Shown in pieces: positions 1-64,000 of a stretch of DNA of 64,000 bases. The position numbers and the translations under genes were made by a program. The notes under the pieces were generated by a model. It was not told where the DNA came from. It worked only from the letters and a program-made list of their open reading frames with translations, and ran no database searches. The number at the start of each line of letters is the position of its first letter. The stretch's first letter is position 1. Source of the DNA: Jannaschia sp. CCS1 (GTDB lineage Bacteria > Pseudomonadota > Alphaproteobacteria > Rhodobacterales > Rhodobacteraceae); NCBI RefSeq assembly GCF_000013565.1, contig NC_007802.1, forward strand, positions 1,240,001-1,304,000. Reading direction: 5' to 3'.

Positions 1-626
1 GCCGTGGGTTGCGGTGCGGGTTCGGCGGCGTCGATTGCTGCTGCGGCGGCTTCGATGGTGGTGTCGGCACCGTCCAGCGGGGAAGACGTGATCTCACCCG
101 CGATGGCCGATGCGGCAATGGCTGCGCCCGGAGCCGTTGCGTCAGGGGCGGCCTCGGCGGTGTCGGCCACCTCTTCCCGGCGCAGCGCTGTGACGTTCAG
201 CATCGTGGGATCGCCCGCAAGCGCGCCAATGGCGGCGGCGGCGTCCGAGGAAATCTGGAGATCCGGGCCAGGATTATCGCGCTCGCGCCGGAAGAGCGCC
301 CCAATCACGAAGCGCCCGTTTTCATCGTTGCGGATGATCACACGCTCAGGATCGGTGACGTCGGGATGTGCCACCCAGACACCACCCAGGGACGGGCGAC
401 CATCCCAAAGGCCGTCTGTCGTGACTTCGAAAACCTCGGGCGCTTCCACATCGCGTTCCACCAGGCGCGTGGCCCCGATGGGCGCCGGGCCGTCAGCGTC
501 CGCGTCGCGGGAACTGAAGAGGCCTTCGCCTTCTTCCATGCAGCCTGCGAGGGCGATCACGGGCACAAGCGCGAGGGAAAACGCGCGGATTCTGGACGTG
601 GGGCGGATTAGGGTCATGCTGCTCAT
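1..626 (-). CDS. Putative lipoprotein, 3' part beyond window
   Basis: The minus strand carries an open frame from an ATG at 626 (or 617) that stays open to base 1, so the C-terminus lies outside the window. The N-terminus is a lipoprotein signal: basic residues, a hydrophobic stretch and an LAGC lipobox with the acylated Cys at residue 29 (26 from the second ATG). The mature part begins with an acidic linker, has a globular segment near residues 50-140, and becomes an Ala/Pro/Glu-rich low-complexity stretch near the window edge. Such linkers often precede a C-terminal domain (for example SPOR) in envelope lipoproteins, but that part is not visible. Plus-strand frames here are shadows of this gene. 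Function unknown. Confidence 0.72.
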   Translation of the reverse strand, partial: MSSMTLIRPTSRIRAFSLALVPVIALAGCMEEGEGLFSSRDADADGPAPIGATRLVERDVEAPEVFEVTTDGLWDGRPSLGGVWVAHPDVTDPERVIIRNDENGRFVIGALFRRERDNPGPDLQISSDAAAAIGALAGDPTMLNVTALRREEVADTAEAAPDATAPGAAIAASAIAGEITSSPLDGADTTIEAAAAAIDAAEPAPQPT

Positions 627-888
627 CTCTGCGCTCTGTCCCCACGCGTCAGGCGCGCGGGGGGTTGTTTAAGTCTCCCGGACGTTGCCGGATTTGCGAG
701 GTTGAGGCCACGCAAACAGCGATCTGACGTTGCAGATCACACCTGTATTGACAGTGACGTTACACGAGTGATTCGCATCTGAAAAGCCGCCTTGTGCAGA
801 TGGGATGCGCAGGGTGGGTTTCAGAATCACACTTGCCACAGTATCGCGGTGCCCAGACCCGGCCCGCAGCTGAGGCGCGGACCGATGC

Positions 889-978
889 GGAGGAGTGGCA
901 GAGTGGTCGAATGCACCGGTCTTGAAAACCGGCGTGCGTGAAAGCGTACCGTGGGTTCGAATCCCACCTCCTCCGCCA
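889..978 (+). tRNA. tRNA-Ser (anticodon UGA)
   Basis: A complete class II tRNA. The acceptor strand GGAGGAG at 889-895 pairs with CTCCTCC at 968-974, followed by discriminator G and an encoded CCA at 976-978. The anticodon stem CCGGT/ACCGG encloses loop CTTGAAA, giving anticodon TGA. A long variable arm and a T-arm with GTTCGAATC follow. The 3' half of a tRNA is a common integration site, and AlpA-type remnants lie just downstream. Confidence 0.97.
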
Positions 979-1132
979 ATTTTCGTATTCAAATATCTGG
1001 ATTATAAAAAAAATACCCTGCATTTAGGTTCGGACCCACATTCAGGCCCACATTTCTAGTTTGCTTTGGCCAGTTGACGCGGCAGGTAATGGGATGTTTC
1101 GCTGCTGCTCCTTGGCGATACTGTTCGCTGAA

Positions 1133-1456
1133 ATGAAAAACATAGATCGGCGCATGGAGCCCGATTGTCCAAACTCTAGGGCAATCTTCATGCACGACTC
1201 CGTTTTCTCGAACAGTCCCGAGACAGTTCCTTCGAAATTCGACCCGTTGGCTGACGGTACTCTCCCAGGCTGTCCGCATGTTCTTGATCCAAATGACGGG
1301 TCCCTTCGCGACAGATCTCTGCGTGATGTCGATGTCGCGGAGAGATACAGCATTAATCTTACGACCGTGTGGCGCTGGGCTGCTAATCGCGCCGACGTCC
1401 CTGACCCATTTGTTGACGTTTATGAGTCGCGCTGGCGTGGTGGTGACCTTTTTTAG
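1133..1456 (+). CDS. AlpA-like HTH protein, probably a remnant
   Basis: The C-terminal part (bases 1316-1456) resembles the AlpA/MerR-like winged HTH of prophages and integrative elements: LRDVDVAERY, then a turn and TTVWRW, then PDPF and a final SRWRGGDL, matching the usual pattern of HTH, W, P-x-P, R-W and D-L. The N-terminal 60 residues are not recognisable, there is no clear ribosome binding site, and the start at 1133 is a guess. The protein ends right after the DL where family members have a few more residues. A second AlpA-like frame begins 10 bases downstream. I infer a relic of a mobile element inserted next to tRNA-Ser. Confidence 0.4.
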   Translation: MKNIDRRMEPDCPNSRAIFMHDSVFSNSPETVPSKFDPLADGTLPGCPHVLDPNDGSLRDRSLRDVDVAERYSINLTTVWRWAANRADVPDPFVDVYESRWRGGDLF

Positions 1457-1465
1457 TTTGAAGGG

Positions 1466-1963
1466 ATGCTTGACGGTTGGAGCACTGGTGCCAGCGGCGT
1501 TCCTGAAACTTTGCAAAACATGCCCCACGAGCGTTTCCTCCGCCTTGAAGTGGTCGTGCGTCGCTACACAGCTTCGACCTCCGCAATTTATCGCTGAGCA
1601 CAGACGACTTCGGATTTCCCCCCGGGGCTAATGCTCTCGACAAGGGTCAAGAGCTGGCGATTGAGCCAGTTGCTTGCGTTTGAGGCCGAATTGCCGTTTG
1701 GCGGTGATGCCTGCATTGGCCGAATGGCGTTGCCGCCCGAGCGCGAACAATTCCTGCCAGACCGAGGCCTAGCCATCCTGTTTAACAAATTGGAGCTGCA
1801 TCAGTTTTACTGTGTGGCCTGCAGATCCAAGGTCGATGCCCCGGACGCCGTCGCAAAATCGAACTTGCGAGGATTGAACGTAGAAATTGGCAGCGCCGAG
1901 TGCCCGTCCTGCGGCAATAAAATCCGAAAGTTTCAGCATGATGTATCATGCAACAGTCATTAG
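1466..1963 (+). pseudogene. AlpA-like HTH gene with in-frame stop, C-terminal zinc-ribbon-like part
   Basis: Read in one frame, this stretch encodes an AlpA-type DNA-binding protein interrupted by a single TGA at 1595-1597. Before the stop comes FLRLEVVVRRYTAS followed by SAIYR; after it come FPPG, LSTRVKSWRLS and LAFEAE. The stop sits exactly where family members have the Trp of IYRW, so a TGG to TGA change explains it. The C-terminal end (about 1800-1960) has two Cys pairs, CVAC and CPSC, in a pattern like the small DUF5679 zinc ribbon (YCVxCR..., G.CPxCG). The part after the stop could still be translated from 1631. Probably a decayed gene of an integrated element. Confidence 0.5.
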
Positions 1964-2470
1964 AGGGTCGACTCATTGGCGCCTCTGCTGACGAAGCGAT
2001 ATCGGTGTGCGGTCCCGTTCGTCGTTTTCTTGATGCCATATAACCAACCGAAAAAGCCCTCCTAGCCCCTTGCATAGGTCAATGGCACTTGCATGGCATG
2101 AAGTTGTGGAAGGGGCATGAGCGTGTTGGATGAGATCAAAACGGCATCGATCGAGTTAATGAGCCAGCACGTGCGGGCGGCGCAGGTCTTTCGTGAGCAA
2201 AGTATCCGCACCAGTGGCTTTGGCCTTAGCCTGCTCAGCTCTGACGAGCTTTGGCTTGGCCCGTGGGACTTGGATATCTGCCGGCATGCCATCGCGCCCT
2301 ACGCGTACTGGGCGGGAGGCGGACCTTCGCTGCGGTCGAAAAACAGACGGAGACGGGGAGTGGAAGCGGGCCTTCTTGTTTCCAGTATCCATACAGAATC
2401 GCCAGTTTGGGTCGCTGTCTGAGGAGGGGTACCGGTCTGCCCGCGTTGAAACTCTAAAACAAAACTCTTG
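1964..2470. other. Intergenic stretch, one doubtful small frame
   Basis: No gene is supported here. A frame at 2117-2422 (plus) would encode 101 residues beginning MSVLDEIKTASIELMSQ, with an AAGGGG close before its ATG, but it has no recognisable domain and runs into the lacI-type promoter region. It may be another fragment of the element beside tRNA-Ser. Confidence 0.3.
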
Positions 2471-2486
2471 CCGAAACCGGTTTCGG
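2471..2486. promoter_or_regulatory. LacI-family operator (perfect palindrome)
   Basis: CCGAAACCGGTTTCGG is a perfect 16-base palindrome with the central CG typical of LacI/GalR operators. It lies 33 bases before the GTG start of the LacI-type gene, so autoregulation is likely. I do not see an equally good copy before the binding-protein gene at 3620, which may be read from the same promoter. Confidence 0.8.
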
Positions 2487-2519
2487 TTCGCACTCTCGAT
2501 TTTGGGAGGACAAGTTTCG

Positions 2520-3578
2520 GTGGCAGCGCTTGCTCAACTGACGGAGCGAACCGCGCGAGATCGTGTTACGATTTCGCACATGGCGGATGCTCTCGGCGTG
2601 ACCAAGTCCACTGTGTCGCGCGCGATGAACGGCTACCCTGACATCTCCGAAGCGACACAGTTGCGGGTCAAGCGCATGGCCGAAAAAATGGGCTATCAGC
2701 CCCTTAGTCATGCGCAGGCGATCAAGACGGGGCGGGCGCGTTCCCTCGGCCTCGTGCTTCAGTTTTCAGACCACGACGCCCAACGTCCGTTTCTGGCGGA
2801 GTTTCTTGCCGGGTTGTCGGCCGGAGCACATACCGATGGCTGGACGTTAACGGTTGCAGCGGCCGACGGCCACGATGAGTTGATCGAAACGTTTCGTGCC
2901 ATATTGCGCGACGGAAAGGCCGATGGGTTTATTCTGCCACGGGCTATGTCGACTGATCCCCGGGTGTATCTGCTGCGAGATGCGGGCGTTCCATTCGTTC
3001 TGTTTGGACGGCAAGACAAAGAAGAGGGCTGCGCCTGGTTCGACGTTCTGGGCGAAGAGGCGATGTGCGATGCTGTGCTGCATTTAGCAACGCTGGGCCA
3101 TCGCCGCATCGGGTTTATCAATGGTGGTCTGCAATATGCCTATGCCCGTCTGCGGGCTGCTGGTTTCGCGGATGGGATGCAGATTGCCGGGCTTGAGATG
3201 GACGACAGCCTCATCGCTGATGATGCGATGACGATGGAGAGCGGAGCAGTGGCGGCGGCGCGAATTCTCGACACGACCAACCCGCCGACTGCGTTGGTCT
3301 GCGCCGTTGATTTCGCCGCTCTTGGCGCATACCGCGCTGCCGCAGACAGGGGGATAATCATTGGCCGGGATCTGTCGATCATTGGCTATGACGGCATCCC
3401 TGAGGGGGCCTTTGCCCACCCCCCGCTGACAACATTCGCGGTGGATAACCGTGCTGCTGGTTTCGCGCTGGCAACGTTACTGATCCAGCGCATCAAGGGC
3501 GAACCCCTCGAAACACTGCGGAGACTAGTTCCCGCCACCTTTGTGGAACGCGCGTCCACGGGACCAGCCAAGGCATGA
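2520..3578 (+). CDS. LacI-family transcriptional regulator
   Basis: A 352-residue LacI/GalR regulator. The N-terminal HTH (about residues 17-65) shows VTISHMADALGVTKSTVSRA and the hinge region, followed by a periplasmic-binding-protein-like effector domain with typical GLVLQFSDHD, LGHRRIGFI and LSIIGYDG segments. I chose the GTG at 2520 because GGGAGGA lies 9 bases upstream and the HTH then begins at the usual distance from the N-terminus; the open frame itself extends further upstream without homology. The gene precedes a carbohydrate ABC operon and has a palindromic operator in its promoter. It probably represses the operon until the imported sugar or a derivative binds. Confidence 0.93.
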   Translation: MAALAQLTERTARDRVTISHMADALGVTKSTVSRAMNGYPDISEATQLRVKRMAEKMGYQPLSHAQAIKTGRARSLGLVLQFSDHDAQRPFLAEFLAGLSAGAHTDGWTLTVAAADGHDELIETFRAILRDGKADGFILPRAMSTDPRVYLLRDAGVPFVLFGRQDKEEGCAWFDVLGEEAMCDAVLHLATLGHRRIGFINGGLQYAYARLRAAGFADGMQIAGLEMDDSLIADDAMTMESGAVAAARILDTTNPPTALVCAVDFAALGAYRAAADRGIIIGRDLSIIGYDGIPEGAFAHPPLTTFAVDNRAAGFALATLLIQRIKGEPLETLRRLVPATFVERASTGPAKA

Positions 3579-3619
3579 AAGCAACTGGTTTAAAAATGAC
3601 TTCAATGGGAGGAAGATAA

Positions 3620-4972
3620 ATGAAACTCAAGACAAAATCACTCATGCGGACCGGCGTGGCGATGGCGTTGATCCTGTCGGCTGCCTCAGCTCAGGCAGAG
3701 GATCTGCGGTTCTGGACCACTGAAGAGCAGCCCGAGCGTCTGGCACTTCAGGAAGAGATGGCCGCTGCCTTCGCCGCCGCCTCGGGTCATACGGTCCAGG
3801 TTATTCCGGTAACGGAAACCGATTTGGGCACACGGGCCACTGCTGCATATGCGGCCGGAGATTTGCCGGACATCATTTATCATCCGCTGCAATATGCCGG
3901 TCCATGGGCGGATGCTGGTATCCTGGATATTGATGCCGCGACCGATGTGATCGAAGTACTGGGGGCGGGAACGTTCGCATCAGGTGCGCTGGACATGGCG
4001 GCTGTCGACGGTGGCTATGCGTCCGTTCCGGTGGATGGCTGGACACAGATGATCGTCTATCGCGCCGATCTTTTCGAGGATGCGGGCCTTGAGCCGCCAA
4101 ATTCTTACGCAAATGTGCTGGCTGCAGTAGAGGCGCTTCATAACCCGCCAGAGATGTACGGTTTTGTCGCGGCGACCAAGATTGACGAGAACTTCATGAG
4201 CCAGGTTCTGGAACATGTCTTCCTCGCCAATGGCGTATCTCCTGTCGGACCTGATGGCGTGCAGGAACTGGACGAAGCCGCCACCATCGAGGTGTTGGAA
4301 TTCTACCGCGCCATCGCAGAAGCATCACCACCTGGCGATCTTTATTGGGACCAGTCGCGCACGCTTTATTTCAGCGGCAACGCGGCGATGATCATCTGGT
4401 CGCCGTTCATCCTGGACGAGCTTGCAGGCCTCCGCGACAGTGCCCCGCCCACCATCAATGATGACCCGACCTCCAGCGATCTTGCAGCGGCAACCGGTAT
4501 TGTGACGAACTTTTCCGGCCCTTCCAATCCGGACGGCGCTGCGTGGGGAGATGTCCGGTATTTCGGCATCACCACTGATGCGGCCACGGACGCAGCGATG
4601 GAGTTTGTGACGTATTCGATGAACGAGGGATATGGCGCCACCCTGGCGATTGCGCCTGAAGGAAAATTCCCCGTCCGTCGCGGCACAGAAGAGAACCCGA
4701 CCGAGTTCACGGATCTTTGGGCCACGCTTGATGTCGGCGTCGATCGACGCGCGCCTCTGGGTGACCTTTATGAACAATCGATGATCGACGAAATTGTCGG
4801 TGGTCTGGATGTGGCACAGCGTTGGGGTGTTGCGGAGGGTCAGTTGACCCTTGCGTCCACGATCATCAACTCGCAAGTCATTAATCGTCTGGTGCGCGAG
4901 TACCTTGATGGTGAGCGAGATGCGCCTGCGACGGTTGCGGCCCTGAACGAGGCCATCGCGGCGGTTGAATAA
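3620..4972 (+). CDS. Carbohydrate ABC transporter substrate-binding protein (family 1)
   Basis: Encodes 450 residues with a Sec signal peptide (MKLKTKS, hydrophobic core, cleavage near AQA-ED at residues 25-28). The mature protein begins LRFWTTEEQPER, followed by an extended solute-binding fold of the MalE/UgpB cluster, including the GDLPDIIYH and VPVDGWTQMIVYR segments seen in sugar-binding family 1 proteins. A strong ribosome binding site, GGGAGGA, precedes the ATG. It is the first structural gene of the operon and is separated from the permease gene by a stem-loop, a usual arrangement that gives the binding protein a higher level. The ligand is not evident from sequence; the hydrolase in the operon suggests a glycoside. 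Confidence 0.92.
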   Translation: MKLKTKSLMRTGVAMALILSAASAQAEDLRFWTTEEQPERLALQEEMAAAFAAASGHTVQVIPVTETDLGTRATAAYAAGDLPDIIYHPLQYAGPWADAGILDIDAATDVIEVLGAGTFASGALDMAAVDGGYASVPVDGWTQMIVYRADLFEDAGLEPPNSYANVLAAVEALHNPPEMYGFVAATKIDENFMSQVLEHVFLANGVSPVGPDGVQELDEAATIEVLEFYRAIAEASPPGDLYWDQSRTLYFSGNAAMIIWSPFILDELAGLRDSAPPTINDDPTSSDLAAATGIVTNFSGPSNPDGAAWGDVRYFGITTDAATDAAMEFVTYSMNEGYGATLAIAPEGKFPVRRGTEENPTEFTDLWATLDVGVDRRAPLGDLYEQSMIDEIVGGLDVAQRWGVAEGQLTLASTIINSQVINRLVREYLDGERDAPATVAALNEAIAAVE

Positions 4973-4982
4973 TCTAACATCC

Positions 4983-5012
4983 GGTGGAGCGCTTATGTCT
5001 GCGCGCTCCACC
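4983..5012 (+). promoter_or_regulatory. Intercistronic stem-loop after binding-protein gene
   Basis: GGTGGAGCGC and GCGCTCCACC form a perfect 10-bp stem around a 10-base loop, 10 bases after the binding-protein stop codon. There is no T-run, so it is more likely an mRNA-stabilising or attenuating hairpin than a full terminator. Confidence 0.7.
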
Positions 5013-5058
5013 ACCCCAAATCTTTCATTCGCACTAATGTTCGGGAGCTCTGAAAGCT

Positions 5059-6303
5059 ATGGCGGACGTTCATCCACCATCTGGCACCGGCCCACTTGCC
5101 AAGCGTGAAGCGCGTCTGGCCTGGGGATTACTGCTTCCGACGATAACGGCAGTCGCCATTGTGGTGGTCTTGCCGCTTCTCGCGATCTTTTGGATTTCCT
5201 TCAAACCTGTGTCGCTGTCAGATTTGCGAGCGCCCGAAGCGGTTGTCCGTGAGGATTTTCGCGGCGGCCCGGAGATCGCCGGCGATGAAGCAACGATCCG
5301 CTACCGGTTGCGCAATTCCTCGCAGGACAGACCTATACTTAACGTTTCGTTCATCGATACGTTGCCAGAGGGTCTGAGCGCGCAATCGCTGGACGAGCGA
5401 TGTGTCCTGGACGGCCGAAACCTATCCTGTGTCTTTGGTGACTGGGAACCGGGGTTCCGTGACACGCTGACCATTCCGGTCGTGGTGGCGCAGGCTTATT
5501 TCGATAACGATGAGCGCCCGCGCGACAGTGATGCCCAGATTGTTGGGCAATCCTCCAATGTGCTCACCAACGACGAATTCACGCTGCAGAACTTCGCGCG
5601 AATTTTCAACGGAGATGAGTTTTTTGAGGTTCTGTGGGTCACGCTGTTCTACACCGTTTTCGGCACAATAGGCGCGCTCCTGGTTGGTCTGTTTGCGGCG
5701 CTGTTGCTGAACAAATCGTTCAAAGGCCAGGGCATCCTCCGCGGACTTTACCTGTTTCCATACGTGGCACCGGTGATTGCCGTGGCCTTTGCCTGGTTGA
5801 TCCTGTTCGATCCTTTTTCCGGCTCGGTCAATGCGCTGCTGGTGCAAATGGGTGTGTCCACAGAGGCCATAAACTTCTTTGGAGAGCGCCCCTTGGCGCT
5901 GATCATGGTGACGATATTTGAGATCTGGCGCTATTTCCCTTTGTCGTTTCTGTTCATCCTAGCGCGGATGCAAAGTATCGATACGGATATGTACGAAGCC
6001 GCTGACATGGACGGCGCGTCGCCGTTTCAGCAATTTTGGTATCTCAGTGTGCCACAATTGCTTGGCATACTCAGTGTTTTGTTCCTGCTCCGCTTCATTT
6101 GGACGTTCAACAAATTCGATGACATCTTTCTTCTGACGGGCGGCAATGCGGGCACCCGGACCCTGACGGTGAATGTCTATGAACAGGCATTCGCGATTTC
6201 CAATATCGGTGCGGGCGCGGCTGTTGCCGTTGTGATCTTCGGATGCCTGCTGATGTTCTCGATCGTCTTCCTCAAATACATCAGCCGGGAGGAGGGTTTA
6301 TGA
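5059..6303 (+). CDS. ABC sugar permease (MalF/UgpA type) with DUF11-like periplasmic insert
   Basis: A 414-residue inner-membrane permease. TM1 is at about residues 21-47, followed by a long periplasmic segment (about 50-180) and then the usual core of five helices with the EAA loop (YEAADMDGASPFQQF). The insert is unusual: residues 75-143 look like a DUF11-type beta-sandwich (IRYRLRNSS, IDTLPEGL, paired Cys 115 and 124, DWEPGFRDTLTIPV). Family members without an insert are about 290-310 residues. The position matches the P2 loop of MalF, which contacts the binding protein, but the fold seems different. The gene overlaps the next permease gene by ATGA. Confidence 0.9.
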   Translation: MADVHPPSGTGPLAKREARLAWGLLLPTITAVAIVVVLPLLAIFWISFKPVSLSDLRAPEAVVREDFRGGPEIAGDEATIRYRLRNSSQDRPILNVSFIDTLPEGLSAQSLDERCVLDGRNLSCVFGDWEPGFRDTLTIPVVVAQAYFDNDERPRDSDAQIVGQSSNVLTNDEFTLQNFARIFNGDEFFEVLWVTLFYTVFGTIGALLVGLFAALLLNKSFKGQGILRGLYLFPYVAPVIAVAFAWLILFDPFSGSVNALLVQMGVSTEAINFFGERPLALIMVTIFEIWRYFPLSFLFILARMQSIDTDMYEAADMDGASPFQQFWYLSVPQLLGILSVLFLLRFIWTFNKFDDIFLLTGGNAGTRTLTVNVYEQAFAISNIGAGAAVAVVIFGCLLMFSIVFLKYISREEGL

Positions 6304-7514
6304 GCATGATCCGACGAGGGTTCGTGACAGGCCCTGTACTGGGCGCGCTGTGGATGGTTGTTCTATCGGTTACGGTGGCGGTCGCGATGTCCTTCGCAAC
6401 AGGGGACGCCTTTCGCCCAAGTATATTGCTGTCATTGCTGTGGGGCGCGCTTGGGGGGGCCGCGGTTGTTTTCTTTCCGCGCTCCTTGCTTGTGCAGGCG
6501 GGACTCTTCGTCGTGACTGCGGCGCTGGTACTGGCGGGTATTGGCGCATTGCAAACGGGGGTATCCACCGGTCCGTTTGCGCGTCTGATTGGGGCCGCGC
6601 TTTTGGCGGGAACGTTTGCGGTTTCGCTATTGCCAATCCTGAAGGAGGTGGTGCCAGGCGCTTTGAACCGACACGAGTTTGAAGGTGCAGTGATCCGTTT
6701 CCTTACCGGGTTCGGATATATCTTTTTCACAGCGATCGTGCTGATCCCCTTCTACGTGATGGTCATGACCAGCCTGAAAAACCAGTCGCAGCTAATCCAG
6801 AATCCGCTGGATTTCTCCATTGATTTTTCGCAGGGCGCAGATCTGTTTCGCTCATACGGCGAGTTGTTCAGAGACTTCAACTTCGGCACCTATCTGTTGA
6901 ACTCCTTCTTCATCTCGGTTCTGACCGTTTTCATCACCCTGGCCTTTGCCATCCCCGGCGCCTACGCGGTGGCGCGCCTGCGGTTCCGGGGACAGGCGGC
7001 GTTTTCGCGGTCTATCCTGTTGATCTACATGGTGCCGATGATCGTGCTGGCGCTGCCGATCTACATCGCCTTTTCGATGACCGGTCTGCGCAACTCCTTC
7101 GTCGGGATCGTCATGATCTATCCCGTCACGACCATCCCCGTAGCGCTCTACATGTTGCAGGGATACTTTCGGGGGCTGCCGTCAGAGATAGAAGAAGCTG
7201 GGTTGATGGACGGTCTCAGCAGGTTGGCGGTGATCTGGAAGATCACGCTGCCATTGTCCTTGCCGGCGCTGGCATCGGTATCGCTTTATGTCTTCATGAT
7301 TGCGTGGAACGAGTTCCTGCTGGCGTTCATGTTGCTGGATGACCCCACACGTTTCACGCTGACGCGCGGCATCGCCGCCCTCAACTCCTCTGAAATTCCA
7401 CGCCAACATTTGATGGCGGGTTCTGTGATTGCGACCGTTCCGATTATGGCGCTGTTTCTGGGATTGGAAAAATTCATGACCAAGGGCCTGACGGCGGGTT
7501 CGGTCAAAGGATAA
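6300..7514 (+). CDS. ABC sugar permease (MalG/UgpE type) with N-terminal membrane extension
   Basis: A 404-residue permease. Residues from about 145 onward are a standard MalG-type domain: a long TM with IVLIPFYVMVMTSLK, NSFFISVLTVFITL, EAA loop (IEEAGLMDGLSRLAVIWKIT), and a C-terminal helix ending GLTAGSVKG. Before this lies an extra hydrophobic region of about 130 residues with roughly four predicted helices, not normally present in permeases of about 280 residues. The ATG at 6300 overlaps the preceding stop, which supports this start and hence the extension as real coding sequence. Forms the transmembrane pore with the 5059-6303 product. Confidence 0.9.
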   Translation: MSMIRRGFVTGPVLGALWMVVLSVTVAVAMSFATGDAFRPSILLSLLWGALGGAAVVFFPRSLLVQAGLFVVTAALVLAGIGALQTGVSTGPFARLIGAALLAGTFAVSLLPILKEVVPGALNRHEFEGAVIRFLTGFGYIFFTAIVLIPFYVMVMTSLKNQSQLIQNPLDFSIDFSQGADLFRSYGELFRDFNFGTYLLNSFFISVLTVFITLAFAIPGAYAVARLRFRGQAAFSRSILLIYMVPMIVLALPIYIAFSMTGLRNSFVGIVMIYPVTTIPVALYMLQGYFRGLPSEIEEAGLMDGLSRLAVIWKITLPLSLPALASVSLYVFMIAWNEFLLAFMLLDDPTRFTLTRGIAALNSSEIPRQHLMAGSVIATVPIMALFLGLEKFMTKGLTAGSVKG

Positions 7515-7518
7515 CGAT

Positions 7519-8778
7519 ATGACACCACTCGACGAACAGGCATGTGCCATTTTGCGGCAGAATGATCGCGGCGGATATACAATTCCGACGGCGGGCCTTT
7601 ACCCTTATCAGTGGAACTGGGACAGCGCGTTTGCGGCCTGGGGGTTTTCGACATTCGACGTGCCCCGTGCATGGGCAGAAATGGAGACGTTGTTGGCCGC
7701 CCAGTGGGATGACGGTATGGTCCCCCACATCATTTTCCATCAGTCCGATCCGGGTTACTTTCCGGGCCCGGACGTCTGGGCAACCGGCAAAACGCCTCCG
7801 ACATCTGGCATTTCGCAGCCGCCGGTCGCGGCAATTCTGACCCGTCTGATTTGGGAAGAAGCGCCGGAAGAAGGGCGCGACAGGATGGCGGCGCTATATC
7901 CCAAAATCCTGAAATGGCATCGCTGGTGGCACGAGAAACGGTGTGGATTTGGCCCCGTTGCCATCGCACACCCTTGGGAAAGTGGGCGTGACAATTGCCC
8001 GGACTGGGACATTGGAATGGCCGGCGTCGACGGATCAGGCGCGGGCCCTTATACGCGGCGTGATACCGGACACGTTGATCCCTCTATGCGTCCGGGAAAA
8101 GAGGATTACGACCGGTACATCGCCATGGTTCAATTCGGGGTTGAGGCCGAATGGGATCAGGCAAAGATCGTGGCCGACGGGCCATTCCTTATGGCCGATC
8201 CTGGGATCACGTTCGTGCTGCTGCGCGCCCATGATGATTTGGCCCATATGGGGCGGGCACTTGGTGAAGATGTCAGCGAGGTCGAGGGGTGGGCGATGTC
8301 CCTGCGCAATGCCCTTCCGTTGATCTGGAACCCCGACCTGGAAGCTTATGACGCCAAGGATCTTCGCTCCGGCCGGTTTGCCGGAGTCCTCGGGTCAGGC
8401 GCGTTTCTGGCTTATCTCGCAGGGGCGTCAAACCCGCAACTGGACGCGCAGTTGATACGGGTTTGGGATGCCGTGCGCTACGGCATTCCGTCGGCTGATC
8501 CAGAGGCGGACATCTTCGATCCGCGTCGGTATTGGCGCGGTCCGGCATGGCCTGTGGTCAATGCACTGATGGCAATCGGGTTGCGCGATTCAGGGCGCGA
8601 GGATCTGGAACAGCGCCTGCGCGCAGAAACCGCGGAACTGATAATAAAGCACGGGTTCTTTGAATATTTCGACCCGATGGATTCCACACCCTGTGGCGGC
8701 GACAACTTCACCTGGACCGCGGCCATCTGGCTGACATGGGCCAGGCACGACGCTGGCACAGTGAAGGGGGCGAACTGA
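7519..8778 (+). CDS. GH63-type glycoside hydrolase (glucosylglycerate/mannosylglycerate hydrolase-like)
   Basis: A 419-residue cytoplasmic enzyme without signal peptide, with an (alpha/alpha)6-barrel GH63 look. It has the N-terminal YPYQWNWDSAF motif (about 28-38), HPWESGRDNCPDWD (151-164, containing the probable acid Asp158), RYWRGPAWPVVN (337-348) and a C-terminal FFEYFDP with Glu382 as the probable base. These features match the mannosylglycerate/glucosylglycerate hydrolase branch of GH63 and related trehalase-like enzymes. Sitting between permease and ATPase genes, it probably cleaves the imported glycoside. Substrate is inferred; kojibiose- or sucrose-like alpha-glucosides remain possible. 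Confidence 0.78.
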   Translation: MTPLDEQACAILRQNDRGGYTIPTAGLYPYQWNWDSAFAAWGFSTFDVPRAWAEMETLLAAQWDDGMVPHIIFHQSDPGYFPGPDVWATGKTPPTSGISQPPVAAILTRLIWEEAPEEGRDRMAALYPKILKWHRWWHEKRCGFGPVAIAHPWESGRDNCPDWDIGMAGVDGSGAGPYTRRDTGHVDPSMRPGKEDYDRYIAMVQFGVEAEWDQAKIVADGPFLMADPGITFVLLRAHDDLAHMGRALGEDVSEVEGWAMSLRNALPLIWNPDLEAYDAKDLRSGRFAGVLGSGAFLAYLAGASNPQLDAQLIRVWDAVRYGIPSADPEADIFDPRRYWRGPAWPVVNALMAIGLRDSGREDLEQRLRAETAELIIKHGFFEYFDPMDSTPCGGDNFTWTAAIWLTWARHDAGTVKGAN

Positions 8779-9794
8779 TGTCATCAATTGAACTGAGGGC
8801 GGTTGAAAAGTGGTTCGGGCAAGCGCAGGTCATCAAAGGCGTTGATCTGACCATTGAGGAAGGTGAATTCGTCATCTTCGTCGGGCCATCGGGCTGTGGA
8901 AAGTCTACGTTGCTTCGGATGATTGCCGGGCTAGAGGAAACCTCGCGCGGGCAGATCATGGTTGGCGAGCGCGATGCCACGGCTGAACCACCCAGTAAGC
9001 GTGGCCTGGCGATGGTCTTTCAATCCTATGCACTTTATCCCCACATGTCGGTGCGCGACAATGTCGGGTTTCCCCTGAAATCCGCCGGACTGCCCAAGGC
9101 CGAGATCGACGCGAAGGTCAATGAAGCCGCCCGCGTTTTGAAGCTTGATAGTTACATGGATCGTCGTCCAAAGGACCTTTCGGGTGGGCAGCGCCAACGC
9201 GTTGCCATCGGACGCTCCATCGTGCGCGATCCCACAGCGTTCCTCTTCGATGAACCCTTGTCTAACCTGGACGCTTCTCTCCGCGTGGAAATGCGCTACG
9301 AGATCGCCAAACTGCACCAGACGTTGAAATCGACGATGATCTACGTGACCCATGATCAGGTTGAGGCGATGACGCTGGCTGACAGGATCGTGGTGTTGGA
9401 ATTTGGCAAGATCGCGCAGGTCGGGACACCGCGTGAGCTTTACGAGAGCCCTGCAAATCTGTTCGTGGCTCAGTTCATCGGTTCTCCTCGAATGAATGTG
9501 ATGCCAGCGTCCGCTGTTCCGAGCCTAGGCATGCCGGAACAGGTCGTGTCCCTGGGCGTCCGCCCGGAGCATATTTCATTTGTGGATGGGCCGGACGGGC
9601 ACCTCCACGGCACGGTCGATGTCCTTGAGTATCTGGGCGCGGACACATTCGTGATCATGTCTTGCGGAGAGGCCGGACAGATTACGGTGCGGGTGAACGG
9701 AGATGTCGACATGAAGCCGGGCGACACGGCGGGCCTGAATTTCCAAAAGGACAAAGTGCACGGCTTTGACGCAAGTGGCTTGGCAGTTGCCTAG
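8778..9794 (+). CDS. ABC transporter ATP-binding protein (MalK/UgpC family)
   Basis: A 338-residue ATPase that energises the sugar importer. Walker A is GPSGCGKS (36-43), the Q-loop is FQSYALYPHMSVRDNV, the signature is LSGGQRQR, Walker B is FLFDEPLSNLD, and the H-loop is YVTHDQVEAMTLADR. The C-terminal third (about 240-338) is the TOBE/OB regulatory domain (LGVRPEHI) typical of the CUT1 class. The ATG at 8778 overlaps the hydrolase stop codon (TGATG), so the two are translationally coupled. It is the last gene of the operon. Confidence 0.95.
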   Translation: MSSIELRAVEKWFGQAQVIKGVDLTIEEGEFVIFVGPSGCGKSTLLRMIAGLEETSRGQIMVGERDATAEPPSKRGLAMVFQSYALYPHMSVRDNVGFPLKSAGLPKAEIDAKVNEAARVLKLDSYMDRRPKDLSGGQRQRVAIGRSIVRDPTAFLFDEPLSNLDASLRVEMRYEIAKLHQTLKSTMIYVTHDQVEAMTLADRIVVLEFGKIAQVGTPRELYESPANLFVAQFIGSPRMNVMPASAVPSLGMPEQVVSLGVRPEHISFVDGPDGHLHGTVDVLEYLGADTFVIMSCGEAGQITVRVNGDVDMKPGDTAGLNFQKDKVHGFDASGLAVA

Positions 9795-9912
9795 GCATTG
9801 AGGCCGTTTTGTCATCCATTTTTGTGGCCCTGTCAGGAGAAATTCGCGCCAAGTGGTACCGGGTGCTCGCGAGCGTCCAGTCCTGACGCAATCTTCCACA
9901 TTCAAGTAAGTC

Positions 9913-10060
9913 AAAACGAGGTCTGAGATTATCTGCCTGGCTGTGATGCTCTTAGTTTCGTTTCCTCTTTCCGTCGCAAACGTCAAAGACGGCTCCACCA
10001 GCGCGGTATTGATGTCAGCCTTGAAGCCCTTGGCGGACGCGTTGCAAATGGCGGCGTGAG
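9913..10060 (+). pseudogene. Decayed IS6-family transposase fragment
   Basis: The frame from 9913 reads KTRSEIICLAVMLLVSFPLS and then VANVKD, and one frame over continues LHQRGIDVSLEA. Together they match the conserved N-terminus of IS6-family transposases (EIIRLAVxLYVRFPLSLRNVEDLLHERGIDVS). One frameshift and no catalytic DDE part are visible, so this is a non-functional 5' relic. A better preserved fragment of the same family lies at 34141. Confidence 0.6.
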
Positions 10061-10490
10061 AGTTTCGAAGAATGCAGCGGTTCTGGCCCACAATAGACCC
10101 ATGCGATGAAGATAAAAAGCGTACCGGCGGCAATCACAACCAAGAAGGCCTAAGCGGCTTGGCTCACCAAGAAATTTGTGCCCAATCGTTCAATCTGCCT
10201 CATGAGACTACCACCAGCCCAACAAGCCACCGGTTCCGCCGAAATTGCGATCCGAAGCCAAGATGGACACAGATGTCGAAACGACCATGAGCATCGCGAT
10301 AGACCGAGATGCGGTACGCCCTCTCCGCAGAGCAGACTCCCAAAAGTCGTAGGATCGCTTAAGTGCAGCGAACTTCCAGTTTGAATGGCCGGACCGCAGC
10401 GACTTAATGGGGGCCTGAACGGCGGCAACGAGCCGACAGTGGCACTTTGCGTTCGCACGTATACACAGTCTGACAAGGCCGTGTTTTGCG
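10061..10490. other. Intergenic stretch without supported gene
   Basis: Frames here are short, lack ribosome binding sites and show no recognisable domain. The stretch lies between the IS6 fragment and a frameshifted gene and is probably degenerate accessory DNA. Confidence 0.5.
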
Positions 10491-11389
10491 CTAATTCTTA
10501 GGGGTGCGCTCATCCATGTATTTAGCAGCTTGCCGCATCAAAGAGCGGAATACGTCATCGGGTTTGCTGCCTTTGGCGAAGTTCACCCATTGACTAACTA
10601 TCTGAATCCCTCCGTCGCCATATTCACGATCGCTGCTATCAATTCGCTCAGGTGAAGGAGAATTGTGTCCTTCCGGTTCGAAGGAATACCTGTAATCGCG
10701 CAACAGTACCCTTGTTCTTCTGCCAGTCGCCGGATTAAGTCGTCAATATCGCACCCATCCTCAAGTGAAATAGCTTCTACAGTCCGAGCAACTTCAATCT
10801 GACGTTTCGTTTCAGTCCGGTGTCGAACCCCCGGTGCGATTCTCTTGAATGCGCCGTCCAATTCATCTGCATGGGACAGGTCCGAATTTGGGGGCTGATC
10901 TGCAATGTAATCGCCAGTAGTCACTAAATAGAGTATCCAGCCCAAGTTCCATAAACTTACTCCAATTTTACGAGCAGTGTCTTTCAGGACGTGATTGACA
11001 TGAGCATAGGTTTGACCATCTGTTCGACCAGCCCCTGGCCACAAATGAAGGCGCTTTAAGCCATCTTCGGAAGTGCCGTTCCAAACCCCACAATCTTCTG
11101 TTTGCATGACGACCAGCAATGCAGAAGCGATCCCGCGGCCAACTCCTTCTACCGCACCCGATGCAGCATCGAAGCGATTAGCTAGCGGTGCATCACTGGC
11201 CAATGTTTTCGGAACATGGCGCAGGGTATCCATATCCTCGGCGGCTGCGTTGCCTCGTCTAGATAAGTTGATCCAGTGCTTGTTTGCATTGAATAGCAGA
11301 AAAGTCCGATATTGTTCTGCCGTCACATTCTCAAAATCTTTAAAGGTTGGACCCCGGGTATTGACAAATTCGTCTTCGTACTCGTTCAT
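10491..11389 (-). pseudogene. HNH-like endonuclease gene, frameshifted
   Basis: The minus-strand frame from the ATG at 11389 encodes about 225 sensible residues (beginning MNEYEDEFVNTRGPTF), up to EEQGYCCAITGIP. The sequence then leaves this frame; one frame over it continues FEPEGHNSPSPERIDSSD and VSQWVNFAKG, ending DERTPKN at 10491. The joined ends make an HNH-type C-terminus (CAITGIPF...SPxRIDSS...Y..G..Q.V...VN.AKG). Adding one base near 10681-10684 (CCTTCGAA to CCTTTCGAA) restores the frame, so this is a 1-base deletion or a sequencing error. The first HNH His is not obvious. Base composition is more A+T-rich than the neighbours, suggesting acquisition by transfer. The N-terminal 200 residues are unrecognised. 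Confidence 0.6.
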
Positions 11390-11840
11390 CTCGCCTTTTT
11401 CGGGCCGTTCGGAATTTCCAGAGCTGTAGGCTTCAGGATTGACTGCCGAAAATTAATTTATACTTCCACATTTCTATCTCTCTAATACAGTCGGGGACCA
11501 CTAGTACTGCTTGGCGTTCGGCAAGAACAGCATTGCCAACAAATACTTGAAGGTCCACCGACCTCTACATTGCTCAGCTTTTTGTAGAGTCTACAGACTT
11601 TCCGCAGATTCGCATGATCGTGTGCGCGGGGCGAATTTTAGCAATCCGGACTGCGCAAGTGGCATTCGGAACCCAACATGAGCGGCGGCTTTGGGCCGTG
11701 AGTGACGACGCGCTGACTAGGTTCCTAGGGCGATGCCGCGACGGCCGAGAATGGCGGCTTGAAGCCCTTACCTCCCAAATGCTGCGCAACGTGCGAATGA
11801 CTGTTTAAGCTGCAATGAACGACATTTATGTCCTGCTCGG
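11390..11840. other. Intergenic stretch without supported gene
   Basis: No convincing gene. It contains GGCGGCTTTGGGCCG (around 11683-11697), which recurs at about 28913-28927, a sign of dispersed intergenic repeat remnants. Small frames near 11574-11808 on both strands lack any domain. Confidence 0.5.
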
Positions 11841-12473
11841 TCAGTCCGCACATTCGTGCAACGACATTGCTTCGATAATCGTGGCCCGATCCTGAACCGC
11901 ACCGGTTTGCAGATACTCCATCGCTTTGAGCGCCGCCTCATGTGCCTCCACTGACGAGCCGCCGACGCAATTCTCCGCCACCCGACAGAAGTAATCGGAC
12001 TGGTGCCCATCCACGAATGTGTAGTGGACGCAAACGTCTGTCAGCCCACCGCACAAGAGCAGCGTGTCGACATTCAAGCCACGCAACAGAATCTCAAAAT
12101 CAGTTCCAAAGAATGCCGAATACCGTCGCTTTGGGATGATGTAGTCGCCTTTGCGGAACCCCATTTCCTCTTTGGCGACTTCGGTGCGCGGATCACCCTC
12201 AAGGCAATGAACATCCTCATCGCCATCCAATTCCCGACCGAAATCGACCAGATCGGGACGATGGACTTCCTGGATGAAGATGACGGGAATATCGTTTTCA
12301 TGCGCGGCGTCGACCAGATCGCGCGCCGCGATCATACGATCCTTGTAGCCCGGCATATTGTCGATGGACCGCACTTCGCTGTTGTCGATGAAGGTACTTT
12401 TTTGAATGTCGATCACGATGAGCGCAGGGCGACCTTCGATGAGATTCCTCGCTGTTTTGGTCTTCGTCGTCAT
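11841..12473 (-). CDS. Isochorismatase-family cysteine hydrolase
   Basis: A 210-residue cytoplasmic hydrolase of the isochorismatase-like fold. The catalytic triad is visible: Asp22 in VIDIQ, Lys115 in PKRRYSAFFGT and Cys148 in GGLTDVCVH. Relatives hydrolyse amide or C-N bonds in nicotinamide, N-carbamoylsarcosine, biuret or ureidoacrylate. The gene begins 18 bases after the guanidinium exporter gene and is probably co-transcribed from the guanidine-II riboswitch leader. This suggests a substrate related to guanidine, guanylurea, biuret or another carbamoyl compound. That is inferred from context; the sequence alone does not tell which amide is cut. Confidence 0.88.
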   Translation of the reverse strand: MTTKTKTARNLIEGRPALIVIDIQKSTFIDNSEVRSIDNMPGYKDRMIAARDLVDAAHENDIPVIFIQEVHRPDLVDFGRELDGDEDVHCLEGDPRTEVAKEEMGFRKGDYIIPKRRYSAFFGTDFEILLRGLNVDTLLLCGGLTDVCVHYTFVDGHQSDYFCRVAENCVGGSSVEAHEAALKAMEYLQTGAVQDRATIIEAMSLHECAD

Positions 12474-12491
12474 GGTCCATGTCCTTCCGTC

Positions 12492-12809
12492 TTAGTGCGC
12501 ATCTGACCCGAGCAGAAACATCCCCGCAATCAGAAGTGCCAAACCTGCAATACCCGACCAGCTGAGGTTTTGATTGAAGGCCAACACGCCCACCAGCACC
12601 GATCCGACAGAGCCGATGCCCGTCCAGATCGGATAGGCAATTCCAAGCGGGAGGCGGGTCATAGCGGCATAGAGGGCAATGATGCTTGCGATCATTGCGA
12701 TGAGGGTCAGTACGCCAAGTGTCCATGAGAAGCCAATGCCGAGCTTCTTGAGCCCCGTCGCCCAAGCGACTTCCAAGGCACCTGCGATGAAGAGATAAAC
12801 CCAAGCCAT
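12492..12809 (-). CDS. sugE: SMR-family guanidinium exporter (Gdx/SugE)
   Basis: A 105-residue four-helix small multidrug resistance protein that works as a dual-topology dimer in the inner membrane. It starts MAWVYLFIAGALEVAWATGL, with the essential Glu13 of the family in helix 1, and has LPLGIAYPIWTGIGSVGSV in helices 2-3 as in the SugE/Gdx branch rather than the EmrE branch. Gdx proteins exchange guanidinium for protons. The start at 12809 is preceded by GGAGG, and a two-hairpin guanidine-II riboswitch lies just upstream, which strongly supports the guanidinium assignment. Confidence 0.93.
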   Translation of the reverse strand: MAWVYLFIAGALEVAWATGLKKLGIGFSWTLGVLTLIAMIASIIALYAAMTRLPLGIAYPIWTGIGSVGSVLVGVLAFNQNLSWSGIAGLALLIAGMFLLGSDAH

Positions 12810-12827
12810 TTAGACCTCCACATATCG

Positions 12828-12872
12828 CAGGTCGTCCTGACAACTACCCGTACATGGCCGGGTCGTCCCGGC
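12828..12872 (-). ncRNA. Guanidine-II (mini-ykkC) riboswitch
   Basis: On the minus strand two hairpins with the same ACGA tetraloop precede sugE. The first (12872-12857) is GCCGGG-ACGA-CCCGGC with a 6-bp stem; the second (12839-12828) is CAGG-ACGA-CCTG. They are separated by 17 bases. The second ends 9-10 bases before the GGAGG ribosome binding site. Two stem-loops with ACGR loops in tandem are the hallmark of the mini-ykkC class, which binds free guanidine and exposes the ribosome binding site. Confidence 0.9.
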
Positions 12873-13111
12873 GGGCCACGCGCCATGCGGTAAATGCGGG
12901 ATCGCTCATTGTCAATCTGCCCGCCGATCAGGCAACGAACTGAAGGCAGACCCTCAGAAACTGACTTCCAAAGGCAGCTTTGTCCGCACTGCGGACCTTG
13001 CCAAACCTGAAAACTACAGGGGCAAAAAACCTGTCAAAACTGCAAAGGTTTTGCCGGGGGTTTTTGTCATACCTAAGCAATTGGTTGGGCTTGGAGCGGT
13101 GTGGACCGGAA

Positions 13112-14670
13112 AAAACCTTCGATTTAGGTGAAAAACTCGATCCACAACATATGGTGTTTGGCCTTTCTGAACTCCCCAACCCACTGCAATTGTGGGCAAA
13201 GGCATTGTTTTTGGCGGGTGATGTGTATGGCGGTTTCGTTCCTTAGCTTGGAACCATTTTGGAAAGACGTTTTAGGTGCTGTGCGGTCGCTGCGAGGAGG
13301 AATTCTTCGTTGGCTCCTTTCAGGCCTCTGAGCCGGAGGCGTCTCAGGCTAAGATGTCGTTTCAGATGAGCAAACAACACCTCAACCTTTTTGCGTCGTC
13401 GTCGGCTCTCGTCATGTGCGGACGTGTGCTTCAAGGCGCGGACGGTCTGGCGGGCATGTTCGTCCATGTGGCGCGTGACGGTTCTGAATGGCGCGTCGGT
13501 ACAGGTTTTGCGGATCGGACACGCGCCACATGTTTCTTTACTGGCGTAGTAACTTCTGATCCGGTCGTTTTCCTTTACCCGGCGCAGCGTCATCTCGTGG
13601 CCTTCGAGGCAGGAGAAGCTGTCCCGCTCAGCGTCATATTGGAAATGGTTGATATCATATTTGCCGTTCGTCTGATGCTTGCGGTCGAGGATCGGGATGT
13701 GCGGCGTGACATCACGATTGAGCAACCAGGCCAGAAACGGCCCGGCGCCATATGACCCATCTGCCGCGATCCGGTCGGGCTGAAAGTTATGTCGTTTCGC
13801 ACTGCGTTCCAGCATTGACTTGGTTGCGATAATTTCTTGTGAAAGCCGTGCGGGCGTGGCCTCAACATCCATGATGATCCCATGATCGGTGTCGATCAGG
13901 TAGTTGGTCTCGTAACTGAAGCGGCCCGGCCCGTCTTTCAGGGACCAAGCGACCTCCGGGTCGATCTCTGACAGATACCTGGGTGGCGTCTTCTTTGGTC
14001 CCGGTGGCGCAGGCTGGTCTGCGTCTGCCAGCTTGGCAAGGTAATCTGCAACGGGACGCTGTACTTTTTTTGCGCGACCAGAGCTTCTCAATCTCGTGCG
14101 GTGCGTCCTTGCGATCCCTGTTGGCATCGGCCTCAATGGTGCTGCCATCGACGGTGGCGTCGGTCCCGCCGACAAATCCAAATCCGACGCACTTCTCAAC
14201 AACGCTTTCAAATAGGCGGCGCATCACATCGCCGTCGGCAAAACGTCCATGTCGATTCTTGGAAAAGGTTGAACGATCCGGCACGCGGCTTTCCAAACCC
14301 AGTTTACAAAACCACCGATACGCCAAGTTGAGATGTACTTCCTCGACCAGACGCCGCTCAGACCGAATGCCGTAGAGATAGCCGATCAGCAGCATGCGCA
14401 ACATCAGTTCCGGATCAACCGAGGGACGACCAGTGTGGCTATGAAGGTCGGTCAGGCCAGCGCGGATCGCATCAAAGTCTAACAGCCAGTCGATCTTGCG
14501 CAGCAGGTGATCTTTGGGGACGTGATCCTCGATCCGGAACCGATAAAACAGGTTCTCCTGCGCTTCCAACTGTCCCATCATCGCCCGATCCCCCATGCCA
14601 TATAGCACGATTGAATCAGCCGATCCGCCTCCGATCAAGGCCAGAGTTTTTCACCAGCATCGACCGTTTT
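13112..14670 (-). mobile_element. IS1182-family insertion sequence
   Basis: An insertion sequence of about 1.56 kb. The ends carry inverted repeats: GGTGAAAAACTC at 13127-13138 and its complement at 14644-14655 are identical, and the outward 15 bases on each side match at 10 of 15 positions (AAAAC and TCGAT conserved). The exact outer boundary and a target duplication are not certain. The single transposase gene inside is frameshifted. Confidence 0.75.
13243..14596 (-). pseudogene. IS1182-family transposase, frameshifted
   Basis: The N-terminal part (MGDRAMMGQLEAQENLFYRF, HTGRPSVDPELMLRMLLIGY, FSKNRHGRF) is a typical IS1182-family transposase and is open until about 14070. The rest (SYETNYLIDTDHGIIMDVEA, DGSYGAG, a zinc-finger-like CGACPIRKTC, and the final RRRKKVEVLFAHLKRHLSL) lies one base off. 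The two frames meet at a run of seven A (minus strand, GCGCAAAAAAAGTAC, about 14066-14072); with six A the frame is continuous (RKKVQRPVADY). So the lesion is probably a homopolymer insertion, or transcriptional slippage restores some product. Start codon choice (14596 or 14578) is uncertain. Confidence 0.85.
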
Positions 14671-14776
14671 CGCCGCTCAATGTGCCCAACGAGCCATTGA
14701 CCACACCTTACTCGAACTCACAGGGTGCGGACAAAGCGGACCCTTGCATCGAAGAGGCCGATGGCTGCTTGCGGTA

Positions 14777-15535
14777 TCAGTCTAGCAGCGCTTTGCGGAA
14801 CTTGGTCGGCGTGGTTGCGGCAAAAGTTCGAAAAGCGCGGTTGAATGCGCTGAGCGATTGAAACCCCGTGTACCCCGCAATCTGGATTATCGACAATTTA
14901 CCTTCGGCCAAAAGTGCGACCGCATGGATCATCCGCAGCTGGGTCAGCGTTTGTGACCACGTCATGCCAACATCCATTTGAAAATGCCGCTGCATGCTGC
15001 GCTCAGATAGATTGACCTTTCGCGCAATCTCGTTTGCGGTGATCGCCTGCGCAAGATGCGCCTCAGTGATGTCGATGGCCTTCCGCAAAACCGGATCCGT
15101 CGCTGTTGGGCGTTTCACATCAACGGATTTGACCGCCAGATCTGCGCAAACATGCAGCAACGCAAGGAAGAACCCTTCTGCCTGCGCTGGGTGTGCGGCA
15201 TCTGGCCCCCAGTCTTTGCAATAATGGATCATCTGTCGGGCCATTGGGGACATCTGAAACACGCATGCTTTTTCGGGCAAACCTGTGCAAAGCCCCGGTC
15301 GCGCCAGGACCGAGCAGGTCGTGACAGGTTTGTCGATATCAACTGAAATTGGCGTGTTCGCGGGCAACCATGCCGCAAAGGATGGCGGTAGCAGCCAACT
15401 TTCCCCAGCGACGGAAACGCGCAACGCGCCGCGGATAGCATACAGCAGGTAGTCACGATCAAACGCCGCGTCCAACGGGGGACGCGGCGCAAGATCTTGA
15501 AAAAAGCAGTACGCCGATGGGTGATCTGTCGTCAT
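14777..15535 (-). CDS. AraC-family transcriptional regulator
   Basis: A 252-residue regulator. The N-terminal 130 residues are a cupin-like sensing domain (YAIRGALRVSVAGESWLLPP). The C-terminal 100 residues contain the two AraC HTH motifs, TANEIARKVNLSERSMQRHF and IAGYTGFQSLSAFNRAFR, ending TPTKFRKALLD. It is the last gene of a three-gene minus-strand operon (16251 to 14777), starting 3 bases after the monooxygenase-like gene, so it probably controls its own operon. Effector unknown. Confidence 0.9.
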   Translation of the reverse strand: MTTDHPSAYCFFQDLAPRPPLDAAFDRDYLLYAIRGALRVSVAGESWLLPPSFAAWLPANTPISVDIDKPVTTCSVLARPGLCTGLPEKACVFQMSPMARQMIHYCKDWGPDAAHPAQAEGFFLALLHVCADLAVKSVDVKRPTATDPVLRKAIDITEAHLAQAITANEIARKVNLSERSMQRHFQMDVGMTWSQTLTQLRMIHAVALLAEGKLSIIQIAGYTGFQSLSAFNRAFRTFAATTPTKFRKALLD

Positions 15536-15538
15536 ATT

Positions 15539-15826
15539 CTAGACGGTATCGACCTCAGCCACGATGGTCATGGGTGGTTTTGTCATCAACGGCCGCAGGC
15601 CAGCTCCCAGCGTGGCGAATGTCTCACTCGCGCGGTAGGAATCGAACTGGTCCAGCGTTTCCCAGTGTTGAAGGATTGCAACGCCATCCTCAGAAGGCCT
15701 GCGGAAAAGCGCGTAGTGCGCACAGCCCGCCATTGCCCGAACGGCGTTTGCCTGTTTGGAGAACAACGCAACAGCGGCATCAAGATCGGCGGTGGCAAAA
15801 TCTGCCTCTACGGTAATCAGTTTCAT
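15539..15826 (-). CDS. Antibiotic biosynthesis monooxygenase (ABM)-like protein
   Basis: A 95-residue protein with the dimeric ferredoxin-like ABM/YgiN layout: beta strand ITVEADF, helix AVALFSKQANAVRAMAGCAH, strands ALFRRPSEDGVAILQHWETL, then helix DQFDSYRASETFATL and a final strand. Members act as small quinone monooxygenases or heme/aldehyde-handling proteins, and many are uncharacterised. It sits 11 bases after the periplasmic protein gene and 3 bases before the AraC gene in one operon. Function beyond the fold is not predictable. Confidence 0.75.
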   Translation of the reverse strand: MKLITVEADFATADLDAAVALFSKQANAVRAMAGCAHYALFRRPSEDGVAILQHWETLDQFDSYRASETFATLGAGLRPLMTKPPMTIVAEVDTV

Positions 15827-15837
15827 CCCAAAACTCC

Positions 15838-16251
15838 TTACAAATCCTCAGCGTTGCCGGTGACGATCCGGGTGACCATGCCGCGCGGCTCACCAAGGGT
15901 CGGATCCATGACGATAAAACCATCCGCCCCGCGGATAAGCTGTGTGCAGCTATTTTGAGGGCCGTTGTCCCAATCGATGCAATACGCACCATCTTCAAGC
16001 CGCCATGTCCCGATGAGTGTCAACCCCGCTGGAAGTTGTGCCGTGGTCGAACCGTCCATGCTATAATAGATGGGCGCAGTGCCACCATCAGGTGCACCGG
16101 GTGCCCCCGCAGGAATGTCGACGTATAGCGTATTGCCCGCAATTATTGCGCTGAGTTGCTCGGTATCCATGGTTTCGGCCGCGATTGCGCCTGATGCCAT
16201 AAACCCGGCGGCCAACACTGCCTCGTGAAAGATGTAAGTTGTGCGTTTCAT
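15838..16251 (-). CDS. Secreted protein of unknown function
   Basis: A 137-residue protein with an N-terminal signal peptide (MKRTTYIFHEAVLAAGFMAS, cleavage near AIAAET). The mature part has a pattern found in small roseobacter periplasmic proteins: an N-terminal LSAIIAGNTLYVDI segment, YYSMDGSTTAQL, then GTWRLEDGAYCIDWDNG with Cys pairs, which suggests a beta-rich fold with a disulfide. It is the first gene of the operon with an ABM-like protein and an AraC regulator. I do not recognise a function. Confidence 0.7.
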   Translation of the reverse strand: MKRTTYIFHEAVLAAGFMASGAIAAETMDTEQLSAIIAGNTLYVDIPAGAPGAPDGGTAPIYYSMDGSTTAQLPAGLTLIGTWRLEDGAYCIDWDNGPQNSCTQLIRGADGFIVMDPTLGEPRGMVTRIVTGNAEDL

Positions 16252-16533
16252 GATTTGATCCTCTCATTGGTGAATTAAATATGCCTGCCGGCCATGTGGC
16301 GATCTTCCACTTGTTCGCCAATTTTGCGCCCTGAACCGCCATTCGTACAAGTTGCAGCATCGCTGACTCTGGGCTGTCCTGACACCTTCGCCGCGCACTG
16401 TTCCAATGACCGGTTTCGGACATGAAATGTCTGCCCACGCGGAGCGCCGGGCCTGCCGGTGGGTGGCCTTCTGGTTGCCCGCCGACAGGTCACTCTGACA
16501 CTCTCCACAGCCGGGATCAGACCTTAACGCAAT

Positions 16534-16560
16534 AAGCCCCCGCCTGACGGCAGGGGCCTT
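16534..16560 (-). terminator. Stem-loop downstream of ardC-like pseudogene
   Basis: AAGCCCCCGCC and GGCAGGGGCCTT pair (11 bp with two G-T pairs) around TGAC, 22 bases past the stop of the ardC-like gene on the minus strand. The T-run is poor, so it may be a weak terminator. The rest of the 16252-16533 stretch shows no gene. Confidence 0.45.
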
Positions 16561-16581
16561 GGTCTTCCAACGGGGGAGACG

Positions 16582-17463
16582 TTACTCGGCGGCCATTCGG
16601 TCAGTCTGCTCGGTGCGCGCCATGATGTAATCCACGGCCTTTTGCGCCTCGGACGCGGCGCGGAAAATCGCGCGGCTGTCTTCCTTCATCGTCCAGCCAG
16701 CCTTCGACATAAGCGGCACTCTGATCAAATTCAGGCTTCACCCCGATCTTTGCGCACAGCATGCAGTTGCCGATTTCTGCCACCAGTTCTTCGAGGGCAT
16801 AGGCCTTGCGATCGTTGAGCCGGCCCAGACGGTCCAGCCGCTTTGTTGCACTTGTCCAGTGGGTCAGCTCGTGCGCCAAGGTGCCGTAATATCCTGCGGC
16901 CCTGTGGAATGTGCCAATCGGCGGCATGTGGATGCGGTCGGTCTTGATGTGTAATAGGCGCGCGGCTCCTCGGTTACGTCGATCTGCGCGCCCGTCGCCG
17001 CAAAGAAACCCTCCAACGCGGGGTCGGATACGGTGCCAAGATCACGGGGCGGATCGGGCAGGATGTAGAATTCAGCGGGTAGGTCTTCGATTTGATCTGC
17101 GTTGAACACGCGGTAGGCCTTGGCATAGCGAATCTGGCGTTCGTCGCCGTTCTCGTCCTCACGCGCGACGGTGCCGTATTTCACAACGGTTGCGGATTTC
17201 TCGCCCTTGCGGACATGCCCCCCAAGCAGCTTGGCTTGATTGAATGTCATCCAACGTGCTGAACTGTAATCCTTGGCCATCGCGGTTGCCCAAAGCATCA
17301 GAATATTTATACCCCGACAGGCCTCGCCGTTGAGCCGTTCGGGCAGGCTGACCGATACCCCGCCACCGGTCCACGGCTTGCGCCACGGGGGCGTTCCCGC
17401 CTCGATCTGAGCAACAATCTGATTGGTAACATGGGTGTAAACGTCAAACTTTTCTTTGGTCAT
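16582..17463 (-). pseudogene. ArdC-like antirestriction / ssDNA-binding zincin, two frameshifts
   Basis: The ATG at 17463 follows GAGGAGGG and opens a DUF1738-type ArdC N-terminal domain (MTKEKFDVYTHVTNQIVAQI, GTPPWRKPW, RGINILMLW). After EEPRAYY (about 16953) the frame shifts; with one added base it continues HIKTDRIHMPP into the zincin domain GTLAHELTHWTSATKRLD with its HExxH-type motif. After SAAYVEGWL (about 16693) a second shift occurs, and the remaining frame reads MKEDSRAIFRAASEAQKAVD and ends TDRMAAE at 16582. ArdC proteins enter recipients with plasmids and integrative elements and protect incoming DNA. Two lesions mean this copy is dead. It marks former mobile DNA. Confidence 0.82.
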
Positions 17464-17967
17464 TTGTGACCCTCCTCGCGTGATGCGGTCGGGGTCTGTT
17501 TCCCTTTCCGCCAATGGGCGGGCCTTCCTGCTTCTGTTGTTTGGAATGCCCATGCATTCCGAACGGCAGAGCTGGTAAGGGCAAAGCCGGTCCTGCGGCC
17601 TGGCGGGGCCGTGACAACCGGGTGGAGGGCGTGAATTTGGGAGGGAACCGCGCGCCTCGCGCGTGGGAGGAACCGGAATTCTCGACCGGAACCGACGCCC
17701 TGGGGCGACGCTCGCCGGTTTTCTCGGACCTGACAGGATGGCAGGTGGATCAATAGGATTGGAAACTGTCAGGGTTGGGGTGAGCGGGCACTAGCCCGTC
17801 GATCCCCGGCAATGTCAAAAGCCAAAAGCGAGACCGGCATCGGTGCCGGGTTACAGGGTCAGATTTCAACGAGTGGATAGCAAACCGTCCATTGGAACAG
17901 CACGCGGCGAAGGTGTCGAAAGAGCCCATATTACTAGAATTCTGCTTTGAGGCGAATGTCCGTTAAC
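17464..17967. other. Non-coding stretch upstream of ardC-like gene with inverted repeat
   Basis: No gene is supported. GGAATGC-CCAT-GCATTCC at 17543-17560 is a perfect 7-bp inverted repeat about 80 bases upstream of the ardC-like start and could be an operator. The remaining G-rich sequence has no coding character and may be an old plasmid or integrative-element control region. Confidence 0.5.
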
Positions 17968-18555
17968 CTACTTGGCCATAACCATCTGCCAAAGGGTGTT
18001 CATATGAGCGCGCAGCTCTTCGCGAGATGTCACCGTGGCGTCCACGTATGACCCGAGCCACGCCAGGTAAGCCACGCGGCATCGCGCTTCTGCTGCGTTT
18101 GAACGGATGCCAGCTTCCCTTGCAAGTGTGGCCATGTACTGAATGCGGCGTGTGTCGATAAGCCGAACTTCTTTATGGGCGTCTTCGTCCTGCGCGGCCC
18201 AATCCCGCATCCCAATCTCTAAACGCCCATCATCTGCACTGCACGTGTGCAGGAGCCGCAGCAGCCGTGTACTTGCATCACCGCCAGCGGCCTCATTCTC
18301 AGCAATTGTGCGCTCGGTTTCTTCTTCCCGCCACCTTTTCAGAATGGCATGCAGCAGCGCCGCCCGATCTTTGAAGTGCCAGTAGAAACTTCCACGGGTA
18401 ATGCCCAAGCCCTTAGCAATCGGATCAACCCGCACGGCGCTTACCCCGCCTTTTCGAAACCTGACATAGGCCGCATCAATCCACGCCTCTGGCCCCAACC
18501 GATCCGTACCGGACTTGCTCGCTTGGCCGTTTGGTTCTGATTTTTGCGGCTCCAT
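17968..18555 (-). CDS. TetR-family transcriptional regulator
   Basis: A 195-residue repressor from the ATG at 18555 (an ATG at 18576 is possible). The N-terminal HTH is clear: AWIDAAYVRFRKGGVSAVRV, then GITRGSFYWHFKDRAALLHA. The C-terminal ligand domain has WAAQDEDAHKEVRLIDTRR as in many TetR proteins of this branch. It is divergent from the SnoaL-like gene at 18624, and two copies of CCATACA-N3-TGTATGG lie in the shared promoter, one across this start codon. It probably represses both itself and its neighbour. Confidence 0.9.
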   Translation of the reverse strand: MEPQKSEPNGQASKSGTDRLGPEAWIDAAYVRFRKGGVSAVRVDPIAKGLGITRGSFYWHFKDRAALLHAILKRWREEETERTIAENEAAGGDASTRLLRLLHTCSADDGRLEIGMRDWAAQDEDAHKEVRLIDTRRIQYMATLAREAGIRSNAAEARCRVAYLAWLGSYVDATVTSREELRAHMNTLWQMVMAK

Positions 18556-18615
18556 ACAGTATGTATTGACCGCCATAATCAAATCGTCAAGAACTAGTCC
18601 ATACACACTGTATGG
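18552..18615. promoter_or_regulatory. Paired TetR operators
   Basis: Two copies of CCATACA-N3-TGTATGG: 18599-18615 is perfect (spacer CAC), and 18552-18568 (spacer GTA) differs at one position in the right arm. Their centres are 47 bases apart. One overlaps the tetR start codon and the other ends at the ribosome binding site of the 18624 gene, as expected for repression of both directions. Confidence 0.8.
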
Positions 18616-18623
18616 AGAAAGCT

Positions 18624-19130
18624 ATGAAGAAAAATGTAATCACTGCGGCGGCACTGATGACGACAATCGCAGCGTCCTCTAGCGCCATTGCGCAGGACCG
18701 ATCCCCTATCGAAACACAAAACGTGGAAACCGTGTTGAGGTTATTTGACGAGGGCTGGGGTGCCCAGGACGGTTGGCGTGACGTCTGGAGAGAGACGATG
18801 ACGCCGGGATTCCGGTCAATTTTCCACTCCAATCAAGCCGTCGAGGGCATTGAGCAGGCTATCGCGTTTAACGCAGTTCTATTTGAGGGTTTCCCTAGGC
18901 TAGAAGTAGTAGTCGAGAATGTTACGGTTGAGGGCGACAACGTTGTTGTGCAAGCGCGCCTGACAGGTGCGCAGGACGGACCGTTCTTGGGCGTGCCACC
19001 CTCTGGCCAAATGGTGGATGTACCAGACGTCACACTCTTCACGCTCGCCGACGGTCAGGTTATCGAGATGCGTTACTTCACCGATTTACTCGCCGTCATG
19101 ACGGCGATCAGTGCGCCTCCAGAGAACTAA
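18624..19130 (+). CDS. Secreted SnoaL-like (NTF2-fold) protein
   Basis: A 168-residue protein. The ATG at 18624 is chosen over 18612 because GGAG lies 7 bases upstream and a normal signal peptide then starts at MKKNVITAAALMTTIAASSS, cleaved near AIAQD. The mature protein is a SnoaL-like polyketide-cyclase/NTF2 fold: helix QNVETVLRLFDEGW, then WRETMTPGFRSIFHS, and the conserved EGIEQAIAFNAVLFEGFP and GDNVVVQARLTGAQDGPFLG strands. Such proteins bind or convert small ligands; the substrate is unknown. It is the divergent target of the TetR gene. Confidence 0.82.
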   Translation: MKKNVITAAALMTTIAASSSAIAQDRSPIETQNVETVLRLFDEGWGAQDGWRDVWRETMTPGFRSIFHSNQAVEGIEQAIAFNAVLFEGFPRLEVVVENVTVEGDNVVVQARLTGAQDGPFLGVPPSGQMVDVPDVTLFTLADGQVIEMRYFTDLLAVMTAISAPPEN

Positions 19131-19590
19131 AATAGTTCGTCGTACCTCATCTAAGCAAAGCGGACGTTGGTAATCAGCTATCCAGTGTCCGCTTGGTCCC
19201 GCACAGCCGATCCTGAAAGCCAATCCGCGCCATGTGATCCTGACCGACACTGGTGGATGGCCGCAGTGAACCCATGGTTATCGAATGCTGCAAGTCGCAT
19301 CAAAGCCTGATATCGGTTATGATGTTGCCATTCGGAGATCGTATTTTCTTCCGGGCGGTGACGGATAGAGCGTATGTAAATTCGAATGGAATGGTTGTGC
19401 GCACCATACCTGCAACGTGAAATTGCTTCATAACGTACTCGTAGAGCCCTTGGCAGACGAGGGAGTTGGCTACCACGCGATCTAGGGGCCAAAGTGTCCA
19501 AACTGGCCAATGAAGTCAGTCGACCGGCTGCTGAATCAAGCAAATCGATGCCTCTTGGCCACCATTTCTGCCGGGTCAACGAAATCGCTC
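19131..19590. other. Intergenic stretch without supported gene
   Basis: Between the SnoaL-like gene and the transporter operon I see no gene, no T-rich terminator and no repeat other than a short AAGCGGACGTT-like motif of the kind scattered in roseobacter intergenic DNA. Confidence 0.5.
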
Positions 19591-20532
19591 CTAGCGCTCT
19601 CCGCGCCGGAAGGGGGCCATCAACGCCTCTGGCACTTCCGCACGGCGGGCGACAAGCACGAGGGCCAATATCGACAAGACGTAGGGTGCCATCAGGAAGA
19701 GTTGATAGGGGACCCCTTCGACCACCGTCTGGAGGCGTAACTGATAGGCATCGAAGAAGGCAAAGAGCAGCGCACCGACCAGCGCTTTTCCGGGCCGCCA
19801 TGAGGCGAAGACAACGAGCGCGATGCAGATCCACCCGCGTCCTTGCACCATTTCGGGAAAGAAGCTGTTGAACGCGGCCATCGTCAGGAAGGCCCCGCCA
19901 ATGGCCATAAGGGCTGAGCCTGCGACCACTGCGCCGATACGGATCAAGATCGGGTTCAGCCCCTGCGCCTCAACCGCGTGGGGATTCTCACCGGTCATCC
20001 GGATGGCCAGCCCAAGCGGCGTGCGGGCCAGAACATAGGCCAAGATGACGACCGATATCAGCGCCAAATATGTGGGCATGGTTTGCTGGAATACGATTGG
20101 GCCGAGGACCGGTATGTCCGACAGGATTGGCACGTCGAGCGGGCGGAACGGCTCAATCGTGGGCGGCAGATCACCGACCTCCACCAGCAAGCGATAGAGG
20201 TAATAGGATAGCGCCGAGGCAAACAGCGTGATGCCAAGCCCGGATACATGTTGTGACAAACCAAGGGGCACCGTCAGGATCGCGTGTAGTAACCCGATGA
20301 TCGCCCCACACAGCGCCGCCACTATCAAGCCGGTCCAGAGGTCGCCACCCATATAGACAGTGAGCCAGCCGGTCATGGCACCCATGGTCATGATGCCTTC
20401 GATCCCGAGATTGAGTACACCGGCCCGTTCGCACAGCAGCGCGCCAAGCACACCGAAGATCAACGGCGTGGCGATGCGCAGGACCGCCGCCCAAAGACTG
20501 GTGTTGGCCAAAAGCTCTAGCGCTTCGATCAT
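19591..20532 (-). CDS. BMP-type ABC transporter permease 2 (nucleoside/heterocycle)
   Basis: A 313-residue inner-membrane protein of the branched-chain/BMP permease superfamily (YufQ/NupC-like), with about eight hydrophobic segments. Key motifs are LRIATPLIFGVLGALLCERA, NLGIEGIMTMGAMTGWLTVY and a C-terminal RGWICIALVVFASWRPGKAL. The ATG at 20532 overlaps the stop of the upstream permease (ATGA), so the longer frame upstream is not used. It pairs with the 20529-21572 permease to form the pore. Confidence 0.92.
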   Translation of the reverse strand: MIEALELLANTSLWAAVLRIATPLIFGVLGALLCERAGVLNLGIEGIMTMGAMTGWLTVYMGGDLWTGLIVAALCGAIIGLLHAILTVPLGLSQHVSGLGITLFASALSYYLYRLLVEVGDLPPTIEPFRPLDVPILSDIPVLGPIVFQQTMPTYLALISVVILAYVLARTPLGLAIRMTGENPHAVEAQGLNPILIRIGAVVAGSALMAIGGAFLTMAAFNSFFPEMVQGRGWICIALVVFASWRPGKALVGALLFAFFDAYQLRLQTVVEGVPYQLFLMAPYVLSILALVLVARRAEVPEALMAPFRRGER

Positions 20533-21572
20533 TTTCGCACCCGGTACGTTGTGAAGAGCAGTGCGACCAGCATGGTCAGAAGGCACAGCGCCACGATGAC
20601 GTCCGCGATAAAACTGGGCACGTCCGTGGCGCGGCTCATTGCGTCTGCACCCACAAAAACGGTGGCCACGAAGATGGCGGCGGCAACAACGCCTGCAGGG
20701 TGGAGGGCCGCCAACATTGCTACAACGATCCCCGCATAGCCAAAGCCCGGCGACATTGTGGTCGTGACCACCGCCGTGACGCCCAAGACCTCCATCGATC
20801 CCGCCAATCCAGCCATCGCGCCTGAAAACAGGGCCACGGCCATCAGGTTCTTTGGAAGTGAGATCCCCGCAAAGGACGCCGCCGCTGGACTGAGACCCAC
20901 CGCGCGCGTTTCTGTCCCGAAAACCGTGCGCGACAAGATAAGCCAAACGACGCCAGCAGCCGCAATGGCGATCAGGAACCCGATGTGAAGGCGGGTGCGC
21001 GCGACAAGATCGGGAAGGCGGAAGTCGCCATCGACCGGGACCGAGGAGGGCCAGCCAAACGCCATCGGATCACGAAGGGGACCCTCAACCATCAGACCGA
21101 CGAACAAGATAACGATAAAGTTGAGTAGCAGTGTCGTGACAACTTCATCGACCCCGAAGCGCAGACGCAAATAGGCAGGTCCCGCCAGAAGGATGGCACC
21201 CGCCGCCATGCCAATGACAAGAAGGACCGTGATGCCGAGCAGAGGAGGCAGCCCAAGAGAATGCCCGACCCAGGCGGCCACCAGTGCGCCCATGAAAAAC
21301 TGCCCCTCGCCACCGATGTTCCACAGCTTTGCGCGGAAAGCGATGGCGGCGGCCAGCCCGGTCAAGATCAACGGCGTCGCGCGGGTCAGCGTTTCCGTGA
21401 TGGAGAGGCGAGACCCAAACGCACCGCGCAACATCTCAGCGTAAGCCGTCATGGGGTTCACGCCCGCCGCCGCGATAAGGCCTGCGGCAAGGGTCAAGGC
21501 AATCACCACCGCGACGATGGGGGCTATGATGACAAGGTAAAGTGGGACGTTGGAGCGCCGTTCAAGCCGCAT
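20529..21572 (-). CDS. BMP-type ABC transporter permease 1 (nucleoside/heterocycle)
   Basis: A 347-residue permease (YufP/NupB-like). It begins MRLERRSNVPLYLVIIAP, and contains ETLTRATPLILTGLAAAIAF, FRAKLWNIGGEGQFFMGAL, and DEVVTTLLLNFIVILFVG, all typical of this family. The ATG at 21572 has GGAGGGG upstream and overlaps the end of the ATPase gene by 11 bases. Together with the second permease it makes the membrane channel of the importer. Confidence 0.93.
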   Translation of the reverse strand: MRLERRSNVPLYLVIIAPIVAVVIALTLAAGLIAAAGVNPMTAYAEMLRGAFGSRLSITETLTRATPLILTGLAAAIAFRAKLWNIGGEGQFFMGALVAAWVGHSLGLPPLLGITVLLVIGMAAGAILLAGPAYLRLRFGVDEVVTTLLLNFIVILFVGLMVEGPLRDPMAFGWPSSVPVDGDFRLPDLVARTRLHIGFLIAIAAAGVVWLILSRTVFGTETRAVGLSPAAASFAGISLPKNLMAVALFSGAMAGLAGSMEVLGVTAVVTTTMSPGFGYAGIVVAMLAALHPAGVVAAAIFVATVFVGADAMSRATDVPSFIADVIVALCLLTMLVALLFTTYRVRK

Positions 21573-23082
21573 CAGACCCCTCCGTCCAAACACCTGCCAT
21601 CATCAGGCCAAGGCGCTGTGGATCGGCCTCACTTGCCGCGATGGGGTCCGAGAGGCGGCCCTTGACCATAGCTTGAATGCGGTCGGATAGGGCAACGGCT
21701 TCTTCCAATTCCTCTGAGATCAATAGGATCGCGGCACCCTCCGCGCGGGCCGCAAGCAGCTCTGAATGGACCGCCGCAATCGCGCCCTCGTCAAGGCCCC
21801 GGGTCGGTTGATTAGCCAGCAGAAACTTTGGGCCAATGGACAGACAGCGCCCGAGGATCAGCTTTTGCATGTTCCCACCCGACAACAGCCGTGTCCGCGT
21901 GTCGGGCGTGGCTCCGCGAATATCAAATCGGTCGATCAACGCGGCCGCATAGGCCTTGCACGCGGCCTGGCGCACAAAGCCTCGTTTGGCGAAGTTAGTC
22001 GTACGCAAACGCTCTAGAACCGCGTTTTCCCAAACGGTCAGCTCGCCCACGACGCCTTCACTGTGGCGGTCCTCGGGTACGCGGCCCACGCCCGCCCGGA
22101 TCATCCCGCGCGGTCCCAGGGGGATGACATCCCGCCCCTCTAGCGTGAGCGCACCGGAGGTCGGCCGCGTCAATCCGGACAAGAGCGCGCCGAGACTGGC
22201 TTGGCCGTTGCCGGATACGCCAACGATGCCAAGGATTTCGCCCGCGCCGATTGTAAGGGACACGCCATCAAGCTGCGCCTCGCCTTCGATCTCGACCCTC
22301 ACATCTTTGGCCACCAGCACCGGCGCGCCGATCTTGTGATCCTGGCGCATCGGACGCTCCACCTTTCGGCCCACCATCAGCTCCGCCAATTCCTCAGCGC
22401 TCGTCTCAGCCGTTTTTCGTTCGGCCACCATCTTCCCGCCTCGAAGCACAGCGACCCGATCTGATGCGGCCATGACCTCGTGCAGCTTGTGGCTGATGAA
22501 AATCAGCGACAGCCCCTCTTTCGTCATGTCCTTCAACGTCTCAAACAGGCGCTGTGCTTCGGGCCGGGCGAGCACTGCCGTGGGCTCATCAAGGATCAAA
22601 ATCCGGGCGTCACGGTAGAGCGCTTTGAGGATCTCAACCCTTTGTCGCTCGCCCACAGACAGACGGCTGATCTTCTCGTCAGGTGACACAGGAAGGCCGA
22701 ACCGCTCAGATATTTGCAACAGCTTCTTGCGCGCGGCGGCCCGCGAGGATGTTGTTCGCAACAGGGACTCAGACCCCAGCATGATATTGTCGAGAACCGT
22801 CAAATTGCCCGCGAGGGTGAAATGCTGGTGCACCATGCCCACACCCGCATCGATCGCCGCGCGCGGCTTGCCGGAAGGAAGCCGCTGCCCAAACACCCGC
22901 ACGGTTCCCTCATCGGCGGCGTAGTGGCCAAAGAGAATGTTCATCAACGTCGTTTTGCCTGCGCCGTTTTCCCCAAGAAGGGCCAGCACTTCGCCTTGCC
23001 CAAGGGTGAGCGAAACACTGTCGTTGGCCGTCAACGCACCAAACCGCTTGGTAATTCCGTCAAGTTCCAGAACGGCGCTCAC
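21562..23082 (-). CDS. BMP-type ABC transporter ATPase with two nucleotide-binding domains
   Basis: A 506-residue duplicated ATPase (YufO/NupA/RbsA-like). Domain 1 has LLGENGAGKTTLMNILFG (Walker A), VGMVHQHF, LSVGERQRVEILKAL and LILDEPTAVL. Domain 2 (from about 255) has a variant P-loop, VGVSGNGQASLGALLSG, GVGRVPEDRHSEG, and LLSGGNMQKLILGR with QPTRGLDEGA. The second P-loop lacks the normal GKS, as is common in this family, so only one site is fully hydrolytic. ATGA overlap with the amidase gene. Confidence 0.94.
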   Translation of the reverse strand: MSAVLELDGITKRFGALTANDSVSLTLGQGEVLALLGENGAGKTTLMNILFGHYAADEGTVRVFGQRLPSGKPRAAIDAGVGMVHQHFTLAGNLTVLDNIMLGSESLLRTTSSRAAARKKLLQISERFGLPVSPDEKISRLSVGERQRVEILKALYRDARILILDEPTAVLARPEAQRLFETLKDMTKEGLSLIFISHKLHEVMAASDRVAVLRGGKMVAERKTAETSAEELAELMVGRKVERPMRQDHKIGAPVLVAKDVRVEIEGEAQLDGVSLTIGAGEILGIVGVSGNGQASLGALLSGLTRPTSGALTLEGRDVIPLGPRGMIRAGVGRVPEDRHSEGVVGELTVWENAVLERLRTTNFAKRGFVRQAACKAYAAALIDRFDIRGATPDTRTRLLSGGNMQKLILGRCLSIGPKFLLANQPTRGLDEGAIAAVHSELLAARAEGAAILLISEELEEAVALSDRIQAMVKGRLSDPIAASEADPQRLGLMMAGVWTEGSDAA

Positions 23083-24392
23083 TGGGGCATCCCCGCTATT
23101 GGAGCGGGGTAGCTGATGGGAGGCGGGGCGATTGTTGCTGCAAGCGCAAGCAGGGTGGCGTCGGACCCATGAGGACAGATGAGCTGTACGGCGGTTGGTG
23201 TCGGTTGGGAGGTCGGCAGCGGTATGGCAAGGGCGGGCAGGTCTGCGATGTTGGCGAGCGCGGCGTTTGGGGCCATCGCCTCCATCCTTGCCAGGTGCGC
23301 TGCGACGTCCGTGAGATCGGTGGGGAAGGCCCCGATTGGAGGCGGCGGACCGGACAGAATCGGCATAACGATCGCGTCGGTTTTAGCAAATAAGGCAGCG
23401 GCGGAGTGGCTGATCTGCTGGATACGGCGGGTGAGCGCGAAGACCTGACAGCCCGTCATGGCGCGTCCACGGGCGGCGTTGGCAGCCGCGATCGGGGAGA
23501 TTTCGGCATCTGTGATCCCATAGGCGTCCAGCCATTCGGCAAGAGACACGGCGAGGATCTGGCCCGCGATATTATGGGCTTCCCGCCCAAGATCATCGGG
23601 AGCGGGGGTGGGTATAATTTCTGCGCCTGTGGCCTCAAGCAAGCCAGCGATCTGGCGTGCCGCCTTGGCTTGGACCGGGTCACAGCGGTCAGGGATGGCC
23701 AGTGCGATACGAGGCGTCTTTGGCGCGCTGCCCTTGGTAGAGAACGGCGAAAAAACCGTAACAATGTCGCGCAGGGACCGGGCAAGTACGCCTTCGCCGA
23801 CGATGCCCATCAGATAATTGCCGAAATCCGGCCCCATGGGAGTTGCCGCGCGTGAGGGTTTGAGCCCCCATAACCCGCAACACGCAGCCGGTACGCGGAT
23901 GGACCCCGCAGCATCGGTCGCGTGTGCCAAGGCAACGATGCCTGCGGCCACGGCAGCCGCTGCGCCGCCAGAAGAGCCGCCGGGGGATAGTGAGGTGTCA
24001 AACGGGTTCAGAGCCGGAGCTTGGCCGGGCGGCTCGGAACTGAGGGCGAAGCCGAATTCAGGGGTGGTACTGAGGCCGATGGGCACAAGACCCTGGGCGC
24101 AGATGATCGCGAAGAAATCGCTGTCTGTCGTGGGGTCGGTGATCCGGGTGCGTAGGGCCTGCGATCCTGCGGTGGGCGCGAGGCCTTTCGCATGCGAGCC
24201 CAGATCTTTGGCCAGCATCGGCACGCCGGACAACGGCCCCGATGCGGGCGCGGATATTACATCCGGTGGCAGAAGGCGTGCCACGGCCCCCAATCCCACC
24301 TGCGCATGGGCGCGAGCGAGAGTGGCATTCATCACGGCAGGGGCGGTTGTGTGCCCCAGAGCGATGGCATTGGCGAGGGCCGTGGCGTCCAC
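23079..24392 (-). CDS. Amidase-signature hydrolase
   Basis: A 437-residue amidase. The Ser-cisSer-Lys triad is visible: Lys62 in MLAKDLG, Ser140 in SPGGSSGG and Ser164 in DAAGSIRVPA, spaced as in characterised amidases. There is no signal peptide, so it is cytoplasmic. Placed between the BMP binding-protein and ATPase genes, it probably hydrolyses an amide made from the imported compound, for example after deamination and ring opening of a pyrimidine-like heterocycle. The exact substrate cannot be read from sequence; ureide or carbamoyl compounds are possible. Confidence 0.88.
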   Translation of the reverse strand: MDATALANAIALGHTTAPAVMNATLARAHAQVGLGAVARLLPPDVISAPASGPLSGVPMLAKDLGSHAKGLAPTAGSQALRTRITDPTTDSDFFAIICAQGLVPIGLSTTPEFGFALSSEPPGQAPALNPFDTSLSPGGSSGGAAAAVAAGIVALAHATDAAGSIRVPAACCGLWGLKPSRAATPMGPDFGNYLMGIVGEGVLARSLRDIVTVFSPFSTKGSAPKTPRIALAIPDRCDPVQAKAARQIAGLLEATGAEIIPTPAPDDLGREAHNIAGQILAVSLAEWLDAYGITDAEISPIAAANAARGRAMTGCQVFALTRRIQQISHSAAALFAKTDAIVMPILSGPPPPIGAFPTDLTDVAAHLARMEAMAPNAALANIADLPALAIPLPTSQPTPTAVQLICPHGSDATLLALAATIAPPPISYPAPIAGMPQ

Positions 24393-24395
24393 GTA

Positions 24396-25379
24396 TTAGG
24401 CCGGCTCGTCGTTATCAATCGGCACGTCCCATTCGCCGGACTGGATTTGCGCCTGACGGGCTTCCATGGATGCGATGGCATCAGCTGGGACTTCGTCGGC
24501 CACGTAGATCAATTCGTTGCCGCCGTGGACCATGAACGAATACTCCGTGTAGTCGCGGCCCACGGGGGTACTGGCCTGCACATCCGCAACGATGGCTTCA
24601 ATCGTCGGGCCGTAATTCCAAATCGCATTGGCGAAGACGGTTCCCGGATAACGCGGAGTGTAATCGATGAGCGATCCGATGGCTCGCACTCCGCGTTCTT
24701 GAGCGGCGTCCGCTGTACCGATGCGCTCACCGAACAAGATGTCCGCACCCGCATCGATCTGCGCCAACCCAGCCTCTTTGGCGCGCGCCGGATCGAACCA
24801 TGCGCCAAGGAATGCGTTGAGGAAGGTTGCATCGGGGTTCACTTCGGTGACGCCCATACGGAACGCGTTGATCAGAAGGTTCACCTCTGGGATTGGGAAA
24901 CCGCCGACGGAGCCGAACACGCCTGTCTCCGACATCCGACCCGCCAACATGCCGGCAAGGTAGGCGGCCTCGTGATTGCGAGTGCCGAAAACGCCAAAGT
25001 TTTCCCCCTCTGGCCCGCCGGACGAGCCCATAAGGAACGCCGTATCGGGGTAGTCGGCAGCCACTTCGCGCGCTTCACGCTCGACCGCGTAGGACTCCCC
25101 CCACACCAGCTCCACGCCGCTTTCCGCATATTCGCGCATGGCGCGGGGATAGTCGGTGGGGGCCACGCCTTCGGAGAATTCATATTCGATCAGACCCGAC
25201 GCTGCCGCTTCCTGGAAGGCCAGGTGAATGCGACTGTTCCACGCGTTCTCGACCGGAGAGTTGTGCACGCCTGCAATGCGGATCACGCTTTGGGCGTTGG
25301 CGCGCCGGATGTAGGCGGGCAGGGCGAGCGTGGCGGCGGCGCCGATCAGAAGCTGTCGGCGATTGGATGTAAGCGTCAT
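24396..25379 (-). CDS. BMP-family ABC transporter substrate-binding protein
   Basis: A 327-residue periplasmic receptor of the BMP/PnrA purine-nucleoside family. I chose the ATG at 25379, preceded by GAGAGGA, over the ATG at 25412. The signal has a twin-arginine look (SNRRQLLIGAAATLALP, cleavage near ANAQ). The mature part contains IAGVHNSPVENAWNSRI, DTAFLMGSSGG, NFGVFGTRNHEAAYLAGMLA and GADILFGERIGTADAAQERG. Proteins of this family bind nucleosides or related heterocycles, and the CodA-like enzyme encoded upstream fits a nucleobase-like ligand. Confidence 0.92.
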   Translation of the reverse strand: MTLTSNRRQLLIGAAATLALPAYIRRANAQSVIRIAGVHNSPVENAWNSRIHLAFQEAAASGLIEYEFSEGVAPTDYPRAMREYAESGVELVWGESYAVEREAREVAADYPDTAFLMGSSGGPEGENFGVFGTRNHEAAYLAGMLAGRMSETGVFGSVGGFPIPEVNLLINAFRMGVTEVNPDATFLNAFLGAWFDPARAKEAGLAQIDAGADILFGERIGTADAAQERGVRAIGSLIDYTPRYPGTVFANAIWNYGPTIEAIVADVQASTPVGRDYTEYSFMVHGGNELIYVADEVPADAIASMEARQAQIQSGEWDVPIDNDEPA

Positions 25380-25408
25380 GGAAGGTCCTCTCGTGTTGAT
25401 GGCTGTTG

Positions 25409-26704
25409 TCATTGATCTTGGGTTGTCGGCGGGTAATCCGCTGGATCAAGCGTTTCGGGGCGGTCCGGCAAGGTAAGCCGCGCACGCCGGGGATCGGTGC
25501 GCGCGATGATCTTGCCGTGTTTGATGACGGCGAGCCGTGTGGCCCGCAGCCGCACAGCCTCAATCGGGTCGCGGGCTTGCAGGACGACCATATTGGCCGG
25601 GCCGCCTTCGCGGATCGTCGGATCGGGCAGACCCATGGCGCGCGCGCCGTTTACGGTGACAGAGGTGAAGGCCCAGTCCATCGCTTCGCGAGACGTCATC
25701 GGCACGGCATGGACGCCCATATGCGCCACGTCCAGCATGTCGCCTGACCCCAGCGAATACCAGGGGTCCATCGTGCAATCCTGCCCGAAAGCCACGTTCA
25801 CACCCGCCGCGCGCAATTCCGGCACGCGGGTGAGGCCCCGACGCTTGGGATACGTGTCAGAGCGGCCCTGAAGCGTGATGTTTATCAGTGGGTTGGGGAT
25901 GATGTTCATCCCCGACTCCGCGATCAGCGGTATCAGCTTGCTGGCGTAGTAATTGTCATAGGAGTGCATCGCAGTGACGTGGCTGGCGGTCACGCGGCTC
26001 CCAAGACCCAAGCGGGTGGTTTCCGCCGCGAGCGTCTCGACATGGCGGGACATCGGATCATCACTTTCGTCGCAATGCAGGTCCAGCATCAGGCCACGCT
26101 CTGCCGCGATCTCGCACAGGCGCACGACGGACCGCGCGCCGTCTTCCATCGTCCGTTCAAAATGCGGGATGCCGCCCACCACATCGACCCCCATGTGAAG
26201 GGCACGCAGCAGGTTCGCTTCCGCCGTGGCAGACCGGTAGAGACCATCTTGCGGGAAGGCCACCAGTTGCAAGTCAATGTACGGCGCCACGATCTTGCGG
26301 ACCTCGATCAGCGCTTCAACCGCCGTCAGGCTATCATCACAGACGTCGACATGGCTGCGGATCGACAAAAGGCCTTGAGACACCGCCAGATCGCAATACC
26401 GCAAGGCACGTTCCATGACGGCCTCAGGCGTGAGCAATGGTTTCAACTCGCCCCAAAGGGCAATCCCCTCCAGCAAGGTCCCCGACACATTCAACCTCGG
26501 GGACCCGAGACTCAGTGTGGCATCCATATGAAAATGCGGATCGGTGAACGGGGGCGAGACCAGACGGCCCGCAACATCCAATTCCGCGTGGGCCTCAGCG
26601 TTGATCTGCGGCGCGATCACGGCAATCTTTTCGGCAGCGACCCCAATATCCACAGGCCCCTGCCCATCGGGTAACCGAGCCTGTCTCAAAATCAAATCTA
26701 GCAA
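25409..26704 (-). CDS. codA: Cytosine deaminase-like amidohydrolase
   Basis: A 431-residue cytoplasmic metal-dependent deaminase of the CodA branch. Metal and catalytic residues of E. coli CodA are present: His57 and His59 (DPHFHMD), His210 and Glu213 (LHCDES), His242 (TASHVTAMHS) and Asp309 (FGQDCTMDPW). Long blocks such as NPLINITLQGRSDTYPKRRG follow CodA closely. The residue after the catalytic Asp, Asp314 in CodA and important for base recognition, is Cys310 here, and the preceding His is Gln, so the preferred base may not be cytosine. It is the first gene of an importer operon; a palindrome lies 20 bases upstream. Confidence 0.85.
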   Translation of the reverse strand: MLDLILRQARLPDGQGPVDIGVAAEKIAVIAPQINAEAHAELDVAGRLVSPPFTDPHFHMDATLSLGSPRLNVSGTLLEGIALWGELKPLLTPEAVMERALRYCDLAVSQGLLSIRSHVDVCDDSLTAVEALIEVRKIVAPYIDLQLVAFPQDGLYRSATAEANLLRALHMGVDVVGGIPHFERTMEDGARSVVRLCEIAAERGLMLDLHCDESDDPMSRHVETLAAETTRLGLGSRVTASHVTAMHSYDNYYASKLIPLIAESGMNIIPNPLINITLQGRSDTYPKRRGLTRVPELRAAGVNVAFGQDCTMDPWYSLGSGDMLDVAHMGVHAVPMTSREAMDWAFTSVTVNGARAMGLPDPTIREGGPANMVVLQARDPIEAVRLRATRLAVIKHGKIIARTDPRRARLTLPDRPETLDPADYPPTTQDQ

Positions 26705-26723
26705 AACGCTTCCCCCAATTTCC

Positions 26724-26737
26724 TTACCATATGGTAA
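26724..26737. promoter_or_regulatory. Palindromic operator candidate upstream of codA-type operon
   Basis: TTACCATATGGTAA is a perfect 14-base palindrome 20 bases before the codA-type start codon. It probably binds a repressor; no regulator gene lies next to it, so the factor is encoded elsewhere. Confidence 0.6.
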
Positions 26738-27235
26738 AATTCTGACGAGTCATCTGGCTAAATGCACGACCTGACAAAAGAAGCATCAAGTGAATAAAAA
26801 TCGGGCAACACGCGCGAACCATGCATCTTAATCCGCCGAGGGCTATGCGGACGCGAGAGGAAGAGTGCGCGACCGGCGAAATTTTCACGGAGCCCTCGAA
26901 GATCAATTCGGAATTACCTCGACGGAGCGAGCAGCCAGCGCTCAAAAAAACTGAAGGGAAAATCTGCTACTCGGACCAAAGCAGTCGCTCGTGCGGTGAC
27001 CGCGTCTGCGTGCTTTGTCGCGCTCTGCCGTCATCTGGAAGCCCTGTAGTGCTGCGGTGTCGACAAAGGTCCGCTATGCGGGTTGCGTTGGCAGCATTGA
27101 GACGAAGGGCAGCCTAGGGCCGGGCTTGATGAGGCTTTGGGTCGTGGCTGTATAGATGCTGCGTGCGATCTAATGGCCGCAGAGAGCCCAGACCTACGGA
27201 ATACTGTTCTTGCAACGAAAGGCCGCTTCACACTT
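26738..27235. other. Intergenic stretch without supported gene
   Basis: About 500 bases between the divergently placed codA operon promoter and the end of the flavoprotein gene. I see no gene with a ribosome binding site or known domain, and no clear repeat. Confidence 0.5.
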
Positions 27236-28219
27236 TCAAAGTCGCGCTCCGCGGTATGGGTTATGCTCTGATACCAGCGACTGATGCGCGAAAATTCCTG
27301 CACGATTCCCGTCTGCTCCTGCCCAGACGGCATTGAAGGCAGGACGTGTCATGTCTCCTGCGGCGAAAACACCGCGCTGCGTGGTCTCGTGCAGATCGTC
27401 CACGGTAACATAGGGTCCGAAAGGCCCTTCGATTTCTTCACATCCCAACTGTGCATGTAGGTCGGTTGCGAATGCTGCGCGAGGAATGATGTAGAGCGCT
27501 TCGCTTGCGATTTTCGTGCCGCCACGTAGGGCCACGGCACTCATCGCTCCGTCATGGTGCTCAATGCTGCTCACAGCCCCAGTCTCAACGCGGTATCCGC
27601 GCGCTTCCAGATCTGCGATGTCCGAGGCCTCGATCTCGGCCCCGTTGGTGAAATAAACCAGATCGTTCGTGAAATCCGGCAGGTTCTTCGCTTGATGCAG
27701 AGATGGCGGACCACCGTGCAGGATGCCCGTTGGCACGTCACGATGTTCGTATCCATGACAATACGGGCATTGCAGTACGGACTGACCCCAGCAGTCTTCC
27801 AACCCTTCGATATCCAAGGGAAATGTATCCCGCATCCCAGTCGCCAAGATAACGCGCCGTGCATGGATGGTGCTCCCCAAGGCTGTTGTCAGCTCGGTGA
27901 TCGGCACCCCGAGGTGTTGATGTGTCTCGGACCGCTGCGCTCGGACCACCCGATCTTTCACGATCGAGAAATCGGAATACTTAGCCAGTTCGTGAATTCC
28001 TGACTGATGGACGCTTTCCGGGCCAACGCCGTCCAGCCCGATCCAGTTGTGACTTTCGGCAGAGAACCGGTTTCGGGTCTCGCCGGTATGGAACATCACG
28101 GTGCTTCGCCGTGCCCGCACAAGCGGATAGGCGGCAGACAAACCCGCGAAGCTGCCGCCGATGATCGCCACGTCGATCACGTTAGAAACTTCCGTGCTTT
28201 TGTGGGTGTTCATGGCCAT
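27236..28219 (-). CDS. Thioredoxin-reductase-like FAD/NAD(P) oxidoreductase
   Basis: A 327-residue flavoprotein from the ATG at 28219 (28258 is possible). The FAD-binding dinucleotide fold is VIDVAIIGGSFAGLSAAYPL near residues 11-30. A CPYC motif lies in VLQCPYCHGYEH, as in the redox-active site of thioredoxin reductases, and the C-terminal FAD motif is GVFAAGDMTRPAF. The central NAD(P) domain is less typical: the usual GGGxSA is replaced by GILHGGPPSLHQAKN. It probably reduces a small disulfide or other electron acceptor. The divergent Rrf2 regulator gene shares the promoter region, so redox- or nitrosative-stress control is likely. Confidence 0.85.
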   Translation of the reverse strand: MAMNTHKSTEVSNVIDVAIIGGSFAGLSAAYPLVRARRSTVMFHTGETRNRFSAESHNWIGLDGVGPESVHQSGIHELAKYSDFSIVKDRVVRAQRSETHQHLGVPITELTTALGSTIHARRVILATGMRDTFPLDIEGLEDCWGQSVLQCPYCHGYEHRDVPTGILHGGPPSLHQAKNLPDFTNDLVYFTNGAEIEASDIADLEARGYRVETGAVSSIEHHDGAMSAVALRGGTKIASEALYIIPRAAFATDLHAQLGCEEIEGPFGPYVTVDDLHETTQRGVFAAGDMTRPAFNAVWAGADGNRAGIFAHQSLVSEHNPYRGARL

Positions 28220-28294
28220 CAGAGTCTTTTCGTCGTCCAAGTTGTCAACTCGCCACATATCGCAACCAAGGCAGTTACTTTATTTTTGAAAAAA

Positions 28295-28315
28295 ATGCAA
28301 CTAGATTGGTTGCAT
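28295..28315. promoter_or_regulatory. Rrf2 operator candidate overlapping start codon
   Basis: ATGCAAC and GTTGCAT form a perfect 7-bp inverted repeat with a 7-base spacer. The right arm overlaps the ATG of the rrf2-type gene. A related CGCAACC half-site lies at 28261. The position suggests self-repression and control of the divergent flavoprotein gene. Confidence 0.7.
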
Positions 28316-28733
28316 GAAGCGAAACAGCAAATTGTCTCTGGCCCTGCACGCCCTTGGGCATCTCGGCGTTGAGCCGAACCGACGATTCACGTCTGAAGAG
28401 TTGGCCGCGCAAAACCAAACAAACCCAGTGTTCGTGCGCCGCGTTCTTGGGGACTTGCGATCAGCGGGCTTGGTCACGTCTGAGAAAGGACGTTCGGGGG
28501 GGTGGCGTTTGAGCCGTCCTGCGACGGAGATCACCGTGGCAGATGTATACATCGCCTTGGGCATGTCCTGGACCGGACCGGAGGACGGCGAAGACAATCC
28601 GCCCGACTGCAAGATTGAGGCTGCGTTACATGGCGTGGTGGATCGGGCGATGCAAAAGGCCGAAACCGTGCTGGTGGATGAGCTGGCAATTGTCACGATT
28701 TCCGATCTGAGTAACGGCTTGGGAAGGTCTTGA
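28314..28733 (+). CDS. Rrf2-family transcriptional regulator
   Basis: A 139-residue Rrf2 regulator. The winged HTH reads MKRNSKLSLALHALGHLG, then TSEELAAQNQTNPVFVRRVL and SEKGRSGGWRLSRPATEITV. Only one Cys (PPDCKIE) is present, so it does not have the three-Cys cluster of NsrR or IscR and probably does not bind an Fe-S cluster; a single-Cys thiol or small-ligand sensor is more likely. Divergent from the thioredoxin-reductase-like gene with an operator across its start codon. Confidence 0.9.
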   Translation: MKRNSKLSLALHALGHLGVEPNRRFTSEELAAQNQTNPVFVRRVLGDLRSAGLVTSEKGRSGGWRLSRPATEITVADVYIALGMSWTGPEDGEDNPPDCKIEAALHGVVDRAMQKAETVLVDELAIVTISDLSNGLGRS

Positions 28734-28945
28734 AACTCTCAGACCGAGATAACCCAGACCGCCCGGCTGCTGCAAAGCCGTCATCGATCTCTCGGACAAC
28801 CAAGTCTGCTTCTTCCCGCAGAGCCGAATTCCTACGGCTCCCGGACATTGCGAACGCAGCGAACGTCCGCAATGTGGGCTGCGTCCGCAGCCTCCAAAGC
28901 AGATGGCCAACGGCGGCTTTGGGCCGAAATTTCTCGCGCAAATAC

Positions 28946-29560
28946 TCATTCCTCCAGCATCACCTTCCGCCCAATATCATCGAGCATATCCTCCAGATCC
29001 AAAGGCAAATCCATTTGCTGCAGTTTTCCGTCGATCAACAAAAATGCCAGTCCGTGCACGAAGCTCCACAGTTGAAAAGCGCGGCGTAGATCGATGTCTT
29101 CGACGGTGTCGCTGCCCCGGAAGGCCGCGGCTTCCGTTTGCACAATCCCAAAGGTGCTGCGCCCTTTCGCTACCAGTGCTTCATCATCTGCATGATCCTC
29201 TGATAGGCCAAACATCAGGCGGAACACCGCAGGTTCGGTCTGGGCGAACCCAATGTAGACACGACCCAATGCAGAGAACCTGGCAAGGTCGCGTTCGGGC
29301 AGGGGCTCGATCGCTTCAAGCATTTGAGCGTGCTGACGCTCCATCCCCTCGAATGCCACGGCGCGGAGCAGATCATCTTTGTCCCTGAAATGCTTGTAGG
29401 GCGCCGCCGTCGACACACCTGCGCGACGGCAGGCCTCTGACACTGACAAGTGATCGGGCCCTTTTTCTTCAACCAAGTGGCGCGTGGCTTCGATCAATTG
29501 CGCGCGAAGATCGCCATGGTGATAGCTGGCGCGAGCAGACGTTTCTTTTTGTTTTTTCAT
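28946..29560 (-). CDS. TetR-family regulator of RND pump
   Basis: A 204-residue regulator from the ATG at 29560. The N-terminus YHHGDLRAQLIEATRHLVEE is typical of a TetR branch, followed by the HTH SVSEACRRAGVSTAAPYKHF and DKDDLLRAVAFEG. The C-terminal domain is of the TetR_C WHG type (FRLMFGLSEDH, LWSFVHGLAFLLIDGKL). It is divergent from an RND adaptor-pump operon, and a palindromic operator lies in the shared promoter; it probably represses the pump until an inducer binds. Confidence 0.92.
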   Translation of the reverse strand: MKKQKETSARASYHHGDLRAQLIEATRHLVEEKGPDHLSVSEACRRAGVSTAAPYKHFRDKDDLLRAVAFEGMERQHAQMLEAIEPLPERDLARFSALGRVYIGFAQTEPAVFRLMFGLSEDHADDEALVAKGRSTFGIVQTEAAAFRGSDTVEDIDLRRAFQLWSFVHGLAFLLIDGKLQQMDLPLDLEDMLDDIGRKVMLEE

Positions 29561-29607
29561 GATCCAAGTGCTTTCAGACTTCGTAACCCTTGTCAAAGTA
29601 AGAAGCT

Positions 29608-29632
29608 CTAACATATGTTAGGACCTCTAACA
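29608..29632. promoter_or_regulatory. TetR operator between regulator and RND operon
   Basis: CTAACATATGTTAG (29608-29621) is a perfect 14-base palindrome, followed by a third half-site CTAACAT at 29626-29632. It sits 17-40 bases before the adaptor start codon. Confidence 0.78.
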
Positions 29633-29648
29633 TCGAAAGGTCAAGGCT

Positions 29649-30788
29649 ATGGTCAATCAAACGAGTAGTGTCTGGTGGCGGCGCGCGTTACGTCAGCTCG
29701 TAACAATCAGCGTTACGTCGATTGTGCTCATAGGCGCTGGCGCTGCAGTGTTCGTCGGCTCAACGCAGCTTGCCAATCGGGCCGAGGCCACAGCAGTGAC
29801 CGAAATCGCCGACCCTATACCGGTTCAGGTCGCGTCGCTTGATCTGTCGGACGGGTTCGATATCCCGCGTCAGTTTGTTGGACAGGTCGAGGCCGCTGCG
29901 AGTGTCGTTCTTTCGTTCGAACTGGCGGGGCGGCTTAGCGACCTGACAGTACAGGAGGGCGGTGAAGTCGAGGCCGGCACGGTTCTGGCCCGGCTGGATA
30001 CATCACTGCTGGAGACCGAGCGGACACGCCTTGAAGCAAGCCGATCAGCCACCCGCGCACAGCTGGAGCTTGCCGAAAACCGGTTGATCCGCGCTCAGGC
30101 GCTGCTGGACGACGGACACATCAGCCAGGAAGCTCTGGATCAGGCGCTGGCCACGCGGGACGAATTGTCTGGGCGCATCATGGAAATTGAAGCGGCAATT
30201 AATGCAGTCGCCATCAACCTAGAGAAATCTGAACTGCGCGCACCATTCTATGGCCGTGTCGGCGTGCGCAACGTGGATGGGGGTGAGACATTGTCCGCCG
30301 GAGCCCCTGTTTTGACGTTGATCGAAACCGCCGCACCCGAGGTTCGGGTTGGCCTGCCGCTTTCTGTCGATGCGGCGCGCCTTGAGAACGTATCCATCGA
30401 AATTGGCGGCGAGAGCTATCCCGCACGATTGGCGCAGGTTCGCCCCGACATTGATACTGTGACGCGCACGCGCACGGCCCTTTTCACGCTGCTGACTGAC
30501 GACACGCCAACCTTTGGTCAGACGGCCACGTTGACGCTGGGGACCCGCGTTGAGGCTCCGGGCACCTGGGTGCCGCTTGACGCGTTGCAAGAGGGGATCG
30601 GTGGAACCTGGAACCTTCTGGTGGTCGAAGAGGAGGTGGTGCGGGTCGCCATGGTCGAAGTGCGCCATGCAGATGAGACACGCGCCTATGTCACCGGCAC
30701 GTTCTCGCCCGGCACACAGATGATCCAGACCGGCGCACACCGGGTTGTGCCTGGCCAGGTTATCCAAACTCTGACCGCGGCGGAGTAA
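29649..30788 (+). CDS. RND efflux periplasmic adaptor subunit
   Basis: A 379-residue membrane fusion protein. An N-terminal anchor helix (about 15-37) is followed by a beta-barrel/lipoyl arrangement: FVGQVEAAASVVLSFELAGR, GEVEAGTVLARLDTSLLE, a short hairpin of coiled-coil helices (about 115-190), then LRAPFYGRVGVRNVDGGETL and a C-terminal barrel ending PGQVIQTLTAAE. It links the inner-membrane RND pump at 30794 to an outer-membrane channel that is not encoded nearby. The pump gene starts 5 bases downstream. Regulated by the divergent TetR. Confidence 0.92.
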   Translation: MVNQTSSVWWRRALRQLVTISVTSIVLIGAGAAVFVGSTQLANRAEATAVTEIADPIPVQVASLDLSDGFDIPRQFVGQVEAAASVVLSFELAGRLSDLTVQEGGEVEAGTVLARLDTSLLETERTRLEASRSATRAQLELAENRLIRAQALLDDGHISQEALDQALATRDELSGRIMEIEAAINAVAINLEKSELRAPFYGRVGVRNVDGGETLSAGAPVLTLIETAAPEVRVGLPLSVDAARLENVSIEIGGESYPARLAQVRPDIDTVTRTRTALFTLLTDDTPTFGQTATLTLGTRVEAPGTWVPLDALQEGIGGTWNLLVVEEEVVRVAMVEVRHADETRAYVTGTFSPGTQMIQTGAHRVVPGQVIQTLTAAE

Positions 30789-30793
30789 CCCCC

Positions 30794-33700
30794 ATGCTGA
30801 CCCTTCCTTTTCGCCAGCCCCGCATCGTTGCCCTGATCCTTCTGGTCCTAATTTCGGCGGGTCTATCCGCGTTCCTGTCCATCGGACGGCAGGAAGACCC
30901 GACGATCACCAACCTTTTCGCCACCGTTACCACGCAATTCCCAGGCGCGGATCCAGGGCGGGTGGAGGCGCTTGTTACAGCGGAAATCGAGGAAGAACTG
31001 CGCGAAATTGCAGAGGTGGACACCATCACCTCCGTCTCGCGCACGGGCGTATCGGTCGTGTCGGTGGAGCTGTTGGAAACGCTGGACGAGACCACCATCG
31101 AACAGGTCTGGTCGGAGGCGCGCGATGCTGTGGAAGACGCCCGCCGCAATTTTCCGCAGGGCGTGTTGGCGCCCGAGTTCAACGCCGAGGGAATTTCGGC
31201 CTATTCCGCTGTCGTGGCCGTCACCGCCGACCATGAAGGTGTGCCGCTGACCCTGACCCACGCCTATGCAGAGGCGCTGGCCGACCGGTTCCGCTCGATC
31301 CCTGCCACGCGCGCGGTCGATCTGTTCGGTGAACCGGATGAGGAGGTGCTGGTCGAACTCGATCCCTACGCTGCCGCCGCGCTCGGGCTGACCGTGGCCG
31401 AGGTCTCGCAGCGAATTGCGGCAGCTGACGGAAAGGTGCGGGCCGGTGCGCTTGAGGGCGATGAGACCGGTCTGACGATCAACGTCTCGGGCGAGATCAC
31501 CGCGCTGGAACGTCTGGGCCGCGTCGTCCTGCGCGAAGGGGCGGCAGGCGCCACCGTGACAGTGGCCGATGTGGCGGAAATCTCTCGTGGGCCGCGCGAT
31601 CCGTCGACGGAGTTGGCCTATGCCAACGGACGCCCCGCGGTTCTGGTCGGCGTGCTGGCGCAAGATGGCGTGCAGATCGACCGATGGATGGGTTTCGTGC
31701 GCGCCGAGTTGGACGATGGGGCGCCACTTTTGCCGCAGGGTCTGACAGAGACGCTGATTTTCGACCAATCGACCTATACCGCGAACCGGTTGGCCGAGGT
31801 TGGGACCAACATGGCAATCGGCGTGGCGCTGGTCGTCGTCGTGCTGCTCATCACGCTCGGGCTCAGGGCGGCGGCCATCGTGGCGCTGGTCCTGCCGGTC
31901 GTGTCGCTGGCGACCATCGCAACCATGAACTTCATCGGCCTACCGATCCACCAGATGTCCGTCACCGGTCTGATCGTGGCCCTTGGCCTGCTGGTCGATG
32001 CCGCCATCGTCATGGTGGACGAGGTCCGTCAACGGCTGGCCCGCGGCATGGCGCGCGAGGCAGCGGTGGGTGATGCGATCAAGCGCCTCGCCGCGCCGCT
32101 TCTGGCCTCGACGGTCACAACGGCGCTGTCCTTCACCCCGATGATCCTGTTGCCCGGCCCGGCGGGGGATTTCGTGGGCTCCATCGCCATCGCCGTGGTC
32201 ATCATGTTGATCTGGTCGCTGTTCATCGCACTGACCGTGACCCCGGCCTTTGCAGGCTGGTTCATCAAATCCGGCGGACGCGGTGGCGTCAGCTTCCCGC
32301 CACTCGGTCGGGCATTCAATGCGTCGATCCGCTGGTCGGTGCAGAACCCCGTCAAATCCATTGCGCTGTCCCTCATACTGCCGGTCATGGGTTTTGCCGC
32401 CTTCCCGACCCTGACCGCGCAATTCTTCCCCGGGGTGGAGCGCGACCAATTCTATCTGGAAGTCGAGATGCCCCCCGGCACTGCGCTTAGCGGCACGGCA
32501 GACGTCGTGCGCGCCATCGATGCGGAGTTGTTGGAAACCGACGGCATCGCGCAGGTTTATTGGACGGTGGGCCGATCCGGCCCGGCCTTCTACTACAACA
32601 TCACCGGCGGGCGATCGCAGGAACCAAGCTATGCCATCGCCATGATCACCACCGACACCGCCGAAGAGGCCGCACGCCTCGTGCCCGCGTTGCAGGCCCG
32701 GATGGATGCCGATTACCCCCAAGCCCGGATTATCGTGCGCGGTCTGGTGCAGGGCCCTCCCGTTGCTGCCCCGATTGAGGTGCGCCTTGTTGGCCCGGAC
32801 CTGCAGGTATTGCGCGATTACGGCGATCAGGCCCGCGCGCTGATGGCTGATATCCCGATCGTTACGCAGGTGCGCACCGGCGTCTCTGGCGGGGCGCCGC
32901 AGGTGCGGTTTGATATTGATGAAACGGCCGCGCGGCTTCTTGGCCTCAACATCACCGACATTGCGGCTCAATTGGAAAATGGCATGGTTGGCACAACCGC
33001 CGGCAGCCTGGTTGAGGGCACGGATCAACTCCCCGTGCGCACGCGGTTCGACCGTGATGCCTTCACCGACCTTGCCGCCGTCTCGGACCTGCCAATCCTG
33101 CTGCCGGGTGCGGGGTCTATCTCAACCGGCGGAGCCTTTCCGGCCGTCCCCTTGTCAGAGCTTGCGACACCGATCCTCGAACCTGCCGAAAGCGTCATCA
33201 CGCGCCGCAACGGCGAGCGGGTGAATGTGGCGCAGGCCTTTATCGTGCCCGACGTTCTTCCGGAAGAGGCGTTGCAGGCCGTACTGGCAGACTTCGAAGC
33301 CGCCGGGTTTGCATTGCCGCCGGGCTACCGGATCGAATTGGGCGGGGACAGCGATGCACGATCAAGCACTGTGGGCAATTTGCTGGCTTCCATTGGCCTG
33401 ATCGTGACCCTGACGATTGCAACGATTGCACTGACATTCAACTCGTTCCGGCTGACCGCAGTGGCGCTTGTTGTGTGTGTCCTTTCCGCAGGCCTTTCGA
33501 TGCTGTCACTTGCAGTGCTGCAGTACCCCTTCGGCATCAATGCGATCATCGGGGTCATCGGCTCCATCGGGGTATCGATCAATGCGGCGATCATCATCCT
33601 GACAGGTCTTCAGGCCGATCCGGAGGCCTCCGCTGGCGATACCGACGCTATGGCGCGCGTGGTCAGCGGGTCGAGCCGCCACATCATCTCGACCACGATC

Positions 33701-33913
33701 ACAACCTTCGGCGGTTTCCTACCGCTTATCCTTGGAGGGGGTGGCTTCTGGCCTCCGTTCGCCGTCGCTATTGCAGGCGGGGTGTTATTGTCGGCCATCG
33801 TCTCGTTCTACTTCACGCCCCCGGTATTCCGTTTGGTTTATCGCCGGAAGATGGCGACGAGTCTTTCGGACAAACACGGTCACATAGCCAATCTCAAAAT
33901 CGCAGCGGAGTGA
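30794..33913 (+). CDS. RND-family efflux transporter
   Basis: A 1039-residue inner-membrane proton-driven exporter with the 12-helix RND layout: TM1 near residues 12-30, a large periplasmic loop (35-330), TM2-6 (335-480), a second loop (560-850), and TM7-12. TM4 reads GLIVALGLLVDAAIVMVDEV, with the first of the two proton-relay Asp residues conserved but the second replaced by Ala, unlike AcrB. The C-terminal half has GINAIIGVIGSIGVSINAAI. Substrates unknown; the TetR control suggests toxic or lipophilic compounds. Confidence 0.93.
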   Translation: MLTLPFRQPRIVALILLVLISAGLSAFLSIGRQEDPTITNLFATVTTQFPGADPGRVEALVTAEIEEELREIAEVDTITSVSRTGVSVVSVELLETLDETTIEQVWSEARDAVEDARRNFPQGVLAPEFNAEGISAYSAVVAVTADHEGVPLTLTHAYAEALADRFRSIPATRAVDLFGEPDEEVLVELDPYAAAALGLTVAEVSQRIAAADGKVRAGALEGDETGLTINVSGEITALERLGRVVLREGAAGATVTVADVAEISRGPRDPSTELAYANGRPAVLVGVLAQDGVQIDRWMGFVRAELDDGAPLLPQGLTETLIFDQSTYTANRLAEVGTNMAIGVALVVVVLLITLGLRAAAIVALVLPVVSLATIATMNFIGLPIHQMSVTGLIVALGLLVDAAIVMVDEVRQRLARGMAREAAVGDAIKRLAAPLLASTVTTALSFTPMILLPGPAGDFVGSIAIAVVIMLIWSLFIALTVTPAFAGWFIKSGGRGGVSFPPLGRAFNASIRWSVQNPVKSIALSLILPVMGFAAFPTLTAQFFPGVERDQFYLEVEMPPGTALSGTADVVRAIDAELLETDGIAQVYWTVGRSGPAFYYNITGGRSQEPSYAIAMITTDTAEEAARLVPALQARMDADYPQARIIVRGLVQGPPVAAPIEVRLVGPDLQVLRDYGDQARALMADIPIVTQVRTGVSGGAPQVRFDIDETAARLLGLNITDIAAQLENGMVGTTAGSLVEGTDQLPVRTRFDRDAFTDLAAVSDLPILLPGAGSISTGGAFPAVPLSELATPILEPAESVITRRNGERVNVAQAFIVPDVLPEEALQAVLADFEAAGFALPPGYRIELGGDSDARSSTVGNLLASIGLIVTLTIATIALTFNSFRLTAVALVVCVLSAGLSMLSLAVLQYPFGINAIIGVIGSIGVSINAAIIILTGLQADPEASAGDTDAMARVVSGSSRHIISTTITTFGGFLPLILGGGGFWPPFAVAIAGGVLLSAIVSFYFTPPVFRLVYRRKMATSLSDKHGHIANLKIAAE

Positions 33914-34140
33914 TCCTTGCTTCAGAGATTACTCCGCACTCCCGCGCCACAACTTCGTCGCGGGTGCCACAGGTCGTCCGCGTCAATCGCGGTGCAAAAC
34001 AGATTGGCTATGGATACTCAACCGAACGGCGGCAGGGCATTGTAAGCCTTTGTGCGGGAGCTTGATGTGTGATGCCAATGCACAGCGCTGTCAGAAGAAC
34101 TTAGCTAGAGCGGGGCAGGGTGGGCACATCGTCTCGCCGC

Positions 34141-34401
34141 ATGACGAAAAGATCCCCATTCCGCTACTTCAAAACGAGCCCCGAGATCATCCGCCTGGCT
34201 GTAGCGTTACGTTCGGTTCCCACTTTCCCTGCGGAACGTCGAAGATCTGCTCCATGAGCCGGGCATCGATGTCGGCCAGCCTCAGGCGCAATGGCGCGGG
34301 CGCCGCGTCTGGTCCGTACGAGGCCGCATGCCGGAAGCGTGCCACGGCATGATCTGGAATTTTCGGCAGGCTGAGACATGGCGGAGATATGAATTCGGAA
34401 C
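34141..34401 (+). pseudogene. IS6-family transposase 5' fragment
   Basis: From the ATG at 34141 the frame reads MTKRSPFRYFKTSPEIIRLA, the typical start of an IS6-family transposase, then shifts frame and continues LRNVEDLLHEPGIDV. The downstream part is badly decayed and the DDE core is missing. The flanking 33914-34140 and 34402-34420 bases hold no gene. Together with the fragment at 9913 this shows at least two old IS6-type insertions. Confidence 0.72.
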
Positions 34402-34420
34402 GAAAGGGTGAAAATAGTAA

Positions 34421-34454
34421 GTCCGCAGCCAGGGCTTGGGACCTGGCTGCGGAC
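34421..34454 (-). terminator. Intrinsic terminator of the triple-repeat protein gene
   Basis: GTCCGCAGCCAGG and CCTGGCTGCGGAC form a perfect 13-bp stem with an 8-base loop. Read on the minus strand it lies 44 bases after the stop at 34498 and is followed by TTACTATTTTC, a moderately T-rich tail. Confidence 0.75.
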
Positions 34455-34497
34455 CTTCTGGCCGGGTGCGCATCGTCGCACGGCCCCACAGAACCGC

Positions 34498-34986
34498 TTA
34501 GTCGTAGGCGGAGATATACATCCGTGTCAGCTCACTCAGCGTGTAATCCGCCGGATCAACACCAAGGGTGGTCGCCAATTGGCGCGCGCCTGCCGAAATG
34601 CCGCCGCTTTGGGTCGAGATGATCTCCTCTGCGGAACCTGTCAGGAACCGCTCCGTTGCAGCATCGCCATTTTCGCGTGCGGTGCGGATCTGGATGAGTT
34701 CGCTTGCGGTGTAAGTGCCGGGGTCAAGGCCAAGGGAGGCGGCAAACTGAGCGTGCCCATCCGAGATGCCGCCACCTGTCGTGACAACATCTTGTCCGTT
34801 GAAGCTGCTTTGAAGGTGATTGAACAAGGCTTGGTTGTTGTCGGCGAGGGCGGCTTGCATCTGAACCAGCTCTGAGCTGGTGTAGACGCCGACTTCCACG
34901 CCGATTGATTGCGCGAGCTGTTCGTTTGCGTGACCTTGTGCGGCAAGTCCGACGACGATTGCGGCGCTCAGGATGACATGTTTCAT
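34498..34986 (-). CDS. Secreted protein with three internal repeats
   Basis: A 162-residue protein with a signal peptide (MKHVILSAAIVVGLAAQGHA). The mature part holds three copies of a motif of about 25 residues spaced 56 apart: near 23-47 (QLAQSIGVEVGVYTSSELVQ), 79-104 (QFAASLGLDPGTYTASELIQ) and 135-160 (QLATTLGVDPADYTLSELTR). The consensus is Q-hydrophobic-A-x2-hydrophobic-G-hydrophobic-D-x2-x-YT-x-SEL, followed by an Ala-rich tail, and repeats are separated by Gly-rich linkers with GGGIS/SGGIS. No cysteines are present. I do not know the function; it is probably periplasmic or released. Confidence 0.75.
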   Translation of the reverse strand: MKHVILSAAIVVGLAAQGHANEQLAQSIGVEVGVYTSSELVQMQAALADNNQALFNHLQSSFNGQDVVTTGGGISDGHAQFAASLGLDPGTYTASELIQIRTARENGDAATERFLTGSAEEIISTQSGGISAGARQLATTLGVDPADYTLSELTRMYISAYD

Positions 34987-35239
34987 GGTAGATCTCCTTG
35001 GGTTAAAATTGTCGAACGTGATGGTGCCCATTGCTGGACACGACCTGAGGGCTTCCGGGACATGTGAGAGCGGGTGTTTCAGGTTGCCACTGCGTCCGTT
35101 CTGTCCTTTCATGTTTAGAGATTTAGCAACGTATGGCTGAACTGGAATGGAGCGATCTGGAACACGAGGTTCCGTTTTTGAAACGGCCTGCGAGGGTGCG
35201 GTTGCACCCCGTGCCCGAAGGGCGAACACGTGGGGACGG

Positions 35240-36130
35240 ATGAGGCCGATCAAGCAACACGGATCAAGATGCGCTTTGCGTATGGCGATGCTGTTGACGC
35301 TCGGGTTCGCGGCACTCACGCATCTGGCGGGCCCGGCCCATACGCAATCTGCCGACGGCCCCTATGGCTCGCGATTGGGACAGCAATACAGTGATCTTCA
35401 GGCAGCCTGGGTGGCGCTGGGTCGGTTGCGGGACGACAGATACCCCGGCGACGCGCCGGTCGATGCGGGAACGCTATCGCGGAATTTCACCGAGATCGCG
35501 CTGGGTCGCGAATACAACGGCGCCAATGGCGGCTGGCTGGTCCGGTGGCGGGATCCGATCCGCATGCATGTGGTCTTTGGCCCATCCGTACCTATAGCCG
35601 ACCAAACTGCCGACAGGGCGATGATCGGGCGCTATGCGTCGCGGCTGTCATCTATCACCGGACACGATATTCGCCTCACGCGGGAAAGGGTCAATTTCCT
35701 CGTTCTTGTGGTGGCTGAACCGGAACTGAGGGGGCTGCGCGGTTTTCTGCGCCAGCATGTGCCGGAGTTGAGCACCCGCGCGGTGAACATCATCACGCGG
35801 ATGCCGCAGGCTCATTTGTGCATGGTGATCACGCTGCCCCACGCGGCGCGGGATCAGGGCATCGCACGGGCCGTGGCCATTGTTCGCGCGGAACATCCGG
35901 CTTTGATGCGCCGGTCTTGCGTGGAGGAAGAGCTGGCCCAGGGGATGGGCCTGCCCAATGATCATCGCGGGGCGCGCCCGTCGATCTTCAACGATGATGA
36001 GGAATTCGGTGTCCTGACTGGCCACGATGAGCTGCTGTTACGGATGCTCTATGATCCCAGGTTGGCACCGGGCATGACATTGCATCAGATCAGCCCACTG
36101 TTGCCGCAGATCATAGGCGACCACCTGTAG
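35240..36130 (+). CDS. DUF2927 family secreted protein
   Basis: A 296-residue protein from the ATG at 35240 (35285 could also serve). A signal segment (MAMLLTLGFAALTHLAGPAH) is followed by a DUF2927-type domain: FTEIALGREYNGANGGWLVR, WRDPIRMHVVFGPSV, and a C-terminal part with FNDDEEFGVLTGHDELLLRM and YDPRLAPGMTL. DUF2927 proteins are widespread in Rhodobacteraceae and resemble zincin-like metallopeptidases in their C-terminal region, though a HExxH motif is not obvious here. Divergent from the triple-repeat protein gene. Confidence 0.83.
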   Translation: MRPIKQHGSRCALRMAMLLTLGFAALTHLAGPAHTQSADGPYGSRLGQQYSDLQAAWVALGRLRDDRYPGDAPVDAGTLSRNFTEIALGREYNGANGGWLVRWRDPIRMHVVFGPSVPIADQTADRAMIGRYASRLSSITGHDIRLTRERVNFLVLVVAEPELRGLRGFLRQHVPELSTRAVNIITRMPQAHLCMVITLPHAARDQGIARAVAIVRAEHPALMRRSCVEEELAQGMGLPNDHRGARPSIFNDDEEFGVLTGHDELLLRMLYDPRLAPGMTLHQISPLLPQIIGDHL

Positions 36131-36157
36131 CCGGCATCGGTCAGGATCCGTGCCGTC

Positions 36158-36796
36158 TTAGGCCACCTTGGCGAATGGCCCGGTGCCGCCGACATCACCG
36201 ATATGCGCGCCGTTCAGGTAGAGGCCTGTCGCTACCGGGGTCGCGGCGGCCACGGTTTGCAGCGCCATGCAGGCCTGACGGCAATAGGCGATGAACTCTG
36301 CGATCTTGGGTGTAGGCTCTGGGCTTTCGATGATCAGATTCATCTGCATGTGTTCGCCTTTGCCGTAGATATTTGCCGGGGCCACGGCGCCAAGATCCAT
36401 CGTCGTTGTCCAGGTACTGCGCTGTTCAAGCCGGGCGGACGTGATCTCAAATTCACCGCTTTTCGCGAGCATTTCCACATGGCTCATCAGGCACAACCCA
36501 AGTCCGGCGGCAAAGTACATCTGGGGCGATGGCGCAGTACCGCGCCCGCCAACTGCCACGCCTTCGTCCGAGATCAGCTCCCAGGTTCCGCCGCCGGGCA
36601 CGTTGGAGAAGATCGTCACCCTTTTCAGGTGCTGCCCCTCTGCCATGCTGTCCACATTCACGTGGGCATCAAACCGCATCCGATCGCCTTGCTTCACCTT
36701 TTTCAACGTCAGATCAGGCAGGGTGTCTTGCCGCGCGATCTTGTCGGTCTTGCGGACGATGGTTTGATCGTTCATCTCCCACGATATGTCGGTCAT
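36158..36796 (-). CDS. OsmC-family protein
   Basis: A 212-residue OsmC-like protein. The two conserved Cys positions are in GLGLCLMSH and ACMALQT, the arrangement used for thiol-dependent reduction of organic hydroperoxides. The N-terminal 40 residues are longer than in E. coli OsmC. It begins 48 bases after the RND pump gene and probably belongs to the same minus-strand operon, which would link efflux with detoxification. The substrate is unknown. Confidence 0.83.
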   Translation of the reverse strand: MTDISWEMNDQTIVRKTDKIARQDTLPDLTLKKVKQGDRMRFDAHVNVDSMAEGQHLKRVTIFSNVPGGGTWELISDEGVAVGGRGTAPSPQMYFAAGLGLCLMSHVEMLAKSGEFEITSARLEQRSTWTTTMDLGAVAPANIYGKGEHMQMNLIIESPEPTPKIAEFIAYCRQACMALQTVAAATPVATGLYLNGAHIGDVGGTGPFAKVA

Positions 36797-36844
36797 TCTA
36801 GTTCTCCTTGGTCTGGGTCTGGTGGGTCGAAAACCTGTCGGATG

Positions 36845-39800
36845 TCACTGGGCCGCGATGAGTTTGGGCGCTTCCGTCACCGTCTCGGCCAGCTCCTTGC
36901 GGAAGAACAGCGAGTAGGCGACCGGCACGAAGCCCAGGGTCAGAAGCGCGCCGACCGTCAGCCCGGCGGCCATGACGGTCGCCATGCCGAAGAACAGCGG
37001 ATCGACGGACAGGATCAGCGGCAGCAGGCCCAGAACGGTGGTGATCGTCGTCATCAGGATCGGGCGCAGTCGCCGCATCCCGGCGCGCACAATCGGCTCC
37101 ATTCCGGTGTAGCCGTCGGATCGTTCAATTTCGATCCGGTCGATCAGGACGATAGCGTTGCACATCACGATCCCGGCCAGCGACAGCATCCCCAGGATCG
37201 GCATGAAGCCAAAATCCGCGCCAAACCCGCGCAGGCCGATGGCCACGCCCACCAGGATCAGCGGGATGGTCATGATCAGGATCGCGGGTCGCCGGAACGA
37301 GTTGAACTGCAACACCAGCAGGAGCGCGATGATCCCGAAGCTCAGCGGCATATTGGCCAGAAGCGCGGCGCGCCCCTCGGTCGATTGGGTAATGATGCCA
37401 TCGTATTCGATGGAATGGCCGGGCGGCATCGCAGCCTCCAGCGCGGTCAGGCGCTCTTCCAGCAGCGGCACCATATCCTCCGCTCCCATGGCATCGGACC
37501 GGGCTTCAATCGTGACCGTGCGGGCGAGGTTCTCACGCTCGATCCGGCTGTAGCCATTCACGAAATCCACATCCGCCACCTGCGCCAGAGGCACGACTGC
37601 GCCGCTTGCACCGAAAATCGACAGGGTGCGGATCTGGTCCAGGTTGGCCCGCTCACTCTCCGTCGCACGGGCCACGATCGGGATGATATCGTCGCCTTCG
37701 CGATGCTCGGACACCAGCCGCCCGCTAAAGTAGGCGGACATGGAGCGGGCGACATCGGCAGAGGTGACACCGGCGCGGCGGGCGCGGGCCTGATCGACGT
37801 CAACCACCACGCGGGCCACGCGATTTTCCCAATTCTGGCGAATGTCGCGCGCGCCGGGGATGTCTTCGGAGATGATGCCCGCAATCTCGGCTGCGGTGGC
37901 GTAGATGTAGTCATGGTCCGGCCCGATGACCTGAACCTCAAGCACGGAACTGTCGGACGGCCCAAGGAACATCCGCGTCACACGGTTGGAAATATGGCCA
38001 AATTCGGTGTCGAGATATCCGCGAAGCTCCGCAACGGCGCGATCCATATTCGCTGGATCATCCACGTTCATGATCAGCACGGCACGGTTTGGGGCGGGGT
38101 CAATCGGTGTCAGCGACAAGACGAAACGCGGCCCGCCAAAACCCACATAGGCGACGTGATCCACCAACCAATCGAAGCGGTCCCGGGTCAGTGTCGGGAG
38201 CATCGCTTCGATTTCAGCGCGGGTGGCGTTGGTGGTGACGTCTGCGGGCAGGTCAAAATAGGTGATGATCTGCGCCCGGTCGGACCCCGGGAAAAACCGT
38301 TGCGGTGCCGTCGCGATGGCGGCACCGGCCGCGATCAGGCAGGCGACCATACCACCCAGAAACAACGCGCGATTGCGAAGTGCCCACCGGATGGCAAGCT
38401 CATACCCCGCGATCAGCGGATCAAAGGCGCGCTCGTATAATGGGCGTTTGGCGTCAGGGGCAGGCGGGGTGGCAAAGCGATGCGACAAAAGCGGCGTAAC
38501 CATCATCGCGATCAGCCACGACACCGACAGCGTGATCGCCATCACAAGACTGATGGAGCGCGTATATTCACCGGCCACATGTTCGGCCAACATCAGTGGC
38601 AGGAATACCAGAATGGTCACAGAGGTCGACACGAAAAGCGGCAGCGCAAGCGTGCTACCGATGGAGTGCATCGCGCTGTCGCGGTCCTCGCCCTCACCGA
38701 TGCGGCGCTTGTAGTCCTCGGCCACGACGATGCCGTTGTCGACCAGAATGCCAAGCGCGATTACCAGTGTCGCAAGGCTCATCCGTTCAAGCGGCATGCC
38801 GAACATGCCCATCACAGCCAGCGTCGCCAGTGTGATGACCGGAATGATCGCGCCCACGATCAGGCCGGTTTGCACCCCCAGCAACAGCACGACAATCCCA
38901 AGGACCAGCGCGAGCGTCTGGAGCACGTTGAAGGACACACCGTAAACGGCCTGTTCCACCTGATCGGCCTGAAACGTGACAATATCGATGGAAAACCCGA
39001 CCGGCAGCGCCGCCTCCACCTCAGTCAGGGCGTCGGCAATCAGGGGGCCAAATTCCAGAACGTTGCGGCCATCCTGCATTGAGACGGCGAACATAATTGC
39101 GGGCGCGCCCTGGTAGAACACCGTCTGCGGCGCGGGGTCGATCAGATCACGGGTGACGTCGGCCACATCGCGCAGCGCAATGGTTTCCCCGGTGCCCGGT
39201 ATGTCGATCAACGTGTTGCGGATCGCATCCAGATCGCGGAAGTCGCCGGTCGGTTCAATCAGCACGCTGCGCTCGCCAAGGTCGATCTGCCCGCCGGGCC
39301 GGATGATATTCTGCCCGGCCAGCGTTCGGGCAATCATTTCGGGACTGATGCCCAGTTGGGTGAGCCGCGCATTGCGGCTCTCGATGTAAATACGCTCAAC
39401 CTGCGCGCCGACGACGTCGATCGCTTTCACTCCGTCCACAGCATACAATTGGTCGCGGACATAAGTGGCAATGTCGCCCAGCTCGGCCATCGTGTGATCG
39501 GGCGAGTGCAACGCGGCCGTGACCACCGCCACATCGCCGGTATTGTCGAGCACCTGCGGCGGACGCGTCCCTTCGGGCAATCCGGCAGCGGCAGCCTGAA
39601 CTTCAGCCCGCAGATCATCCCAGATCTGATCCAGTTCGAAAAACCGATCATAAACCTCCACATGGATGATCGAGAGGCCAGCAACGGAGGAGGAGCGGAT
39701 TTCCTCAACCTCCGGCAGGCGCCGGATGGCCTGCTCCAGCGGGCGCGTAACCAACTCTTCGACCCGCTCGGGGCTGAGGCCAGGGTAGGCGGTTTGCACA

Positions 39801-39934
39801 ATGGCCTGCCGGATCGTGATCGCCGGATCCTCCTGCGCGGGCAGGTTGAAGTAGCTCCACGCGCCAAATGCCATGAGGATCGCGACAATCGCATAGACAA
39901 TGCGTTGGTTGCGGTAGGCGAGTTGGGTCAGCAT
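36845..39934 (-). CDS. RND-family efflux transporter
   Basis: A 1029-residue inner-membrane RND exporter beginning MLTQLAYRNQRIVYAIVAIL. The large periplasmic loops and 12-helix layout are complete. TM4 reads TLVIALGILVDNGIVVAEDY, with one of the two proton-relay Asp residues replaced by Asn. The N-terminal loop has ETIALRDVADVTR and the C-terminal half EIERSDGYTGMEPIVRAGMR, usual for this family. The adaptor gene (39946-41451) ends 11 bases upstream, and OsmC follows. The divergent LysR gene at 41625 is the probable regulator. Confidence 0.93.
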   Translation of the reverse strand: MLTQLAYRNQRIVYAIVAILMAFGAWSYFNLPAQEDPAITIRQAIVQTAYPGLSPERVEELVTRPLEQAIRRLPEVEEIRSSSVAGLSIIHVEVYDRFFELDQIWDDLRAEVQAAAAGLPEGTRPPQVLDNTGDVAVVTAALHSPDHTMAELGDIATYVRDQLYAVDGVKAIDVVGAQVERIYIESRNARLTQLGISPEMIARTLAGQNIIRPGGQIDLGERSVLIEPTGDFRDLDAIRNTLIDIPGTGETIALRDVADVTRDLIDPAPQTVFYQGAPAIMFAVSMQDGRNVLEFGPLIADALTEVEAALPVGFSIDIVTFQADQVEQAVYGVSFNVLQTLALVLGIVVLLLGVQTGLIVGAIIPVITLATLAVMGMFGMPLERMSLATLVIALGILVDNGIVVAEDYKRRIGEGEDRDSAMHSIGSTLALPLFVSTSVTILVFLPLMLAEHVAGEYTRSISLVMAITLSVSWLIAMMVTPLLSHRFATPPAPDAKRPLYERAFDPLIAGYELAIRWALRNRALFLGGMVACLIAAGAAIATAPQRFFPGSDRAQIITYFDLPADVTTNATRAEIEAMLPTLTRDRFDWLVDHVAYVGFGGPRFVLSLTPIDPAPNRAVLIMNVDDPANMDRAVAELRGYLDTEFGHISNRVTRMFLGPSDSSVLEVQVIGPDHDYIYATAAEIAGIISEDIPGARDIRQNWENRVARVVVDVDQARARRAGVTSADVARSMSAYFSGRLVSEHREGDDIIPIVARATESERANLDQIRTLSIFGASGAVVPLAQVADVDFVNGYSRIERENLARTVTIEARSDAMGAEDMVPLLEERLTALEAAMPPGHSIEYDGIITQSTEGRAALLANMPLSFGIIALLLVLQFNSFRRPAILIMTIPLILVGVAIGLRGFGADFGFMPILGMLSLAGIVMCNAIVLIDRIEIERSDGYTGMEPIVRAGMRRLRPILMTTITTVLGLLPLILSVDPLFFGMATVMAAGLTVGALLTLGFVPVAYSLFFRKELAETVTEAPKLIAAQ

Positions 39935-39945
39935 CTGTCAGATCC

Positions 39946-41451
39946 TCAATTGTCGTAACGGGCGATGCCCACGCCCCGCAAGGTTACGCGCTGGCCGTCT
40001 TCAAGAAAGGCGAGGCCGCGCGTGGCGACGACGTCGCCGTCCTCCATTCCGTGAGACACCAGAACGGTCGACCCTTCGCGCGCCGCGACAAGGATCGCGC
40101 GCCGCTCCAGCGTGTTGGACGTGTAGTCAAAGACAAAGGCGACGTGCCCCTCATCCTCCGCGGGCAATATCGCGGTGTATGGAATTGCCAGAAGGGGCCT
40201 GTCCCGCAGGTCATGGGCATCAAGCCTGAGATTCAGAGATATCTCCGCCGTCATGCCCGCACGGATCAGGGCATCAGGTTCCAGGATGTCCAGCATGACA
40301 GGGAACCCGGTGGCGGCATTTGCGCGGCTGCCAATCTCATGCACACGCACGCTCACTTCGGTGTCAGAGCCGTCAAGGATCAGCGCATGATGCTCAGACC
40401 CTTGTTCAATTTGCGTAATCAGCGTGTCGGGCATCGAGATCTCGATCTGAAACCCGGCATCGGCACTTTGAATTTCAAACGCCGGAGCGCCGGCCTGAAC
40501 AGATTGAGCCGGCTCAATCAGTCGCGCCGCGATGATGCCATCGTAAGGGGCCAGCAGAACAGCGTCGGCCAGACGGTCTTCTGCCTGACGCACACCGGCG
40601 CGGGCCATCTCAAGCCGCCCCTGGGCGCTATCGGCCATCGCCGTGGCGCTATCGAGGGCGGCCTGGCTGACAACATCGCTGCCGAAAAGCTGCATTTGAC
40701 GTCCGAGCGTGGTCTGCGCTTCCTGAGCACGGGCCCGGGCCTCCATCAACCCGGCCTGGCGTTCTTCCAAGGCGATTTGCAGCGCGGTCGGATCAAGCTC
40801 TGCCAGGATATCTCCGCGCTCAAACCGGTCGCCGATATCCACGAATACGCGCAGGATCGTGCCGGTCGCCCCGAAAGAGATCGGGGCGCGGTCAGCGGCC
40901 ACAACGTTACCGGCGATGATCCGCGTGATCTGGTTGTCAAACGGCTGCACCTCTGCCCAGTCGATCGGACGCGGCGGCGCCGGAGGGGCAGGGGAGATCG
41001 CAGGTTTAGGGACCACAGGCGCTGGAAAGGTCATCGCCGCCTCCACCACATCGAACCGCGAAACCGCCTCACCGGCCAGCGCGATGAAAGGATAGCTTGC
41101 GGATGACCGGATCAGCACGCTGTCGGAGGTGCGCGTATTCCAAGCGCCGGTCGCAAAGACAGAGGCTGCCACTACCAACGCGACCATGACAACGGTGCCA
41201 CCCACGCGCGATCCGTTGGCCGGTGCACGTCTGCGGAACCGACGCAAAACCATGCCCGCGACAAGAACGCCCGCAGCCCAGAACGCCATCGCCAGAAAAA
41301 GTGCAAGCGGCGTTCCGATCATCAGAGCGCCACCCATGGCGATCGCAAATGCGATAATAGCGACAACCGAAAACGCGATCCCCGCCACAAGACTTATGCC
41401 GCATAGCACAAGCCCGCTGGCGATCAGAATGATGTCAAATGGTCCAAACAT
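39946..41451 (-). CDS. RND periplasmic adaptor with N-terminal membrane domain
   Basis: A 501-residue protein. The C-terminal 340 residues are a normal membrane fusion protein: VVAADRAPISFGATGTILRV, GDRFERGDILAELDPTAL, a coiled-coil hairpin and a barrel. The N-terminal part is unusual: about three hydrophobic segments (roughly 6-44, 46-68 and 84-104) precede the adaptor domain, where adaptors normally have one anchor or a lipid site. A Pro-rich linker (about 145-165) joins the two. The extra segments may anchor the protein more firmly or contact the RND pump. It is the first gene of the operon with the pump and OsmC. Confidence 0.88.
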   Translation of the reverse strand: MFGPFDIILIASGLVLCGISLVAGIAFSVVAIIAFAIAMGGALMIGTPLALFLAMAFWAAGVLVAGMVLRRFRRRAPANGSRVGGTVVMVALVVAASVFATGAWNTRTSDSVLIRSSASYPFIALAGEAVSRFDVVEAAMTFPAPVVPKPAISPAPPAPPRPIDWAEVQPFDNQITRIIAGNVVAADRAPISFGATGTILRVFVDIGDRFERGDILAELDPTALQIALEERQAGLMEARARAQEAQTTLGRQMQLFGSDVVSQAALDSATAMADSAQGRLEMARAGVRQAEDRLADAVLLAPYDGIIAARLIEPAQSVQAGAPAFEIQSADAGFQIEISMPDTLITQIEQGSEHHALILDGSDTEVSVRVHEIGSRANAATGFPVMLDILEPDALIRAGMTAEISLNLRLDAHDLRDRPLLAIPYTAILPAEDEGHVAFVFDYTSNTLERRAILVAAREGSTVLVSHGMEDGDVVATRGLAFLEDGQRVTLRGVGIARYDN

Positions 41452-41624
41452 GGGCGTCCTCCTGCTTGGATCATCAATTGGTGCAGATCGGCGTTTATGG
41501 AATTGGCTATCTCGGAACTGTGGGTTTCAAAAATGGAACGCCCGACTCGAAAACTGTGCTTTAGGCTCTACCTGCACACCGTGGAGCCGCTGCACGCTGC
41601 CAAGAAGGATCCGCCACATTGCCC

Positions 41625-42551
41625 ATGCGCACCCCTGTCGGTCTTGATGACCTTCGATATTTCTATCTGGTGGCCGAAGCCGGTGGCGTCAGCGCAGCTG
41701 CGCGCAGGTTCGATATCTCAAAAGCCACGTTGTCGCGCGCGGTCGCCCGGCTTGAAGATCAGGCAAAGGGCCCGCTTTTTGACCGGCTCAGCACCGGGTT
41801 ACAACTGACCCAGGCCGGAGAGGCACTGATTGAGGCGGCCCGGCAGGCGACCGATGCGGGCAGCACCGCGGAGGAACTGCTGCGCACCGTCACGGAGGAG
41901 CCACAGGGGATGCTGCGGATCGCGGCAAGTGCGCTGAGTGGGCAGTACCTTGTGGGCCCTGTTCTGGCGCGGTTGACCGAGGACTATCCCAAGGTGACGG
42001 CCCATGTCAGTGTCACCGCAAGTGGCCCCGATCCCTTGGCCGAGGAGCTTGATCTTGTTTTGCGGCTGGGCCGCCCCGAGGAGCCGTACCTGATCGCACG
42101 CCGGATTATCGGGACGCCCATGAAGCTCTATTGCGGAACAGATTTCGCAAAGTCCAACCCCGTGACAGACCCGGAAGCCGTCAGTCGGTTCGCGCGGGTC
42201 AGCATCAACGTTCCGGGCGCGCCAGCAAACTGGTTGTTGCATGACGACGCCGACAGAACCCTCACATTTGATATCGAGCCACGCATCTATGCAGGCGATC
42301 CCACCGTCGCAATCGGACTGGTCCATGCGGGGGCTGGTATCACGCTGCTTCCTGCCCTTTATGGTGACTTGCTTGTCGAGCGTGGCGATGCGGCCGCCGT
42401 TCTGCCAACCTATGAAGGTGCCCCGGTGGAGCTGTTTGCGGTGTTTCCGCCGCGGCGCTCCAGCGTGCCGGCAGTGCGGGTCTTCATTGATTACCTGACC
42501 GCGTTCGCCAACGGGGCAGAGAAGAGTTTTGATCGCGGTTGGCCTGGCTAG
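41625..42551 (+). CDS. LysR-family transcriptional regulator
   Basis: A 308-residue LysR regulator from the ATG at 41625 (a TTG at 41619 has better ribosome-binding-site spacing). The HTH is GLDDLRYFYLVAEAGGVSAA and FDISKATLSRAVARLE. The effector domain resembles the periplasmic binding fold, with GMLRIAASALSGQYLVGPVL and AGAGITLLPALYGD. It is divergent from the RND adaptor-pump-OsmC operon, the usual position for the LysR gene controlling its neighbour. Confidence 0.92.
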   Translation: MRTPVGLDDLRYFYLVAEAGGVSAAARRFDISKATLSRAVARLEDQAKGPLFDRLSTGLQLTQAGEALIEAARQATDAGSTAEELLRTVTEEPQGMLRIAASALSGQYLVGPVLARLTEDYPKVTAHVSVTASGPDPLAEELDLVLRLGRPEEPYLIARRIIGTPMKLYCGTDFAKSNPVTDPEAVSRFARVSINVPGAPANWLLHDDADRTLTFDIEPRIYAGDPTVAIGLVHAGAGITLLPALYGDLLVERGDAAAVLPTYEGAPVELFAVFPPRRSSVPAVRVFIDYLTAFANGAEKSFDRGWPG

Positions 42552-42614
42552 TCGGGAGCAATGGAGCTGGCCCGCCGGGTCGCATTCGCCTTGGACTTTT
42601 GAAGGAACCACGTT

Positions 42615-43499
42615 TTGCCGCGCCGTTACGAAGATATTTATCCGTCCCTCCCGTTGCTTAACAGCGATGGGCTGGAGCACATGTCGGCCGCGTCTCTGAT
42701 GTCCGTGCGCTACTTTCAGGCAGAGCCGGACCGGATGCCGGAGGATGTTTTTGCCGAGCACCACATCCTTCTGAACCTCAAGGCCGAGCCGCACCGCGTG
42801 CAGAACACCCGCGATGGTGAGATGCGGGATTTCACCTTTTCCAAGAACGACATCATCGTCACACCTGCAGGCATGCGCTCGGGCTGGCGTTGGTTTGCGC
42901 AATCCGATGTAATTGTCGTCACCCTCCTGCCTGACCGGGTGCAGCGCTTTGCCGAAACCGAGTTGGGGCTGCTTCTGGACCCACAGCAATTGGGTGATCT
43001 TCCATTGTTCTCGGACGCGGACCTCTGCGCGGCGGGCGTGATGTTGCGCGATGCGTTGGAGGCCGACGATATGAGCTCTGCAGTGATGTTCGAGGCGCTC
43101 AGCCGGGTATTTTTGGTCAAGCTCCTGCAACGTTACGGCAAACGGCGTCCCGAAGACGTCGCACTGTCCTCGCGTTTCACGTCGGCCCATTACAACCGCG
43201 TGCTGGCATTCATCCGCGCCAATCTGGAGCGCACGATCACGCTTGATGATCTGGCGTCCGAGGCTGGGATGAGCCCGTCGCATTTCAGCCGCCTGTTCAA
43301 GGACACGGTCGGTACACCGCCAATGCAATACGTCATGGCCTACCGGATCGAGCAATCGCTTGCGATGATGACGGATCAGGGTCGGGCTTTGGGCGATATC
43401 GCCCTGGCCTGCGGGTTCGCCGATCAGGCGCATTTCAGCCGCAGCTTCAAGCAACTGATGGGCGCGACGCCCCGGCAACATCGGTCAAGCCTGAGCTGA
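42615..43499 (+). CDS. AraC-family transcriptional regulator
   Basis: A 294-residue regulator that probably starts with TTG at 42615, 10 bases after GAAGGA; no ATG in that position is available. The N-terminal half is a sensing domain without close identity. The C-terminal 100 residues have both AraC HTH motifs: TITLDDLASEAGMSPSHFSR and LGDIALACGFADQAHFSRSF, ending GATPRQHRSSLS. A direct repeat of 13 bases lies right at its end, before the promoter of the hydrolase operon at 43624, which it probably activates. Confidence 0.9.
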   Translation: MPRRYEDIYPSLPLLNSDGLEHMSAASLMSVRYFQAEPDRMPEDVFAEHHILLNLKAEPHRVQNTRDGEMRDFTFSKNDIIVTPAGMRSGWRWFAQSDVIVVTLLPDRVQRFAETELGLLLDPQQLGDLPLFSDADLCAAGVMLRDALEADDMSSAVMFEALSRVFLVKLLQRYGKRRPEDVALSSRFTSAHYNRVLAFIRANLERTITLDDLASEAGMSPSHFSRLFKDTVGTPPMQYVMAYRIEQSLAMMTDQGRALGDIALACGFADQAHFSRSFKQLMGATPRQHRSSLS

Positions 43500-43528
43500 T
43501 CGTTCAAAAAAGCACGATCATTCAAAAA
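43498..43528 (+). promoter_or_regulatory. AraC-type direct-repeat binding site
   Basis: GATCGTTCAAAAA (43498-43510) and GATCATTCAAAAA (43516-43528) are the same motif in direct repeat, 18 bases apart, differing at one base. Direct repeats with about two-turn spacing are typical for AraC activators. They lie about 95 bases before the next start codon. Confidence 0.65.
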
Positions 43529-43623
43529 CCGATCAAGCCGCTTCAATTAATGGGGGCTGGGGCGGCGTATCTCCAATGTCATCGGGCAGACAGCCCAAGA
43601 CATTACAAACCGGAGATACCAAG

Positions 43624-44574
43624 ATGAAACTCGCAACCCTGTCCACCGCCGCCACCCTTCTGGCCACCTCGGCCATGGCCGACATCACAACCCGCACCGT
43701 GACCTTCGAGAACGAAGGCGCCACGCTGACCGGCACGCTGTACTTGCCAGCGGATCACAACGGGGTCGCCCTGCCGACCGTCGTCGTGACCGGTGCCTGG
43801 ACCTCCGTCCAACAGCAGATGCCCGCCACATACGCCGCCCAAATGGTGGAACGTGGCTTTGCGGCCTTCACCTTCGACTTCCGCGGCTGGGGCGCATCGG
43901 GCGATCTGCCGCAGAACGTCCGCTTCGTGGAAAGCCCCGAGGCCAAAACCTCTGACATCCGCGCCGCATTTGAATTTGTCGCCACGCTGCCAGAGGTGGA
44001 TGCAGGCCAAATCTACGGCCTCGGGATCTGTGCATCGGCTGGCTACATGGTAGACGCCGCCGCCGGGAACGATCTGGTGCAGCGCGTGGGCCTCGTCGCC
44101 CCTTGGCTGCAAAACGAGGATTTGGTGAATGCGGTCTATGGCGGTGCCGAAGGCGTCAATGGCCTGATTGAGATGGGCCGCGCTGCCGAGGCCGCAGGAG
44201 GTCAGATCATTCCTGCCGTCGGTCCGGAAGGGGCCGAGGGCGTGCTGATGCCCATCGGTGGCTACTATTATGAGGCCGACCGTGGCGCGATCCCCCAGTA
44301 CGACAACCAGTGGAACAACGCGTCGTGGGAAGGCTGGCTGACCTATCACCCCGCCGATAACCCGTCGCGTCTGACGCAGCCCTTGGCCATCGTTCATTCC
44401 GAGGCCGCCGCGATCCCGGATGGCGTGCGCGCCTTCCTGGACGGGTTCACCGGCGAGGCGACACAGCAATGGCTCGAAGACGTCACGCAGTTCGACTTCT
44501 ACGACAACCCCGCGGATGTAACCCGCGCCGCCGATACCGTGGCCGATCACTTCCGCGCAGGCACTGACGCCTGA
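43624..44574 (+). CDS. Secreted alpha/beta hydrolase
   Basis: A 316-residue alpha/beta hydrolase from the ATG at 43624 (GGAG 10 bases upstream). It has a signal peptide (MKLATLSTAATLLATSAMAD). The fold shows TVVVTGAWTSVQQQMPATYA, FDFRGWGASGD, and the nucleophile elbow in YGLGICASAGYMVD, where the catalytic Ser lies in CASAG. A TQFDFYDNP stretch near the C-terminus may carry the acid. It is the first gene of an operon of hydrolase, SnoaL-like protein and two SDRs. Its substrate is unknown, but the N-terminal relation is to acyl-group hydrolases (DLH-like). Confidence 0.87.
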   Translation: MKLATLSTAATLLATSAMADITTRTVTFENEGATLTGTLYLPADHNGVALPTVVVTGAWTSVQQQMPATYAAQMVERGFAAFTFDFRGWGASGDLPQNVRFVESPEAKTSDIRAAFEFVATLPEVDAGQIYGLGICASAGYMVDAAAGNDLVQRVGLVAPWLQNEDLVNAVYGGAEGVNGLIEMGRAAEAAGGQIIPAVGPEGAEGVLMPIGGYYYEADRGAIPQYDNQWNNASWEGWLTYHPADNPSRLTQPLAIVHSEAAAIPDGVRAFLDGFTGEATQQWLEDVTQFDFYDNPADVTRAADTVADHFRAGTDA

Positions 44575-44582
44575 TCTGCCCC

Positions 44583-44607
44583 CTGGCGCGGGACTGCCCC
44601 GCGCCAG
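44583..44607 (+). promoter_or_regulatory. Intercistronic stem-loop
   Basis: CTGGCGCGGG and CCCGCGCCAG form a perfect 10-bp stem around ACTGC, 8 bases after the hydrolase stop. No T-run follows, so it is probably an mRNA-stabilising or partially terminating hairpin between two genes of the operon. Confidence 0.7.
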
Positions 44608-44643
44608 CCCCTCTCTCATAATCTTATACAAGGACACGCCGCC

Positions 44644-45189
44644 ATGCTTCGCTCAACCCTTGCCGCTGCCGCCCTCCTCGCAACTCCGGCCATGGCCGAG
44701 ATCGCAGGCGATCCCGTCACAGCTGACACTCTTCTTGACCGGACCGAGATGATCCGCATCGCCGACGCCCTTGACGCCGCCGTCGATGCGCAGGATTGGC
44801 CTGCTGCCCGCGCGCTCTTCACCGATGAGATCTATGTCGACTTCACGTCGCTGGTCGGGGGCGAACCCGCCACGATCCCGGCCGATGGCCTGATCGCCGG
44901 TTGGTCCGCCAATCTGACCGGAGAGAAGTCCAGCTTCCACCTGCGCGGCAACCACCGCATCTCCTTCGACGGCGCCGATGCGGCCCTGATGCAGAGCCAC
45001 GGCTATGCCTGGAACCAGATGCCCTCGGGCGCACTGGAGGAGAATGGCGGTAACCCGATGTGGGAAGTCTGGGGCACCTACACGCACAGCTTCACGCGTA
45101 CCGAAGACGGCTGGCTCGTCTCTGCCATGACCTTCACCGCCACGGCCGAGCGCGGCAATGACTACGTCCGCAACACGCCGGGTAGCTGA
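44644..45189 (+). CDS. Secreted SnoaL-like (NTF2-fold) protein
   Basis: A 181-residue protein with a signal peptide (MLRSTLAAAALLATPAMAEI). The mature part is a nuclear-transport-factor-2/SnoaL-like fold: RIADALDAAVDAQDWPAARA, LFTDEIYVDFTSLVGG, FHLRGNHRISFDGADAALM, and W-x3-T-F/T-H at the end. Binding of a small hydrophobic ligand is typical. It is the second gene of the hydrolase operon; distinct from, and not closely similar to, the SnoaL-like gene at 18624. Confidence 0.85.
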   Translation: MLRSTLAAAALLATPAMAEIAGDPVTADTLLDRTEMIRIADALDAAVDAQDWPAARALFTDEIYVDFTSLVGGEPATIPADGLIAGWSANLTGEKSSFHLRGNHRISFDGADAALMQSHGYAWNQMPSGALEENGGNPMWEVWGTYTHSFTRTEDGWLVSAMTFTATAERGNDYVRNTPGS

Positions 45190-45221
45190 TCTAATCCCCC
45201 CCATACACAAGGAACAGTTCA

Positions 45222-46070
45222 ATGACACAGACATGGTTTATCACCGGCGCATCTTCCGGCTTCGGGGCTGCCTTCGCCCGCCACGCGCTGTCCCAGGGCC
45301 ACAACGTTGTGGTCACCGCGCGCCGCCTTGGCAAACTGCAACAGATTGCGGCCATCGCCCCAGGCAGGGTTCTTGCTTACGCAATGGATGTCACGGACCC
45401 CACGCAAATCACCGAGGCGGTCAAAGCCGCAGAAGACAGGTTCGGCGGCATCGATGTGCTGATCAACAATGCGGGCTACGGCATTGTGGGCGCGGTCGAG
45501 GAAACGCCGGAGGCCGAGTTGCGCGCCATGATGGAGACGAACTTCTTCGGCGCCGTCGCCGTCACCCAGGCCGCCCTTCCGATGATGCGCAAGCGGCGCA
45601 AGGGGGCCATCGTTATGATGTCGTCGCTGGGCGGGCAGCTGTCGTTCGGTGGCTTCGGGCCTTACTCCGCCAGCAAGTTCGCGCTGGAAGGGATGACCGA
45701 AGCCCTGGCCCAGGAGATCGCGCCCTTCGGTCTGAAGGCCATGATCGTGGAGCCCGGCGCCTTCCGCACGGAATTTGCCGATACCGCCCTGCGTCACATG
45801 CCCAAGATCGACGCATACGCCGACATCGTTGGCGGCACGCGGGACTTCGCCAGCGGCATGCACGGCACCCAAGCCGGAGATCCATCGAAAGCCGCCGCTG
45901 CACTTGAAACGGCGCTGGGTAGCGACACCACACCGCTGCGTCTGGCGCTAGGTGACGATGCCGTCGAAGCCATCCGCGACCATTCCGAAGCCTTGCTGGC
46001 CGAGTTGACCAAGTGGGAGCCTGTCACCCGCGCGGTCAACCACGACGATGCCGTGGCAGACGCCGCTTAA
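45222..46070 (+). CDS. Short-chain dehydrogenase/reductase
   Basis: A 282-residue SDR. The cofactor motif is FITGASSGFGAAFARHAL, with NNAGYGIVGAVEET, the catalytic Ser in MMSSLGGQLSFGGFG and YSASKFALEG (Tyr-x3-Lys). It belongs to the classical family; the R-R after the first strand (ARRLGK) favours NADP. Reaction unknown. Third gene of the AraC-controlled operon, with a ribosome binding site AAGGAA and a 32-base gap from the previous gene. Confidence 0.92.
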   Translation: MTQTWFITGASSGFGAAFARHALSQGHNVVVTARRLGKLQQIAAIAPGRVLAYAMDVTDPTQITEAVKAAEDRFGGIDVLINNAGYGIVGAVEETPEAELRAMMETNFFGAVAVTQAALPMMRKRRKGAIVMMSSLGGQLSFGGFGPYSASKFALEGMTEALAQEIAPFGLKAMIVEPGAFRTEFADTALRHMPKIDAYADIVGGTRDFASGMHGTQAGDPSKAAAALETALGSDTTPLRLALGDDAVEAIRDHSEALLAELTKWEPVTRAVNHDDAVADAA

Positions 46071-46078
46071 GCCAACCG

Positions 46079-46102
46079 GGTGGTCCCGTCGCCGGGACTA
46101 CC
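46079..46102 (+). promoter_or_regulatory. Intercistronic stem-loop
   Basis: GGTGGTCCCG and CGGGACTACC pair over 10 positions (one G-T) with a TCGC loop, 8 bases after the SDR stop. As with the hairpin at 44583 there is no T-run. Confidence 0.6.
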
Positions 46103-46130
46103 TGTCACTTACCACCCGAAGGAGATTATC

Positions 46131-46820
46131 ATGCCCCGCCCCCGTATCGCCCTGATCACCGGCGCAAACCGTGGCATTGGCCGCGAGGTTGCCCGGCAAT
46201 TGGCCCAAGATCACGGCCTGCACGTTCTGCTCGGCTCCCGTGACCTCATCAAAGGAGAAGAAGCTGCACGTGAACGACCCAACGCCCGTGCCATCCAATT
46301 GGACGTGGCCGACCCGAAATCGGTGGCCCGCGCATTTGAGCAGATCAGCCAGGAGGTCGGGCGGCTTGATGTGCTGGTGAACAATGCCGGCATCGACTAT
46401 GACACCGACCAACGCGCCAGCATCGCTGACCTGACCCGCGTCCGGCGCGCGTTTGACACGAACCTGTTCGGCGCGTGGGATGTGGCGATTGCCGCTACAC
46501 CGCTACTGAAAAAGGGCCTGTCTCCTCGCCTTGTCAACGTCTCCTCCGGTGCGGGGGCGCTGACCGGCATGGGCGGGGGAACAGCGAGCTACGGTATCTC
46601 AAAGGCTGCGCTCAACGCCCTGACGATCAAGCTGGCAGCGGAGTTGCGAAGCGACCGCGTCCTCGTGAACGCCGTCTGTCCGGGTTGGGTCGCAACAGAC
46701 ATGGGTGGTGGGGGTCGACCGATCCCCGAGGGTGCAAAAGGCGTCGTCTGGGCCGCAACATTGCCCGACACGGGACCAACAGGCGGCTTCTTCCGCGATG
46801 GGAACCGGATCGATTGGTGA
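46131..46820 (+). CDS. Short-chain dehydrogenase/reductase (carbonyl-reductase-like)
   Basis: A 229-residue SDR from the ATG at 46131 (AAGGAG 7 bases upstream). Cofactor motif ALITGANRGIGREVARQLAQ, NNAGID, catalytic residues VNVSSGAGAL and YGISKAALNALTI (Tyr-x3-Lys). The layout is like plant and bacterial carbonyl reductases of the (+)-neomenthol-dehydrogenase group. It is the last gene of the operon, followed by a terminator. Substrate unknown. Confidence 0.92.
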   Translation: MPRPRIALITGANRGIGREVARQLAQDHGLHVLLGSRDLIKGEEAARERPNARAIQLDVADPKSVARAFEQISQEVGRLDVLVNNAGIDYDTDQRASIADLTRVRRAFDTNLFGAWDVAIAATPLLKKGLSPRLVNVSSGAGALTGMGGGTASYGISKAALNALTIKLAAELRSDRVLVNAVCPGWVATDMGGGGRPIPEGAKGVVWAATLPDTGPTGGFFRDGNRIDW

Positions 46821-46864
46821 AAAGGGGATCGCGTTCTTTTCCAAAGCAACCGGCAGGCAGAACG

Positions 46865-46900
46865 GCGAGGTCACGAACGGGGCCTCGCGCTTCTTTTCTT
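46865..46900 (+). terminator. Intrinsic terminator after the hydrolase-SDR operon
   Basis: GCGAGG (46865-46870) pairs with CCTCGC (46883-46888), followed by TTCTTTTCTT. It ends the operon whose last stop is at 46820. The following stretch to 47126 shows no supported gene. Confidence 0.65.
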
Positions 46901-47126
46901 GACGGCAGAGGAGCCTCTTACATCGCGAATGCGCCATGATCGGCCACCATCATGGCAAGAGATTGGGTCAGCAGGAATACGCCTTTGGAGCTGGCCGTGA
47001 AGTGGCCATCGAGGTCATCCTCTACCACATGCTCAGGCGGCCTACGGCGTGGCTTTGGTCTGGCTGATGGTGCTTGGGCAGGAGCCTTCGCGAGCGTGAT
47101 CGCACAGTTCACATGCGAGCCATATA

Positions 47127-47159
47127 TACTTCAAGTATAAAATATTTGGACTTGAAGTA
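47127..47159. promoter_or_regulatory. Long inverted repeat upstream of 2-aminobenzoate operon
   Basis: TACTTCAAGT (47127-47136) and ACTTGAAGTA (47150-47159) form a perfect 10-bp inverted repeat with a 13-base A+T-rich spacer, 55 bases before the first start codon. A site for the MarR encoded in the operon (50239-50712) is the most likely reading; TATAAAATATTTGG between the arms may hold part of the promoter. Confidence 0.78.
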
Positions 47160-47213
47160 GTGGGTGATCCGGCCTAGCGTAGCTTGAAACACAGTCTGTG
47201 GAGGGGCGATCAG

Positions 47214-49508
47214 ATGCGGATAGCGTGCCTTGGCGGGGGACCAGCGGGCCTCTACTTTGCGATTTCCACGAAGCTGCGGACGCCGGATGCAGAGGTTGTC
47301 GTGCTAGAGCGCAACAAGCCGGACGACACCTTTGGTTGGGGCGTTGTCCTGTCCGATGAAACCCTTGCAAACCTTGACGTTAACGACCCGGTGAGCGCGG
47401 CGAAGATCAAGTCGCACTTCGCCTATTGGGACGACATCGCGCTGCATCACAAGGGGCAGAAGCTGGTATCAAGCGGCCATGGATTCTGCGGCATCGGCCG
47501 TAAGACATTGCTGTTGATCCTGCATGAACGCGCCCGCGAGTTGGGCGTCGATCTGCGGTTCGAGACCGAGGTTAAGGCGGCCTTTGACTATATGGAGGAG
47601 TACGATGTCGTTGTGGCTTGCGATGGTCTGAATTCCAAAACGCGATTGGAATTTGCAGACAGCTTCCAGCCCGATATCGACACCCGTTTGTGTCCGTTTG
47701 TCTGGCTTGGCACGCACCAGAAATTCGATGACGCGTTTACCTTCATTTTTGAAGAGACGGACAAAGGCTGGATCTGGGTCCATGCTTATCAGTTCGATGA
47801 CGATACGGCGACGTTCATCGTGGAATGCAGTCAGGAGACGTTTGACGCCTACGGGTTCGGTGAGATGAGCCAACAGGACAGCATCGCCGTCTGCGAGGAG
47901 ATCTTCAAAGACCACCTTGACGGCCATTCATTGATGACCAACGCCAACCACATTCGCGGCTCAGCCTGGATCCGTTTCCCGCGCGTGTTGTGTGAAAAGT
48001 GGAGCCACGAAAACGTGGTTCTGCTGGGGGATGCGTCCGCTACGGCGCACTTCTCCATCGGGTCCGGCACGAAGCTGGCATTGGAAAGCGCGATTGCCCT
48101 GGCAGATGACATCGAGACCCAGCCGACGCTGGAGGCCGCCTTTGCCAACTACGAGGACAAGCGCCGCCTGGAAGTGCTGCGCCTGCAATCGGCGGCACGC
48201 AACTCGGTTGAGTGGTTCGAGGATGTGGAACGGTATCTGCATCTGGACCCGGTGCAGCTGAACTATTCCATGCTGACCCGCTCCCAGCGGATCAGCCATG
48301 AAAACCTGCGGGAACGGGATGCAGACTGGCTTGGTTCGGCTGAGGAGTGGTTCATGAGCCAGGCGGGCGTGACGTCCAATGGGAAAGCCCGCGCGCCAAT
48401 GTTCGCGCCGTTCCGATTGCGCGACATGCATCTGAAGAACCGCATCGTCGTCTCGCCGATGGCGCAATATAAGGCCGTGGACGGCGCGCCAACCGATTGG
48501 CACCTGATCCACTATGGTGAGCGTGCGAAGGGCGGTGCGGGTCTGGTTTATACGGAAATGACCTGCGTGTCGGCGGAAGGGCGGATCACCCCCGGATGCC
48601 CCGGCCTCTATGCGCCGGACCATGAGGCGGCCTGGACCCGGTTGAACGCCTTCGTCCACTCTGAAACGGAAGCGATGACCTGCTGCCAAATCGGTCACGC
48701 AGGGCGGAAAGGCTCCACCCGGATCGGGTGGGAGGGCATGGATCACCCCCTGGCCGAGGGCAACTGGCCCCTTCTGTCGGCCTCCGCCATTCCATGGTCC
48801 AATGAGAATGCGATGCCCAAGGCGATGGATCGCGGGGATATGGACGCGGTGAAAGCCGAGTTCGTGTCTGCCACGCAGATGGCAGATCGCGCGGGGTTTG
48901 ACATGGTCGAGCTGCACGCGGCCCACGGGTATCTGATCTCGTCGTTCATCTCTCCGCTGTCGAATGCGCGCACGGATGACTACGGCGGCAGCCTGGAAAA
49001 CCGTATGCGCTATCCGTTGGAGGTCTTTGACGCGATGCGTGCGGTCTGGCCCGAGGGCAAGCCGATGTCCGTGCGGATCTCGGCCAGTGATTGGGCGGGC
49101 GACGACGGTGTGACCGCGGAGGAGGCCGTGCAGATTGCGGCGATGTTTGAAGCCGCAGGGGCCGATATCATTGACGTGTCCGCGGGCCAGACCTCTACCC
49201 AGGGCAAGCCTGTCTATGGTCGCATGTTTCAGACCCCGTTGTCGGACCGCATCCGCAATGAGGCGGGCATCAAGACGATGGCCGTCGGGAACATTTATGA
49301 GGCCGATCACGTGAACTCCATTCTGATGGCGGGCCGGGCCGATCTGGTGTGTATCGCACGCCCGCATCTGGCCGACCCCTACTGGACCTTGCACGCGGCC
49401 ACTGGCCTCGGAGACCGACAGGAGGTCTGGCTAAAACCCTATGAGGCGGGTCGAGATCAGGCGTGGCGAAATGCGGACCGGGATGCCGAGATGGTGGGCA
49501 AGGTATGA
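47214..49508 (+). CDS. 2-Aminobenzoyl-CoA monooxygenase/reductase (bifunctional)
   Basis: A 764-residue two-domain flavoenzyme, preceded by GGAGGGG. The N-terminal 380 residues are an aromatic monooxygenase with the FAD motif [14 protein letters not shown] and the second FAD motif [14 protein letters not shown]. The C-terminal part (from about 397) is an Old-Yellow-Enzyme-like FMN barrel: [41 protein letters not shown] and [11 protein letters not shown]. The fusion is specific for anthraniloyl-CoA monooxygenase/reductase (abm-type) and salicylyl-CoA 5-hydroxylase relatives. It hydroxylates and reduces the ring of 2-aminobenzoyl-CoA, giving a non-aromatic 2-amino-5-oxocyclohexenyl-CoA. The ligase at 52670 supplies its substrate. 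First gene of the operon. Confidence 0.93.
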
Positions 49509-50239
49509 CGTCCCATGTGGTGATCTCCGGCGGCGGCACGGGTGTGGGCGCGGAGACCGCGAAGCAGTTCGCGCAGGCGGGCTACGCCGTGACGATCCTG
49601 GGCCGAACCGAGGCGACGTTGCAGGCGCAGGGGCTGGCCTATCAGGTGTGCGATGTCACGGACGACGTCGCCGTCAAACGCGCCATGGAAGCTGCCCGGT
49701 CAGCACGAGGTCCGATCAGCGTGGTGATCGCCAATGCCGGTGCCGCGACCTCCCAACCCTTCGCCAAGATGACCGCCGCCGATCTGTCGGCGATGACCGA
49801 TGTAAACCTGACGGGCGTGTTCAACCTGTGGCAGGCGGCTTTGCCGGATATGAAGGCCGCCAAGCAGGGCCGCATGATCGCGATTGCCTCAACCGCTGGC
49901 CTCAAGGGCTACCCTTATGTGGCGGGCTACTGCGCGGCCAAACATGGCGTTATCGGTCTGACGCGCGCCCTGGCGCTGGAACTGGCCATGTCCGGCATCA
50001 CGGTCAACGCCATTTGCCCGGGTTTCATTGAAACGCCGCTTCTGGACCGCTCCATCACCAACATCGTTGAGAAAACGGGGATGAGCGTGGACGCCGCCGC
50101 CAAGTCCTTGACGAAGGGCAACCCGCAGCGCCGCTTCATTCAGACCGACGAGGTCGCAGCAACCGCGCTTTGGCTGTGCTCAGACGCTGCAAAATCGGTA
50201 AACGGCCATGCCCTTAGCCTGTCGGGGGGGGAGATCTGA
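49505..50239 (+). CDS. Short-chain dehydrogenase/reductase
   Basis: A 244-residue SDR overlapping the monooxygenase gene by ATGA. Cofactor motif [30 protein letters not shown], catalytic Ser in [10 protein letters not shown] and [10 protein letters not shown] (Tyr-x3-Lys). The fold and position suggest a 3-hydroxyacyl-CoA-type dehydrogenase acting on ring-reduced or ring-opened intermediates of the 2-aminobenzoate pathway; the abm-type clusters usually include such an enzyme. Classical family, probably NAD-dependent. Confidence 0.88.
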
Positions 50240-50712
50240 TGCAAACGGATGAACGTACCGCGCCGGAGACCCTGTCGAAGGAACGGTTGCGCTTGTGGCT
50301 TCGATTTCTGAAAGCCAGCCGTTCGATTGAGAGCGTTCTGCGCGAGAACCTCCGCGCCGAATTCGCGACGACATTGCCCCGGTTCGATGTCATGGCCGCC
50401 CTGTCGCGGTTTGAGAATGGGCTGAAGATGAGCCAACTCTCGGACGTGCTGCGGGTGTCCAATGGCAATGTCACCGGCATCGTTGATCGGCTGTCAGAGG
50501 ATGGTTTGCTGGTCCGTGTGCCGGTTCCGGGGGACAGGCGCGCGTCTCTTGTGCGTCTCACCCGGCGCGGCGTGGAGGAGTTTCAACGTCAGGCAACAGC
50601 CCATGAGGCGTGGATCAGCGATATGCTCGGCGATTTCACCGCTGAGGAGGCGCGCGATATTCGATTGCGGCTGGAGCAACTTGAAGACAGTGCCAACGGA
50701 GACGAGACATGA
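50239..50712 (+). CDS. MarR-family regulator of aromatic CoA pathway
   Basis: A 157-residue MarR repressor with the winged helix [40 protein letters not shown] and the wing [15 protein letters not shown]. MarR proteins in CoA-dependent aromatic pathways usually respond to the aryl-CoA (as in BadR-, CouR- or CarR-type control). It overlaps both neighbours (shares base 50239 with the SDR stop; ATGA with the hydratase). Likely binds the inverted repeat at 47127. A second, different MarR is at 55270. Confidence 0.9.
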
Positions 50713-51515
50713 GCATGCGCACGGATGTGACGCACTTTATGTGCGAGATTGAAAACGGCATCGCGACGGTTGCGCTGGACCGACCCGACCGCAAGAACCC
50801 GCTGACATTCGATAGCTACGCCGAGTTGCGCGATTGGTTCCGGGATCTGCAATACGCTGATGATGTGAGTGCCGTGGTGTTTGCGTCAAACGGTGGCAAC
50901 TTCAGCTCGGGCGGGGACGTGCACGATATCATTGGGCCCCTGACCAGCATGTCGATGAAGGAGCTTCTGGCCTTCACGCGCATGACCGGCGATCTGGTCA
51001 AGGCGATGGTCAACTGCGGAAAGCCGGTGATTGCGGCCATCGACGGCATTTGCGTTGGCGCAGGCGCGATCATCGCCATGGCCTCGGACCTGCGGATCGC
51101 GACGCCGGACGCCAAGGTGGCGTTCCTGTTCACCCGCGTGGGCCTTGCGGGCTGCGATATGGGGGCTTGCGCGATCCTTCCACGGATCATCGGACAGGGC
51201 CGCGCGGCAGAGTTGCTCTATACTGGCCGGTCGATGTCTGCCGACGAAGGTCATGCCTGGGGCTTCCACAACAAGCTGGCCTCCGCAGACAATCTGGCAT
51301 CTGAGGCGCAGGCACTGGCCACCCGCATCGCGGCGGGGCCGACGTTTGGCAACATGATGACGAAGACGATGCTGGCGCAGGAATGGTCAATGTCGATTGA
51401 ACAGGCGATTGAGGCCGAGGCGCAGGCCCAGGCGATCTGCATGCAAACGGCGGATTTTGAGCGGGCCTACAAGGCCTTTGTCGCCAAGGAAAAACCAGTG
51501 TTCGAGGGCAATTGA
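50709..51515 (+). CDS. Enoyl-CoA hydratase/isomerase family protein
   Basis: A 268-residue crotonase-fold enzyme. Characteristic parts are [58 protein letters not shown] and [20 protein letters not shown]; the oxyanion-hole region is intact. One usual Glu is in [10 protein letters not shown]-type sequence as Asp. It probably hydrates an alpha,beta-unsaturated acyl-CoA made after ring opening or hydrolyses the ring in the 2-aminobenzoate pathway. Overlaps flanking genes by ATGA and TGATG. Confidence 0.92.
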
Positions 51516-52666
51516 TGGCAGACAAATCGTTCCTCAGCTGGCCGTTTTTTGAAGAGCGGCACCGTGATCTGGCAGGCGCGCTTGATGCTTGGGCGACGGC
51601 GGAGCTGGCCGGTATCGACCACAGCGATACCGATGCCGCCTGTCGCGCTTTGGTCGCTGCATTGGGGCAGGGGGGCTGGCTGAACCATGCCGCCGTGAAC
51701 CCAAAGGGCGAGGCCAAACTGGACGTGCGCACCCTGTGCCTGATCCGTGAAACACTGGCACGTCACGACGGGTTGGCGGATTTTGCTTTTGCGATGCAGG
51801 GCCTTGGGACCGGCGCGATCTCTCTGTTCGGGACGGATGCGCAGAAAGTCGAATGGCTGCCAAAGGTCCGCGCAGGCACCGCGATTTCCGCCTTCGCCCT
51901 GACGGAGCCGCAATCCGGCTCCGACGTCGCGAACTCCACCATGACGGCGACGCTGGACGGGGACGTTTATGTTCTGGACGGGGAGAAGACATGGATCAGC
52001 AATGGCGGCATCGCGGATGTCTACACGGTCTTTGCGCGCACCGGGGACGCGCCCGGCGCGCGGGGATTGTCGGCCTTTGTCGTGCCTGCGGACGCGCCCG
52101 GTCTTGAGGTCACTGAACGGCTCGAGACCATCGCACCGCATCCCCTCTCCACCCTCCGGTTCAGCGGGTGTCGTGTGCCCGCCTCCGCGCGTCTTGGCGA
52201 AAGCGGGGCGGGGTTTAAGATCGCCATGTCGGTCCTTGATGTGTTCCGCTCAACAGTGGCGGCGGCGGCGCTTGGTTTCGCGCGGCGGGCACTGGATGAG
52301 GCGATGGCCCGCGTCACCACCCGCCATGTCCAGGGCGCGCCGCTGTTTGATCTGCAAATGGTACAGGGTCACATCGCCGACATGGCCGTGGATATCGACG
52401 CGAGCGCGCTTCTGATCTACCGCGCCGCCTGGGCCAAGGATAGCGGCGCTCCGCGCGTGACGCGAGAGGCGGCGATGGCCAAGCTGTTCTCCACTGACCA
52501 GGCGCAAAAGGTCATTGACCGAGCCGTGCAATTGCATGGCGGAGACGGCGTCAGGTCCGGCGAGACTGTTGAGAAACTCTACCGTGAAATCAGGGCGTTG
52601 CGCATCTATGAGGGTGCCTCGGACGTCCAGCGTGTGATCATCGCGCGCCAGACGATCGGAGCGTAA
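51515..52666 (+). CDS. Acyl-CoA dehydrogenase
   Basis: A 383-residue FAD acyl-CoA dehydrogenase. Motifs are [56 protein letters not shown] and the C-terminal [20 protein letters not shown] and [14 protein letters not shown], where Glu in YEG is the usual base. The ATG at 51515 overlaps the hydratase stop. It probably oxidises an alicyclic or chain acyl-CoA in the beta-oxidation phase of 2-aminobenzoate breakdown, using ETF as acceptor. Confidence 0.93.
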
Positions 52667-52669
52667 CCC

Positions 52670-54289
52670 ATGCTAAGTGCCAGCGCCCATTCTGATACCT
52701 TCGCCCGCGATAACCTGCCCGCGCAGGACACGTGGCCAGAGTTTCTGCTGGACGGCTTCGCCTATCCAGATCGCCTGAATGTGGGTGCCGAGCTGACGGA
52801 CGCGATGGTCGCGCAGGGCTTCGGCGATCATACGGCGCTGATCGGCAATGGCCGCCGCCGCACGTATAAGGAGCTGACGGATTGGACGAACCGCATCGCC
52901 CATGTGCTGGTCGATGATATGGGCGTGCAGCCGGGTAATCGCGTCCTGATCCGGTCGGCCAACAATCCGGCGATGGTCGCCTGCTGGCTGGCCGCCACGA
53001 AGGTGGGCGCGGTTGTCGTGAACTCCATGCCGATGCTGCGCGCCGGAGAGATCAGCAAATATGTCGACAAGGCGCAGATTGCGTTTGCGCTGTGCGACAC
53101 CCGCCTGATGGAAGAGATGGAGGCCTGCGCTGCGTCCAATCCGACGCTGCAACGGATCATGGGCTTCGATGGCACCTCCAACCACGATGCGGAACTGGAC
53201 CGGTTGGCGTTGGAGAAACCGGTGCAATTCACCGCTGTGGCCACCGCCGCCGATGATGTGGCGCTGCTTGGCTTTACCTCAGGCTCCACTGGCGATCCCA
53301 AGGCCACCATGCACTTCCACCGCGATCTTCTGATCATCGCAGACGGTTACGCGAAGGAGGTTCTGGACGTCACACCGCAGGATGTCTTCATCGGCTCACC
53401 ACCCCTGGCCTTCACCTTCGGCCTCGGCGGCCTGGCGATTTTCCCGCTGCGGTTCGGGGCGGCCGCGACCCTGCTGGAGGTTGCCACGCCGCCCCTGATG
53501 GTCGAGATCATCGAGAAGTATAAAGCCACCGTCTGCTTCACCGCGCCCACGGCCTATCGCGCCATGTTGCGCGCGATGGATGAGGGGGCGGACCTGTCTT
53601 CGCTGCGCGCGGCTGTCTCTGCGGGAGAGACCCTGCCTGCGCCTGTCTATGACGATTGGATCGCCAAGACCGGTAAACCGATGCTTGACGGGATCGGCGC
53701 GACGGAGATGCTGCACATCTTCATCTCCAACCGGTTCGATGATCACCGACCCGCCTGCACGGGCAAACCTGTCAGCGGTTATCTTGCCAAGATCATCGGC
53801 GAAGATGGGACGGAGGTGCCGCGCGGAACGCCGGGCCGTCTGGCGCTGAAAGGGCCCACCGGATGTCGCTACCTTGGGGGTCAACGTCAGGAAGATTACG
53901 TCCAGGACGGCTGGAACATCTCGGGCGATACGTTTGTGCAGGATGAGGACGGCTATTTCCACTTCGCGGCCCGCAACGACGACATGATCATCTCCTCGGG
54001 CTACAACATCGCGGGACCTGAAGTTGAAGCAGCGTTGCTATCGCATCCGGACGTCAACGAATGTGCTGTAATCGGCGCCCCGGATGAGGAGCGCGGATCG
54101 GTGGTTGAGGCGCACATCGTGGTGACCGAGGGCGTGGCCGAGACGGCGACGCAGGCCAAGGTCTTGCAAGATCATGTGAAAGCGACGATCGCACCGTTCA
54201 AATATCCACGCAGCGTCGTGTTCGTCCGCGACCTTCCGAAAACCGCGACCGGAAAGATCCAACGGTTCCTGTTGAAGCCCGGTGGGTGA
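52670..54289 (+). CDS. 2-Aminobenzoate-CoA ligase
   Basis: A 539-residue ANL-family adenylate-forming enzyme most like aerobic aminobenzoate/benzoate-CoA ligases. The P-loop is LGFTSGSTGDPKATMHFHRD; GSPPLAFTFGLGGLAIFPLR, SAGETLPAPVYDDW, GIGATEMLHIFISNRFD and GDTFVQDEDGYFHFAARNDD follow, with catalytic Lys in KTATGKIQR. The GATEMLHIF motif matches abm-type 2-aminobenzoate-CoA ligases. It starts the pathway by making 2-aminobenzoyl-CoA for the monooxygenase/reductase at 47214. Only 3 bases separate it from the preceding gene. Confidence 0.9.
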   Translation: MLSASAHSDTFARDNLPAQDTWPEFLLDGFAYPDRLNVGAELTDAMVAQGFGDHTALIGNGRRRTYKELTDWTNRIAHVLVDDMGVQPGNRVLIRSANNPAMVACWLAATKVGAVVVNSMPMLRAGEISKYVDKAQIAFALCDTRLMEEMEACAASNPTLQRIMGFDGTSNHDAELDRLALEKPVQFTAVATAADDVALLGFTSGSTGDPKATMHFHRDLLIIADGYAKEVLDVTPQDVFIGSPPLAFTFGLGGLAIFPLRFGAAATLLEVATPPLMVEIIEKYKATVCFTAPTAYRAMLRAMDEGADLSSLRAAVSAGETLPAPVYDDWIAKTGKPMLDGIGATEMLHIFISNRFDDHRPACTGKPVSGYLAKIIGEDGTEVPRGTPGRLALKGPTGCRYLGGQRQEDYVQDGWNISGDTFVQDEDGYFHFAARNDDMIISSGYNIAGPEVEAALLSHPDVNECAVIGAPDEERGSVVEAHIVVTEGVAETATQAKVLQDHVKATIAPFKYPRSVVFVRDLPKTATGKIQRFLLKPGG

Positions 54290-54386
54290 CACAGGCTCGC
54301 CACTGAACCCCGGTGCGATCGTGCCCGCATCAAACTTCTGGAGGCGCATCGCTGACGCTCCGCAAGACCGAACTGAGACATCACGG

Positions 54387-54788
54387 ATGAAATTTTCCTA
54401 CCCGCAAAAAGTGCTCTTCAAACATTGCGATCCGGCGGGGATCGTCTTCTACCCCCGGTATTTCGAGATGATGAACGATTGCGTCGAAGGCTTCTTCGCC
54501 GAGATAGGCGCGCCGTTTGAGGGGTTTATCCCGCCTGGTGGCGTGCCAACCGTCCAGATGTCCGCGGATTTTCTGGCCCCCAGCAGGCACGGCGACCTCT
54601 TGAGTGTTGATCTTGAGATCATGCAGATCGGTCGGACCAGTATGGGCCTGTCTCACGTCGCCGTCTGCAACAATGAGCGGCGGTTCACGGCAACCTCGAC
54701 CCTTGTGAATATCGACGGCAACGGGCGACCAGACCCATGGCCTGATGCCATTCGAACAGCGATAATCCCCTACCTTCGGAGCGAATGA
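54387..54788 (+). CDS. Hotdog-fold acyl-CoA thioesterase
   Basis: A 133-residue thioesterase of the 4-hydroxybenzoyl-CoA thioesterase/YbgC type. The catalytic motif is HCDPAGIVFYPRYFEMMND with Asp at position 15, and the hotdog strands VQMSADFLAPSRHGD and SMGLSHVAVC follow. The start at 54387 is chosen since homology begins there. It may release stalled aryl-CoA esters and free CoA in the 2-aminobenzoate pathway. The RidA gene overlaps its end. Confidence 0.9.
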   Translation: MKFSYPQKVLFKHCDPAGIVFYPRYFEMMNDCVEGFFAEIGAPFEGFIPPGGVPTVQMSADFLAPSRHGDLLSVDLEIMQIGRTSMGLSHVAVCNNERRFTATSTLVNIDGNGRPDPWPDAIRTAIIPYLRSE

Positions 54789-55192
54789 TGACCAATAAAA
54801 TAGTGCAACCTGAAGGATGGGCACCCGCGAAGGGCTATGCGAACGGAATGCTGGCACCCGATGGTACGCTCTATATCGGCGGTCAGATCGGCTGGACTGC
54901 GGATCAGGAGTTCGAGAGCCACGACTTCATCGGTCAGATGGAACAGGCTCTGCGCAATATTGTAGATGTTGTGCAGGCAGCGGGCGGCGAGGTCGAGGAT
55001 ATCACCCGGCTGACGTGGTTCGTGATCGACAAGAAGGAATACGCCGCGCGTCAACGGGAAGTTGGTGAAGTCTATCGACGCGTGTTGGGGCGTCATTTTC
55101 CGGCGATGTCCATGTTGATCGTGGCAGGCTTGGTTGAAGACGACGCTTTGCTTGAGATTGAGGCAACGGCTTACATCGCCCCACCTGGCTAA
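54785..55192 (+). CDS. RidA/YjgF family enamine/imine deaminase
   Basis: A 135-residue RidA protein, overlapping the thioesterase by ATGA. The family pattern is present: GMLAPDGTLYIGGQIGWTAD, LRNIVDVVQAAGGEVEDITR, TWFVIDKKEY and a final AVDDALLEIEATAYI-type strand. The usual substrate-contacting Arg of RidA (R105 in E. coli) is not evident and is replaced in the VAGLVEDDAL region, so it belongs to one of the Rid subfamilies beyond archetypal RidA. In this context it probably hydrolyses the enamine formed when the aminobenzoyl ring is reduced, releasing ammonia. Confidence 0.88.
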   Translation: MMTNKIVQPEGWAPAKGYANGMLAPDGTLYIGGQIGWTADQEFESHDFIGQMEQALRNIVDVVQAAGGEVEDITRLTWFVIDKKEYAARQREVGEVYRRVLGRHFPAMSMLIVAGLVEDDALLEIEATAYIAPPG

Positions 55193-55269
55193 GGTCCCCT
55201 GTTCCGTGGGCTGGACGACTTCCATGCGCTTTCATATGTGTAAGGTGTCTGGATGGTGGGGAGGCGAGC

Positions 55270-55743
55270 GTGACGGAGGAAGAGGGCGAGCCAATGGCAC
55301 CCCATGAGGGGCAGGGTCTGTCCCGGTTCGCGCCGTATCTGATGAACCGCATCGCGCATCGCTACAATCAGAACCTGCATGCGTCCGTCACGGGTATAGG
55401 TCTGACCGTGCCGAAGATGCGCGTTCTGGCAGCGCTTGCTGCCATGGGGGAGCTGACGATCAATGACCTGTCCGTCGTTGCGATCTCTGAGCAGTCGACG
55501 ATGAGCAGGACCCTGGACCAGATGGAGCGGGAGGGCCTGATCGAACGCAAGGTCAGCGAGAAGGACAGTCGGGTCAGGCTTGTCGACCTGACACCTGCGG
55601 GGTTGTCCGCCTATCGTACGGTTTGGCCTGAAATGAGCGCAGCGGAAGAAGCCCTGTTCACGGGTCTGTCGGACACGCAGCGCGAGGATTTTCTGGATAC
55701 CCTGTCGCAGATCCTGCTGAATATCCGGCAGAACGAGTTGTAG
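55270..55743 (+). CDS. MarR-family regulator of second catabolic block
   Basis: A 157-residue MarR regulator, probably starting with GTG at 55270 (GGGGAGG 5 bases upstream). The winged helix is GLTVPKMRVLAALAAMGELT, SVVAISEQSTMSRTLDQMER and the wing KDSRVRLVDLTPAG. It is not closely similar to the MarR at 50239. It lies directly before the oxidoreductase operon, whose promoter carries TATGCA-AA-TGCATA. Confidence 0.9.
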   Translation: MTEEEGEPMAPHEGQGLSRFAPYLMNRIAHRYNQNLHASVTGIGLTVPKMRVLAALAAMGELTINDLSVVAISEQSTMSRTLDQMEREGLIERKVSEKDSRVRLVDLTPAGLSAYRTVWPEMSAAEEALFTGLSDTQREDFLDTLSQILLNIRQNEL

Positions 55744-55775
55744 TTTATCGTTTGACTTGACCGCTTTCGGCAATG

Positions 55776-55789
55776 TATGCAAATGCATA
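55776..55789. promoter_or_regulatory. MarR operator candidate before oxidoreductase operon
   Basis: TATGCA-AA-TGCATA is a 14-base palindrome 24 bases before the GTG at 55813. An ATG inside it (55777) would make the site part of the coding region, which is another reason to favour the GTG start. Confidence 0.6.
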
Positions 55790-55812
55790 TATCAACAGGC
55801 GAGGGCAGGGCC

Positions 55813-57969
55813 GTGGCAGAACGTTCCTTTGCGAAAGAAGTCCAGCACCTCAGGATCGGCGAGGGGGAGGTCTTTCGCGGTGAGGGTATTTTGGCCATCA
55901 CGAAGGCTCTGCTGGAAAATGGCGTGGGCTATGTCGCGGGGTATCAGGGTTCACCGATCTCCCATTTGATGGACGTGCTGGCCGACGCCCAGGATATTCT
56001 GGCGGAGATGGGCATTCATTTTGAAGCCTCCGCGTCTGAGGCCACGGCCGCCGCGACCCTGGCGGCGTCCGTTCACTACCCGATCCGTGGCGCCGTGACG
56101 TTCAAATCCACCGTCGGCACGAACGTCGCCTCGGACGCGCTGGCCAACCTGGCGTCTGGCGGTGTGACGGGCGGCGCGCTTGTGATCGTGGGGGAGGATT
56201 ACGGCGAAGGGTCCTCCATCATGCAGGAACGCAGCCATGCGTTTGCGATGAAAAGTCAGATCTGGCTGCTGGATCCGCGCCCCAATCTGACGTCGATGGT
56301 CAAGGCTGTGGGCGACGGGTTCGCGCTGTCTGAGGCGTCAAACAGTCCTGTCATGCTGCAAATGCGGGTGAAATCCTGTCACCTGCTGGGAGAGTTCATC
56401 GCGAAGGACAACGTTCCGCCGTCCATGACGGTCAAAGATGCCTTGGAAAACCCACGGCGCGACATAGACCGGATCGTGCTGCCGCCCGCCTCGTTCCTGC
56501 ATGAGCAGGAGAAGGTCACCAAGCGCCTTCCCGCAGCCATCGACTACATCCGCGCGAACACGCTGAATGAACGGTTTGGGCCGGTGCAGGGGAAGGTCGG
56601 GATCGTCTGCCAGGGCGGCCTTTACAACGGTGTGATCCGCGCACTTCAGCGCCTTGGGCTGGCGAATATCTATGGTGATTGTGACGTGCCATTGCATGTC
56701 CTGAATGTGACCTACCCGCTTGTGGATGATGAGGTGCTTGAGTTTGCCCGGGGCAAGGATAGCATTCTAGTCATTGAAGAAGGCCATCCCGCTTATACCG
56801 AGCAGAATATCCGCGCGATCCTGCACAAGGCGGGGGCTCGCTGCGCGGTGGACGGCAAGGGGCCGTTCCCGGAGGCTGGCGAATTGACCGGGCCGGTGAT
56901 GCTTGATGGGGTATCGAGGTTTCTCCGGGATGCAGCGCCTGATCTCATGCCAGCCGTGGCCCGTGCGCCCAATGCGCCGCCCACGCTGAAATTGCCGGAA
57001 CTTGCCGACACGGTCCCCGCCCGCCCGCCGAGCTTTTGCGTCGGTTGCCCGGAGCGCCCGATCTTCGCGGCCACCAAATTGATCGAACAGGAACTCGGAC
57101 CCCACCACATTGCCAGCGACATCGGCTGCCACCTGTTCTCCATCAACGCGCCGTTCGACCTGGGGGCGACGACGATGGGCTACGGCCTTGGGCCCGCCTC
57201 GGCAGCCGCATTCAATGACAAGACGGCGGGGCGGCGGTCGATCTCGTTTCTGGGCGATGGCGGATTCTGGCACAATGGATTGACCTCTTCGATCGGCAAC
57301 GCCGTGTTCAACGACAATGACGGCGTGATCATCATCGTCGACAACTATTATTCGGCGGCGACGGGGGGGCAGGATATTCTGTCGTCTCGGGCCGACAACA
57401 CATCGAAATCAACCAAGCACCCGATCAAGCAGGCGGTCGAAGGGATGGGTGTCAAATGGGTGCGGCAGCTGGATCGCACCTATGATGTGGGCAAGATGCA
57501 AGCGACGTTGAAGGAAGCGCTGGAAACACCGGAGACCGGGCCAAAGGTCATCATCGCGTCGTCCGAGTGTATGTTGAACCGACAGCGGCGGGAGAAACCT
57601 TTGGCAAAAAAGGCAATCGCGGACGGCAAGCGCGTGACGCGGACACGCTTTGGCGTGGATGAGGATGTGTGCACTGGTGATCATGCTTGCATCCGCCTGT
57701 CCGGCTGCCCGTCATTGTCACTGAAAACGCTTGAGGATCCGCTGCGGGATGATCCCGTGGCCAGTATCGATCAAACCTGTGTGGGTTGCGGAAATTGCGG
57801 TGAAGTGGCGGATGCGGCCGTGCTGTGCCCATCATTCTATCAGGCCGATCTGATCCAGAACCCATCCAAACTGGACCGCATCCTCAGCACTTGGCGGCAG
57901 CGCCTGATTGCCAAGCTCCAAAAGCGCCGGGATGCGCGGCGGCTGGTCTTTTCAGGAGATGGAGCTTGA
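55813..57969 (+). CDS. Indolepyruvate:ferredoxin oxidoreductase alpha-like subunit
   Basis: About 718 residues from GTG at 55813 (VAERSFAKEV, the normal start for this family; ATG 55777 is possible). The N-terminal pyruvate-oxidoreductase core has GYQGSPISHLMDVL and ASASEATAAATLAASVHYPI; TPP binding is in FLGDGGFWHNGLTSSIGNA. Cys-rich motifs CVGCPE, CTGDHACIRLSGCPS and CVGCGNCG...LCP suggest two 4Fe-4S clusters near the C-terminus. Such enzymes turn 2-oxo acids with aromatic side chains into aryl-acetyl-CoA and reduce ferredoxin. It overlaps the beta subunit gene by TTGA. Confidence 0.88.
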   Translation: MAERSFAKEVQHLRIGEGEVFRGEGILAITKALLENGVGYVAGYQGSPISHLMDVLADAQDILAEMGIHFEASASEATAAATLAASVHYPIRGAVTFKSTVGTNVASDALANLASGGVTGGALVIVGEDYGEGSSIMQERSHAFAMKSQIWLLDPRPNLTSMVKAVGDGFALSEASNSPVMLQMRVKSCHLLGEFIAKDNVPPSMTVKDALENPRRDIDRIVLPPASFLHEQEKVTKRLPAAIDYIRANTLNERFGPVQGKVGIVCQGGLYNGVIRALQRLGLANIYGDCDVPLHVLNVTYPLVDDEVLEFARGKDSILVIEEGHPAYTEQNIRAILHKAGARCAVDGKGPFPEAGELTGPVMLDGVSRFLRDAAPDLMPAVARAPNAPPTLKLPELADTVPARPPSFCVGCPERPIFAATKLIEQELGPHHIASDIGCHLFSINAPFDLGATTMGYGLGPASAAAFNDKTAGRRSISFLGDGGFWHNGLTSSIGNAVFNDNDGVIIIVDNYYSAATGGQDILSSRADNTSKSTKHPIKQAVEGMGVKWVRQLDRTYDVGKMQATLKEALETPETGPKVIIASSECMLNRQRREKPLAKKAIADGKRVTRTRFGVDEDVCTGDHACIRLSGCPSLSLKTLEDPLRDDPVASIDQTCVGCGNCGEVADAAVLCPSFYQADLIQNPSKLDRILSTWRQRLIAKLQKRRDARRLVFSGDGA

Positions 57970-59462
57970 ACGCGCCAACCAAGATCAAGAGCGCGTCGGG
58001 TGAGATTATCAAACTCGCCGTGTTGGCCGTTGGCGGACAGGGTGGGGGCGTCCTTACCAATTGGATTGCCGATCTGGCGACGCGCGGGGACTATGCCGTT
58101 CAGATGACGTCCGTGGCAGGCGTGGCGCAGCGCACGGGGGCAACGATCTACTATCTGGAGATGGCCCCAAAGTCAGCCCGCGCGCCCGTGTTCGCGCTTA
58201 GCCCGTCCCCGGGGGATCTGGACGTTCTGATCGCGGCGGAGCTGATGGAGGCGGGGCGCTCTGTCCTGCGCGGATTCGTGACGCCGGATCGCACGACGCT
58301 GATCGCTTCAAACCATCGCATTCTGTCGATTTCGGAAAAGATGGTGCCTGGTGATGGCCGTGCCGAGGGCAGTTTGGTGGCGGAGGAGATCACCAAAGCC
58401 GCGCTGAACTGCGTGTGTTTCGATATGGAAACGCTTGCCGCCAAGGAAGGCAGCATGATCTCCGCCAGCCTGTTTGGCGGCCTGGCCCGCAGTGGCGCGC
58501 TGCCGTTCGATGTGGCGCCATTTGAGGCGGTGATCGAGGCGTCCGGGCGTGGTGTGACGCAGAGCCTCGCAGCCTTCCGCGCGGCCCTGACCTACGCGCC
58601 GGATGCGGCGGCTGTCCGCACGCAGACATCGCCTGTGGTCCATGGCCCGCAGGAATTGCTGGACGGGTGGGGCACTTTGTGCGCGCGGGTTGAGGGTTTT
58701 CCTGCCGCCGCGAAGCCCATGACCCAAGCGGGTCTTGCAAAGGTCGTCGACTACCAGGATCTGGATTGCGGAAAAGAATACCTCGATCATTTAGAAGCGT
58801 TTTCATTCGACGGGGGCCTTGCCACTGCGGCTGCGAAATATGTCGCGAACGCAATGTGCTACGATGATATCTTGCGGGTTGCCGACCTCAAGACGCGGGC
58901 ATCGCGGCAAGGCAGGTTACGCGGTGAGCAGGATATTCTCGACGGCGAGATTGTTCATGTGACCGAGTATTTCCACCCCCGGGCCCAGGAAGTCTGTGGC
59001 ACATTGCCCGCCGGGTTGGGTGCGTGGATCGAGGTCCGTCCTCGCGTCTTCTCGCTGCTGGATCGTCTGACGAACAAGGGCCGGCGGATCCGGACCGATG
59101 GCATCCTGGGGTTTGGCACGTTGTGGGCTGTAAGTGCGCTGAAACCTCGTCGCCGCAAGTTTCTGAGGCATCGCCATGAGCGCGCGCATCTGGAACGTCT
59201 GCTGGGCATTGCCAAGCGCGCGGCCACGTCTGACATTCCCTTGGCGATCGAGATCTTGCAATGTCAGCGCCTGATCAAGGGCTACGCGGACACCCACGCG
59301 CGCGGCCGTTCCAAGTTCAGAAAGGTCATCGAGGCTTTGGAGCAACTGGAAGGCCGCCCCGACGCGGCGGACTGGATCAAACGGCTGCGGATAGCGGCGC
59401 TGGAAGACGAACACGGCGACGCGCTGGACGGGGCGCTTGCAACCGTGCGCTCGTTTGCTTGA
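57966..59462 (+). CDS. Indolepyruvate oxidoreductase beta-like subunit
   Basis: About 498 residues from TTG at 57966 (GGAG 8 bases upstream, overlapping the alpha stop). The N-terminal 190 residues form the gamma/beta oxidoreductase domain: VLAVGGQGGGVLTNWIADL and MTSVAGVAQRTGATIYYLE. The C-terminal 300 residues are the DUF6537-like extension found in long alphaproteobacterial members (YHPRAQ-type and RRKFLRHRHERAHLERLL). Together with the alpha subunit it makes a split version of the fused enzyme of about 1150 residues. Cytoplasmic. Confidence 0.85.
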   Translation: MNAPTKIKSASGEIIKLAVLAVGGQGGGVLTNWIADLATRGDYAVQMTSVAGVAQRTGATIYYLEMAPKSARAPVFALSPSPGDLDVLIAAELMEAGRSVLRGFVTPDRTTLIASNHRILSISEKMVPGDGRAEGSLVAEEITKAALNCVCFDMETLAAKEGSMISASLFGGLARSGALPFDVAPFEAVIEASGRGVTQSLAAFRAALTYAPDAAAVRTQTSPVVHGPQELLDGWGTLCARVEGFPAAAKPMTQAGLAKVVDYQDLDCGKEYLDHLEAFSFDGGLATAAAKYVANAMCYDDILRVADLKTRASRQGRLRGEQDILDGEIVHVTEYFHPRAQEVCGTLPAGLGAWIEVRPRVFSLLDRLTNKGRRIRTDGILGFGTLWAVSALKPRRRKFLRHRHERAHLERLLGIAKRAATSDIPLAIEILQCQRLIKGYADTHARGRSKFRKVIEALEQLEGRPDAADWIKRLRIAALEDEHGDALDGALATVRSFA

Positions 59463-59471
59463 GGTAGACCT

Positions 59472-61088
59472 ATGACCAAGCCGCGAACCCAAACGTCCGT
59501 CTTTGACGCTTTCGAGGCCACCGCTATTGCGCATCCCGCGCGGGCCTTCCTCAATGTCTTGCCCGCCACCGCTGCGATTTTTGACATCCCGGAAGGGGAA
59601 ATCACGTATGGTGCAACGCTTTCTGACGTGAGCGACATGGCGCAAGCGTTTGAAAAGGCCGGATACGCGGCAGGGATGCGGGTCGCCCTGCTTCTCGAAA
59701 ACCGCCCCACGTTCTTCATCATCTGGCTGGCGCTCAACAAAATTGGCGCGTCTGTCGTTCCGATCAACCCGGACCTGCGCGCGACGGAACTGGAATACCT
59801 GATCGGCCATTCCGAGCCTGCCCTGATCGTCGCCATCCCGTCGCGCCACGCGGACCTGATTGCAGCGGCCAAAGCGGCAGGTATCACGCTGGATGTGGTG
59901 GCACCTGGAGCGGCTTTGCCAGCGCCACGCAGCAACGCAATCGTCGCAAGGGCGTTTGACGGAGACGCGCGGGAGGCGGCGATCCTTTACACCTCCGGTA
60001 CGACGGGGAAGCCCAAGGGCTGCGTTCTGGCGAACGCGTATTTCCTGCTGGCCGGGCGTTGGTATGCGGATCTTGGCGGCATCGCCACGCTCCGCGATGA
60101 AGGGGAGCGGATGATTACACCGCTGCCTATTTTTCACATGAACGCAATGGCTTATTCCTTCATGGCGATGGTGACCGTCGGCGGGTGTCTGACGGTGCTC
60201 GACCGCTTCCACCCACGCAGTTGGTGGGCTGATGTGAAGGCGTCGGGGGCGACGTGCCTGCATTACCTGGGTGTGGTGCCAACGATGTTGATGGGGTTTG
60301 AGCCGTCGGGCGCGGACCGCGATCATGCTGTTCGGTTCGGTTTTGGCGCAGGCGTGGACCCCAAATTGCAGGCAGAATTCGAGGCGCGCTTTGGCTTTCC
60401 CTTGGTCGAGGCTTGGGCGATGACCGAGACGGGGGCGGGGGCGGTGATTGCCTCGGCCAAGGAGGATCGCCTGGTGGGGCAGGCCAGCATCGGCAAGCCG
60501 GACGCGGACGTCGAATGCCGGCTGATTGATGACGCAGGCAATGATGCGCGACAGGGAGAGTTGCTGGTGCGGCGGGCGGGCGCTGACCCGCGCTACGGTT
60601 TCTTTTCCGAGTATTACAAGAACCAGCAGGCGACGGATGAGGCCTGGGCTGACGGCTGGTTCCACACCGGCGACATCGTGCGCAAAGACGCGGCCGGGAC
60701 CTACTCCTTCGTGGATCGCAAGAAGAACGTCATCCGGAGGTCCGGCGAGAACATCGCGGCGGTTGAGGTGGAATCTATCCTTATGCGGCATCCGCGCGTC
60801 ACCGCGGTGGGCGTGGCCCCGGTTCCTGATCCGATCCGAGGCGACGAAGTCTTCGCCTGCATGACGGTGGACAATCCAAGCCCCGAATTGGCGCTGGAGA
60901 TTACGGAATGGTGCCTGGCGCAGATGGCCTATTACAAAGCGCCGGGCTACATCGCCTTTGTGGATGGGCTGCCATTGACCCCAACGCAGAAGATCCAGCG
61001 GACCGTCCTAAAAGACCTTGCAGGTCGCCTCACGACGGACCCGCAAACCGTAGTGACCGCGCACCTCAAGAAACGGCAGGCGAATTGA
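59472..61088 (+). CDS. AMP-dependent acyl-CoA synthetase
   Basis: A 538-residue ANL ligase, less like benzoate-CoA ligases than the one at 52670 and closer to crotonobetaine/long-substrate acyl-CoA ligases. The P-loop is LYTSGTTGKPKGCVLAN; PIFHMNAMAYSFMAM, EAWAMTETGAGAVIA, and the hinge with HTGDIVRKDAAGTYSFVDRK and Lys near TPTQKIQRTVLKD are intact. In this operon it probably activates an aromatic or indolic carboxylic acid. Begins 9 bases after the beta-like gene. Confidence 0.9.
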   Translation: MTKPRTQTSVFDAFEATAIAHPARAFLNVLPATAAIFDIPEGEITYGATLSDVSDMAQAFEKAGYAAGMRVALLLENRPTFFIIWLALNKIGASVVPINPDLRATELEYLIGHSEPALIVAIPSRHADLIAAAKAAGITLDVVAPGAALPAPRSNAIVARAFDGDAREAAILYTSGTTGKPKGCVLANAYFLLAGRWYADLGGIATLRDEGERMITPLPIFHMNAMAYSFMAMVTVGGCLTVLDRFHPRSWWADVKASGATCLHYLGVVPTMLMGFEPSGADRDHAVRFGFGAGVDPKLQAEFEARFGFPLVEAWAMTETGAGAVIASAKEDRLVGQASIGKPDADVECRLIDDAGNDARQGELLVRRAGADPRYGFFSEYYKNQQATDEAWADGWFHTGDIVRKDAAGTYSFVDRKKNVIRRSGENIAAVEVESILMRHPRVTAVGVAPVPDPIRGDEVFACMTVDNPSPELALEITEWCLAQMAYYKAPGYIAFVDGLPLTPTQKIQRTVLKDLAGRLTTDPQTVVTAHLKKRQAN

Positions 61089-62263
61089 TGACCCGAAGAC
61101 AGGACTATTCGGGTATCGCAATCACCGCGCCGTTTTCAATGGCCTACCAGCGGTATTCGATTGATACGGCCCATTGGTGGATCGCCAAGGCCCTGCGCGG
61201 ATCGCTGGATGGGGCGGGTTTGAAACCTGCGGATATCGACGGGTTCTCGGTCGCAAGCTTCACCCTGTTCCCCGATTCTGCCGTCGGTCTGACCCAGCAT
61301 CTTGGACTGTGCCCCCGCTGGCTGGATCACATCCCAATGGGCGGGGCCAGTGCCTCGGTCGCGTTGCGCCGCGCCGCGCGCGCGGTGCAAGCGGGCGACG
61401 CGCACATCGTGGCATGCGTGGCGGGCGACACGAACCACATCGACAGTTTTCGCAATATGTTGTCGAGCTTTTCGCGCTTTGCACAGGACGCGTCCTACCC
61501 CTATGGCTATGGTGGACCGAATGCGAATTTTGCGCTTCTCACAGATCGTTACATGCAGGAATATGGTGCCACCCGAGAGGACTTTGGCCGCATCTGCGTG
61601 GCTCAACGCGCCAATGCGCTGCGCTATCCCAATGCGGTGATGAAAAAGCCCCTTTCGCTGGAGCAATATATCAACGCGCGCCCCATCGCAGATCCCATCG
61701 CGTTGTTCGATTGTGTCATGCCCTGCGCCGGGTCCGAGTGTTTTCTGGTCATGTCCGAGGAAGAAGCCACGCGTCGCAACCTGCCCTATGCCACCCTGGG
61801 CGGTGCGATTGAACGCCACAATGCCCATGCCCAGGATGATGTCCAACTGCGGGGCGGTTGGACCATGGATGTTGATGAGCTTTACGGTATGGCCGGATGC
61901 ACGCCGGATGATATCGATCTGTTGCAGACCTATGACGATTACCCCGTGATCTCGATGATGCAGATGGAAGACCTCGGATTTTGCGCCAAGGGGGAAGGGC
62001 CAGACTTCGTGCGGCATCATGATCTGACCATTGATGGGGATTTTCCGCACAACACGTCTGGCGGGCAGTTGTCGGCGGGCCAGGCAGGCGCTGCGGGCGG
62101 CTATATCGGCATGGTGGAAGCGGTGCGGCAGGTCACCGGGACCGCTGGCGGCACGCAGGTGGCAGATGCCAGGACGGCGATGGTGTCGGGGTTTGGCATG
62201 ATCAACTATGACCGCGGGGTCTGTACCAGCGCCTCTATCCTGAAAACGGGGGGTCGGGCATGA
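61088..62263 (+). CDS. Thiolase-fold protein (SCP2/Ltp2 type), probably an aldolase
   Basis: A 391-residue thiolase-fold protein overlapping the ligase by TGATG. The SCP2/lipid-transfer branch is recognised by QLSAGQAGAAGGYIGMVEAV and the HNTSGG motif. Where thiolases have the nucleophilic Cys (CASG), this protein has Gly86 (MGGASASVAL). Thiolase-like proteins without this Cys that pair with a DUF35 partner, such as Ltp2-ChsH2, act as retro-aldolases. The next gene encodes a DUF35 protein, so a carbon-carbon cleaving aldolase complex is the most likely function. Confidence 0.82.
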   Translation: MTRRQDYSGIAITAPFSMAYQRYSIDTAHWWIAKALRGSLDGAGLKPADIDGFSVASFTLFPDSAVGLTQHLGLCPRWLDHIPMGGASASVALRRAARAVQAGDAHIVACVAGDTNHIDSFRNMLSSFSRFAQDASYPYGYGGPNANFALLTDRYMQEYGATREDFGRICVAQRANALRYPNAVMKKPLSLEQYINARPIADPIALFDCVMPCAGSECFLVMSEEEATRRNLPYATLGGAIERHNAHAQDDVQLRGGWTMDVDELYGMAGCTPDDIDLLQTYDDYPVISMMQMEDLGFCAKGEGPDFVRHHDLTIDGDFPHNTSGGQLSAGQAGAAGGYIGMVEAVRQVTGTAGGTQVADARTAMVSGFGMINYDRGVCTSASILKTGGRA

Positions 62264-63516
62264 CCATTGAACTTACCCCTCCACCCAAAAAGAACCCGCA
62301 GAAACGCTCCACCAGTGCGACCCGTCCGCCAGAGGCGCGGTCCCGTGCGGCGCTTGGCCTGAGCGCCGCCGCTGCTGAGGGACGCTTTGCGCTTCAGGTC
62401 TGTGCGGAATGTCAGGCCGTGCAATACCCGCCGCGCGATGCCTGCGCGGCGTGCATCGGCACCGATTTGGTCTGGCAAGATATCTCCCCAGATGGCCACC
62501 TGTTGGCCGAGACGACAATCCAGACCTCCACCAAGCTGTTTTTCCGCGAGCGGGCTCCCTGGCGAATGGGATCGGTCAAACTCACGGCGGGGCCCGTTGT
62601 TCTGTGTCACGTTCACGGCGATTGCACCCGTGGCGGTCCAGTGAAGATATTGAACCGTTTGGATAAATCAGGCCAAGCCGTGCTAATCGCAATTCCCCCC
62701 GAGAGGACCGAGCATATGGATGATGACCCCCAACTCCGCGCGATGTCCGCCAACCCCAAGCACCGTCGCATCCTGATCACCGACGCCTGGAACCCAAACA
62801 CGCCCGCCTTGGCGAAGGCTCTGTTGGAGGCGGGGGCCGCGACGATCTTTGTGGGTGAAGCAGAAAGCTGGCGGCCCCATCCCAACCGCGACACGCTGGC
62901 GGGGATGGAGAATGTGGACATCCTGCCGCTGGACGTGACCGACACGGCTTCGGTCCAGACACTTGCCGGAGAGATTGGCGGCAAGACCGACATCCTTATA
63001 AACAACGCCCGCTTCATGCGCCCGGGCGGCGTCCTGGCGCGCGGGGACACAGGGTTTGCCCGTGATGAGATGGAGGTGAATTACCTCGGGCTCATGCGGC
63101 TTGCGCAGGCCTTTGGTCCCGGCATGTGCGCGCGAATGGCAGATGGGGTGAACTCCGCCGCGGCCTGGGTCAACATTCTGTCCGCCCACGCGTTGTCCAA
63201 TGCGCCGGATTATGGGTGTTTCTCGGCCTCCAACGCCGCCGCCTACTCCCTCAGCCAATCGTTGCGTGGAGAGTTCCGCAGCGCCGGGCTGCGGGTCATG
63301 AACGTCTTTGTGGGACCGACGGACGATGATTGGTACGCCCCTTTGCCACCGCCCAAAGTGCTGCCCACAGGCCTGGCACGATCTGTCGTGGATGGTCTTC
63401 GCGACGGGCTGGAGGACGTCTGGTGCGGTGACATCGCCAAAGACATGCGCGACCGCTGGCGGCGTGATGCAAAGGTGCTGGAGCGGGAGATGACATTCGG
63501 GAGTGAAGGCGCATGA
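62260..63516 (+). CDS. DUF35 OB-fold/zinc-ribbon protein fused to degenerate SDR
   Basis: A 418-residue fusion. Residues 40-148 are a DUF35-type partner domain with a rubredoxin-like zinc ribbon (Cys48, Cys51, Cys62, Cys65 in VCAEC and ACAAC) and an OB-fold (LAETTIQTSTKLFF, WRMGSVKLTAGPVVL). Residues about 167-410 are an SDR domain (ILITDAW, LINNAR). The SDR nucleotide motif TGxxxGxG is missing, and Tyr and Lys of YxxxK are Phe321 and Asn325 in FSASN, so it is probably non-catalytic. Similar pairs of thiolase-like and DUF35 proteins form a single functional complex. ATGA overlaps on both sides. Confidence 0.85.
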   Translation: MTIELTPPPKKNPQKRSTSATRPPEARSRAALGLSAAAAEGRFALQVCAECQAVQYPPRDACAACIGTDLVWQDISPDGHLLAETTIQTSTKLFFRERAPWRMGSVKLTAGPVVLCHVHGDCTRGGPVKILNRLDKSGQAVLIAIPPERTEHMDDDPQLRAMSANPKHRRILITDAWNPNTPALAKALLEAGAATIFVGEAESWRPHPNRDTLAGMENVDILPLDVTDTASVQTLAGEIGGKTDILINNARFMRPGGVLARGDTGFARDEMEVNYLGLMRLAQAFGPGMCARMADGVNSAAAWVNILSAHALSNAPDYGCFSASNAAAYSLSQSLRGEFRSAGLRVMNVFVGPTDDDWYAPLPPPKVLPTGLARSVVDGLRDGLEDVWCGDIAKDMRDRWRRDAKVLEREMTFGSEGA

Positions 63517-64000
63517 GCAACCTTGAAAGTTTGGCTGCGGACATCACCGCCGGCACCGTGCGCATCGTCGATCTGACCCACACATTGGACCCAGATTTTC
63601 CGGTTATCATCTTGCCGCCGGAATTCGGCCAATGTGCCCGGTTTCGCATGGAAGAGATCAGCGCCTACGACCATCGCGGGCCAGCGTGGAAGTGGCACAA
63701 CCTGACCTTGTCCGAGCATACGGGCACCCATTTCGACGCGCCGTCGCACTGGATATCTGGCCGTGATGTGCCCAACGGCTCGGTCGATGAAATCCCGGTG
63801 GAGGCGTTTGTCGGCCCGGTCGTGGTCATCGATTGCTCGGCGGGCGCTGCGGCAGACGATGATTTTGAGCTGACGCCAGAGGTTATCGAGGCGTGGGAGG
63901 CGGAGCACGGGGTGATCCCGATAGGTGCGTGGGTGTTGATGCGCACCGACTGGTCCAAACGATCCGGCGCGGCGTATCTGAACATGCGCGAGGATGGTCC
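63513..64000 (+). CDS. Cyclase-family hydrolase (isatin hydrolase/kynurenine formamidase type), 3' part beyond window
   Basis: The reading frame starts with ATG at 63513 (ATGA overlap) and is open to the window end. The visible 162 residues contain the metal-binding motif SEHTGTHFDAPSHW with His69, His73, Asp75 and His79, as in the cyclase superfamily of isatin hydrolases and KynB. Members open the ring of isatin or hydrolyse N-formylkynurenine, both giving anthranilate-related products. Either activity fits a neighbour of the 2-aminobenzoate operon. The C-terminus is not seen. Confidence 0.85.
   Translation, partial: MSNLESLAADITAGTVRIVDLTHTLDPDFPVIILPPEFGQCARFRMEEISAYDHRGPAWKWHNLTLSEHTGTHFDAPSHWISGRDVPNGSVDEIPVEAFVGPVVVIDCSAGAAADDDFELTPEVIEAWEAEHGVIPIGAWVLMRTDWSKRSGAAYLNMREDG

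Follow-up and report, generated by a model that had tools for sequence, protein, structure and literature searches.

An indole-3-acetate locus directly behind an abm-type operon in Jannaschia sp. CCS1 suggests a CoA-linked route to 2-aminobenzoyl-CoA

Introduction

The abm operon of Azoarcus/Aromatoleum evansii reportedly serves the aerobic degradation of 2-aminobenzoate. The ligase and the monooxygenase/reductase are named in the available part of PMC6221969. Degradation of indole-3-acetate (IAA) is known from iad-like loci of Variovorax paradoxus CL14, Bradyrhizobium and Achromobacter, which we draw upon as far as the available text of the two reports goes (PMC9613470, PMC12633357). In Variovorax, the conversion of IAA to dioxindole-3-acetate by IadCDE and IadJ is reported, anthranilate is the product measured, and iorB/iadB and iotA/iadA are markers of such loci (PMC9613470), and annotation is the source of the assignment of the side-chain step (PMC9613470/PMC12633357). 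Neither a role for IadAB nor its joining to abm genes appears in the available text of these two papers. The pathway is being engineered into root bacteria, and lowers auxin around plant roots (PMC12633357).

Two further groups of characterised enzymes are relevant: the isatin hydrolases A (5nna/5nnb) and B (4j0n) of Labrenzia aggregata, with the metal motif HxG[T/A]HxDxPxH (PMC6117287), and the steroid side-chain aldolases Ltp2-ChsH2 and Sal-Shy (6ok1), which combine a Cys-less thiolase fold and a catalytic-Tyr motif (YDHF in TcLtp2, YDCY in CtSal) with a DUF35 partner (PMC12329534).

Gene content of the locus

The window (the whole stretch of DNA analysed, 64,000 nucleotides from the roseobacter relative Jannaschia sp. 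CCS1) carries 15 plus-strand genes at 47214-64000, eight in block 1 (47214-55192) and seven in block 2, all of them real genes. The initial annotation had placed this run correctly, with its strand and mostly overlapping ends, and had counted 16 genes. Neighbours overlap by 1-4 bases at nine of the 14 junctions, the other five being gaps of 3, 97, 101, 69 and 9 bases. The last gene, iadI, is interrupted by the window end and runs on to 64289, and the run, which had been taken for the whole locus, extends ∼7.3 kb further, to window position 71275, with a Rieske oxygenase, a reductase, a dehydrogenase, an IAA-binding-type MarR and a TRAP transporter. The features of block 1 are:

47128..47159, no strand: inverted repeat TACTTCAAGT / ACTTGAAGTA upstream of abmA, read by eye, without statistics
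47214..49508, plus: abmA-type 2-aminobenzoyl-CoA monooxygenase/reductase, an FAD monooxygenase fused to OYE (NF006101, 1297.5 bits, cut-off 1078)
49505..50239, plus: abm SDR dehydrogenase (profile search)
50239..50712, plus: abm MarR regulator (profile search)
50709..51515, plus: abm enoyl-CoA hydratase (NF006107, 479 bits, cut-off 330)
51512..52666, plus: abm acyl-CoA dehydrogenase (profile search)
52670..54289, plus: aminobenzoate/benzoate-CoA ligase family protein (TIGR02262, 359.7 bits, slightly under the cut-off of 375.25)
54387..54788, plus: 4HBT-type acyl-CoA thioesterase (TIGR02799/TIGR00051, under cut-off)
54785..55192, plus: Rid family protein (profile search)

By its family matches, block 1 is an abm-type 2-aminobenzoyl-CoA operon, as the initial annotation had it, and profile searches bear out all eight families named there. 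The fused monooxygenase and OYE reductase is present with a score above the cut-off of NF006101 (in NCBI naming "salicylyl-CoA 5-hydroxylase/oxidoreductase"), and the monooxygenase/reductase fusion, SDR, MarR, enoyl-CoA hydratase, acyl-CoA dehydrogenase, probable CoA ligase, thioesterase and Rid protein correspond to those of the Azoarcus/Aromatoleum evansii operon. Unlike that operon, block 1 is followed by an IAA locus, with a proposed supply of CoA thioester that needs no ligase. The inverted repeat ahead of abmA is a candidate operator for the block-1 MarR. The features of block 2 are:

55294..55743, plus: MarR regulator, probably of iadR2 type (closest among solved structures: 3cjn and 7kym, with 3cdh weaker)
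55776..55789, no strand: TATGCAAATGCATA, a perfect palindrome that precedes iadA and is a candidate Iad operator (motif search)
55813..57969, plus: iadA, large subunit of a 2-oxoacid oxidoreductase for which we propose isatinate as substrate (profile and domain searches, distribution, alignment)
57966..59462, plus: iadB, oxidoreductase small/beta subunit (POR domain and DUF6537), the partner of iadA (NF006179, 670 bits, cut-off 348; TTG start)
59472..61088, plus: iadF, AMP-forming acyl-CoA ligase (profile search; syntenic with core iad genes elsewhere)
61085..62263, plus: iadG, Cys-less thiolase-fold protein, proposed retro-aldolase (relatives 9myr, 4u4e and 6ok1; GGASA, GQ and YDDY signature)
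62260..63516, plus: iadH, ChsH2-type DUF35 (zinc ribbon and OB) fused to an SDR (PF12172, PF01796, PF00106)
63513..64000, continuing to 64289, plus: iadI, isatin hydrolase A-like protein (5nna/5nnb, ∼520 bits; HTGTHFDAPSH metal motif)

Block 2 is, judged by homology, part of an iad-like IAA locus. Counterparts of iadR, iadR2 and iadA to iadJ are all found here, those of iadR and iadCDEJ directly outside the window, so that both the IadDE Rieske oxygenase with its IadC reductase and the two marker genes are present. Domain searches identified the iadC, iadE and iadJ families, and iadD, at window position 68764-70077, matches 9o71 with 543 bits and 7yls with 539. In contrast to the Variovorax, Bradyrhizobium and Achromobacter loci, as far as these are described in the available text, the genes here lie directly behind a complete abm operon, and a TRAP transporter lies beside them; the Variovorax locus has ABC-type binding proteins.

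The earlier assignments of block 2 to IOR-like alpha and beta subunits, a CoA ligase, a thiolase fold, a DUF35-SDR fusion and a cyclase hold, as does the view that the input is indolic and that block 2 feeds block 1. The same annotation knew of no described pathway with this set, which for block 2 no longer stands given the iad locus (PMC9613470), and proposed that arylpyruvates enter through the oxidoreductase; given the iadD match to 9o71, the route most likely starts from IAA itself, attacked by the oxygenase. For IadF, we propose a role in the activation of dioxindole-3-acetate.

The nucleophilic Cys is indeed absent from IadG, as had been noted, and in all 16 homologues looked at it is replaced and YDDY is kept. 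IadG thus resembles Ltp2 and Sal in lacking the first-site Cys and in having the Tyr of the YDxF/Y motif, and IadH supplies the DUF35 partner (PF12172 and PF01796), here fused to an SDR rather than to a hydratase. The motif differs in reading YDDY, with Asp in the place of CtSal Cys304, and the alignment gives no clear equivalent of TcLtp2 Tyr344. By this analogy we infer that IadG and the DUF35 half of IadH may form a retro-aldolase releasing isatin and acetyl-CoA.

The alternatives for iadI, isatin hydrolase or KynB-type kynurenine formamidase, could be separated: the in-window part scores 32.7 bits against TIGR03035 (cut-off 223), and kynurenine formamidase was rejected, while isatin hydrolase A of Labrenzia aggregata is closest and HTGTHFDAPSH fits the metal motif without any difference seen. 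IadI is a predicted isatin hydrolase.

Labelling the MarR gene at 55294..55743 as iadR2 is our inference. The second MarR, beyond the window and the counterpart of iadR, matches 3cdh of Ruegeria pomeroyi, for which IAA binding is reported, with 187 bits. A single TATGCAAATGCATA-type match in the window does not exceed chance expectation; with up to two mismatches, 18 of 80 named loci have the motif ahead of iadA, compared with none of 80 in-gene controls. A candidate target sequence for both Iad MarRs is TATGCANNTGCATA.

IadAB and its distribution

The start of iadA was placed at a GTG from homologues that begin MAERSF. IadA belongs to the 2-oxoacid oxidoreductases, with the ThDP domain PF02775 and the POR domain PF01558, and IadAB shares 2-oxoacid oxidoreductase domains with indolepyruvate:ferredoxin oxidoreductase (IorAB) and phenylglyoxylate oxidoreductase. 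Cysteines 620, 626, 632, 656, 659, 662 and 672, which form Cys-rich ferredoxin-like motifs, are invariant in 13 of 13 sequences. The pair had been called indolepyruvate-oxidoreductase-like, which holds for the alpha and beta families; IadA, however, reaches 280.5 bits against the alpha-subunit model TIGR03336, far short of its cut-off of 650.9. Unlike IorAB, it falls into its own clade tied to isatin hydrolase (127 sequences including duplicate records, support 0.992).

No PDB sequence matched IadA at E 0.001, and its AlphaFold model is of low confidence (mean pLDDT 62.8, 13 sequences). Among the Foldseek matches listed, benzoylformate decarboxylases and acetohydroxyacid synthases came first (TM ∼0.34, rmsd ∼20); benzoylformate resembles isatinate, but this is a generic ThDP fold, and we dropped it as a clue to the substrate. 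A sister family, 52-53% identical in 4 of 150 family genomes and 51-54% in eight phylum-set matches, gave no hint of a shared function: the ten genes scanned around it were, among others, LysR, oxoprolinase and NnrS.

In the family set of 150 genomes, 42 matched IadA at E 1e-20, of which 24 were kept (at least 65% identity), and 70 matched the abm monooxygenase/reductase (ABM) at E 1e-60, of which 51 were kept, the 19 matching one half at a time being left out. Isatin hydrolase is found in 23 of the 24 IadA-positive and in none of the 126 IadA-negative genomes (Fisher p=3e-26; kinship overstates independence). The phylum set of 397 genomes contains 26 with both, two with IadA only and two with the hydrolase only, counted from 28 of 34 hydrolase matches (six at 36-43% identity left out) and 28 of 32 IadA matches (four with the sister family only left out). 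As a control, the long indolepyruvate-oxidoreductase form, a class that we assigned from the IadA search of the 150 genomes, is weakly associated with isatin hydrolase (7/18 vs 16/132, p=0.008).

Co-occurrence of the two blocks in other genomes, suggested as a check on their link, supports it, with ABM in 22 of 24 IadA-positive vs 29 of 126 other family genomes (p=2e-10; kinship overstates independence). IadD is absent from 11 of the 24 IadA genomes, yet isatin hydrolase is found in ten of these 11, near IadAB in all ten, and ABM in all 11. Among 80 named IadA stretches (kept of 585 relatives), isatin hydrolase occurs in 55 and abm genes in 18, counts which, like the p-values, overstate independence, as the genomes are related and some stretches duplicate one record; no hydrolase is in view in the other 25, among them 17 of the 63 that span at least 22 kb. 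Of the 128 stretches that we examined, 25 carry IadA and ABM together, 20 of them on the same strand. A Rhizobiaceae MAG (L150) has the gene order of the window, and iadA, iadB, thioesterase and ABM monooxygenase follow one another in G334 and G385. Caballeronia pSBC1_4 has the same succession, in a stretch of 24 kb that also holds a cyclase and shows no abm-type ligase. A Sulfitobacter indolifex plasmid exemplifies the wider distribution of the proposed isatin module. The idea of a thioesterase as companion of IadAB was dropped: two IadA-less relatives have only its last 32-33 codons and a third has it in full length.

There are exceptions. Two IadA-positive genomes (G013, G099) have no ABM at threshold and no AntA over the cut-off; ABM is only 49-50% identical in G050 and G126, the former (50%) being IadD-less. 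The hydrolase beside IadAB in G050, the one of the IadD-less group that we compared with solved structures, has isatin hydrolase B as its nearest relative (4j0n, 526 bits). In G416, which has no IadA, an abm operon includes isatin hydrolase; G341 has the hydrolase without IadA and an AntA over the cut-off (927.7 bits) ∼36 kb off on the same contig, and G168 has IadA without the hydrolase, in a plasmid copy with a shortened iadB near an IS66 element. G358 is a further exception in the phylum set. In the IAA degrader Ruegeria pomeroyi, neither hydrolase nor ABM lies in the 34 kb around IadAB.

Discussion

We put the probability that the IAA locus and the abm operon together form one CoA-linked route at roughly 70%. 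In this route, IadCDE and IadJ would oxidise IAA to dioxindole-3-acetate, IadF would form its CoA thioester, and IadG, together with the DUF35 half of IadH, would cleave this tertiary beta-hydroxyacyl-CoA by a retro-aldol reaction into isatin and acetyl-CoA. IadI would open isatin to isatinate (2-aminophenylglyoxylate), and IadAB would oxidatively decarboxylate isatinate with CoA to 2-aminobenzoyl-CoA, the substrate of AbmA, leaving the abm CoA ligase to serve free anthranilate. Since isatinate is a 2-oxo acid and IadA tracks isatin hydrolase, IadAB most likely makes 2-aminobenzoyl-CoA, bypassing free anthranilate, and appears better placed after the hydrolase than at an arylpyruvate entry.

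Such an entry, with IadAB turning tryptophan-derived arylpyruvate into indoleacetyl-CoA and a thioesterase releasing IAA to feed the locus from the top, would fit the kinship of both subunits to those of IOR, the thioesterase often found after iadB, and the aminotransferase genes near IadAB in Ruegeria pomeroyi and Caballeronia. We nevertheless consider it very improbable, and dropped it as the main reading on account of the missed IOR cut-off, the tracking of isatin hydrolase and the repressor site that lies ahead of iadA in Variovorax and is released by IAA (PMC9613470, as far as its available text goes), so that iadA answers to IAA itself. Moreover, the 11 IadA genomes lacking IadD, the one IAA oxygenase searched for, would have no IadD to use the IAA, and neither the 15 window genes nor iadCDEJ include an aminotransferase.

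That the adjacency of the two sets is accidental, IadAB acting elsewhere and isatinate yielding anthranilate spontaneously or through housekeeping enzymes, also seems improbable. In Variovorax, IAA is converted to anthranilate with iadC-K2 only: this set, judged from the deletion range and gene number, does not contain iadA (PMC9613470, PMC12633357), and on its own it restores anthranilate in a locus deletion (PMC12633357), so IadA is dispensable for anthranilate there, as far as the available text shows. Within the host genus, IadA is found in one of 13 genomes and ABM in seven, so IadA arrived separately. The near one-to-one distribution of IadA and isatin hydrolase, the 25 stretches where IadA and ABM stand together, mostly on one strand, and the gene order shared with the Rhizobiaceae MAG nevertheless speak against chance.

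A possible but rather doubtful reading has IadAB oxidising isatinate while a neighbouring thioesterase makes free anthranilate the physiological product, so that the blocks would meet at anthranilate and the ligase would be needed again. Thioesterase genes beside iadB in many loci, as well as the window's own thioesterase gene ahead of iadR2, are in line with this, as are G013 and G099 and the anthranilate measured in Variovorax (PMC9613470). ABM in all 11 IadD-less genomes argues against it, as do the stretches in which IadAB, a thioesterase and a CoA-thioester monooxygenase follow one another and no ligase is seen within the stretch. For the preferred route, in which IadAB delivers 2-aminobenzoyl-CoA, the Variovorax set without iadA, G013 and G099 without ABM, the low ABM identity in G050 and G126, G416 without IadA, the 25 named stretches with no hydrolase in view, the Ruegeria pomeroyi stretch and the poor IadA model all count against it, as does the option that a thioesterase makes anthranilate the product. 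In its favour, C8H7NO3, the formula of isatinate, and C7H7NO are reported to accumulate only in Variovorax strains overexpressing iadC-K2, the set without iadA (PMC12633357).

What is new here are the proposed reactions for the IadAB marker pair and for the side-chain step, block 2 itself being already known as iad-like. We lean towards IadAB being an aryl-glyoxylate oxidoreductase of a new kind, found in aerobes: an isatinate:acceptor (CoA-acylating) enzyme that may form, with isatin hydrolase, a portable isatin-to-aryl-CoA module. Both chromosomes and plasmids would carry this module in alpha- and betaproteobacteria, in some cases where the auxin oxygenase is missing, and it would dock onto abm or gentisate-type ring cleavage. 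Genome comparison suggests that IadAB joins the auxin locus to the CoA-dependent anthranilate pathway. If this is true, indolic compounds would enter aryl-CoA metabolism without free anthranilate or the ATP of a ligase, and in hosts with abm the anthranilate released may reflect leakage from the route and not its end product.

An iad-like locus behind the abm operon

The host genome measures 4.4 Mb in two contigs, and the window corresponds to G000:C2:1240001-1304000. The region holds 15 genes, all on the plus strand, one fewer than in the initial annotation, and runs past the window into the following stretch (L003), the cyclase gene (iadI) ending at 64289.

Features of the region and of L003 (L003 position + 63000 = window coordinate)
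47214-55192, plus: block 1; monooxygenase/OYE fusion (ABM), SDR, MarR, enoyl-CoA hydratase, acyl-CoA dehydrogenase, CoA ligase, thioesterase, Rid
From 55294, plus: block 2; MarR, IOR-like alpha and beta (IadAB), CoA ligase, thiolase fold (IadG), DUF35-SDR (IadH), cyclase (iadI)
L003, after the cyclase gene, minus: TRAP transporter genes
L003:4272-4757, minus: second MarR (187 bits to 3cdh)
L003:4781-5749, plus: iadC
L003:5764-7077, plus: iadD (543 bits to 9o71, 539 to 7yls)
L003:7074-7553, plus: iadE
L003:7550-8275, plus: iadJ (SDR)

Judged by sequence, block 2 and the L003 genes are an iad-like indole-3-acetate (IAA) locus: 9O71 is the solved structure of IadDE from Variovorax (PMC12633357), and 3cdh is the regulator of R. 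pomeroyi that, of those in PMC9613470, binds IAA with the greatest affinity. The MarR at 55294, unlike the second MarR, is closest to 3cjn and 7kym rather than to 3cdh, and was therefore taken as IadR2-type. Block 2, previously thought to encode an undescribed pathway, is thus of a known locus type whose oxygenase genes lay beyond the initial annotation's view; for its arrangement with abm we found no description in the open-licence literature searched.

PMC9613470 uses iadA/iotA and iadB/iorB as markers of iad-like loci, locates the repressor site between iadR and iadA, and lists dioxindole, isatin, isatinic acid and anthranilate from cultures. iadCDE and iadF to iadJ were assigned from mutants and annotation (PMC12633357). 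A word search of that paper's main text returned neither iadA nor iadB, and the open-licence literature searched yielded no reaction assigned to IadAB, which does not prove that none exists. Ahead of iadA, TATGCAAATGCATA lies at 55776-55789, the only match with up to two mismatches in the window (chance mean 1.26, so not above chance). Related sites precede the TRAP genes (L003:4250) and fall at the iadC start (L003:4780), with at least two matches arising in 9/200 shuffles. The motif lies upstream of iadA in 18 of 80 listed loci and in 0 of 80 in-gene controls; abmA is preceded by an inverted repeat differing from TATGCAAATGCATA.

The iadI product scores 520 bits over 255 residues against isatin hydrolase A (5nnb) and carries HTGTHFDAPSH, the isatin hydrolase metal motif as given in PMC6117287. 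Of its earlier description as an isatin-hydrolase/KynB-type protein the former half therefore stands, and the kynurenine-formamidase label was replaced.

Co-occurrence of IadA with isatin hydrolase and ABM

In a family set of 150 genomes, each bearing a different genus label, IadA (at least 65% identity) was found in 24, once split across two contigs; the next tier (52-53%) comprises four genomes, followed by a drop to ~30%. Isatin hydrolase (at least 49%; 23 genomes) and IadD (at least 64%; 13) occur exclusively in IadA-positive genomes, the sole IadA genome without isatin hydrolase being an assembly of 370 contigs and 92% completeness (G139). With the caveat that kinship makes genomes non-independent, IadA is associated with isatin hydrolase (23/1/0/126, p=3e-26, Fisher) and with ABM (22/2/29/97, p=2e-10), the latter present in 51 genomes: 22/24 IadA-positive ones versus 29/126 others. 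This co-occurrence supports a link between the two blocks. IadA and ABM stand together in 25 of 128 stretches examined, in 20 of them on the same strand. ABM reaches only 49-50% identity in G050 and G126, and was not found in the IadA-positive G013 and G099 in this search. The long IOR form, our control, gave 7/11/16/116 (p=0.008) with isatin hydrolase and 10/8/41/91 (p=0.06) with ABM, its 18 genomes having been chosen from the IadA search at E 1e-20, so that some are possibly missed. Across 397 genomes of the phylum, IadA (at least 62%) and isatin hydrolase (at least 50%) each occur in 28, with 26 common to both, many positives being related, non-independent genomes of one genus (g177).

All 11 IadA genomes lacking IadD have ABM, and 10 have isatin hydrolase near IadAB; of these copies one, that of G050, was run against the PDB, its nearest match there being isatin hydrolase B (4j0n, 526 bits). 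IadA keeps closer company with isatin hydrolase than with the Rieske oxygenase, a pattern that the use of isatinate by IadAB, as proposed below, would explain. In four genomes (G095, G029, G110, G071) the abm operon is also near IadAB and isatin hydrolase. Among the 80 named IadA stretches listed, 55 hold isatin hydrolase, 18 abm genes and 10 iad core genes (46, 14 and 7 among the 63 of at least 22 kb). A Rhizobiaceae MAG (L150) carries abm genes, thioesterase, Rid, iadR2, iadA and iadB in the window's order, and Sulfitobacter indolifex has cyclase-MarR-iadA-iadB. An abm-type ligase was seen in 1 of the 25 stretches with IadA and ABM, which are cut and in a few cases duplicate one record.

The run iadA-iadB-thioesterase-ABM monooxygenase recurs in G334, G385 and Caballeronia pSBC1_4. 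On pSBC1_4 (L183:14825-21700, Caballeronia sp. SBC1) the next genes encode a gentisate/5-aminosalicylate-dioxygenase-like cupin (below cut-offs), an FAA hydrolase, and nitrilase-like and racemase-like proteins, which suggests another ring-cleavage outlet; a cyclase lies further along, and the 24 kb stretch shows no abm-type ligase. Two cases count against the association: the 34 kb surrounding the R. pomeroyi IadAB show neither isatin hydrolase nor ABM, and in G416 an isatin hydrolase lies within the abm operon (L162:6951-18846) and no IadA was found in the genome.

Other neighbours were also observed. In IadD-less genomes the neighbours of isatin hydrolase and IadAB include FAD amine-oxidase-like proteins (L043:11972-17580, L044:7808-9373), to which L043 adds a family 5 solute-binding protein with an ABC permease; they may make or import an isatin precursor. 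An IadAB sister family (51-54% identity) occurs in the genomes of L059, L060, L061 and L062, which lack isatin hydrolase; each of these four stretches includes a thioesterase. On plasmids (L181:9001-11349, Hydrogenophaga sp. PBL-H3; L165), including Variovorax ones from linuron-contaminated soil, IadA adjoins genes for a Rieske oxygenase and a glutamine-synthetase-like protein, a set that we take to be of the aniline-dioxygenase type, and iadB is shortened near an IS66 element.

Within the genus, where only IadA and ABM were surveyed, IadA occurs in 1 and ABM in 7 of 13 genomes, and in three relatives the abm operon is alignable to 55178 and none beyond; IadA was therefore acquired behind an abm operon type that relatives carry alone. 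Between ligase and Rid (L184, L185, L186), the thioesterase gene is reduced to its last 32-33 codons in two relatives that carry abm but no IadA and is full-length in a third; a thioesterase argument for the IadAB reading did not hold and was dropped.

Proposed reactions

Dioxindole-3-acetyl-CoA is a tertiary β-hydroxyacyl-CoA, which IadG and IadH would cleave to isatin and acetyl-CoA. Solved relatives of IadG include 9myr, 4u4e and 6ok1, the last being TcLtp2 with its DUF35 partner (PMC12329534). In 16/16 IadG homologues GG(A/V)S stands where thiolases have their Cys, GQ stands for the GH motif, and YDDY is kept; the catalytic Tyr lies in YDHF in TcLtp2 and in YDCY in CtSal, both with a DUF35 partner (PMC12329534), and IadH has ChsH2-type zinc-ribbon and OB domains. 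At the motif position of the CtSal catalytic acid (Cys304) IadG has Asp, and it shows no clear counterpart of the one in TcLtp2 (Tyr344). The predicted retro-aldol step differs from the scheme of PMC12633357 (ketothiolase, then reduction). The SDR half of IadH may convert isatin and dioxindole into each other, a reaction that would explain the C8H7NO2 seen in Variovorax.

The isatin hydrolase product, isatinate, is 2-aminophenylglyoxylate, a 2-oxo acid, and IadAB belongs to the 2-oxoacid oxidoreductase family. IadAB would convert isatinate and CoA by oxidative decarboxylation to 2-aminobenzoyl-CoA, the AbmA substrate. In Variovorax, C8H7NO3 and C7H7NO strongly accumulate only in strains overexpressing iadC-K2 (PMC12633357), whose parent background has a deletion spanning iadA (PMC9613470). 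In our reading, these formulas fit isatinate and 2-aminobenzaldehyde, N-formylanthranilate having been excluded by the authors (PMC12633357); the same strains also restore anthranilate (PMC12633357), which counts against a strict need for IadA. We regard the two reactions as well-supported proposals, and put at about 70% the probability that the iad locus and the abm operon work through them as one CoA-linked route.
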